From contig CAISUD010000020.1 of the NCBI GenBank assembly GCA_903888625.1, positions 1-38,585 on the forward strand: a stretch of 38,585 nucleotides of DNA, given 5' to 3'. Positions 1 through 38,585 of the stretch are shown one piece after another (position 1 is the first letter of the stretch; every line of letters begins with the position of its first letter). The notes under the pieces were generated by a model. That model saw nothing but the letters and a program-made list of their open reading frames with translations. It had not been told where the DNA came from and made no database searches. The position numbers were made by a program, and so were the translations under genes. This stretch comes from an uncultured bacterium. GTDB taxonomy: Bacteria > Patescibacteriota > Minisyncoccia > Phycocordibacterales > UBA9973.

Positions 1-44
1 ACTTATATAGTATAAGTGAACGAGCGTTCACCGTCAAGCAAAAC

Positions 45-53
45 TGTGGATAA
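45..53 (-). promoter_or_regulatory. DnaA-box-like 9-mer (TGTGGATAA on + strand = TTATCCACA)
   Basis: Exact match to the DnaA box consensus; single isolated copy here. Confidence 0.35.
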
Positions 54-73
54 CTTCAAAACATTACATTACC

Positions 74-102
74 TTGACATATTTATACTTTCCTGATAAA
101 AT
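74..102 (+). promoter_or_regulatory. sigma70-type promoter TTGACA-17-TAAAAT for the 317..1711 gene
   Basis: -35 TTGACA at 74-79, 17-nt spacer, -10 TAAAAT at 97-102. Confidence 0.7.
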
Positions 103-316
103 GCAACAAATGATTAGTGCTTTGAAAAAATAAATTTTAATTGAAAATAAGGGCAACATTTAGGGAATCCCCGGGTTCTTTAAATGTTGTTCTTATTAAA
201 CTAGGTTTAATAGCTAAAGAAACTGCCGTACAGAAGACAACACAGGTTACAAATTGGCCCTGATAAATAAAACGCCAAAAAATTAAATCAAGGTAAAAAA
301 AATTAAAATTTAAAAA

Positions 317-1711
317 ATGAGGACAGAAGAAATAGTAGAGGACAAAAAAATTGACTTGGAAACTTTTCATAAATTATGGAAAGAAGTACAGGGTTATTTA
401 AAACCACTGGTGCCAAACTCTGTTAGGTTTAAGGTGGAAGCACGAATTCCACAAATGTATGGAAAGATTGGAATAAAAGGGTTAAAACAAAAAGAAAGAA
501 ATGCTTTGAAGGACTTAATCTATAATCTAGGCCTGTCTATCCTAAAAAAAGGAACACACGGAGCAAATAACACAGTCATTCTTATCCCTTTTCAGAATCT
601 TTGTGATTCAGATGTATCAATGATTAAAAGACAAATGGCAATTCAGAAAACAGCTACTTCTCCGATAAAAACTAAATCAGAACCAGTAGTAAAAGTAGTC
701 GCTGAATCTGAAATTGTTAGGGTTAAAGAAATAGTTAAAATGGAGCCTGTTGTTGCATTAAACGTAGATTATGATAAAAAAGAAAAAACAATCAGTAGTA
801 TTGAACCTATTCCCAAAAAAGACTGCCAGGTATCTTTAAAGAGAATCCTAAAGAAAATCTTTAAATTCGAAGCGGAATTGGAAAATGAATCTGAAATTTC
901 TTTCAAGTTTATTGAAGATAAAAAAAATATGCACCAAATTGAAACTCTTGATGCTGCCACTGCTAGATTAATAGTTAACATTTTCAATTGGTACACTGGA
1001 GACTTAAATCTTATCTGCCAAGAAGAAAATGTTGTTATTATAGACTGCAATAATATCAAAGAAAAAAGTGGTAGTGCAAAAAGATTCGACTTTACTTTAA
1101 CTCCAACTGAAAAAGATGGGGTAATAGAAATAGAAAAAAGACTTCAAAGGGTATTGCGTGGGTCAAGACCAATAATCAAAGAAAACGAAAAACATTTTGT
1201 AATATCATATCCTAAAATGGTATCTGCTGAAACAAAAAATTCTTTATTTAGAAACCTCGAATGTATGGGGTGGAACAATATACAAATGAAGGAAAATGGT
1301 GATATTTTATTTGAAAAATTCAATTATGTCCCAATTTCAGTTAAAAACATAGTAAAAGAAGAAGAAGAAGTTATTTCTTCTCCTACTGTTAAAAAACCTT
1401 TAGCTCCTACGGAAGACTCACCTACAATGTCTACTCTAAAAGAAAAAAGGAGATACACAAAAAATGTTGTAGCTCCTTCTATTCAAAATTCAAAACTACC
1501 GAACGTAAATGCTTCTTTACTTACTCCAAAAGAAAAAGAAATATGGGCAATAGTTTGCGACAAAAATAAATTTAGCTTAATCCCTTCAGAAGAAGATAAG
1601 GCTAAATTATTAATCTATTTTCAAAAAAAAGAAATAGAACAAAAACTTCAAAAAGAAAAAGAAGAAGTTGTTTCTCTTGTTTCTAGCTTCCTAGAGGACA
1701 TTAAATTATAA
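317..1711 (+). CDS. hypothetical protein, 464 aa
   Basis: Long ORF with own promoter and downstream terminator; no family recognised. Confidence 0.8.
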   Translation: MRTEEIVEDKKIDLETFHKLWKEVQGYLKPLVPNSVRFKVEARIPQMYGKIGIKGLKQKERNALKDLIYNLGLSILKKGTHGANNTVILIPFQNLCDSDVSMIKRQMAIQKTATSPIKTKSEPVVKVVAESEIVRVKEIVKMEPVVALNVDYDKKEKTISSIEPIPKKDCQVSLKRILKKIFKFEAELENESEISFKFIEDKKNMHQIETLDAATARLIVNIFNWYTGDLNLICQEENVVIIDCNNIKEKSGSAKRFDFTLTPTEKDGVIEIEKRLQRVLRGSRPIIKENEKHFVISYPKMVSAETKNSLFRNLECMGWNNIQMKENGDILFEKFNYVPISVKNIVKEEEEVISSPTVKKPLAPTEDSPTMSTLKEKRRYTKNVVAPSIQNSKLPNVNASLLTPKEKEIWAIVCDKNKFSLIPSEEDKAKLLIYFQKKEIEQKLQKEKEEVVSLVSSFLEDIKL

Positions 1712-1728
1712 TGATCCTTAATTAAAAC

Positions 1729-1774
1729 AAAGACTGTTTGCAAAATAATATTTTACAAACAGTCTTTTTATTTT
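1729..1774. terminator. bidirectional intrinsic terminator between convergent genes
   Basis: AAGACTGTTTG...CAAACAGTCTT stem with flanking A/T tracts. Confidence 0.85.
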
Positions 1775-1779
1775 AAATT

Positions 1780-3351
1780 TCAAATATTCACCTTCGGTCT
1801 ATATTGCAAAGCTTCTAGAATATGATTTTGCTTAATGTTTTCTGAATTTTCGAGATCGGCTATGGTGCGGGCTAATTTTATTATTCGATGATAGGCTCGA
1901 GCTGAGAGGGCTAGGCGTTCGGCACTATCGTTTAAAAGTTTTTTCACATCAGGTGCAAGCGGAGCAAAAATTCCTAACTCTTTCACATTCATATCACTAT
2001 TAGTTTTTATTTTTCTCCTAGAATTTTGAAATCTTTTTTCTTGAATTAGCCGTGCATTCTTTACTCTATTTTTTATTGAAAATGTTTTCTCCCCTATTCG
2101 GGTCTCATCGCTCAATTTATCGTATGGCACATTGGCTACTGTCACCCACAAATCTATCCGATCAATAATCGGTCCAGAAATCCGCCTAGAATATCTTTCC
2201 AAATCAGAAGGCTTACAAATACAAACTTTATCTTTATTGCCTTTATTACCACAAGGGCAAGGATTCATTGCGGCGACTAAAATAAAATTGGAAGGGAAAA
2301 TTGCCGAGCCTCTAGCTCGAGAAATCGAAACAATATTATCTTCGAGTGGTTGTCGAAGCGCCTCTAACACTCTTTTTTCAAATTCAGGAAATTCATCTAG
2401 AAAAAGCACTCCTTTGTGTGCCAAAGTCACTTCGCCTGGTTTTGGATTAGCTCCCCCGCCAATCATCGAGACATAACTAGACGTATGATGCGGTGCTCGA
2501 AAAGGTGGTTCAGTGACGAGAGCATCGTCCAAAAGTCCCACAATAGAATGAATTCCTGTAATTTCTAAAATATCTTCATTATCAAGCTCGGGTAATATGT
2601 GTGAAAAAACTCTAGCCAACATTGTTTTACCCGTTCCTGGAGGTCCAGATAAGGCAATGTTGTGTCCGCCAGCAGCTGCAATTTCTAAACCACGCTTGGC
2701 AGATTCTTGTCCGCGGATATCTGAAAAATCTAAATCATGATTTTTTTCTTTTCGAATTATTTGAGTTGGCTTTTGTGGTAAAATTTTTGGCAATTTTGGC
2801 TCAAGAGGTTTGCCATTTGAATCAAATTCTGTTTTTGATAAATGATCGATAACTTCTTTTAAAGTTCGAGCTCCGTAAACCGTTATGCCTTTTACTAAAG
2901 CTGCTTCCTCGGCATTTGCTTTCGGCACATAAATTTCTTTATAACCCATTTGCATAGCATGTTCTGCCAACGGCAAAACTCCTTTGATAGCTTGCAATTC
3001 ACCATTTAAAGATAATTCTCCGAGAAATATTTTTCCTTTCGGATCAAAATCAATTTCTTCAGCAGAAAGTAAATATGCGAGAGCAATGGCTAAATCAAAA
3101 TACGGTCCTTCTTTTTTTAAATCTGCTGGCGAAAGAGAAATCACCACTTTTTGATTTTGATTTTTTGGAGAATGATATCCAGAATTCTTTAGTGCCGAAC
3201 TCATTCTATCTTTTGATTCATCCACCGCTTTGTCCGGCAGTCCAACCAAAGTAAAAGCGTGCAAAGTATTTTTGGTAATATCAATTTCCACGGTAACTAT
3301 TTTACCTTTTAACAAATGCGTTTGGGCAGAATATACTCTGGCAAAACTCAT
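1780..3351 (-). CDS. comM: YifB/ComM family Mg-chelatase-like AAA+ ATPase
   Basis: GPPGTGKTMLA Walker A, FLDEFPEF, MNPCPCG, N-terminal Lon-like ChlI domain. Confidence 0.95.
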   Translation of the reverse strand: MSFARVYSAQTHLLKGKIVTVEIDITKNTLHAFTLVGLPDKAVDESKDRMSSALKNSGYHSPKNQNQKVVISLSPADLKKEGPYFDLAIALAYLLSAEEIDFDPKGKIFLGELSLNGELQAIKGVLPLAEHAMQMGYKEIYVPKANAEEAALVKGITVYGARTLKEVIDHLSKTEFDSNGKPLEPKLPKILPQKPTQIIRKEKNHDLDFSDIRGQESAKRGLEIAAAGGHNIALSGPPGTGKTMLARVFSHILPELDNEDILEITGIHSIVGLLDDALVTEPPFRAPHHTSSYVSMIGGGANPKPGEVTLAHKGVLFLDEFPEFEKRVLEALRQPLEDNIVSISRARGSAIFPSNFILVAAMNPCPCGNKGNKDKVCICKPSDLERYSRRISGPIIDRIDLWVTVANVPYDKLSDETRIGEKTFSIKNRVKNARLIQEKRFQNSRRKIKTNSDMNVKELGIFAPLAPDVKKLLNDSAERLALSARAYHRIIKLARTIADLENSENIKQNHILEALQYRPKVNI

Positions 3352-3372
3352 GGTGATTTTTGTAGTGCTTAA

Positions 3373-3732
3373 TTAATTTTCTAAATGTTTCTTACAAGTT
3401 CGAGCAGCTGGATTGGCTTCCAATCTAGTAAGCTCAATATCCTTACCGCAAACTTCACATTTTCCGAAAGAATCTTTCCCGATTTTCTTTAAAGCGAGCA
3501 AAATATTATTTAACCTTGGCTCTAAATCTCGAATCATAGAACTTCTTTCTTCAAAATCCTCAAAACGATCCGCCATATCATTTTGGTCGGACTCTTGAGA
3601 AGTCCTTTCTTCAGGGATAGCTTCCCATTCTCCGGTGACTGGATTTAGCTTTCCCATATCACCCATTTGCACTAATAAAATATCCCTTTCTTTTTCTAAT
3701 TTCTCTTTAATTTTATTTTTATCTATAGGCAT
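3373..3732 (-). CDS. DksA/TraR-type zinc finger protein
   Basis: C-terminal FGKCEVCGKDIELTRLEANPAARTCKKH. Confidence 0.9.
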   Translation of the reverse strand: MPIDKNKIKEKLEKERDILLVQMGDMGKLNPVTGEWEAIPEERTSQESDQNDMADRFEDFEERSSMIRDLEPRLNNILLALKKIGKDSFGKCEVCGKDIELTRLEANPAARTCKKHLEN

Positions 3733-3774
3733 AAAAGAATGATAGCATTTTTAACATTAAAGGCAAATTAATTT

Positions 3775-4743
3775 CTAACTTTTAATTTGCAAAGACACCA
3801 AACGAGACATTATTTCTTTGACGACTGTATCACTATTAGTAATTATCACCGAAGCATCATTCATGAAAACATATTCGAGGACAACTTGCCCGTTTTTATC
3901 GTACAAAATTCTGGCATTTTTATTGTTCACAAATCCATCTTCAAAATCGCGAGTTAAAAGATAATTATTATCGGCATTAATCGTAATTCCCAAAAGCCCA
4001 TGTAAATCGGAAAACATTTTACTTTCCCAACTTTTCATTGATGGAAAAATATCCAAAAAGGAACGACTTTGTAATAAAATAAATGGGTTATTGGTCGTTA
4101 AATTATTTCCAAGCAAAATAGTCGTAGAGGTGGCTATCGTTGAGGTAGCTGTTTTAACTGAAGCTGAAATCAAATTTGCATCATCTTTTTCTACTCCAAG
4201 TAAAAAATTATCACTGACAAAATTATTCGGTGTTAAAAGAAAATTGCCTTTCAAAATTGAAATAAACCTCCGAAGTCCAATAGTTTTTTTATTTTCAGTT
4301 AAATAAATCCCTTCCACGCCACTTACTTTTATTTTGGTAGAATTTATTTCATTTACAATAGTTTGAACCACTTGATCTTTCGAAAGTCCTCCGATTTCTA
4401 CGTAACTTGTTTTGTCGGTGAAAATAATCGGATTTATTTGATTGTTGGGAGTTACACTAGAAATTTGATTTTGAAAAACAGTCAAAAAAAAGACAACGAG
4501 AATTGCCACGATAATCAGCCCTCCCCCAAGCAACATAAAAAATTTATTTTTCTTTGATTCAGGTGATAAATTTTCTTTTACCAATTCCTGCTCTTCTTGT
4601 TCATGAATTATTCTTTTGATAATTCCATCTTCGTTCTTCTCTATCACCTTACTCATATCCCCTGCATAAGTTTCTACCAGCCCAACTTTTTTGATAGGAT
4701 TTTTTACCGGCACTTCATTTTGTTTCTCGTTTTCCATATTCAT
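3775..4743 (-). CDS. hypothetical single-pass membrane protein
   Basis: ORF with one TM segment (FFMLLGGGLIIVAILVVFFLTVF); -10 TATAAT just upstream. Confidence 0.75.
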   Translation of the reverse strand: MNMENEKQNEVPVKNPIKKVGLVETYAGDMSKVIEKNEDGIIKRIIHEQEEQELVKENLSPESKKNKFFMLLGGGLIIVAILVVFFLTVFQNQISSVTPNNQINPIIFTDKTSYVEIGGLSKDQVVQTIVNEINSTKIKVSGVEGIYLTENKKTIGLRRFISILKGNFLLTPNNFVSDNFLLGVEKDDANLISASVKTATSTIATSTTILLGNNLTTNNPFILLQSRSFLDIFPSMKSWESKMFSDLHGLLGITINADNNYLLTRDFEDGFVNNKNARILYDKNGQVVLEYVFMNDASVIITNSDTVVKEIMSRLVSLQIKS

Positions 4744-4784
4744 ATATTATACTCATAAAAACTATTTTTATCTAGATAATCCAA

Positions 4785-4830
4785 AACCCCCTCTCCTTAA
4801 TAAGGAGAGGGGGCTAGGGGGTGAGGTTCT
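4785..4830. repeat. palindromic repeat family A (CCCTCTCCTTAATAAGGAGAGGGGGCTAGGGGGTGAGGTTCT)
   Basis: Near-identical to copies at ~10349 and ~11096; shorter copy at ~8516. Confidence 0.85.
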
Positions 4831-4842
4831 TTTTTATTTCTT

Positions 4843-6966
4843 CTAAACCTTATTCAAAGGATTGTTGAAAAAATCTTTGTCGGCTTCTTTGATGGAGAGA
4901 CTTATTTTCCCTCTTTCGGCATCAATCTTGATAACTTTCACCGGCACGATCATCCCTTCTTTAAGGAAGTCACTAACTTGATTTACTCTAACTGGTGCAA
5001 TTTCAGAAATATGCACCATCCCATCAGTAAAATCATTCAATCTCACAAAGGCTCCGAAGTCCGCAATTTTTACCACTTCCCCCCTCAAGACTTCTCCGTA
5101 TTTAAATTCATGAGTCATTTCTTCAATGATTTTTTTAGCAATTTCGGCTGCATCATTTTTACCAGTCAAATAAACTCTACCGGAATCTTCAATCGTGATT
5201 TCAGCTCCGGATTTTTCTTTAATTTCTTTAATTGTTTTTCCACCGCCACCAATCACCAAACCAATTTGGTCTGGCTTGATTTGGATAATCAAAATCTTTG
5301 GAGCATTTACCGATATTTCTGCTCGAGGTGCTGGAATTTCTTTTTCAATTCTTTCAATAATAGCCGTCCGCGCTTTTTTAGATTGATGCATTGCTTCAGT
5401 TAAAATTTTCACTGGCACACCTTCGACTTTCACATCGAGTTGAATTGCAGTGATTCCATCTTTCGTCCCGGCAACTTTGAAATCCATATCACCATGATGA
5501 TCCTCAGGTCCTTGGATATCAGTTAAAATTTTATATTTTTCATCACTCTCATGCATTAACCCCATAGCAATTCCAGCGACTGGTGCTTTGATCGGTACTC
5601 CACCATCCATAAGAGCGAGGGTAGATCCACAGATTGAAGCTTGCGAAGTGGAACCATTTGAAGCCATTGATTCTGAAACAATTCGAATCGTGTATGGAAA
5701 AATATCAACAGCGGGTAAGACCATCGCAATTGCTTTTTCTGCCAGTGCACCGTGTCCAACTTCTCTACGATTTGTACTGCCTGTCCTACCAACTTCTCCG
5801 GCCGAGTATGGAGGGAAATTGTAATGATGCATAAATCTTTTTTCAACTTTAAGCTGAAGTCCATCTACTAAATTTCTATCTTCTGGTCCACCCAAGGTTA
5901 GAACTGAAAGCACGTGCGTGCCTCCTCGATAAAAAATTCCAGAGCCATGTAAAATACTAGAAACTCCTCCGGCTTGGGCATATAAATCTCGAAGTTCATC
6001 CATCCCTCTGCCATCGGGGCGTTTGTCTTCATTGATAGCTTTCTGGTGAATCATTTCATTTTCTGTTTCATCAAAAAGGTCATCTTCCAAAGCAAAATCT
6101 GTCCTATCAGAAAATGTATCTTTAACTAATTTATTCCAAACATTATGCAATTCATCAATTTGTTTTTTTCCAGCTCCAGAAAAAATAGCGCCCTCCATTT
6201 TTGGTAAAATATTTTCATTAAATAATTTGACTGACTCGGGCGAGATTGTCTCTTTCTCAATAACTCTTTTTTCTTTGCCAATTTCTTTCACAATTTCTTT
6301 TTGGAAATTTTCAAGTTTGGTGATTTCCAATACCGCTTGAGAAAGGGCTTCGGACAATTCTTCTTCTTTGGTTTGATGAGCGGAAGCTTCAATCATATTT
6401 ATATTGCCAGCTTTTCCGCAGACTGTTAAATCATATTTATATTGATCTTCCCTTTCTCGTAATTTTTGTGATGGATTAATGGTTAAATCTTCCGTATCAT
6501 ATTTTCCAATTCGAACACATCCAACTGGTCCTGCCCAAGGAATATTGGAAACTGCCAAGGCAAGAGATGCCGCGTTCACCGCCAAAATCGTCGGATCGTT
6601 ATCATCGACAGAAAGCACCGTGACAATTATTTGCACAGCATGACGCATTGATTGGTCAAAAAGCGGACGCAAAGTTCTGTCTATCACTCGACAAGCAAGA
6701 ACCGCCTCTTCACTAGGTCTGCCTTCTCGACGCACAAAACGCGAGCCCAAAATTTTCCCAGCTGCGTAAAATTTTTCTAAATAATCAACAGTGAGATTAA
6801 AAAATCCTAAACCTTGTTGTTTGTCTTTCGACATGCAAGCAGTCGCGAGGACAATCGTCTCACCATATTTTAATAAAACTGAACCGTGTGCTTGTTCAGC
6901 TAAGTCGGTAAACATAGCGGTCATTTTCTTCCCGCCAATTTCTATACTAAATTCTTTCTTGTGCAT
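4843..6966 (-). CDS. pnp: polyribonucleotide nucleotidyltransferase
   Basis: Two RNase PH domains, KH (VIGGGGKTIKEIKEKSGAEI) and S1 (GEVVKIADFGAFVRL) domains. Confidence 0.97.
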   Translation of the reverse strand: MHKKEFSIEIGGKKMTAMFTDLAEQAHGSVLLKYGETIVLATACMSKDKQQGLGFFNLTVDYLEKFYAAGKILGSRFVRREGRPSEEAVLACRVIDRTLRPLFDQSMRHAVQIIVTVLSVDDNDPTILAVNAASLALAVSNIPWAGPVGCVRIGKYDTEDLTINPSQKLREREDQYKYDLTVCGKAGNINMIEASAHQTKEEELSEALSQAVLEITKLENFQKEIVKEIGKEKRVIEKETISPESVKLFNENILPKMEGAIFSGAGKKQIDELHNVWNKLVKDTFSDRTDFALEDDLFDETENEMIHQKAINEDKRPDGRGMDELRDLYAQAGGVSSILHGSGIFYRGGTHVLSVLTLGGPEDRNLVDGLQLKVEKRFMHHYNFPPYSAGEVGRTGSTNRREVGHGALAEKAIAMVLPAVDIFPYTIRIVSESMASNGSTSQASICGSTLALMDGGVPIKAPVAGIAMGLMHESDEKYKILTDIQGPEDHHGDMDFKVAGTKDGITAIQLDVKVEGVPVKILTEAMHQSKKARTAIIERIEKEIPAPRAEISVNAPKILIIQIKPDQIGLVIGGGGKTIKEIKEKSGAEITIEDSGRVYLTGKNDAAEIAKKIIEEMTHEFKYGEVLRGEVVKIADFGAFVRLNDFTDGMVHISEIAPVRVNQVSDFLKEGMIVPVKVIKIDAERGKISLSIKEADKDFFNNPLNKV

Positions 6967-6998
6967 AATATTTATCTTCCGTCTTAAACGGAAGGTTT

Positions 6999-7087
6999 AG
7001 TTTGTGTCCAGACTATAGTATGTTCTTTACCTTGAGCCTGTCGAAAGGCTGATTAACAGAACATTACTTTGTGTCTGGAAGCAAACT
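6999..7087. repeat. nested 89-bp imperfect palindrome in the pnp leader
   Basis: AGTTTG..TCCAGAC..AGTATGTTCT paired with AGAACATTACT..GTCTGGA..CAAACT; inner AGCCT..AGGCT hairpin. Confidence 0.75.
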
Positions 7088-7145
7088 GATTAACTAATAA
7101 AACCTAATAAACTACTACATTATCCTAACATTTTTTACCTAAAAT

Positions 7146-7184
7146 GCAAAAAAATAGCACCGTGTTTCACAACAGGGTGCTAAG
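7146..7184 (-). terminator. intrinsic terminator of the 7204..7545 gene
   Basis: AGCACC(C/G)TGTT stem followed on minus strand by ATTTTTTT. Confidence 0.75.
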
Positions 7185-7203
7185 ATAATTTATTAATGCA
7201 ATT

Positions 7204-7545
7204 TTACTTTTCCGGGACTTCGGGAATAGAATTTTTAAAAGCTTCCTCAACAATTTTTACAATAAGCTTATATCCTTCTTTCCATGAATCAGCCGTACTT
7301 TGGCTGTAATTCAAAAGAACATTGGCCACTGGATCATTCAAATCGGAACAGTCTTCATCATCAAGGTTTTCACTATTAAAAATTTCAAATTCCCCATTAG
7401 CATAAAAACAAAAATAAAGAACCATAAACGCATAATGGTGATAATCCAAATCAGCACTTACGGAGAGAATAAAGATGGAATTTTCAGTTTTCCTGCTATC
7501 TCTTACCCAATCATCATTACATTCAATTCCTATTCCCTTAAGCAA
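7204..7545 (-). CDS. hypothetical protein; start codon unresolved
   Basis: ORF with TTG start; reading frame stays open upstream without ATG. Confidence 0.55.
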   Translation of the reverse strand: MLKGIGIECNDDWVRDSRKTENSIFILSVSADLDYHHYAFMVLYFCFYANGEFEIFNSENLDDEDCSDLNDPVANVLLNYSQSTADSWKEGYKLIVKIVEEAFKNSIPEVPEK

Positions 7546-7621
7546 CTTGCAATGTGGAATTTTTTTTAAAATTCTCTTCCAACCTAAGAGTCTTTTTTTT
7601 ATTTCTTTTTTAAATTTAAAC

Positions 7622-7858
7622 TTAATTTTTGGTTTCTAATTTTTTATTTTTTTTATCTACTATCTTCTTTAAAAAAACAAGAAGCGATAACATTCCTATA
7701 ATTGCCAATATAAGAATACTTACAGGCAATAACGGATTTACATTTATGCCTTCTCCACCTCCAGCGGTAAAAGCAAAAGTTTCTGTTCCTAACAACAGAA
7801 AAGCTAAAATTAAAATAATTACGATTTTTTTCATATGCTTGGTTTTTATGGTGACCAA
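7622..7858 (-). CDS. small membrane protein
   Basis: Signal-like N-terminus and TM helix LLPVSILILAIIGMLSLLVFL. Confidence 0.5.
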   Translation of the reverse strand: MVTIKTKHMKKIVIILILAFLLLGTETFAFTAGGGEGINVNPLLPVSILILAIIGMLSLLVFLKKIVDKKNKKLETKN

Positions 7859-7959
7859 AAAGTTTAAAATTTTAAACCCTTAAGTCACCACAAAAATCTT
7901 ATTTCAAAGTACAAAAACCTATTTTTAGATTAGCATATTAAAATAGCTTTTGTCAAAAT

Positions 7960-8460
7960 TTACCCTAAAAGAAATTTTTTGGGGCTTTCGGACATATCGA
8001 CGAAATCGTCGGCAACTTCACGAAGTTTAGCGGAAGTTGATTTACCAAAAGAGACGACTTCTACTTGAGTCATTGTTTGCAAATATTGTACGAGTGGCAC
8101 AAAATCTCCATCACCTGAAACGATCACGATAGTATCGAGTCGAGGTGCAGTTTTAATTGCATCCACTGCCAGGCCGACATCCCAATCAGCTTTTTTACTG
8201 CCAGTATGAAAAATCTGCAAATCTTTGGTTTTAGTTTCAATGCCAAGTTTAGTAAGTGCTTCAAAAAAATGTTTCTCATCGCCTGCTTCGGTGGTGATCA
8301 CATAAGCCACAGCATGCACTAGTTTTCTACCAGCGACTGCTTCTTTCAAAACAGCTCCGAAATTTACTCGAGCTTTATATAAATTGCGAGCGGAGTGATA
8401 CAAATTTTGTGTATCAATAAAAACTCCAACTCTTTGTTCTTTGTGTTTTATTACGGTCAT
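7960..8460 (-). CDS. NYN domain (LabA/DUF88-like) protein
   Basis: GVFIDTQNLYHSARN, VDAIKTAP, DTIVIVSGDGDFVPLVQYLQ. Confidence 0.9.
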   Translation of the reverse strand: MTVIKHKEQRVGVFIDTQNLYHSARNLYKARVNFGAVLKEAVAGRKLVHAVAYVITTEAGDEKHFFEALTKLGIETKTKDLQIFHTGSKKADWDVGLAVDAIKTAPRLDTIVIVSGDGDFVPLVQYLQTMTQVEVVSFGKSTSAKLREVADDFVDMSESPKKFLLG

Positions 8461-8515
8461 TGTATAAAAATATTAATAATAAAAAATTCGACTAGACTAT
8501 AAGTATAGCATAATA

Positions 8516-8551
8516 CCCTCTCCTTAATAAGGAGAGGGCTAGGGTGAGGTG
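8516..8551. repeat. palindromic repeat family A, short copy
   Basis: ccctctccttaataaggagagggctagggtgaggt. Confidence 0.75.
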
Positions 8552-8553
8552 AA

Positions 8554-8817
8554 TTATTTCAAATCCATCTTCTTCACGAGTGCGTTGTAACGAGTTTTGT
8601 CTTTTCGTTCCAAATATTTCAAATGAGTTCGGCGATCAGCTACCATTTTGATCAAGCCTCGGCGAGAGTGATTATCTTTTTTGTGTTTCTTTAAATGTTT
8701 TGCGAGTTCATCAATCTGGATAGACAAAACAGCCACCTGCACTTCTGGAGAGCCTGTATCTTTGTCATGAATTTGATTTTTCTTAATAACTGCTTGTTTT
8801 TTCTTTGTTGCTAACAT
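8554..8817 (-). CDS. rpsO: 30S ribosomal protein S15
   Basis: DTGSPEVQVAVLSIQIDELAKHLKKHKKDNHSRRGL. Confidence 0.97.
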   Translation of the reverse strand: MLATKKKQAVIKKNQIHDKDTGSPEVQVAVLSIQIDELAKHLKKHKKDNHSRRGLIKMVADRRTHLKYLERKDKTRYNALVKKMDLK

Positions 8818-8878
8818 ATTTCATATCTTAGCATAAAGCTCCCAAAATTGCAAATTGTGATATTTCTGGCATAAAAAA

Positions 8879-9021
8879 CACCTCACCCCTACCCCCTCTC
8901 CATTTTTTAAAAATGGAGAGGGGAAAAATGCTACCCACTAGGTCTTGCCTAGTGGGTAAACAAATTAGATTTTGCATTTCTCCCCTCGCCAGTACTCTGG
9001 AGAGGGGTCGGGGGTGAGGTG
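8879..9021. repeat. 143-bp fold-back element with 23-bp terminal inverted arms and internal hairpins
   Basis: CACCTCACCCCTACCCCCTCTCC ... GGAGAGGGGTCGGGGGTGAGGTG; internal TACCCACTAGG/CCTAGTGGGTA. Confidence 0.85.
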
Positions 9022-9315
9022 TATTTATTTGAACAACTTTATCCACTTTTCATCTTTACAATAAATATCAAATAGTAAGGGAAGCCGAAAACTTAGAGTA
9101 GGCATTAACGCTAAAAAAATTTGAGCGTATGAAAAAAAACACATCAAGTTGTCAGCGCGGGTCTCCGAGTTATTCAGAAAACTCAATTCAAATTGCAAAA
9201 TTTGCAAACCTGCTGTAAAAGTTGTAAGTAACAGAAAAAAGAGGGATGAAGTCTAAAACGGCCGTCCCTCTTTGTTAATTTTACAGAAAAAATATTGTGC
9301 GACATTAAAAAATGA

Positions 9316-9321
9316 TATAAT
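9316..9321 (+). promoter_or_regulatory. -10 box TATAAT, 6 nt upstream of ATG 9328 (leaderless)
   Basis: TGATATAATaaaaagATG. Confidence 0.65.
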
Positions 9322-9327
9322 AAAAAG

Positions 9328-10320
9328 ATGGCAACCGAGATGGATCCCGTTAGAAGTAGATCGCCCCAAGGTGACCGTAGCACTCGTCTTTTGACGAGGG
9401 CGACTTCTAACGGGATGGACAAATTAAAGAGAGAATTTTTGGAATATTTAGAAATTGAAAAAGGTTCAAGTTTAAAAACAGTTGAAAATTACGAGAGATA
9501 TTTAAATCGTTTTTGGAAATTCGCTAACCCAAAAAACCCAAAAGATATTACTGATCAAACAGTTCGTGAATTTCGTCTATACTTAAATCGCCAAATAGCT
9601 GGCAACAATCGGGCCACCGGTGAAACTTTAAAAAAGAAAACTCAAAATTATTATTTGATAGCTCTCCGTTCATTTTTAAAATATCTAGCCAAGCGTCGAA
9701 TCGAAAGTCTACCGGCAGATTGCATTGAACTGGCGAAAGTCCCTGAACGCTCACTCGACCTCATTTCCCCAAGCGAACTTGATCGCTTGATGAATGCCCC
9801 CGAAGGCGAAGATTTGAAATCTCTCCGCGACAAAGCCATTTTGTATTTACTTTTTTCGACTGGGCTACGAGTTTCAGAATTGTGTTCCCTCACTCGCGAT
9901 GTAGATTTTTCTTCTGGAGAATTTTCTATCCGTGGAAAAGGTAGCAAAGTCCGAGTTGTTTTTATTTCCAATGAAGCTCGCACGGCTGTCAAAAAATATT
10001 TAGATAAAAGAAAAGATATGGATGATGCTTTGTTTGTAAAAGTTGGCGACGAAAAAGCCAAAACTGAGAAAGAGGGGTTGGCTCGTAGGTCTATCGAAAG
10101 AATTGTAAAATACTATGCCATCAAAGCCGGAATTTCTAAAAAAGTCACCCCCCACGTCATTCGCCACTGTTTCGCTACCGATTTGCTTTCCAATGGTGCT
10201 GATATCCGCAGTGTCCAAATGATGCTCGGCCATTCCAACATTGCTACCACTCAAATATACACTCACATCACCGACAAACAACTCCGCGAGGTTCACAAAA
10301 AGTTTCATAGTAGCAAATAA
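9328..10320 (+). CDS. Xer-type tyrosine recombinase
   Basis: SAM-like N-domain and catalytic HVIRHCFATDLL...LGHSNIATTQIYTH; alternative start at 9415. Confidence 0.95.
   Translation: MATEMDPVRSRSPQGDRSTRLLTRATSNGMDKLKREFLEYLEIEKGSSLKTVENYERYLNRFWKFANPKNPKDITDQTVREFRLYLNRQIAGNNRATGETLKKKTQNYYLIALRSFLKYLAKRRIESLPADCIELAKVPERSLDLISPSELDRLMNAPEGEDLKSLRDKAILYLLFSTGLRVSELCSLTRDVDFSSGEFSIRGKGSKVRVVFISNEARTAVKKYLDKRKDMDDALFVKVGDEKAKTEKEGLARRSIERIVKYYAIKAGISKKVTPHVIRHCFATDLLSNGADIRSVQMMLGHSNIATTQIYTHITDKQLREVHKKFHSSK
9344..9416. repeat. palindromic element family B (ATCCCGTTAGAAGT...ACTTCTAACGGGAT)
   Basis: 14-bp perfect terminal inverted repeat with internal CTCGTC-TTTT-GACGAG hairpin. Confidence 0.85.
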
Positions 10321-10348
10321 AAAACAAAAAACTAATATTTTTTATTTT

Positions 10349-10400
10349 CCCCTCTCCTTTAATAAGGAGAGGGGGCTAGGGGGTGAGGTTCTGTGAATTT
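10349..10400. repeat. family A repeat, copy 5' of the methyltransferase
   Basis: 52 nt, one mismatch to 11096..11147. Confidence 0.9.
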
Positions 10401-10416
10401 ATGCTATAATTTATCT

Positions 10417-11064
10417 ATGCAATACCACGCACATAAAAAATATTTTGAAACAGCTTACCAAAATGGGGCCGACATTTGGACTCGTTTTTACCAAGATGAA
10501 AAAGGCATCAAACTAACTGAAAATTTAAAAACTGGTTCTTTTATTCTAGACGTCGGTTCCGGCCGAGGACTTTTTGCCAAACAACTCGCCGAATCTGGTT
10601 TCAAAGTCATCGGCATTGATTTTGAAAAAAATATTGTTGCCAAAACAAATGCTGAAATAAAAAATTGGGGGTTGGAAGGAAAATTAAAATTTATGGAAGC
10701 CGATGTCCTCGATATTCCTTTCGCTGATGAAAGTTTTGATGGCATTTGTGATTTTGGCTTACTTGAAAATTTATATAGTGAAGATTGGGAACAATATGCA
10801 AGTGAAATAAATAGAGTTTTGAAACCTGGAGGATTTTATTTGAACGTCGCTCTCTCTCGAGAAACTCAACATTTTTTTGAATTTTATCCAAAAGGTTCTG
10901 AATCAGGTGACTTCCAAAAATATGGTATTCATTATCATTTTTTTGAAAAAGCTGAAATGGCGCAAATTTTTGTCAATAAACTAAAAGTAATTTCGCAAGA
11001 AAACAAACATTTCACCGGCAAACCCATAGATACAATTTTACTGGAAACTCTTTTTCAGAAATAA
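10417..11064 (+). CDS. class I SAM-dependent methyltransferase
   Basis: ILDVGSGRGLFAKQLAESGFKVIGIDFE; start chosen 6 nt after TGCTATAAT. Confidence 0.88.
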   Translation: MQYHAHKKYFETAYQNGADIWTRFYQDEKGIKLTENLKTGSFILDVGSGRGLFAKQLAESGFKVIGIDFEKNIVAKTNAEIKNWGLEGKLKFMEADVLDIPFADESFDGICDFGLLENLYSEDWEQYASEINRVLKPGGFYLNVALSRETQHFFEFYPKGSESGDFQKYGIHYHFFEKAEMAQIFVNKLKVISQENKHFTGKPIDTILLETLFQK

Positions 11065-11095
11065 AAAACAAAATATGTTATTTATAAAATTCTCC

Positions 11096-11147
11096 CCCCT
11101 CTCCTTTAATAAGGAGAGGGGGCTAGGGGGTGAGGTTCTATGAATTT
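11096..11147. repeat. family A repeat, copy 3' of the methyltransferase
   Basis: 52 nt, one mismatch to 10349..10400. Confidence 0.9.
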
Positions 11148-11165
11148 TATGATAAAATCAAACTA

Positions 11166-11237
11166 ATGAAAATAATTTCTTGGAACACCCCATACGAAAG
11201 CAAAGCTTCGTACGGGGCAGGAAGTGGTAAGGTTTAA
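11166..11237 (+). pseudogene. possible remnant of an ExoIII-family gene start (MKIISWNTPYESKASYGAGSGKV*)
   Basis: MKIISWNT matches the N-terminus of the intact gene (MQIISWNT); followed by palindrome CCCCATACGAAAGC/GCTTCGTACGGGG. Confidence 0.5.
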
Positions 11238-11272
11238 TTCAATTTATTTAATAACTATTTTCTAAAATTAAC

Positions 11273-12058
11273 ATGCAAATCATCAGCTGGAACACAAATG
11301 GACTGCGAGCAACGGCAAAAAACGGGCACCTCGCTCCCCTTTTTGAAAAATACAATCCAGATATTTTATGTTTGCAAGAAACCAAAGTAGAAGAAAGCCA
11401 ACTGCCAGATGAAGTCAAAAATATTCCTGGATATTTTTCTTATTTTTCTCATTCCAAAATGCGTAAAGGTTATAGCGGTGTAGCCATCTACACCAAAATA
11501 AAACCAGACAAGGTGGAATACGGTATGGGAATAAAAAATCTCGACCAAGAAGGCAGGATGCTGGTTCTTCATTACAAAAATTTTATGGGCATAAAAAATT
11601 TAGTCGTAATCACCGGCTATTTTCCAAACGGTGGACAAGGGCCACACCGCCTAGAATATAAATTAAAATTTTACACAGCATTTTTAAAATTTATTTTAAA
11701 ACTTCGCAAAAATGGTGAGCAAGTTATTTTCTGTGGTGATGTAAATACTGCTCACCACCCTATTGATCTAGCTCGACCAAAAGCAAATGAAGAAAACACT
11801 GGCTTTCTTCCTATCGAACGAGCTTGGATTACAAAGGTAATAAAAAATAATTTTATCGATGTTTTTAGGAAATTTTATCCCGACAAGGTCGGCGCCTACA
11901 CTTATTGGGATCAAAAAACTCGTGCTCGCGACCGCAATGTCGGCTGGCGTTTAGATTACTTTTTTGTAGACAAAAAATTAGCCGAAAAAATCAAAAACAC
12001 CGGCCGACTCGAAGACTATTATGGCTCTGACCACTGTCCAATCTGGATGGAAATTTAA
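11273..12058 (+). CDS. xth: exodeoxyribonuclease III family AP endonuclease
   Basis: MQIISWNTNGLRA, DILCLQETK, GDVNTAHHPIDLARPK, YGSDHCPI. Confidence 0.95.
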   Translation: MQIISWNTNGLRATAKNGHLAPLFEKYNPDILCLQETKVEESQLPDEVKNIPGYFSYFSHSKMRKGYSGVAIYTKIKPDKVEYGMGIKNLDQEGRMLVLHYKNFMGIKNLVVITGYFPNGGQGPHRLEYKLKFYTAFLKFILKLRKNGEQVIFCGDVNTAHHPIDLARPKANEENTGFLPIERAWITKVIKNNFIDVFRKFYPDKVGAYTYWDQKTRARDRNVGWRLDYFFVDKKLAEKIKNTGRLEDYYGSDHCPIWMEI

Positions 12059-12059
12059 T

Positions 12060-12091
12060 TGGCACATTTACGCCATGGCTGATATGTGCCA
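12060..12091. repeat. hairpin TGGCACATTTACGCCATGGCTGATATGTGCCA, copy 1
   Basis: Perfect 8-bp arms; related copy at 14409 with compensatory stem changes. Confidence 0.75.
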
Positions 12092-12108
12092 AGGAACACT
12101 TTGATATT

Positions 12109-12909
12109 TTATTTTTGAAAATATTTTGCTTGCCCTGAATTAAATTGATGGGCACCAAGCCATGCAAGTTCGAAAACTTTTTTTTGCGCATCGGCAATTT
12201 CTTTACTTTCAATCAATACAGCAAATTCTTCCTTCCAGGAAACAGTCAGAATTTTATTGTTATAAATATTTGTTTCAGTTGTAAAATAAAATTTATCACG
12301 AGGCACAGTTAAAGATTCTCGCAATTCCTCTGTATCATTTGCTGTTACCTTCAAAGTATCAGGATCATCTGGTGCAATAACTCGTACTTTAATATTTTTT
12401 GCTACCCTACGATGAAAATAATCTTTTAAATATTTTTCACCGACTGCTTCAAAAGCATCTGTCCCTACTGCATAACCGATAATTTCTTTTTCAGCGGTTA
12501 AGGTATCTTCAAAAACTTCTTTCAACCCCTCTACCCCTTCGTAATATCTAACTTTTGGAACTTCTTTTGCATTATAAAAAGAAAAAAGTTCTGGAATAAT
12601 AAATTCAACTTTTTCTAAATTATTTTTTTTCTTTTCTGCTTCTTCTCTAATAAATTTTTCTAAATGTTCCGGAGATTCAACAATGTATTCTTGTTTTGGT
12701 TCTTTGCCGGAAATTTTTACTAAACCTTTTTGAGACAAACTATCAAGTACATCATAAGTCGTAGTTCGGCTCACCCCAGCAGTTCTCGAAATCTTTGTCA
12801 CAATTCCTTTTCCAAGCGACAAAAGAGCCACATAAATAGCGATTTCTTTTTCAGAAAAACCCACATCTATTAATACTTTTTCTGTCTCATTTTTTAATGT
12901 TTTTCTCAC
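12109..12909 (-). CDS. TrmB-like transcriptional regulator (start revised from 13020)
   Basis: HTH ALLSLGKGIVTKISRTAGVSRTTTYDVLDSLSQKGLV; GTG start 6 nt after a consensus promoter. Confidence 0.85.
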   Translation of the reverse strand: MRKTLKNETEKVLIDVGFSEKEIAIYVALLSLGKGIVTKISRTAGVSRTTTYDVLDSLSQKGLVKISGKEPKQEYIVESPEHLEKFIREEAEKKKNNLEKVEFIIPELFSFYNAKEVPKVRYYEGVEGLKEVFEDTLTAEKEIIGYAVGTDAFEAVGEKYLKDYFHRRVAKNIKVRVIAPDDPDTLKVTANDTEELRESLTVPRDKFYFTTETNIYNNKILTVSWKEEFAVLIESKEIADAQKKVFELAWLGAHQFNSGQAKYFQK

Positions 12910-12915
12910 CCTGCC

Positions 12916-12944
12916 ATTATATACAAAGCCAATTCTGTTGTCAA
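12916..12944 (-). promoter_or_regulatory. consensus promoter TTGACA-17-TATAAT
   Basis: Perfect -35 and -10 with 17-nt spacer on minus strand. Confidence 0.85.
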
Positions 12945-13014
12945 CATAGACCGACAGAATTTTTACTAATCCAAATCTATCCTTTGTTTTTAAGCTATTT
13001 TGGACGATACTACT

Positions 13015-13042
13015 TGACATTCTATTTACATTTTGCTATACT
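13015..13042 (+). promoter_or_regulatory. promoter TTGACA-16-TATACT for the radical SAM gene
   Basis: TTGACA at 13015, extended TGCTATACT. Confidence 0.75.
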
Positions 13043-13069
13043 ATGGTTAGATTAAGGTTTTTGAAAAAC

Positions 13070-13127
13070 GTTTTTGATTGGTTTACCGGGGCAATACTAG
13101 TAGCCCCGATTAACCAATTTTAAAAAC
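13070..13127 (+). promoter_or_regulatory. long 5'UTR hairpin upstream of the radical SAM gene
   Basis: GTTTTT.ATTGGTT.A.CGGGGC / GCCCCG.T.AACCAAT...AAAAAC, ~20 paired positions. Confidence 0.7.
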
Positions 13128-13134
13128 AATAAAT

Positions 13135-13995
13135 ATGAAAACAGCAGTTCAATTAGTGGGATCAATGTATCCCTGTCAAAATGTACCAATGGTGGTATTC
13201 GGGAAAAGGTGTCCTACCCCTTGTTTATACTGTGGACTCTACAAGTATCAATTCCCTGCTGAAAAAATCATAGCAGAAGGAAAAGAAAAAGTAATCGAAG
13301 AAATGAGTAAACATAAAAGTACTTATTTCGCTCCCGTAACAGATTGTTTTCTACCTGAAAACAGTGACTTAACTCATAATCTTTTGGAAGAAACATGGAA
13401 ATTAAATCAGTTGTGGACTCCATTAGTGAACACTAAACAAATTATTCCTGGAAAAACGAAAAATTTAATCATCGCAAACAAGCACAGATTAGTCCTTCAA
13501 ATTTCTGTACCAAGTGTTGATGAAGAAATCATTTCAATCCTAGAACCTGGGTCTGCTCCAATTCCAGAAAGATTGGAAATGATAAAAAGATTAACTTTAG
13601 CTAGAGTTCCTGTAATTGTAGTAGTAATGCCCTGGTTTGACCTCGGAAATGCCGAAGATTTGGCAGAAAAAATTTCCAGTACGGGAGTTTTAAGATCTAT
13701 AATTTCAAACGGAATTCTTACTAAAGAAACTAAAAACCGCATGCTCAATTCTGGGAATCAACAACTTATACAAGTCGCTGAATCTGTTTGTTTTTCAAAA
13801 GAAGCAACTGAAAAAGGACTTGTAATTCCTCGCGAGCAAAGAATCGAATCCCTAACAAAATTGATAAATGCTTTTAAAAACTTTGGTGTAAAAGTTAGGG
13901 TTTGCATTTCAGACAATCATGACTTAGGAGACTCCGGACTACCCTTGTGTGGAGAATTCAAACATCATAATTTTAAAAGAAAGGAGGAAAGATAA
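13135..13995 (+). CDS. radical SAM protein
   Basis: CPTPCLYC (CxxxCxxC) and ISVPSVDEEIISILEPGSAPIPERLEMIKRL. Confidence 0.8.
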   Translation: MKTAVQLVGSMYPCQNVPMVVFGKRCPTPCLYCGLYKYQFPAEKIIAEGKEKVIEEMSKHKSTYFAPVTDCFLPENSDLTHNLLEETWKLNQLWTPLVNTKQIIPGKTKNLIIANKHRLVLQISVPSVDEEIISILEPGSAPIPERLEMIKRLTLARVPVIVVVMPWFDLGNAEDLAEKISSTGVLRSIISNGILTKETKNRMLNSGNQQLIQVAESVCFSKEATEKGLVIPREQRIESLTKLINAFKNFGVKVRVCISDNHDLGDSGLPLCGEFKHHNFKRKEER

Positions 13996-13996
13996 G

Positions 13997-14341
13997 ATGG
14001 AAGGATTATTGTTTTTCTGCGTTGCCTATGGATTAATTGAAACTTCAAATGCTCTATATCTGTTCAAGAAAGGCAAATTAAACGCAACTGATTTTATTAT
14101 TATCGGTTGCTGGGGAATTTTAATTTTTCTTATTGCAATTGATGAGTTTTTCAAGTGTAGATCAATCCTTGCAGACATTGATTATTGTCTGTTTGGCATA
14201 TCGTGGCTATTCATGATTAAAACACCATGTTCAGCTATGATTTTTCATCAAAAAAACAAATACGGGACACTGGCTAGAAAAATTATTTTCATTTTTCTTA
14301 GTTTGTTCCAATTTTTAACCGTACTTTTAAGAAACATTTAG
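13997..14341 (+). CDS. small multi-pass membrane protein
   Basis: Strong Shine-Dalgarno AAGGAGGAAAG and hydrophobic segments. Confidence 0.6.
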   Translation: MEGLLFFCVAYGLIETSNALYLFKKGKLNATDFIIIGCWGILIFLIAIDEFFKCRSILADIDYCLFGISWLFMIKTPCSAMIFHQKNKYGTLARKIIFIFLSLFQFLTVLLRNI

Positions 14342-14344
14342 TAG

Positions 14345-14378
14345 AAGCTCGACGAATAATTCGCCGAGCTTTTTTTAT
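14345..14378 (+). terminator. intrinsic terminator
   Basis: AAGCTCGaCGAATAATTCGcCGAGCTTTTTTT. Confidence 0.9.
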
Positions 14379-14408
14379 CCCCTCGTTCGCGATCAACGGG
14401 ATTTTATT

Positions 14409-14440
14409 TTACACATTTACGCTATCGCTGATATGTGTAA
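14409..14440. repeat. hairpin TTACACATTTACGCTATCGCTGATATGTGTAA, copy 2
   Basis: 26/32 identity to 12060..12091 with compensatory outer-stem changes. Confidence 0.75.
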
Positions 14441-14628
14441 TTCCGCTCTAAAATTGCAAATAATTTTCAGAAGCAAAAATATATTGATCTATAAATATTC
14501 GCTGCATCAATTAGAAAAACTCTGCAACAAATAGTGCAACAAATAGCTTTTAAATCATATAAAACCAAATTTATCGCTCATGATGAGCTATAAAACAGGT
14601 ACTTTTGAGCTATAGAAAACTCTTATTT

Positions 14629-15423
14629 TTACAACTTTATCAATTCAGGCTTGGCGTCTTTCCCAAACCACTTTTTGGAGAGTTTTTCTATGTTTTTGGT
14701 TAGGTCGGTTAGTAAAATTTTGGTAGTTTTTCCTTTTGAAAATTGTTTACTGATTTCTGGATGCCTCACAAAATAGTCTTTCAACTTTTTCGGCACAATT
14801 TCATCTTGAGAAATTATTTTTATATTCTTTGGTAAAATTTTTCTAATTTCCTTTTTAAAAAATGGATAGTGTGTGCAACCTAAAGCCAAAGCCTCGATTT
14901 TTTTTGCTTTAAATGGTTTCAAATATTCATTTAAAAATGGCACAGCTCGAACTTTCTCCCCTTCTTCTGCAAGTGGCACGAGCATCGGAGCTGGATTTTG
15001 AAAAATTTTAGTCTTAGTATTTAATTTCTCAATTTCATCAACAAAAGTATTCGAGGTTATCGTGCCAGCGGTTCCTATGATTCCAACTCTTTTATATTTT
15101 GCACATTCTTCAGCGGTAGGTACTAAAACTCCTAAAACTTTTCTCTCTGGAAAATTTTGCACCAAATATTCTTGCTGAATTCGTCGCAAGGCTCTGGCTG
15201 ATGCAGTATTGCAAGCAATTATCACAATAGCACAATTTTCTTTTTTAAATAAATACTCAACACCTTGTTTAGTAAATTCAAAAACGGCCTCGTGTGAGCG
15301 ATTACCATAAGGCACCCTTTTCGTGTCGCCCAAATACACATAATCATACTCTGGCATCATTTTTCGAATAGATCGAGCAATGATAAGCCCTCCCAACCCC
15401 GAATCAAAAATTCCAATTTTCAT
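14629..15423 (-). CDS. murI: glutamate racemase
   Basis: IGIFDSGLGGL, IIACNTASA, LALGCTHYPF. Confidence 0.96.
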   Translation of the reverse strand: MKIGIFDSGLGGLIIARSIRKMMPEYDYVYLGDTKRVPYGNRSHEAVFEFTKQGVEYLFKKENCAIVIIACNTASARALRRIQQEYLVQNFPERKVLGVLVPTAEECAKYKRVGIIGTAGTITSNTFVDEIEKLNTKTKIFQNPAPMLVPLAEEGEKVRAVPFLNEYLKPFKAKKIEALALGCTHYPFFKKEIRKILPKNIKIISQDEIVPKKLKDYFVRHPEISKQFSKGKTTKILLTDLTKNIEKLSKKWFGKDAKPELIKL

Positions 15424-15479
15424 ATAAATTTATCTTAACACATTTTCTTTTTTATTAAAATTTATGATATTATATAGGG

Positions 15480-16145
15480 ATGAAACCAAGTAGATTAGAA
15501 CAATTATCAGACGGAATCTTTGCCATCGTAATGACAATTTTAGTTTTCGAAATAAAATTACCAGACATGGCTCCTCATGTGAACAATCTAGAATTATGGC
15601 AAGGGGTAAAACAAATCTTGCCTTCAATTTTCAGTTATATTTTAAGTTTCTCAATGCTTTTCACTTACTGGCGTGCTCATCATTTTTTTGTTTCAGTTTA
15701 TGCCAAAAATATCGATGTGCGTTTAACAAACATTAATGCTATTTTTTTTCTGCTTGTCGGGCTAACTCCATTTTCAACTTCTATCCTTGGTAAACATTCT
15801 GAAAATGGTTTGGCAATAGTTATTTTCGGAATTAATACTATCTTGATCGGGCTCTGTCTCCGCTGGATGCGTAATTATGTTTTCAAATCTAAGACAATCA
15901 AAAATTTAGAAATAACACAAAAAGAAATAAACCACGGCACGATCCGCACTTTGATTCCAGTCTATTCAGCATTACTTGCAATAATTTTAAGTTTAATTAG
16001 CACAAAAATTTCTTTAGCACTTTTCACTTTTGCAGTTCTCTTCAATTTCTCTCAAACCAGCACCACGATCTTTCACAAAATCATCAAAACTTGCAACAAT
16101 ATCCTCTACGGCAAAAACGGCAAACATCTCTATAATTATGATTAG
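15480..16145 (+). CDS. TMEM175/DUF1211-family channel-like membrane protein
   Basis: RLEQLSDGIFAIVMTILVFEIKLP motif and TM helices; leaderless start. Confidence 0.85.
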   Translation: MKPSRLEQLSDGIFAIVMTILVFEIKLPDMAPHVNNLELWQGVKQILPSIFSYILSFSMLFTYWRAHHFFVSVYAKNIDVRLTNINAIFFLLVGLTPFSTSILGKHSENGLAIVIFGINTILIGLCLRWMRNYVFKSKTIKNLEITQKEINHGTIRTLIPVYSALLAIILSLISTKISLALFTFAVLFNFSQTSTTIFHKIIKTCNNILYGKNGKHLYNYD

Positions 16146-16153
16146 CAAACTGC

Positions 16154-17182
16154 ATGCAAAAAATTTGTAAAACATGTAAAAAAGAATTTGAAATACGAGA
16201 TGCGGATCTTGTTTTTTACGAGCAGATGAAAACTGCTCCCCCGCTTGATTGCCCAGATTGTCGGATGGCCAGACGATTAGTTTTTCGAAATGAAAGAACT
16301 TTTTATAAACGTCCTTGTGACCTTTGTAAAAAAGATATGGTTTCTGTTTATACTGCTGATTCAAACTATACAGTCTATTGCCACGATTGCTGGTGGAGTG
16401 ACAACTGGGATCCGAAAAGTTATGCTTTGGATTACGATTTTAATAAACCTTTCTTCTCTCAATTTCAAGAATTAGAACGAAAAGTGCCAAAGCTTGGCAT
16501 TATGATTGCCAATAATGTCCGGAGTGATTACACAAACGGCTCTGCCGAGAACAAAGATTGCTATCTAATTTTTGCGGCTGATTTCAATGAAGATTGTATG
16601 TATGGCAGACTGCTCCAACGAGACAAAATGTGTGTTGACTGTGCATTTCTACACGAATCAGAACTTTGCTATGAATGCATCGATTGTCGAAATTGTTTTA
16701 AATGTATGTTTTCTGAACAATGCCAAGCATCGAGTGATTTATTATTTTGTTATGACCTACGAGATTCAAATAATTGCATTTTCTGCACCAATAGTAGACA
16801 TTTATCAAATGCAATTCTCAATATAAAATATTCCCCCGAAGAATATACAAAGAAAAAAGCAGAAATTCTGTCTAATTATGAAAGTATCCAAAAAGCTAAA
16901 TTTGAATTTGAAGAATTAAAGAAAAAAACTATCAGAAAATTTGCCTGCCAAACAAAATGTAATAATGTTATTGGTGACTATCTACACAATTGTCATCAAG
17001 GAGTATTTTTATATGATACCTATGATTCCAAAAATTGTTCTTATATGACAGATACTGAAAATCCGACAGACAGTTGGGATTGTAATAATTACTATTACAA
17101 ATGCGAATTTAATTACAACGTTATGGGGGGCAATGCAAATCAGCAAATGCAAAAATTGTTCATTTGTTTTCTATTCCAATGA
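16154..17182 (+). CDS. Cys-rich zinc-ribbon protein, N-terminal part, frameshifted near 17125-17131
   Basis: Repeated CxxC motifs; homologous-style sequence continues in another frame. Confidence 0.75.
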   Translation: MQKICKTCKKEFEIRDADLVFYEQMKTAPPLDCPDCRMARRLVFRNERTFYKRPCDLCKKDMVSVYTADSNYTVYCHDCWWSDNWDPKSYALDYDFNKPFFSQFQELERKVPKLGIMIANNVRSDYTNGSAENKDCYLIFAADFNEDCMYGRLLQRDKMCVDCAFLHESELCYECIDCRNCFKCMFSEQCQASSDLLFCYDLRDSNNCIFCTNSRHLSNAILNIKYSPEEYTKKKAEILSNYESIQKAKFEFEELKKKTIRKFACQTKCNNVIGDYLHNCHQGVFLYDTYDSKNCSYMTDTENPTDSWDCNNYYYKCEFNYNVMGGNANQQMQKLFICFLFQ

Positions 17183-17807
17183 ATTAGAATATTGCGAAGA
17201 TTGCTACAACCTCACTTGTGGTATAGGTTGTACAGGAATTCATAAAGGAGAATATATGATATTGAATAAACAATACACCAAAGAGGAATACTATAAAATA
17301 AAAGAACATATAGAAAATGAATTAAAAAAAGATGGAAATTTCGGACAATATTTCCCCATCGATCTCGCCCCTTATTGCTACAACGAAACCCTAGCACACG
17401 ATTTTTTCCCACTAACCAAAGAGGATGCTTTGAAAAGAGGTTTCCGTTGGCAAGACAAGACAACTGGCACTTATGGCAAAGAAACAATACCAAAAGGAAA
17501 AACTCCAAATTCGATAGAGGAAGTAGATGAAAAAATTCTAAACGAAGTTTTAGTATGCGAAGAATGCAATAAAAATTTCAGAATCACAAAATCAGAATTA
17601 AGTTTTTACAAAAGAATGCACTTACCATTACCCCATAAAGATTTTGAATGTCGCCATAGAGAAAGAATGTCAAAAAGAAATGGACGCGAACTTTGGCACC
17701 GCAAATGTATGAAGGAAAATTGTCAGAACGAATTTGAAACTTCCTACTCCCCCGACCGCCCGGAAATAGTTTATTGTGAGCAATGTTACAATCAAGAAAT
17801 TTATTAA
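17133..17807 (+). CDS. Cys-rich zinc-ribbon protein, C-terminal part
   Basis: MQISKCKNCSFVFYSNELEYCEDCYN...; continuous with the previous ORF if one G of the G6 run is removed. Confidence 0.75.
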   Translation: MQISKCKNCSFVFYSNELEYCEDCYNLTCGIGCTGIHKGEYMILNKQYTKEEYYKIKEHIENELKKDGNFGQYFPIDLAPYCYNETLAHDFFPLTKEDALKRGFRWQDKTTGTYGKETIPKGKTPNSIEEVDEKILNEVLVCEECNKNFRITKSELSFYKRMHLPLPHKDFECRHRERMSKRNGRELWHRKCMKENCQNEFETSYSPDRPEIVYCEQCYNQEIY

Positions 17808-17828
17808 GAATGTTAAAATAATAATAAT

Positions 17829-18428
17829 ATGCACGATAAAATTTATTTAAACAAAGAACCTTACATGATAACTGAAAGTGATTTGCCATGCTTGGTAACC
17901 TACAAGAGTGGTATGGGTGGATCTCATTTAACTGTCACTCTTGTCTCGGATTTAGCTTTACGTGGGTCAAAGATTATATTTTTTACTGCTTATCCTATGG
18001 CAGGAGACAATTTTCTGAAACAAATTGGCACTAACCATTCAAATATTGCTTTTATTAATTCTATTTCTGATTTAAAAAGTCAAAGTGAAGCTCAAATTCT
18101 TATACTAGAAAGTGGCAATGAACAATTGTTTATTGATGTAGTAAATTCAATTCCCGATTTGCAAGAACGTATTGTTTTAATAAAAAATATTGAAATGTTT
18201 ACAAGTAAAGTTTTTGAAAATTGTTTCGCTCTTGAAAAGATAATTTTATCTGGGGATATTGATAATTGTATTGCCAAAGAAAAAATTTCTAAATTAAATT
18301 TAAAAACATTAATTGCTTTTAATCAGCCGGAAATTAATCTTCCAATAAAGATCGGAACTCTAGAAAAGTATATAGGCTATTTGCAAAGTGATAAAAAAAG
18401 TGGGAATATTTCAGTTAAAATAAATTAA
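17829..18428 (+). CDS. hypothetical protein with P-loop-like N-terminal segment (YKSGMGGSHLTVTLVSDLA)
   Basis: ORF of 199 aa; Walker-like motif is atypical. Confidence 0.6.
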   Translation: MHDKIYLNKEPYMITESDLPCLVTYKSGMGGSHLTVTLVSDLALRGSKIIFFTAYPMAGDNFLKQIGTNHSNIAFINSISDLKSQSEAQILILESGNEQLFIDVVNSIPDLQERIVLIKNIEMFTSKVFENCFALEKIILSGDIDNCIAKEKISKLNLKTLIAFNQPEINLPIKIGTLEKYIGYLQSDKKSGNISVKIN

Positions 18429-18446
18429 CCGAGGTTAACCTCGGTA
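18428..18446. terminator. bidirectional hairpin terminator
   Basis: ACCGAGG-TTAA-CCTCGGT between convergent genes. Confidence 0.75.
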
Positions 18447-18447
18447 T

Positions 18448-20076
18448 TTATTTTCTTACTCCGTGTTTAGAATGCAACTTTTCAATTTCCTCTTCTTCTA
18501 GTTTGTCCTTTTTAGTTTTACCTCTCTCCCCTAATGTCCTTAACTCTGCATCACATAAAAGATTCAAGGACTCTGCTAACTCAAGCAAATGTCCTTTAGT
18601 ATTTTTTGTTGGGTCATCAAGGACTTCCTCCAATAAAGCATTTAAAATCCAGCCCATTCTGGGACCAGGCTTCACATTAGCGTCTTTTATCAAATCTGCT
18701 CCATTAATTTTTAGCTGTGAAACAGAGACAGGGTCGTGAAGTGCTTCTTCTATCATGGCAAAATATTTTCGCAAACGGTATGGTGCTTCCTTCTTTTTCA
18801 TTCCAACTCGATCGCACTCACGGACATTCATTAATGCCCAAATATTTTCTTTGCCAACTTTTGTGATGATTCTTCGCACAGCAGAAAGTGTGATTAATTC
18901 TGTATCAGAAAAAAACATATGATTGCGGACAAGTTTTTCCACCAGCTCAGTTTCTTTTTTTGGAAATTTTAATCTCTCCATTATTTTTTTCGCCATTCGC
19001 GCACTCACAACTTCATGACCATAAAAAGTAAATTTTTTCTTGGCAGAGCGAGATAATAATTTTTCATGGTCTGGCCTCGCCTGTCCTAAGATAGGCGAGG
19101 AAACCCGAGGACCTGAAAAATTATCAGCTCCCTCTGCCAACCTCCTGCTTTTAGGCTTCCCAATATCATGAAATAACGCAGAAAGCCTTATTTCCAATGG
19201 CCAATTTTTATCTGCTGAATGTTGCAAAGCATAAAGTAAATGATTATAAACATCGTAAATATGTTCACCCCCCTGCTCGCAATTTATCCCATCTTCCAAT
19301 TCTGGAATAATATATTTTAGTAAATTAAATTTTTGTAAAAGTAAAATTCCAGTACTTGGATTTTTAGACATAATTATTTTTTCAAATTCATCTCGGATTC
19401 TTTCACTTGAAATATTTTTTATTAAACTAGAATTTTTTAAAATACTTTCTGAAGTTTCATGCGAAATAGAAAAATCAAGTTGCACTGCAAAACGAACTGC
19501 TCGCAACATACGAAGAGCGTCTTCATTAAATCTATCACCCGGCTCTCCTACTGTTCTCACCACTTTGTCCTTTATGTCTTCTTGTCCTTTATATAGATCA
19601 ATTAACTGTCCTTTAGAATCCAAAGCCATTGCGTTCCAGGTAAAATCACGTCTTTTAAGGTCATCCTCAAGTTTATCACTAAATTTAACCTCATCTGGAT
19701 GACGAAAATCACTATATTTAGCTTCTGTTCTAAAAGGAGTAACTTCGATTTGATAGTATGTTTCACAAGGAACATTCTTACCTTCCCCCTCGCCTTTATA
19801 AGGAGATGGCTGAGGTGAGGTAATTTCTGTTTCACATGGAACAAAAACCATAACAGTCCCAAATTTATTTTCATACACAGTTTTCTCAAAAAGTTCTATT
19901 ATTTCTTCTGGTTTAGCATTTGTGGTTAAATCCCAATCCTTTGGCTCCCTACCAATTAGAAGATCTCGGACGCAACCACCGACCAAATACGCCTGATACC
20001 CAGCTTTCTCTAAAGTTTCAGTTACATGTGAAACTTCTTTCGGGATATTTAAATTTTCTATTTGATTTAGTTTCAT
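18448..20076 (-). CDS. cca: CCA tRNA nucleotidyltransferase / poly(A) polymerase family with HD domain (start revised)
   Basis: YLVGGCVRDLLIGREPKDWDL, RRDFTWNAMA, LFHDIGKPKSR; two in-frame repeat insertions. Confidence 0.93.
   Translation of the reverse strand: MKLNQIENLNIPKEVSHVTETLEKAGYQAYLVGGCVRDLLIGREPKDWDLTTNAKPEEIIELFEKTVYENKFGTVMVFVPCETEITSPQPSPYKGEGEGKNVPCETYYQIEVTPFRTEAKYSDFRHPDEVKFSDKLEDDLKRRDFTWNAMALDSKGQLIDLYKGQEDIKDKVVRTVGEPGDRFNEDALRMLRAVRFAVQLDFSISHETSESILKNSSLIKNISSERIRDEFEKIIMSKNPSTGILLLQKFNLLKYIIPELEDGINCEQGGEHIYDVYNHLLYALQHSADKNWPLEIRLSALFHDIGKPKSRRLAEGADNFSGPRVSSPILGQARPDHEKLLSRSAKKKFTFYGHEVVSARMAKKIMERLKFPKKETELVEKLVRNHMFFSDTELITLSAVRRIITKVGKENIWALMNVRECDRVGMKKKEAPYRLRKYFAMIEEALHDPVSVSQLKINGADLIKDANVKPGPRMGWILNALLEEVLDDPTKNTKGHLLELAESLNLLCDAELRTLGERGKTKKDKLEEEEIEKLHSKHGVRK
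19041..19139. repeat. 99-bp palindromic element inserted in frame in cca
   Basis: TGGCAGAG...GATAA..TTTTTCA.GGTC / GACC TGAAAAATTATC...CTCTGCCA with inner CCTCGCCT/AGGCGAGG. Confidence 0.85.
19759..19843. repeat. family-A-like repeat in cca bounded by a 16-bp direct repeat
   Basis: TGTTTCACAAGGAACA and TGTTTCACATGGAACA start 69 bp apart; encodes ITSPQPSPYKGEGEGKN. Confidence 0.8.
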
Positions 20077-20091
20077 ATGAAACTTATTCTG

Positions 20092-20163
20092 TGCACCCGG
20101 AGGGATTCGAACCCCCAACAACTGCTTCGAAGGCAGGCATGATATCCATTTCACTACGGGTGC
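20092..20163 (-). tRNA. tRNA-Arg (anticodon TCG)
   Basis: GCACCCG/CGGGTGC acceptor, loop CTTCGAA, GGTTCGAATCC T-arm. Confidence 0.88.
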
Positions 20164-20343
20164 GTAGCTTATTTGATAATATTGTTGCACCTATAGTATA
20201 TATCAAAATAATATTTATGTAAATAATCCTTTAAAATATGGATAAAATATACAATTGCATTTGGCTTTAAAAACTATTATAATTAAAAGACATTTTTTAT
20301 TGCGGTCATATTATATAATATCATCACAATATTTAAAATAATT

Positions 20344-20414
20344 GCGGTCATGGTTTAGTGGTAGAACACGTCCTTGCCAAGGATGAGACGGGAGTTCGAT
20401 TCTCCCTGGCCGCA
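20344..20414 (+). tRNA. tRNA-Gly (anticodon GCC)
   Basis: GCGGTCA/TGGCCGC acceptor, loop TTGCCAA, GTTCGATTC T-arm. Confidence 0.95.
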
Positions 20415-20499
20415 CATATTGTTTGTTTGTATTGTTGTCCGTTATCTTTTGAATTAATTATTAATAATTCATTAAAAATATGACTTTTTTAACAGAAAC

Positions 20500-20508
20500 T
20501 GTGGATAA
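20500..20508 (-). promoter_or_regulatory. DnaA-box-like 9-mer (TGTGGATAA on + strand)
   Basis: Exact consensus match in AT-rich intergenic region; shares 14-mer AAACTGTGGATAAC with position 40-53 region. Confidence 0.45.
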
Positions 20509-20625
20509 CAGTGTTGGTAATGTTTATAACGGACATAAAATTCAATTGTCTTTTAAACTCAATTTTAATAAAGATACCTTGTTAAATAAGGATATTATAT
20601 TAAAAGACAGCTAAATTAGCTTATT

Positions 20626-20641
20626 TGTTTCACGTGAAACG
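20626..20641. promoter_or_regulatory. parS-like palindrome TGTTTCACGTGAAACG
   Basis: 15/16 match to the ParB-site consensus TGTTTCACGTGAAACA; related sites nearby. Confidence 0.6.
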
Positions 20642-20674
20642 TTTTTATAAGTGTTACACATGTAACTAACTAAA

Positions 20675-21064
20675 ATGCCAAAAGTTTTTACTTCAAAAAA
20701 ACAAAAAATAGGGGAAATTGGAGAGAATATTGCTTGTAAGTTTCTCGTGAAACAAGGTTTTTCAATATTAGATAGAAATTATACTAAAAAATGGGGTGAA
20801 TTGGATATTGTAGCTAGAAAATATGATAAATTATATTTTATCGAAGTAAAAAGTGTTTCAGGAGAGGGGAATTTATTATTGAAAAGGCCAGAGGAAAATA
20901 TGCATCCATGGAAAATGAAAAGAATGTCTCGAGTAATTCAAACCTATCTATTATCTAAAAAAATTACTGAAAATACAGAGTGGCAAGTTGATCTTTTAAT
21001 TGTTTATCTTGATTTAGAGAACAAAAAAGCAAAAATAAGAAGAATTAAGAACATAATCTTATGA
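20675..21064 (+). CDS. YraN/UPF0102 family endonuclease-like protein
   Basis: GEIGENIACKFLVKQGFSILDRNY...WGELDIVARKYDKLYFIEVKS. Confidence 0.93.
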   Translation: MPKVFTSKKQKIGEIGENIACKFLVKQGFSILDRNYTKKWGELDIVARKYDKLYFIEVKSVSGEGNLLLKRPEENMHPWKMKRMSRVIQTYLLSKKITENTEWQVDLLIVYLDLENKKAKIRRIKNIIL

Positions 21065-21097
21065 ATATTTTGTAATTGTAAAAGAATCATATATAAT

Positions 21098-21640
21098 ATG
21101 AGTTCATTTATGCTTTCAAATTCAAAAAAAGGAATAACCTTTATCGGGATGCCTAGTTCTGGTAAATCTGCTACTGGTAAAGTTTTAAAGGACAAGCTCA
21201 GGTGTAAATATGTTGATTTAGATATTTTAATTCGCGAAAAAGAGAGAATATCACATCACCAAATTTTAAAAGAAAAGGGGGAAAAAGCCTTAGAGGATCT
21301 TGAAGAAAAATACACCTTGGAATTAGACTTTGAAAATTTAATTTTTGCTCCTGGTGGTAGTATTATTTTTTCAGAAAATGCAATGAAAAAAATAAAAGAA
21401 AAATCTATTGTAATTCATTTAGAAGTTTCTGAAGCAGAAATCAAAAGACGTTTGGGTGAAAATCTTTACAAAGATGGCATAATAGGCTTGGAAACAAAAG
21501 GCTTAACGAAAATTATTGAAGAACGAATGCCTTTTTATAAAAAATATGCAGACCTATGTATTGATACAAATAATCTTTCAGTAGATGAGGTTGCTGAAAT
21601 AATTTTTGAAAAAATACAAAAAGGTGCTACAATAATCTAG
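21098..21640 (+). CDS. aroK: shikimate kinase
   Basis: ITFIGMPSSGKSATGK, YVDLDILI, APGGSII; start could be 21110. Confidence 0.88.
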   Translation: MSSFMLSNSKKGITFIGMPSSGKSATGKVLKDKLRCKYVDLDILIREKERISHHQILKEKGEKALEDLEEKYTLELDFENLIFAPGGSIIFSENAMKKIKEKSIVIHLEVSEAEIKRRLGENLYKDGIIGLETKGLTKIIEERMPFYKKYADLCIDTNNLSVDEVAEIIFEKIQKGATII

Positions 21641-21648
21641 TTTTAGAA

Positions 21649-21719
21649 CGGGCTGTAGTATACCGGTAGTACACGTGTTTTGGGAACACGTAGACTGGGT
21701 TCAATTCCCAGCAGCCCGA
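21649..21719 (+). tRNA. tRNA-Pro (anticodon TGG)
   Basis: CGGGCTG/CAGCCCG acceptor, loop TTTGGGA, GGTTCAATTCC T-arm. Confidence 0.95.
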
Positions 21720-21892
21720 ATTAATTAAATGAACACTTGATTGGTATTCGTACAAATAGGGAAAACTTCCTTTTGGAACAGCTCATCTTAGTGTAAAAAG
21801 TTTTGGAAACAAAAAACACGGCGTTTATTTACATCGTTTGATAATGGCTTGGATAAATAAAGTTTTGTGATAGAATAGTTATTGTGTTACTA

Positions 21893-21963
21893 GCGGGACT
21901 AGTTTAGTGGTAGAACAGGAGATTTCCAATCTCCTGGCGGGAGTTCGATTCTCCCGTCCCGCA
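21893..21963 (+). tRNA. tRNA-Gly (anticodon TCC)
   Basis: GCGGGAC/GTCCCGC acceptor, loop TTTCCAA, GTTCGATTC T-arm. Confidence 0.95.
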
Positions 21964-21967
21964 CAAA

Positions 21968-22699
21968 ATGATAATTTTAATCGGGATAGCAACATTAGTT
22001 TCAACTTTTTTGGGTGGATTTTTTGCCGTAAAATTTAAAGACAAGCTCCATCTTATTTTAGGCTTCTCGGCAGGGGCTGTTATTGGTGTCGCCTTTTTTG
22101 ATTTACTTCCTGAAGCAATCAATCTTGGTAGTGGACATTATGGAATTTCAACCATCACTTCTATCACAGCTCTCGGTTTCGTTACTTATACAATTTTAGA
22201 TAGATTTTTCTTTTTTCATTCTCATGGTGCAGAGCATATATGTGAAAAAGATCATGGGACAGAACAACGAGGCATCTTAGGGGCAGGAAGCCTGTCTATC
22301 CATAGTTTCCTCGATGGAGTTGCCATTGGCCTCGCTTTCAAAGTTTCAATAGCTATCGGTGGGATAATCGCAATCGCAGTTTTAGTGCATGATTTTTCGG
22401 ATGGAATAAATACTGTAAATATGATTTTAAAAAATTCTGGCACTCGCCGGCAAGCTCTACACTGGTTGTCTGTAGATGCAATTGCTCCAGTTCTTGGAAT
22501 AATTTCAACACTTTTTTTCACATTACCAGAATCAACTCTAGGAATAATTTTAGCCTTATTTTCTGGGTTCTTTTTATATATTGGGGCTTCTGATTTGTTA
22601 CCCGAAAGCCACCACGCCCATCCAACTTATCTGACGACAGTCTTCACCGTCCTTGGGGTCGCTGTTCTTTTCTTGGCTATAAAATTAGCTGGAATATAA
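21968..22699 (+). CDS. ZIP family metal transporter
   Basis: HSFLDGVAIGLAF, VHDFSDGINTV motifs. Confidence 0.92.
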   Translation: MIILIGIATLVSTFLGGFFAVKFKDKLHLILGFSAGAVIGVAFFDLLPEAINLGSGHYGISTITSITALGFVTYTILDRFFFFHSHGAEHICEKDHGTEQRGILGAGSLSIHSFLDGVAIGLAFKVSIAIGGIIAIAVLVHDFSDGINTVNMILKNSGTRRQALHWLSVDAIAPVLGIISTLFFTLPESTLGIILALFSGFFLYIGASDLLPESHHAHPTYLTTVFTVLGVAVLFLAIKLAGI

Positions 22700-22765
22700 A
22701 TTTTTCTGTATACCCGGTAGTAGAATTTTTTTGCTAAAAATCTCACTGCCGGGTATAATAAATAA

Positions 22766-23308
22766 ATGGAACAAGAACAAAAATTAGGTTTGAAAGTATT
22801 TTATTATTATTTATCAAAAAAGATTTTATTAGCAATTGTTTTGTTAGTAGTTTCAATAATTGTTTTGTCGGTTAAGGATACTCTAGTTTCAAAAATAGCT
22901 TTTATTTTTTCTCTAAATACAGCTAGTGTCATCATTAGTTATTTACTAATTGGATTATTCACAATTTCATTTTTATTTTTATTTGGTGGGTTACTGGTCA
23001 GTTGGTTGAATTATATCAGTTGCACTTTTATTTTAAGCGATCTATCTTTTGTAATTAAACGAGGAATTTTAAGTAAAAAAATGGTCTCTATCCCTTACAA
23101 ACAAATTCAAGATATAAGTATCGAACAAAGTTTTTCCAATCGGATGCTGGGTGTTTGCAAATTAGTAATTCTAACTGCTGGAAATGACAACAACGATAAA
23201 GAAGGGGAAGCAGAAGGAGTTTTTGATATTATCGATCTCGAAGTAGCTAAAAATTTGCAAAGTACAATTTTGCAAAAAAATAATATTCAAAAAGTTCAGC
23301 AAGGGTAG
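22766..23308 (+). CDS. PH (bPH2/DUF304-like) domain membrane protein
   Basis: TM helices plus RGILSKKMVSIPYKQIQDISIEQS; leaderless start. Confidence 0.85.
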   Translation: MEQEQKLGLKVFYYYLSKKILLAIVLLVVSIIVLSVKDTLVSKIAFIFSLNTASVIISYLLIGLFTISFLFLFGGLLVSWLNYISCTFILSDLSFVIKRGILSKKMVSIPYKQIQDISIEQSFSNRMLGVCKLVILTAGNDNNDKEGEAEGVFDIIDLEVAKNLQSTILQKNNIQKVQQG

Positions 23309-23338
23309 TCCTTACTAAACTGATTGCTAAAAATATTT

Positions 23339-24358
23339 TTACCTAGATGCAAAAGTCATCGGTATTGTACCACCTGGATTTTTTCCTCCATGAACTTCAA
23401 AGTGTAAATGCGGACCAGTAGAATGTCCAGTCGAGCCAACTCTACCAATAGGGTCTCCTTGAGAGACTCTTTCTCCAACATGAACACCTATGGCTGAAAG
23501 GTGCCCGTACAAAGTTTCTGTGCCATTTGATTGTTCAATCAGAATCATATTTCCATAACCACCGTTATTCCCTAAGTGGGCGAAAGAAACGGTTCCATCT
23601 GCTGGAGCTACAACCGTGGTTCCTGTTGGGGCGGCAAGGTCTATTCCATTGTTGGCATGTAATCCTTGGCTTCGTCGAACATAATCTGGAACTGGATTAA
23701 TAAAATAACCTGAAACATTATGCAAAAAGGCAATTTTTGGGTTATTTTTATTTTTCTGACCACCATTTTTACTGGCTATTTTAGGAGCCACTGGAGAGCT
23801 AATTTCAGCTCCAGGAACAATTAATTGTTGCCCAACAGTTAATTGAGCATCAACAGAAATATCATTAACTGCTAAAATGTCTGAGACACCTACTCCATAT
23901 TTACTAGCAATTTTGTTTAAAGTATCTCCTTTAGTAATAGAATAATTGACTCCATCAACTGGTAAAATAATCAGAACAGTACCTTCAGGCAATTTATCAC
24001 CTTTTTTCATATCGTTTGCCCACAAAAGGGTATTTACAGAAATTCCGGACATCTTGGCAATACTTTCTGGAGTGTCTCCTTCTTTTACTACATAAACACT
24101 AGTTTGATTTGAAGAATAATAATCACTACCGACTATACCACTTGAAGCACTGATATTACTGGTATTAGGCACAATACAGTCCCCTGAGTCAGAAATCTGA
24201 ATTCCATCACTATCTGTATCGATGTTATTATCAGTATCAGGACTAACATGTGCACTTTGAGGTGTACTTTGAGGGACCAAACAATCTCCAGAGTCAGAAA
24301 TTCCGCTTTCAGCTTGAACTTTCATTTGAAAGGGCACCAAAAATAGCCCTATAATCAA
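23339..24358 (-). CDS. LysM / M23 peptidase (TTG start as called; may start slightly upstream)
   Basis: Two LysM repeats; HANNGIDLAAPTGTTVVAPADGTV, GPHLHFEVHGG. Confidence 0.93.
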   Translation of the reverse strand: MIIGLFLVPFQMKVQAESGISDSGDCLVPQSTPQSAHVSPDTDNNIDTDSDGIQISDSGDCIVPNTSNISASSGIVGSDYYSSNQTSVYVVKEGDTPESIAKMSGISVNTLLWANDMKKGDKLPEGTVLIILPVDGVNYSITKGDTLNKIASKYGVGVSDILAVNDISVDAQLTVGQQLIVPGAEISSPVAPKIASKNGGQKNKNNPKIAFLHNVSGYFINPVPDYVRRSQGLHANNGIDLAAPTGTTVVAPADGTVSFAHLGNNGGYGNMILIEQSNGTETLYGHLSAIGVHVGERVSQGDPIGRVGSTGHSTGPHLHFEVHGGKNPGGTIPMTFASR

Positions 24359-24633
24359 GGAAAGGATGGTAGCGTAACGGAATATTTTAAGTTTAGGTTT
24401 TATATAACTAGCGATTTATCGCAAGAACTCATTTCTAGCCTTTTAAAATAAAGCTAGAATACAGGCTGACCAAAACTACTGTACTCGCCCAATTAGCGAA
24501 AAGAGCGAAAAAATTCCTACGAAGGTTACTGTCATTTCGGCATTCAATCAAATTTTCCTTCCTCTGTTCAGTACTGTATTAATCTTAAATTAATCTAAGT
24601 ACTAAGTCAAAGTGGACAAAGTGGAAAAACCTA

Positions 24634-24661
24634 TTGACAAAAACTTAAAAAGGAGTATAAT
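24634..24661 (+). promoter_or_regulatory. promoter TTGACA-16-TATAAT
   Basis: Perfect -35 and -10. Confidence 0.75.
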
Positions 24662-24712
24662 TAAAACACAAATTAGGATTTAAAAGAGATTATTTATATA
24701 ATATAAAATATT

Positions 24713-27091
24713 ATGGTAGCACTAGAAGATTTGATACCTGATAAAATTAAAAAAGATTTAACTAATGGTAAGATAAGTAAAAGTGACTACAATAAACTAG
24801 GCTCTGATATTGAAGTTGAGCCAGATAAACAATATGAAAATACTGAATTTAAATCCCTTAATAAAAAAGAATATGAAAAAGCGAAGAAGTTAAGACTAAA
24901 GAAATTAGAAGTAAGTGAGACTGAAGAATTAAGAGAAAAACAAAGAAAAACTACAGAATCAAAAGAACAAGTAGAAAGACTAGAGATTGTACACAAACAA
25001 AACAAAGGAATGGGTGCATTACAAATTAAAGAACAAAAAGATAATCGCAATAATAATTTTATTAAAATTTTAAATAGAATTGATAAATTGGCTCAAGAAA
25101 AAACAACAAAAAAAGAACCTGTAAAGGCTACTCTTCCTGAAAAGAAAGAAGCTACTGAAAAGGAGCTCATTTCCTTAAAATTGTCTGATGGAAAAGAAAA
25201 GAAGCTAAAAATTGGAGACATATTTCTTATTGGGGGTAAGGAATATGTATTAAAGGGAACTAGAGTTGCTGCAAAAAATAACAGGTTACTAATCCAAGCT
25301 CAAAGTGTTTTAGATGAAAAAGAAAAGCCGGTTGAAATGAAACCTTCAGATTTCGAAAAGGATTTTGAAATTGGAAAAATATCTCTACCTATGACTACAG
25401 AAAGAAGTAATGAACTAACAAAATTTAGAGAAGAAAAAAATAAAATAAAACCTATTTTATTAAAGAAAAAAGAAGACGTTGATGCTGAAATAATTAATGA
25501 AGAAAACGAAAACCCGAAAGACCCAGACGAAGAGGTAAAAAATAAAATAGCAGAAATATTAAAAAATTATAAAATTGATGAAGTAATTGTTAACGGTCCA
25601 AAATTCTCTCAAGACTTAGATACCCATACTGCTTTATTTCTTCTCAATGATTTAAATAATAAAGGTGGAGCAAAAGAAATTTACAATGATGGTGCAAAAT
25701 CTACCATTATAGACATTCCCGGTGGACAAAAAGAACCAAAAGAAAAAACCAAGGGTGTCAGAATTTTTATCGATGCCGGTGGAGAATTTATAAAATTTGA
25801 AAAAGAAGGCGAGACAACAACCCTCTGGCTTGACCACCATGGCTCCGGACAAAAAGAAGCGACTTCTGGTACAAAAATGATGTACGAGATGATGCAAAAA
25901 GCTGGAATCTTGAAAGAAAATCCAGAATGGTTGAAAAAATTTGTTGATTTCGTGGATGACGTAGACAATTTAAAATATGTAGATAAATTAGATGAAAAAG
26001 GTAACAGAATTTTTAATGAAAATTATTTCAAAAATAAATGGCCGAAATCTTTATATGCCTTAGCTGAAAAACAAATTCCTTTTGATCAATTTAAGGTTTT
26101 ATTTGAATTATTAGTTGAACAAGGCAAAAATCCAGCAGAACCATTTACCACCGAAGAACTAAATGGAGAAATTGGAAAAATAGTCATAGGTGATAAAACT
26201 CTTAAAAACCTATGCGAAATACAAGAAAAAAGTGCTGCCTACGTATGTGGTGGAGTAGACAATGCATTAAATTATGCTAAGAAAAATAAAATAAATTTAG
26301 AAAGCAAGAGATATGGTAGGGTTGTTTACCATAATTTTTTTGAAATTACATATAAAGATAAAAAAACTAAAGAAATAAAAAGCAAATCTAATACGATGGA
26401 AAACTTTATGGCTTACAAAGCTTTAAAATCAAAGGATCGTGATACTCTTGTCGTATGGAACCCAGATCCAAAATATCGATCTTTTTTCATAAACAGCAAT
26501 TTCAAAAATGCTAATTTAGCAGAGTTAGCAAACGTATTAGAAAAAAAATACCCTGGTTGCGTAAAAAATAATGGTAAAGATGTCAGAGGAATATTTATCT
26601 TTGGAACTATTACCGATGGCATGACTGAAAAAGATTTTCTAGACACATTAGATAAAGAAATAGCCAAAAATGCAGTGAAGGGTTCTGTCAATGAAAATCC
26701 TTTACCGAAAATAAATAAAACAATCATTAACCCTGATGAATATTTAAATAAAACTTGGGAAGAAATTGCTGAATTAAATAATGAAGCACTTAATAATGAA
26801 GAAGCTGAGGCAAACGAAACACCGACTTTAAATGAAGCAATTGAAAGTCAAAAAAAATATGAACAATTAGAAAAGGAAAACAAAGATAAAATGGATACAG
26901 AAAGGCTAGAAAAAGTTGAAAAATTAAAATTGGAAAATGAAACAGCTAAAAAAGAGAAGGAAACAATCTTAGCTTTTCATGAATTTTTGTTGAAAGAAGA
27001 ACCTACTCTATTCATAGATGCCCTAATGAGGGGAAATGATGCTGAGATTAAAAAAATAAGGAATGATTTATTCGCTAAATTTTTAGAATAA
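24713..27091 (+). CDS. large hypothetical protein with DHH-phosphoesterase-like motifs
   Basis: DTHTALFLLNDL, IFIDAGGEF, LWLDHHGSGQKEATSGTKMMYEMM; charged N-terminal region. Confidence 0.6.
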   Translation: MVALEDLIPDKIKKDLTNGKISKSDYNKLGSDIEVEPDKQYENTEFKSLNKKEYEKAKKLRLKKLEVSETEELREKQRKTTESKEQVERLEIVHKQNKGMGALQIKEQKDNRNNNFIKILNRIDKLAQEKTTKKEPVKATLPEKKEATEKELISLKLSDGKEKKLKIGDIFLIGGKEYVLKGTRVAAKNNRLLIQAQSVLDEKEKPVEMKPSDFEKDFEIGKISLPMTTERSNELTKFREEKNKIKPILLKKKEDVDAEIINEENENPKDPDEEVKNKIAEILKNYKIDEVIVNGPKFSQDLDTHTALFLLNDLNNKGGAKEIYNDGAKSTIIDIPGGQKEPKEKTKGVRIFIDAGGEFIKFEKEGETTTLWLDHHGSGQKEATSGTKMMYEMMQKAGILKENPEWLKKFVDFVDDVDNLKYVDKLDEKGNRIFNENYFKNKWPKSLYALAEKQIPFDQFKVLFELLVEQGKNPAEPFTTEELNGEIGKIVIGDKTLKNLCEIQEKSAAYVCGGVDNALNYAKKNKINLESKRYGRVVYHNFFEITYKDKKTKEIKSKSNTMENFMAYKALKSKDRDTLVVWNPDPKYRSFFINSNFKNANLAELANVLEKKYPGCVKNNGKDVRGIFIFGTITDGMTEKDFLDTLDKEIAKNAVKGSVNENPLPKINKTIINPDEYLNKTWEEIAELNNEALNNEEAEANETPTLNEAIESQKKYEQLEKENKDKMDTERLEKVEKLKLENETAKKEKETILAFHEFLLKEEPTLFIDALMRGNDAEIKKIRNDLFAKFLE

Positions 27092-27130
27092 AAGGTCGAA
27101 TTTTGAAAAAAAATTATAAACAACAAAAGG

Positions 27131-27160
27131 TTGACTTATATTAATAATTAAGTGTAAAAT
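27131..27160 (+). promoter_or_regulatory. promoter TTGACT-18-TAAAAT
   Basis: Consensus-like boxes upstream of 27192. Confidence 0.55.
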
Positions 27161-27191
27161 AGAAATATTATTAAAAATAATTATAAATTAT

Positions 27192-28106
27192 ATGGAAAAA
27201 TCAAACGTAAATGAAGAAGAGAAAATTCCAGTAGAAAATATGCCTGCTGGACAAGAGAAAAAGACAATAGCCGAGATAGGGGAAGGCCGAGCTAAAAAGA
27301 TGGGTGAATCACTAACCAAAGCAAAAGGTTGGCTATCATCCAAATTTAAAGCTGGCTTTTCTAATATGGGTGGTGCAATGAAGAAAACATTTTTTGCTAC
27401 ATTAGGGGCACCAGAAGCCATTGGGCGAGCAAGTGTCGCTACAGGCAAAGGAGTAGCCGAAGGAGCAAAGTTTATGGGTAGTGGAGTAAAAGAATTTGGC
27501 AAAGGGATGGAAGAAGGAGCGGAAGCTTTTGTCGGGGTAGAACAATATTTAGAAGACCAAGCTAAAAAAGGAATGGATTGGGTTGGTAACAAAGCAGTCC
27601 AAGGGTCAACTGCGACCAAAGAATTTATCGCAACCAAAAATCAGCAATTAGACCAATGGGGTACCGAAAAAGCCCAATTGATAGAAAAAGTAGCGAGTTT
27701 TACAAAAAATAAAGTTGTCGAAGGAGCAAAGTTTATGGGTAGTGGAGTAAAAGAATTCGGCAAAGGGATGGAAGAAGGAGCGGAAGGATTTGTAGAAGGT
27801 ATGACTTTAGCAAAAGAAGAATTAGCAAAAGGTTGGTTCAAAATGATTAAATTTGGTAAAGATTCTATCGATGCTGCTAAATTTAAAGCCCGTGAAGCTT
27901 ATGATAAATATCAAGAAAGACAAAATAAATTGAGATTACAAAGAATGGAAGAAGAAAAACAACAAAGGATAGCAGAATTAAAAGCAGAACATGCAGACTA
28001 TGAACAAATGATGGCAGAAGCAAAAATAGAACAAGAAAAAATTGCTAAAATGTTAGAAGAACTAACCCAAGTCGGGGGTTTTGAAAAAAATATGCAAGTT
28101 GCATAA
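27192..28106 (+). CDS. hypothetical protein with duplicated EGAKFMGSGVKEFGKGMEEGAE segment
   Basis: ORF; 68-bp internal direct repeat with one mismatch. Confidence 0.75.
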   Translation: MEKSNVNEEEKIPVENMPAGQEKKTIAEIGEGRAKKMGESLTKAKGWLSSKFKAGFSNMGGAMKKTFFATLGAPEAIGRASVATGKGVAEGAKFMGSGVKEFGKGMEEGAEAFVGVEQYLEDQAKKGMDWVGNKAVQGSTATKEFIATKNQQLDQWGTEKAQLIEKVASFTKNKVVEGAKFMGSGVKEFGKGMEEGAEGFVEGMTLAKEELAKGWFKMIKFGKDSIDAAKFKAREAYDKYQERQNKLRLQRMEEEKQQRIAELKAEHADYEQMMAEAKIEQEKIAKMLEELTQVGGFEKNMQVA

Positions 28107-28112
28107 AAATAT

Positions 28113-28478
28113 ATGACAATACAAGAACTACAAAAGTTTTTCACGAATAGTACCTTCTCCGACGAAACAAAAAGTAAAATTGCTAAAATCCTAGAAGGAC
28201 AAGAAACAGCTAGCTTCGAAATGTTTTCTGAAATTAAAGATTTAATGCAAGCAGAACTAGATAGTGATTTCAAAAAAGCAGGAGTTGATATCTCAAACGA
28301 CCCTGAAGCTAAAAAAATTCAAGCAGAATATGAAAAAACCCTAGATGAAATAGAGACAGACTTGAACAAAGATATGTCTTTTGTCGAATCTGAACTAAAC
28401 GAGCTTGAAGAAATTCGAAAACAGATAGTAAAAGCTGAAGACGAGATGAAAGTCGAAGATATCAAGGCTTCAATGTAA
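28113..28478 (+). CDS. hypothetical protein
   Basis: ORF immediately downstream, acidic coiled-coil-like. Confidence 0.7.
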   Translation: MTIQELQKFFTNSTFSDETKSKIAKILEGQETASFEMFSEIKDLMQAELDSDFKKAGVDISNDPEAKKIQAEYEKTLDEIETDLNKDMSFVESELNELEEIRKQIVKAEDEMKVEDIKASM

Positions 28479-28571
28479 TAGCAAAATATATCTATTTTTC
28501 TATTATAACTTGTAAAATAAGGATATTTTAGACAAAAAAATAACTATTTAGATAAAAAGTCAAGAAAGTGC

Positions 28572-28600
28572 TTGACTTTTTATTTTGAATATGCTATACT
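28572..28600 (+). promoter_or_regulatory. promoter TTGACT-17-TATACT (extended TGCTATACT)
   Basis: -35 at 28572, -10 at 28595. Confidence 0.8.
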
Positions 28601-28661
28601 ATACCCAGAGTCAGTACATTGCAATAGGGTTATAGGTTTTCCATTGTTTTGTTGGGAAATT

Positions 28662-28710
28662 AAAAGTTCATCTTAGATTATCAAATTTTGGTGGTATAAG
28701 GTGAACTTTT
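28662..28710 (+). promoter_or_regulatory. 5'UTR stem-loop
   Basis: AAAAGTTCATCTTA paired with TAAGGTGAACTTTT (14 bp with one G-U) plus inner TATCA/TGGTA. Confidence 0.7.
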
Positions 28711-28725
28711 AAACTCAATAAAAAT

Positions 28726-28989
28726 ATGGAAAACAACGAAAACACGGGGAAACAGCCGGCCACGCCGACAACCCCACAGACAGCACCGGAAAAACCGGTG
28801 CGCGAAAAAAATAACAATGGCATGATCCTTGCCATTGTAGCTATAGTAGCCATTGTGGCTATGGTAGCAATGTCAGGATTGTGTTCGAAACTTTTTGGTG
28901 GTGACACCAAAGTTTCGAAAGTTGATACCGTGAGGGTATCAACACCGGCACCATTACCGCCGGTAGTGAAAAAGACCAAGCCTTGGTAG
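28726..28989 (+). CDS. small hydrophobic protein encoded in hairpin-dense, GC-rich sequence
   Basis: 87-aa ORF with TM-like IVAIVAIVAMVAM; may be structured RNA as well. Confidence 0.5.
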   Translation: MENNENTGKQPATPTTPQTAPEKPVREKNNNGMILAIVAIVAIVAMVAMSGLCSKLFGGDTKVSKVDTVRVSTPAPLPPVVKKTKPW

Positions 28990-29030
28990 GTTTGGCAAAG
29001 GGTACCAGAGCATGACTGGAATTTAACATG

Positions 29031-29062
29031 TAGGCTGAACTTTGTTCGGCCTTTTATTTTAT
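29031..29062 (+). terminator. intrinsic terminator of the 28.6-29.06 kb transcript
   Basis: AGGCTGAAC-TTT-GTTCGGCCT followed by TTTATTTTATTT. Confidence 0.85.
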
Positions 29063-29074
29063 TTATTTAAATAT

Positions 29075-30463
29075 ATGTTAAAATATAAAGAACAAATGAA
29101 TGGGACAAATTCAAACAATAAAGATTGGCCACCAACGACATCAACTGCCGGAAATTTAGAAAGTGCTTGGACCGAAAAAGATGAAGAAAAACTTCAGCAA
29201 GCTTTAGTTTTACTTTCTGAAGCAAGAGAAACAATAAAAAAAGCTGAAGATAAAATAAACGAAAACAAAATTAAAATAACTGAAATTGATAAAAGATTAG
29301 CTGAAATAGAAAAAGAAGAAACTAAACAAGAAAAGATAAATCCAGAAAACAAAAAAGAAAAGAAGATAAGAAAAAATAATTTAAAAAAAATAATTAAATT
29401 TGCTATTCCCGCCACTGCAGTTTTATCTACTACTGCGATGGTAAAACCATTTAATTTTAATAAAGACAAAATAATAGAAAAAACAGAAACAAATTACAAA
29501 AAACATTTGTCAGATGGAGAAATTGAACAAGTAGAAAAATTAAATCCTAGATTTGATAAAGAAACTTTTGATTCTCTACCTAAATACGGTAAAGATGTTT
29601 ATTTCTTTTTTGCTGAAAATAACCCAACTCCAGGTAGAGCTTATAGTTTCCTGGATGAAAATACTGCTCTCCAATATGTTTTTGATAAAGATAATACATT
29701 TGTGACAAAACAACCTGTGGATTTTGGTAAAGACCCGGGTCCTGCTAAAAATAACGCCGTAGAAAAAGGCTATAATAAAGGAATAATGACAACACCACCA
29801 GGAATATATTTATTCTCAAATGATGCAACTGATGGTGATTTAAAAGAATATGGACTAAATCAATTTTCACTTAATGGATTCTCTGTTCTTGGAGATTCTT
29901 CATTTATTGGTGAACATCAAACAGATGTATCACACGGAGAATACAAAGCTAGAACTGATGCCTATGACACTCCTGATCCAAGAGACAATAGACTTACAAA
30001 TGGTTGTATTAATGCTAGAAATGAAGTTTTTACAGATTTTCTTTTGAAATATTTTAAGGGGGATTATGGTGAAATTTTAATTATACTTCCAGATAGTGCA
30101 ACTGAAGCAAGTGGTGTAGAATTTGATGTAGAAAAATTAGTAAAAAAGATTGCACCAATGATAATTGCAATGGCTAATAATGATAAAATTAAAAATGATC
30201 AAATCATCAATCAAACTACATTGGAAATAAATAACTTTGAAGAAATATACGTAGATCTAGAGAAGAAACAACAAAAGTTAAATACTGAATATAAGAAAAG
30301 TAAAAATAATTTAACACAAATTGAAATTTCTAAAACAAAAAAAGAAATAAAAACAACAATTAATATACTTGGAGAAAAAGCAAAAATCTTAAATGAGGCT
30401 TATGTTAAAAAAGGACAAATAGAAATAAAAAAATCAGCTGCGGAAAAAATACTTAATATGTAA
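29075..30463 (+). CDS. hypothetical membrane protein with L,D-transpeptidase (YkuD)-like motif
   Basis: TTPPGIYLFS and NRLTNGCINARNEVF; single N-terminal TM; start revised from 29042. Confidence 0.6.
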   Translation: MLKYKEQMNGTNSNNKDWPPTTSTAGNLESAWTEKDEEKLQQALVLLSEARETIKKAEDKINENKIKITEIDKRLAEIEKEETKQEKINPENKKEKKIRKNNLKKIIKFAIPATAVLSTTAMVKPFNFNKDKIIEKTETNYKKHLSDGEIEQVEKLNPRFDKETFDSLPKYGKDVYFFFAENNPTPGRAYSFLDENTALQYVFDKDNTFVTKQPVDFGKDPGPAKNNAVEKGYNKGIMTTPPGIYLFSNDATDGDLKEYGLNQFSLNGFSVLGDSSFIGEHQTDVSHGEYKARTDAYDTPDPRDNRLTNGCINARNEVFTDFLLKYFKGDYGEILIILPDSATEASGVEFDVEKLVKKIAPMIIAMANNDKIKNDQIINQTTLEINNFEEIYVDLEKKQQKLNTEYKKSKNNLTQIEISKTKKEIKTTINILGEKAKILNEAYVKKGQIEIKKSAAEKILNM

Positions 30464-30469
30464 TATATC

Positions 30470-30498
30470 TTGACTTTCTTATAAAAATATGCTAAAAT
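30470..30498 (+). promoter_or_regulatory. promoter TTGACT-17-TAAAAT
   Basis: Consensus-like boxes, TGCTAAAAT. Confidence 0.65.
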
Positions 30499-30553
30499 TT
30501 AAATAATTAAACAAAATCATAAAAACAGTTAGAAAATAATATATAATAACTAT

Positions 30554-33500
30554 ATGGCAACTGAAAAGGAAAATTTAATAGCAACAAAAGAAAAATTACT
30601 GGATGAAAGTAGGGTTGCACAAGAAACAGCAGACCAAGCAAAAAGTAAGGCGGAGGAAGCTCAAAAAATGGTTACAGAAATTTTGGCTCAAAAACAAGCA
30701 ATTCTAGACGCTGAAAAAAATAAACAAAAAGCAAAATATTCAGTAATTCCTGTTTCAATTTTAAAACAACAAATAAAAAACTCAGAAACTTATATTGCAG
30801 AATTAAAAGAAAAAATTTCTAAAGAAAAAGACCCTGAATTTATCAAAGAATATGAAAAACAAATAGTTGAAGAAAATGATTTGATAAATGAAATTAAAAA
30901 AGAATACGGAGAAGAAGTATCTGAAGACAAAAAAGAACCTGAAAAGGTTGAAGTTGATTTGGAAAAAGAAAGTAAAGAAGACATTGAAATAAAGAGGAAA
31001 CAGGCCTTGAAAGATTTTATCGCAAAAAATACTGAAGAAGAAATTGTTCCGATTGATAAAGAAATTGAGAAAAGAGATGAAGAAATAAAAAAATTAACTG
31101 ACCCTGTCATTCTCAAAACAGAAGAAGTGGAAAGTAAATATTTATCTCCAAAGGAGATGCAAGATATTGGGACAAAAGCCCAAAATGAAAAAGCTGAACA
31201 AGAAGAACAAAAAGCCTCCGCGCCAAAAACACCAGCTACTCCAGCAAAAATGCTGTTAACACCAAAAGAAAATAATATTATTACTGAGAAATTAAAAACA
31301 ATAGGGGCAAAGGAGGACGATTTTAATAAAATTCCTGAATGGGGCAAACTTTCATATGGAGAAAGATTGCTTGCTATAGAACAAATATCACAAGACACTC
31401 TTTCCCGCGTCAAAGAAATCGGTGAACAAAGATTCCAAGAAAAAAATAAAATTTCTTTCAAAAGAAAAGATTTTAATCTTGGAAGTTTTAGTAAAAAAGC
31501 ATGGCATAATATTGGTAAATCATTTTGGATTAGTAAAGCAGAAAAGGAAACACTTAAAGATTTTGAAACAGGAAACTTAAAACCAAATAGCGAACATATA
31601 AAACAAATTATTGAAAGAACTGCTGATATGAATTTAAATGTTGTTGAAAAAGACGGGCAAGCATTTATAGAATTTGTAAAAATAGATAAAAGTTTACCAA
31701 AGGAAGAACAAGAAAAAATACAAGCGTACAATGAAGCTGCAAATAAATATGCAAAAATGCCGGATGCTTGGAGAAATAAAAATGCCGCAAATAGTAAAGA
31801 CAAGGGGGTTTTTAAAAATAAAAACTATCAATACTTTTCTAAAATAGAAGAACTATACACTGAAGCTTCTACTCGATTAATGCTTAGTCAAAAAGAAAAA
31901 TTTACAAAAGAGGGGATGAATGAAAAAGAAGCTGAAAAACAAGCAATGATAAATATGGGGGGGAAAGATTTCGAAATTTCGATTATACAATTTACAAACA
32001 CAAATCCAGATGCAGTTGCAGAATTAAAAAGAATCCGAAATGAAAGTTCATATGGAAGATTGTTTAATAATGAAAATTTATGGCGTAGTTTATATATGGG
32101 AATAGGTTTTGGAACTAGGACTGCAACAAAAGCTACTCTTGGTTTGTTTGCAGCACCACTAGTTTCTAGTGTAATCGGTGGCGCGCGTGCAAGAAGAAAG
32201 GCTGGACAAAAAATTGACACGGCATTTATGGAAGGACGCACAACTGAAACATTTAAAGAAAGAAAAGAAGCTGGAAAGAGTGGTATGTTTGACGATAAAA
32301 ATGAAAATCGAGGCTTGATTTCAAAAACATTCACCGGTAAAAATATAAATGCAAAGGAAGTTGGGGCTTTCGTTGATGCAGACAGTCAAATACAAAGATT
32401 AGATAATCTAATCCAAAAATTGGAGCTTGCAAAAACAAATGAAGAAAAATTGTTATTAAAAGATCAATTAAATGCTCGTATCGGCTATATTGAAAATAAA
32501 AAAACAGAAGGACTTATAAATTATGGGACAAAAAATGCTCTCGGAACAAACTATGCACTATTTAAAAAATTAAGTTTGGCACAAGCAGAAGTAGGTCTTA
32601 TTGAGTTTTTAAATAAAAAACAAATTGAAAGACGTGAAACTTTACTTGGAAAAGTAATAGCCGAGAATGAAAGTACCTTAGATAACAAGCAAGCTAGCTT
32701 TAAAAATAGCGAAATGATAAGAGGTGCAGTTGTTGGTGCTGGAAGCGCTCTATTGGGCTATGGAATTAGATATGGTTATGAACATCTTGGTGATATTAAA
32801 GAAGCTATTGGGCTTGGTGGAATTAAACATAATCCTGAAGATATTTTGTCTGGTGGGGGAGCTACTGGGCATGGAAACCTTGATCATTTACAAAGAACCA
32901 ATATTTCTGATCATGTGAAACCAAAAGTTTTTGACCCTACAAAACCTGCTGGTGGAAACACTCCAGACAGTAACACTCCAACTACCCCAGGAATTTCAAC
33001 AACCAAAGGTAGTGTTGCTGAGTTTATGAAAACAAATTCTAACCAAAATTCTATTGACTTTGGAATGTATAAAGATGGAGCCTCAATGAATGTTCAAAGC
33101 GGAACAATTACCTTTGAAGATACCGCTTCTAATTATAAAGTTGATATTCAATATAATTCACGTGGAGCTATTGACGCTATTCAAAGATTAAAAAATGAAG
33201 TAATTAGCCACTATCATGGAGCTGAGAACGTTCCAACGACAGCAAATATCAACACTGAATACAATTATCTAGACAAGAGTGGTGTTATTAAACACAGTGA
33301 GGATGTATTAATAAAAGGAAATACAAACACACTAGGACAATATCAAGGTACAACAAAGGTTTTTGGTTCTGGTAGTAAAGTTTCAACCGGTACCAACACA
33401 ATAAACAATGCTCCTGGTAAAACAATTCCACAAACAGATATCAATGGTAATCCAATAAATCATATACCAGCAAAACCAACCGTACTCACTACAGGTGGGG

Positions 33501-34009
33501 CAACAAGTGGAGTTGGCCAAACAATCCCTCAGGTGGATATCAACGGCAACCCAATAAATCATATACCAGCCAAACCAACCAGTGGAATAAATACTATAAA
33601 TGCTAAAACAAATGGAGCAAGTAGTAATGTTGCTGAAACAAAAACAAGTGGAGCAAGTAGTGCTGATTTAAAAACTACTACACTTACTCCAGAACAACTA
33701 ACTGCTCAAACAAATCTGGAATATAATAATGCTCTTCAACACTTCTTGCCACGAACCAAAGATTTATCTGTTTGGACAAACAACATCGCTACATCACACG
33801 GAATGGCAGAAACAATTTTACATGAAACTACTTTAGACCCAAAATATCAACCAATTCAAGATCTTATGAAAGAGATTTATGAAAAAACAGGAATTGCACC
33901 TCTCGAGAGTAGTACTTTTGTCATTGGCACAACTCCTGAAGACTATATCAAAATGGGGATAGAGTATGCAGAAAAAAATAATATCACATTGGAATGTTTA
34001 AACTATTAA
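30554..34009 (+). CDS. very large hypothetical protein: coiled coil, two hydrophobic segments, Thr/Pro-rich repeats
   Basis: 1151-aa ORF; duplicated TIPQ(T/V)DINGNPINHIPAKPT. Confidence 0.8.
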   Translation: MATEKENLIATKEKLLDESRVAQETADQAKSKAEEAQKMVTEILAQKQAILDAEKNKQKAKYSVIPVSILKQQIKNSETYIAELKEKISKEKDPEFIKEYEKQIVEENDLINEIKKEYGEEVSEDKKEPEKVEVDLEKESKEDIEIKRKQALKDFIAKNTEEEIVPIDKEIEKRDEEIKKLTDPVILKTEEVESKYLSPKEMQDIGTKAQNEKAEQEEQKASAPKTPATPAKMLLTPKENNIITEKLKTIGAKEDDFNKIPEWGKLSYGERLLAIEQISQDTLSRVKEIGEQRFQEKNKISFKRKDFNLGSFSKKAWHNIGKSFWISKAEKETLKDFETGNLKPNSEHIKQIIERTADMNLNVVEKDGQAFIEFVKIDKSLPKEEQEKIQAYNEAANKYAKMPDAWRNKNAANSKDKGVFKNKNYQYFSKIEELYTEASTRLMLSQKEKFTKEGMNEKEAEKQAMINMGGKDFEISIIQFTNTNPDAVAELKRIRNESSYGRLFNNENLWRSLYMGIGFGTRTATKATLGLFAAPLVSSVIGGARARRKAGQKIDTAFMEGRTTETFKERKEAGKSGMFDDKNENRGLISKTFTGKNINAKEVGAFVDADSQIQRLDNLIQKLELAKTNEEKLLLKDQLNARIGYIENKKTEGLINYGTKNALGTNYALFKKLSLAQAEVGLIEFLNKKQIERRETLLGKVIAENESTLDNKQASFKNSEMIRGAVVGAGSALLGYGIRYGYEHLGDIKEAIGLGGIKHNPEDILSGGGATGHGNLDHLQRTNISDHVKPKVFDPTKPAGGNTPDSNTPTTPGISTTKGSVAEFMKTNSNQNSIDFGMYKDGASMNVQSGTITFEDTASNYKVDIQYNSRGAIDAIQRLKNEVISHYHGAENVPTTANINTEYNYLDKSGVIKHSEDVLIKGNTNTLGQYQGTTKVFGSGSKVSTGTNTINNAPGKTIPQTDINGNPINHIPAKPTVLTTGGATSGVGQTIPQVDINGNPINHIPAKPTSGINTINAKTNGASSNVAETKTSGASSADLKTTTLTPEQLTAQTNLEYNNALQHFLPRTKDLSVWTNNIATSHGMAETILHETTLDPKYQPIQDLMKEIYEKTGIAPLESSTFVIGTTPEDYIKMGIEYAEKNNITLECLNY

Positions 34010-34033
34010 TAGTATAATAAAGTATTGATATGA

Positions 34034-34134
34034 ATCCCGTTAGAAGTTAACTTTCGGGAATAAAAATTATAAATTAATCAAAGTTACCTAATGTATATTT
34101 ATAAAGTACTACTAGGAAAACTTCTAAACGGGAT
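34034..34134. repeat. palindromic element family B, second copy, overlapping the start codon of the next gene
   Basis: ATCCCGTTAGAAGTT ... AACTTCTAAACGGGAT with inner TAACTTT/AAAGTTA. Confidence 0.8.
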
Positions 34135-34429
34135 GAACCCAATAAAAAATAACATTATAAAAACATTGAATTTAGATAATCTTCCAGAAAGTGAAAAAGA
34201 GGATATTATCATTAGAATTGGATCTTTAATTTATCAAAACGTTTTAATGAGAATCCTCGAGACAATGCCAGACGAAAAACAAGATGAATTTGAAAAATTA
34301 TTAGATGAAAATTCTGGACCTGAAAAAGTTTTTGAATTTCTAAACACTAATGTAGAAAATTTTGAAAAAATAGTTACTGAAGAAGCAGAAAAATTCAGAG
34401 ACCGACTCACTATGACTGAAAAAGAATAA
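34133..34429 (+). CDS. small conserved-looking protein (DUF5663-like, tentative)
   Basis: MNPIKNNIIKTLNLDNLPESEKEDIIIRIGSLIYQNVLMRILE; start revised from 34091. Confidence 0.65.
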   Translation: MNPIKNNIIKTLNLDNLPESEKEDIIIRIGSLIYQNVLMRILETMPDEKQDEFEKLLDENSGPEKVFEFLNTNVENFEKIVTEEAEKFRDRLTMTEKE

Positions 34430-34456
34430 AAAATAATTTCATGCTATATTTAAAGC

Positions 34457-36553
34457 ATGGTTGAAGATCACTTAAAAGGCTTAAATAGTGCTCAACTGGA
34501 AGCGGCGACTCATACCGAGGGACCGCTTTTAATCGTGGCCGGAGCTGGTGCTGGCAAGACTAAAACCATCACTCATAGGATTGTGAATTTAATAAAACAA
34601 GGCATTGCTCCAGACAAAATTCTAGCTGCTACTTTCACCAATAAAGCTGCCAAAGAAATGCGAGAGAAAATACGGTTCGCAATAGCCCAATTCAAAAGCC
34701 TTGGGAGTTGCGACGGCGACGGACAGAGAAAATTTTTAGCAGAAAATTTTCGTGCTTTTGAAATGGGCTATTGCGAACCATTCGTAAGTACTTTCCATTC
34801 TTTAGGTGTATATATTATCAAAGAAAACTCACGACTAGTTGGCGTTACTAAACATTTCACAATTTTAGACGAGAACGATTCGATTTCACTGGTAAAAGAA
34901 TCTATTAAAGAATTAAATCTAGACCCAAAACAATACGAGCCAAAAAAAATTAAAGGCATTATCAGCCGAGAAAAGGGCAAATTTACTCATTTGTCTGATT
35001 ATGCAGAAAATGAAGTCAGCTATTTAGGTAAAATAGTCGCCCAAGTTTGGGATATTTATGAAAAGAAAAAATCTAAAGAAAATTCGCTGGATTTTGATGA
35101 CTTGCTTTTAAAAGCTGTAAAATTACTCAAAGAAAATGAAAATATCAGAAAAATTTATCAGGAGCGCTGGCAATATATTCATATTGACGAGTATCAAGAT
35201 ACCAATGAAGTGCAATATTTAATGTCAAAATTATTGGCAGGGGATAAAAAAAATATTTGCGTGGTGGGGGATGCTGATCAAAATATTTATTCCTGGCGTG
35301 GAGCAAATTTAAAAAATATTTTAAATTTTGAAAAAGATTATCCAAATACTAAAATAATAATTCTAGAAGAAAATTATCGCTCAACAAAAAATATTTTAGA
35401 AGCCGCCAACGAAATTATTAAGAAAAATGTTTATCGTCCAGATAAAAATTTATTTACCAAAAATAAAACTGGAGAAAAAATTTCTTTATATGAAGCTCTC
35501 GATGAAAACGATGAAGCCGATTTTGTGGCTGTGAAAATTTTAGAGATACTAGACGGAGAAACAAACGTTGCTTCGGTGGGGTCGCTGTCTGGGCTTGCTA
35601 GCCCAGCGCTGCCTCTCGACTCGTCAGCCTGCGAGACACCCCACCAAAGCAAGTTTATTCCTCCGTCTGAAATAGCAATTTTATACCGAGCAAATTTTCA
35701 ATCTCGAGTTTTAGAAGAAGCAATGTTACGCTACAATATTCCTTATCAAGTTTTGGGAACTAAATTTTTTGAACGCAAAGAAATCAAAGACACTTTGGCA
35801 TATTTACGAGCTGCTTTAAATCCAGAAAGTTTATCGGACATAAAACGAATAATAAATTTCCCGGGGAGGGGAATAGGGAAGACAACCATTGCCAAAATTT
35901 TTGCAGGTGAGAGAAATACTCTACCAATAAAAATGCAAATTAAAATTAATAATTTTTACGAACTACTTGAAGAATTAAAAGAAAAAATAAATACTTCTAA
36001 AGTAAGTGAAGTAATAAAATTTACGGTTAAAAAAACTGGCATAGAAACAGAACTTTCTTCTGGGACAGAAGAAGATTTAGAAAAATTAGAGAATATCAAA
36101 GAGCTTGCAACCTTGGCACTTAAATATGATAATCTTGAAAATGGAGCAGGGATTGAAAAACTATTAGAGGATGCATCGCTCGCTTCAGACCAAGATGGAA
36201 TTATGCTAGCTGAAAATAAAAAACAGACAACAAATGCTGTCCGTTTGATGACTGTCCACGCTTCAAAAGGCCTTGAATTCAAATACGTTTTCATCACTGG
36301 GCTCGAAGACGGACTTTTTCCCAACAACCACAATGGCGAAACAAAATCAGGCGAAGATAGAGAAGAAGAGCGAAGACTTTTTTATGTTGCCTTAACTAGA
36401 GCCAAGGAAAAATTATTTTTATCGTTTGCAAATTTTCGAACAATTTTCGGTTCACGACAAATAAATACGCCATCGGAATTTATCTCGGACATCCCAAGAG
36501 ATTTACTAGAAAAAGAAGGGGAAGACCCCGGCATTAAAACAATTTATATATAA
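34457..36553 (+). CDS. uvrD: UvrD/PcrA-type DNA helicase
   Basis: LIVAGAGAGKTKTITHRI, DEYQDTN, VGDADQNIYSWRGA, MTVHASKGLEFKYVF; leaderless start; two in-frame insertions. Confidence 0.95.
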   Translation: MVEDHLKGLNSAQLEAATHTEGPLLIVAGAGAGKTKTITHRIVNLIKQGIAPDKILAATFTNKAAKEMREKIRFAIAQFKSLGSCDGDGQRKFLAENFRAFEMGYCEPFVSTFHSLGVYIIKENSRLVGVTKHFTILDENDSISLVKESIKELNLDPKQYEPKKIKGIISREKGKFTHLSDYAENEVSYLGKIVAQVWDIYEKKKSKENSLDFDDLLLKAVKLLKENENIRKIYQERWQYIHIDEYQDTNEVQYLMSKLLAGDKKNICVVGDADQNIYSWRGANLKNILNFEKDYPNTKIIILEENYRSTKNILEAANEIIKKNVYRPDKNLFTKNKTGEKISLYEALDENDEADFVAVKILEILDGETNVASVGSLSGLASPALPLDSSACETPHQSKFIPPSEIAILYRANFQSRVLEEAMLRYNIPYQVLGTKFFERKEIKDTLAYLRAALNPESLSDIKRIINFPGRGIGKTTIAKIFAGERNTLPIKMQIKINNFYELLEELKEKINTSKVSEVIKFTVKKTGIETELSSGTEEDLEKLENIKELATLALKYDNLENGAGIEKLLEDASLASDQDGIMLAENKKQTTNAVRLMTVHASKGLEFKYVFITGLEDGLFPNNHNGETKSGEDREEERRLFYVALTRAKEKLFLSFANFRTIFGSRQINTPSEFISDIPRDLLEKEGEDPGIKTIYI
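34674..34779. repeat. 106-bp palindromic element inside uvrD
   Basis: 26-bp terminal inverted repeat GGTTCGCAATAGCCCAATTCAAAAGC with one mismatch. Confidence 0.88.
35563..35656. repeat. 94-bp three-way-junction-like palindromic element inside uvrD
   Basis: AAACGTTGCTTCGGTGGGGT ... ACCCCACCAAAGCAAGTTT with inner CTGGGCT/AGCCCAG and CTCG/CGAG. Confidence 0.85.
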
Positions 36554-36584
36554 TAGGCACTAGGCGTTAGGCTCTAGGCACTAG
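36554..36584 (+). repeat. heptanucleotide tandem repeat (TAGGCNN)x4
   Basis: TAGGCAC TAGGCGT TAGGCTC TAGGCAC TAG directly after the uvrD stop codon. Confidence 0.85.
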
Positions 36585-36592
36585 CAAATAAA

Positions 36593-37420
36593 ATGCAAAT
36601 ACAAAAACACAAAGCAAAAAAATCTTTAGGACAAAATTTTTTAAAATCAAACTTAGCTTTGAAAAAAATTGTTGAGGCTGGGGAAATTTCGCCTGACGAT
36701 ACGATTTTAGAAATTGGTCCTGGAAAAGGAGCTTTAACTGAAAAATTATTGGAGAAAAGTGATCATGTAATTGCAATTGAAAAAGACAATGCTCTTTTTA
36801 ATTTTTTAAATGAAAAATTCGAAAAAGAAATAAAAGAAAAGAAACTTATACTATTAAATGAAGACATATTGAAATTTTCAATTACAAATTACGAATTACG
36901 AATTAAAGATTACAAAATTATAGCCAACATTCCATACAATATTACTGGTGCAATTTTGAAAAAATTTTTGGCAAATAAAAATCAACCCGAAAGAATGATT
37001 TTGATGGTGCAAAATGAAGTCGCAAAAAGAATCATGGGGAAGGATGGTGAGAGTATTTTATCTATTTCAGTAAAAGCCTACGGAAATCCAAAAATAATTA
37101 TGAAAGTTCCGGCTCGGTATTTCTCTCCAGCCCCGAAGGTAGATTCAGCAGTGATAGCTATTAAAAATATTTCAAAGAAGAATTTCACCTTACTAGAGAC
37201 CCCCTCGTCCTTCGGACACTCCCCCTTAGCAGGGGGAGAGAAATTTGAAGAAAAATTCTGGGAAATTGTTCGAGCTGGGTTTGCCCATAAACGCAAAAAG
37301 CTTTCTTCAAATTTAAAAAACTACCTAGGCAACGCCTGTGTATTGGAATTAGGCAACAAAAGAGCCGAGGAACTTTCGCTCGAAGATTGGCTCGAACTTG
37401 TAAAAAATGCAGAAAATTAA
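36593..37420 (+). CDS. rsmA: 16S rRNA dimethyladenosine transferase
   Basis: KKSLGQNFLKS, ILEIGPGKGALTEKLL, IANIPYNITGAILKK; two in-frame insertions. Confidence 0.95.
   Translation: MQIQKHKAKKSLGQNFLKSNLALKKIVEAGEISPDDTILEIGPGKGALTEKLLEKSDHVIAIEKDNALFNFLNEKFEKEIKEKKLILLNEDILKFSITNYELRIKDYKIIANIPYNITGAILKKFLANKNQPERMILMVQNEVAKRIMGKDGESILSISVKAYGNPKIIMKVPARYFSPAPKVDSAVIAIKNISKKNFTLLETPSSFGHSPLAGGEKFEEKFWEIVRAGFAHKRKKLSSNLKNYLGNACVLELGNKRAEELSLEDWLELVKNAEN
37191..37245. repeat. palindromic element insertion in rsmA (peptide ETPSSFGHSPLAGGEK)
   Basis: GTCC-TTC-GGAC and CTCCCCC-TTAGCA-GGGGGAG hairpins in coding sequence. Confidence 0.7.
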
Positions 37421-37785
37421 TTTGTCCCAATAAGATTCATTGTGCCTTTGGAAATAGGTAAAACAATACAATAAGGCTGTGTCCCCATCATACATTCACC
37501 TCCAGGAGAGTATTTGCCAATAATAAACCTGCCTGAAAGAACATTACCCTTGCCTCTTATTTGTGTTGCACCTGGTAAATAAAGGTATGTTCCACTATAT
37601 TTTGCCCCGAGACCAGAAATGGTAACTTGAGAACCACCACTGCAATTACACTGCATAGTAGATGTAATCCTCCCTCCAAACCACAAAGAACCCGCGGCTA
37701 ATACAAAAGAAAAAGACACAAAAAAAAGTACCAATATTAAAATAGAAATTTTTAAACCTTTTTTACGAGAATTTATACTTTTCAT
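37417..37785 (-). CDS. secreted/anchored hypothetical protein (start revised)
   Basis: Basic N-terminus plus hydrophobic ISILILVLFFVSFSFVLAAG. Confidence 0.6.
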   Translation of the reverse strand: MKSINSRKKGLKISILILVLFFVSFSFVLAAGSLWFGGRITSTMQCNCSGGSQVTISGLGAKYSGTYLYLPGATQIRGKGNVLSGRFIIGKYSPGGECMMGTQPYCIVLPISKGTMNLIGTN

Positions 37786-37833
37786 ACACATATAGTGTAT
37801 CACAAAAAATAAATTAGTGATATAATAATCGAA

Positions 37834-38585
37834 GTGAATAAAAGTTATCTGCCGAGTAAAAAATTCATATATTCAATTATAGTGCTAGTGGTTTTGGCAG
37901 TGCTATTTTTTGTAATTTCAAGCTTAATTTCCAAGAAAAATCATTTCTCTGCCGGTGGCGACGACAATAAATTACAAACTGCTAACCTAACTTTAAACGA
38001 TTTATTAAAAAAAGACACCGATAGCGATGGTGTCCCAGATTGGCAAGAAGCCTTGTGGGGGACAGATCCCAACAATTCTGCTACATTTAATGGAGTTCCC
38101 GATGCTAACTATATTGCTCAAAAAAAGGCTGAATTAAAAGTAGCTAATGGAAGCTCGACCTCAACAGATACGGCTGACGGGACCGAAACAGACAAATTTG
38201 CTCAAGAATTTTTTGCCTCGCTAACTGCCATGCAACAAAATGGCCAAGTAGATTCTAATACTATCAACAATGTCTCCACTGCTTTGGGTCAGAAAATCGT
38301 AGACCCGACAATTATAGACACCTACACAGACCAGGATGTTAAAATTGCCGATAGCGATGGAGTAACTGCTCAAAAAACCTATTATGATTCTATCGAGAAA
38401 CTTTTTAATACTTATACTAAAAAGGGAATTGGGGATGAAGTAGAAATAACCAGCATTTTAGCTGACTCTACCGGAAGTGGAGCAAGCGATAAAACAAAAT
38501 ATGCAAATAAATTATCGACAATCGCTAGTGCCTACCAAGAATATGCTACAAAATTAATGGCTATGTCGGTACCTCAAACTTTAGC
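37834..38585 (+). CDS. membrane-anchored protein with DxDxDG (thrombospondin type-3-like) motif, truncated by window end
   Basis: GTG 7 nt after TGATATAAT; VNKSYLPSKKFIYSIIVLVVLAVLFFVISS...KKDTDSDGVPDWQEALWGTDPNN; frame open to the end. Confidence 0.8.
   Translation, partial: MNKSYLPSKKFIYSIIVLVVLAVLFFVISSLISKKNHFSAGGDDNKLQTANLTLNDLLKKDTDSDGVPDWQEALWGTDPNNSATFNGVPDANYIAQKKAELKVANGSSTSTDTADGTETDKFAQEFFASLTAMQQNGQVDSNTINNVSTALGQKIVDPTIIDTYTDQDVKIADSDGVTAQKTYYDSIEKLFNTYTKKGIGDEVEITSILADSTGSGASDKTKYANKLSTIASAYQEYATKLMAMSVPQTL

Follow-up and report, generated by a model that had tools for sequence, protein, structure and literature searches.

Palindromic insertions in Parcubacteria housekeeping genes as probable mobile hairpin tips with locus-specific arms

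The palindromes inserted in uvrD and at the second site in cca of a Parcubacteria genome are probably non-autonomous mobile elements, drawn from several unrelated families that act alike: a hairpin tip is placed in the gene and a flank is copied as its arm. A palindrome found at start codons is a separate element. More tentatively, we suggest that only the tip moves and that, with each insertion, about 10 nt of target DNA are copied in inverted orientation at fixed length, in place of a direct duplication, with several tip families at work alongside a palindrome that regenerates start codons. To our knowledge, essential genes with palindromes inserted in frame were formerly held to be peculiar to Rickettsia; such insertion is common in streamlined Parcubacteria, for which we found no description in open-access PMC papers. 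The same literature yielded no earlier description of a mobile core split from site-bound arms, or of an element that inserts at start codons and regenerates them. Because about 80 related genomes offer both empty and filled alleles, they form a test system for how palindromes originate, spread and reshape proteins.

Palindromic units and their empty alleles

The window, the whole 38,585-nt stretch that was analysed, is contig C20 of a 0.9-Mb genome of the Parcubacteria (Candidatus Nomurabacteria and relatives), an uncultured group with tiny genomes. An earlier note on this DNA had described at least six in-frame palindromic insertions, most of them different in sequence but of common architecture. 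All six inverted repeats that it listed exist close to where they were reported, but they fall into three classes: E1, E2 and E3 are hairpin-tip units whose arms are locus-specific, two others are REP-like inserts, and the sixth is a start-codon element. The features and their host genes are:

9345-9414, plus strand: S-family palindrome (TCCCGTTAGAAGT...ACTTCTAACGGG) at the start codon of xer, with ATGGA on each side (9340-9344 and 9415-9419)
9415-10320, plus strand: xer with regenerated start codon (MDKLKREFLEYLEIEKG...)
18448-20190, minus strand: cca ORF, host of two inserts
19040-19140, minus strand: E3 unit, cca site 2, with locus-specific arms TTGGCAGAG...CTCTGCCAA
19784-19826, no strand given: REP-like GGGTGAGG element, cca site 1, peptide ITSPQPSPYKGEGEG, between two parS-like 14-mers
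34034-34058, plus strand: decayed S-family copy in a leader (ATGAA, then TCCCGTTAGAAGT...)
34457-36553, plus strand: host gene uvrD/pcrA, with two in-frame inserts and intact helicase motifs
34674-34779, plus strand: E1 unit, uvrD site 1, core 34700-34754, arms 34674-34699 and 34755-34779
35551-35668, plus strand: E2 unit, uvrD site 2, core 35580-35640, with arms of 29 nt (left) and 28 nt (right)
36593-37420, plus strand: rsmA/ksgA host gene
37198-37241, plus strand: REP-like insert in rsmA, peptide TPSSFGHSPLAGGE, with a related copy in ftsK of the same genome (L006:2954-2995)

Most of the palindromes are indeed in-frame insertions. The xer unit sits exactly at the start codon and is not an N-terminal insertion. 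The second uvrD element is present but had been given too short a span (35563-35656), and neither REP-like insert, in cca or in rsmA, has the E-family architecture. The description otherwise holds in that frames stay open with conserved motifs intact on either side, and that several families are involved, the E1, E2 and E3 cores being unrelated. In cca, the coding-upstream arm of E3 overlaps native RRLAE codons, and the true gene start is probably the internal MKLNQIEN.

Comparison with homologs agrees with the claim of insertion. In an alignment with PcrA (1pjr), 8 residues stand opposite residues 75-107 of the UvrD query and 7 opposite residues 367-404; exactly these two segments are missing, and the genus's empty UvrD alleles lack them too. 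Many relatives lack the two cca inserts or have them replaced. At the same gene sites, some relatives have nothing inserted and others carry a different family. At uvrD site 2, 51 of 60 alleles are filled, by at least seven families, cca site 2 has 28 empty alleles, and loops in uvrD, tsaD, cca and fmt have been refilled by many families. Inverted-repeat scores across six sites are 13-19 for filled alleles and 7 for shuffles, with empty alleles at shuffle level (6-7). Insertion into pre-existing hairpins was ruled out, since the empty alleles contain no hairpin. An AlphaFold model of UvrD (19 sequences; mediocre mean pLDDT of 67.6) places insert 2 at very low confidence, which is weakly consistent with a disordered loop.

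Cores, arms and copies of E1 and E2

E1 and E2 units are constant in length, at about 114 and 118 nt, respectively; in each, a conserved, structured core of 55-61 nt sits on a 28-29-bp stem whose left arm is one nt longer. The inner ~18 bp of the stem are moderately conserved, while the outer ~10 bp have almost no shared sequence, yet are paired within each copy. Every E1 copy has its own paired arms, and locus-specific arms are common to E1, E2 and E3. Per-position pairing of the E2 arms is mostly 0.65-0.95 up to position 27, followed by a sharp loss to background at 29; the E1 profile is similar and ends at 29-30. Of 115 E2 copies, 88% have arms whose pairing score lies above the 99th percentile for partner-swapped arms, and outer-arm pairing is 0.75 compared with 0.44 after shuffling, with 369 versus 143 double-change cells.

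As the earlier note anticipated, there are further copies in this genome and in sister genomes, and they extend to other Parcubacteria families. All three core families, E1, E2 and E3, occur in sister species as well. Among 149 relatives, 58 have the E1 core (83-95% identity for the best copies) and 47 have the E2 core. A pattern scan of 84,980 genomes for E2 returned 85 stretches, whose identifiable titles are almost all from Parcubacteria, none from Rickettsiales, and one from a MAG titled Burkholderiales; the E1 pattern was absent from viral contigs. ORFs of at least 150 amino acids contain 83 of 112 E2 copies and 33 of 44 E1 copies, which lie in frame within permissive loops of housekeeping proteins.

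The reading frames of these copies bear on whether the segments could be translational-bypass elements, like mitochondrial byps, or be excised at the RNA level, so that they never reach the protein. Mobile hairpins at high copy number in essential host genes would fit such a system. However, host ORFs run full-length through the inserts, no internal stop occurs in any uvrD match listed, and 78 of the 83 in-ORF E2 copies are read in the offset-1 frame of one strand or the other, these being the frames that most often lack stops. Because bypass or excision needs no open frame, these open and strongly preferred frames speak against it, and we give it almost no credence. Internal stops are flagged in some fmt matches (L198, L199, G037, G051 and G052).

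The E2 core adopts a three-way-junction fold whose hairpins covary (94 versus 21 double-change cells in hairpin A), and a conserved core on a variable outer stem is the typical pattern of an RNA family. The elements might thus be riboswitches, ribozymes or regulatory hairpins with variable P1 stems, functional in transcripts. We consider this highly improbable given that host genes read E2 from one strand nearly as often as from the other (42 versus 36 copies), that the hosts are unrelated housekeeping genes, and that an Rfam search matched tRNAs only and none of the elements. The near-equal use of strands also provides no evidence for the earlier suggestion that proteins exploit the inserts.

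Cores that follow the genome, arms that follow the site

For E2, core identity is 0.900 among copies of one genome and 0.839 among same-site copies of different genomes (0 of 2000 permutations), whereas outer-arm identity is 0.432 and 0.553, respectively. Where copies of one genome have 95-100% identical cores and resemble each other in their inner arms, the outer arms are unrelated; L404 and L415 have identical cores and different outer arms. This likeness of cores fits recent or continuing mobility, as had been proposed for an active or recently active set. The same-site sharing may be largely vertical descent. For E1, 16 pairs showed no within-genome homogenisation.

In fmt, the downstream arm contains the D-[LF]-F-[LI] codons that precede VVAYGK in empty alleles. 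The upstream arm is the reverse complement of these codons as each genome spells them. Outer arms match the empty alleles modestly in tsaD (7.8 and 7.4 of 10, against nulls of 6.9 and 6.75) and on the left of uvrD site 2 (7.2 against 6.4), and not clearly above null in fmt and rsmA. Simple length accounting, with zero, one or two added arms, gave no single model that fits all sites. Direct repeats flanking E1 and E2 are in no excess over swapped flanks, so the insertion borders are not independently proven.

It is possible, although we think it rather unlikely, that these are ordinary MITE- or RPE-like elements whose arms arrived with the element and later diverged while template switching preserved their complementarity, the insertion itself being unremarkable. 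At orthologous sites, the arms have changed in sequence and kept their pairing, and E2 occurs in both orientations with identical borders at uvrD site 2 and tsaD, much as in the arm conversion and spacer inversion described in PMC8604942 and PMC6649704. In Kaiserbacteria, constant CTCG motifs bracket the E2 arms; in a single Nomurabacteria genome (G135), several copies have arms in common and flanking direct repeats of 9-14 nt; these cases indicate that arms can be inherited with the core. However, near-identical cores in one genome carry unrelated outer arms, outer arms resemble those at the same site in other genomes, and native codons lie inside the fmt arms. In addition, whole-arm arrival should leave the native loop outside the arms, where just 7-42 nt remain versus 36-66 nt in empty alleles.

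If a tip is placed and a flank copied, a DNA-processing activity would recognise the hairpin tip as single-stranded DNA and put it into the target, and snap-back or template-switch synthesis would then copy one flank into a matching outer arm. Later template switching, which is known to homogenise arms and invert spacers (PMC8604942), would keep the arms matched and flip the core in place. Within genes, only in-frame, stop-free outcomes would survive, with the peptide as a tolerated loop. A search for the mobiliser found no transposase or other enzyme.

The genome does encode three Y1_Tnp (RAYT) genes, two with clear flanking REP hairpins (tip AGGYCTTGCCT). This raises the question of whether the E units are REP elements mobilised by RAYT (Y1/HUH) transposases, which we regard as very unlikely. 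No E1, E2 or E3 core lies beside the three genes, a constant terminal tetranucleotide was not seen, and among 80 genomes of the genus Y1_Tnp is missing from 31% of E2-positive and 31% of E2-negative genomes, i.e., it is not associated with E2.

The S element stands apart from these units, as a palindrome directed at start codons, which it restores. It has 11 exact copies in the genome, with 40 one-mismatch matches versus 2 for a reversed control. Its flanks are a copied 5-nt ATGRA, with matching codon-2 dinucleotides in 16 of 18 cases, and this duplication regenerates the start codon, as in the two ATGGA copies around the unit at xer.

Comparison with known systems

The closest known system is the Rickettsia palindromic elements (RPE), and the likeness drawn in the earlier note stands for behaviour but fails for sequence, host range and end structure. 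RPEs, and the WPEs of Wolbachia, are 100-150-nt palindromic repeats of several families, located in frame in metabolic and housekeeping genes, and one site can hold different groups in different species (PMC3767692; PMC10969869). E1 and E2, with their 28-29-bp stems, fall in this length range and lie in ORFs without breaking the frame. However, neither the RPE consensus nor Rickettsiales hosts apply, judging by the titles from the E2 scan rather than by alignment of the consensus. RPEs of R. conorii carry a CGTC tag at one end (PMC3733652), whereas CGTC occurs in E2 only as an internal hairpin loop and E1/E2 unit ends have little shared sequence. The Parcubacteria units are further distinguished by a conserved tip, flips at fixed borders and locus-specific outer arms, which are not described for RPEs in PMC3767692, PMC10969869 or PMC3733652.

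Like MITEs, the elements are non-autonomous dispersed repeats, and the 5-nt direct repeats of the S family resemble a target-site duplication. In contrast to MITEs, E1 and E2 have no constant terminal inverted repeats, the outermost 10 bp being locus-specific, and no target-site duplication; the S family has one (ATGRA), but it targets start codons. REP/BIME elements are also short hairpins, sometimes in genes, and this genome has RAYTs with their own REP hairpins. The E units, however, are three to four times longer, have a locus-specific stem and lack both RAYT association and a GTAG or CGTC end tag; no unpaired GTAG/CGTC was found at the hairpin foot in the genus, and Kaiserbacteria E2 show CTCG instead. 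Byps are untranslated inserts with unconstrained frame, from which the open, preferred frames here would set the elements apart. Finally, Nematomorpha mitochondria have locus- and species-specific perfect arms in translated genes, for which template-switch arm conversion has been proposed (PMC6649704; see also PMC8604942 on template-switch inverted repeats). E2 resembles such template-switch palindromes at uvrD site 2 and tsaD, where arms are homogenised and the spacer is inverted at fixed borders. Whereas no shared mobile core has been described for those palindromes, the Parcubacteria cores are dispersed repeat families.

Palindromes of the window

The genome containing this contig (904 kb in 64 contigs, 97% complete) has palindromes in uvrD/pcrA, cca, rsmA and xer of the window. 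The earlier note had listed at least six of them, most with one and the same architecture; all six inverted repeats were found, but they are of three different kinds. E units carry a conserved core (the hairpin tip) on paired arms, an inner arm next to the core and an outer arm at the unit ends.

Palindromes and repeats, by window position
34674-34779: E1 unit at uvrD site 1; of 149 related genomes, 58 have relatives of its core
35551-35668: E2 unit at uvrD site 2; relatives of its core in 47 of 149
19040-19140: E3 unit in cca (site 2); relatives of its core in 8 of 149
9345-9414: S-family palindrome at the xer start codon, between ATGGA copies (9340-9344, 9415-9419)
19784-19826: cca insert, member of the dispersed GGGTGAGG family
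4787-4838, 8516-8555, 8874-9026, 10349-10400, 11096-11147: intergenic copies of this REP-like family
37198-37241: rsmA insert, with a relative in ftsK
19829-19842, 20627-20640, 20740-20753: parS-like 14-mers, also in cca loci L242-L271, L332-L351 and L362-L371

The strict GGGTGAGG pattern has 26 exact matches genome-wide, compared with 0 for the reversed control. This cca insert and that in rsmA are both REP-like; they are in frame and lack the E architecture. The parS-like 14-mers (GTTTCACGTGAAAC and close variants, at most one mismatch) occur in 44 of 60 cca loci, in up to 7 copies, and are read as VSRET or VSQET in Cca. Their density is 0.48/kb in cca loci of the genus versus 0.007/kb elsewhere in the DNA examined (∼70-fold). 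A ParB centromere inside this tRNA-processing gene is possible.

Cores, arms and sites of the E units

Inverted arms that differ in sequence from locus to locus were present in all examined E1 copies and most E2 and E3 copies. In 92 E2 copies, arm pairing counted from the core outward stands at 0.65-0.95 to position 11, the left arm has one additional base at position 12, and pairing then runs at 0.66-0.91 to position 27, reaching background (0.27) at 29; positions 20-27 are paired despite little common sequence. E1 arms follow the same plan, with pairing ending at 29-30. In the outer arms, 0.75 of cells form pairs, versus 0.44 after shuffling, and both hairpins of the E2 core covary. Given the pairing profile, the sharp arm end and the outer-arm covariation, the unit is a hairpin of constant length (∼114-118 nt) whose tip is conserved and whose outer stem is specific to each locus.

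Where do tip and stem come from? E2 core identity is 0.900 between loci within one genome versus 0.839 at the same site in different genomes, a within-genome excess reached by 0 of 2000 label permutations. For outer arms, identity is 0.432 within a genome, 0.553 at the same site between genomes and 0.350 between unrelated copies. In a single genome, the E2 copies of two stretches (L404 and L415) agree fully in the core, are similar in the inner arms and are unrelated in the outer arms. The fmt arm adjoining VVAYGK carries D-[LF]-F-[LI] codons that also precede VVAYGK in empty alleles (those without the insert), and the arm on the other side holds the reverse complement of these codons, in the codon usage of each genome. 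In the sole fairly close comparison of filled (G065) and empty (G077, G067) fmt alleles, both flanks partly resemble the empty allele. Both orientations of E2 are found at uvrD site 2 and at tsaD, and their borders are identical. Template switching between inverted repeats homogenises arms and inverts the spacer, according to PMC8604942, and has been discussed for coding palindromes (PMC6649704). From the core/arm dissociation, the fmt codons, the two orientations and this known process, we therefore think that the tip is mobile and that outer arms are built from local DNA: a hairpin tip would insert at a site, and local DNA would give rise to matching outer arms, with insertion or later.

A search of 80 genomes of the genus for UvrD, Fmt, TsaD and Cca supplied the site sequences. 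Filled alleles made up 51/60 at UvrD site 2 (at least seven families), 15/62 at UvrD site 1, 40/59 at the TsaD site and 32/60 at Cca site 2. Strong palindromes occur in filled alleles and none in empty ones; therefore, the arms come with insertion or after it. Both uvrD inserts of the window are exactly the segments missing from PcrA of known structure, and the UvrD helicase motifs are invariant. Two alleles (L219, L220) have perfect palindromes without a core at the same tsaD site (GCAGGACTTTGCT..AGCAAAGTCCTGC and GTGAAGGACaGTCCTTCAC), either de novo inverted duplications or leftovers of tip loss. Separately, a single internal stop codon was flagged in each of several Fmt matches: L198, L199 and the fmt genes of G037, G051 and G052.

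ORFs of at least 150 aa contain 83 of the 112 E2 and 33 of the 44 E1 copies. E2 is read on one strand in 42 copies and on the other in 36; 78 of 83 copies use the offset-1 frame of their strand. Reading on both strands and the preferred frame speak against a strand-specific RNA role and for tolerated, translated loops. A weak AlphaFold model of UvrD places insert 2 at very low confidence.

The start-codon element

The ends of the xer family, TCCCGTTAGA...TCTAACGGG, have 40 matches in the genome versus 2 for the reversed pattern. All 11 exact copies terminate at an ORF-opening ATG, and in 9 the same five bases also stand ahead of the copy. This first pattern included ATG, so the arms were searched alone in all DNA examined, giving 37 palindromic units, ∼27 terminating at an ORF-opening ATG. 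Where ATG stands on both sides, the following two bases match in 16 of 18 units (shuffled mean, 5.8; 0/100,000 shuffles). Given these ATG ends and matching bases, the element appears to insert after ATGRA, duplicating it and regenerating the start codon; a role as regulatory leader is also possible.

Mobilisers and known systems

By their titles, genomes that carry E2 belong to Candidatus Nomurabacteria, Kaiserbacteria, Zambryskibacteria and other Parcubacteria. The genome with the window has three Y1_Tnp genes (RAYTs, the Y1 transposases of REP elements) beside REP hairpins of their own kind, clear for two of the genes. We found no association of E2 with Y1_Tnp, which by manual tally is absent from 14/45 E2-positive and 11/35 E2-negative genomes, and no direct repeats flanking E1 or E2. 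Two observations complicate this account of E2. In Kaiserbacteria, constant CTCG motifs enclose its arms. In Nomurabacteria RIFCSPLOWO2_01_FULL_42_20, the copies of one subfamily (L415, L421, L429, L445) have the arms CTGTCCGGGGAAAATT in common and are flanked by direct repeats of 9-14 nt, as though they had multiplied by a different route.

The hairpins beside the RAYT genes combine a constant AGGYCTTGCCT tip with variable stems (L018:1150-2050, L017:1300-2300, L019:1200-2200; window 8932-8958), the same plan as in the E families; in L019, one such hairpin lies in frame within the RAYT gene. As for Rickettsia palindromic elements (RPEs), the palindromes are real and widespread and behave like RPEs, as the earlier note proposed, but membership did not hold, since sequence, host range and end structure differ. 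The novel parts are the dissociation of mobile cores from site-bound arms and the targeting of start codons.
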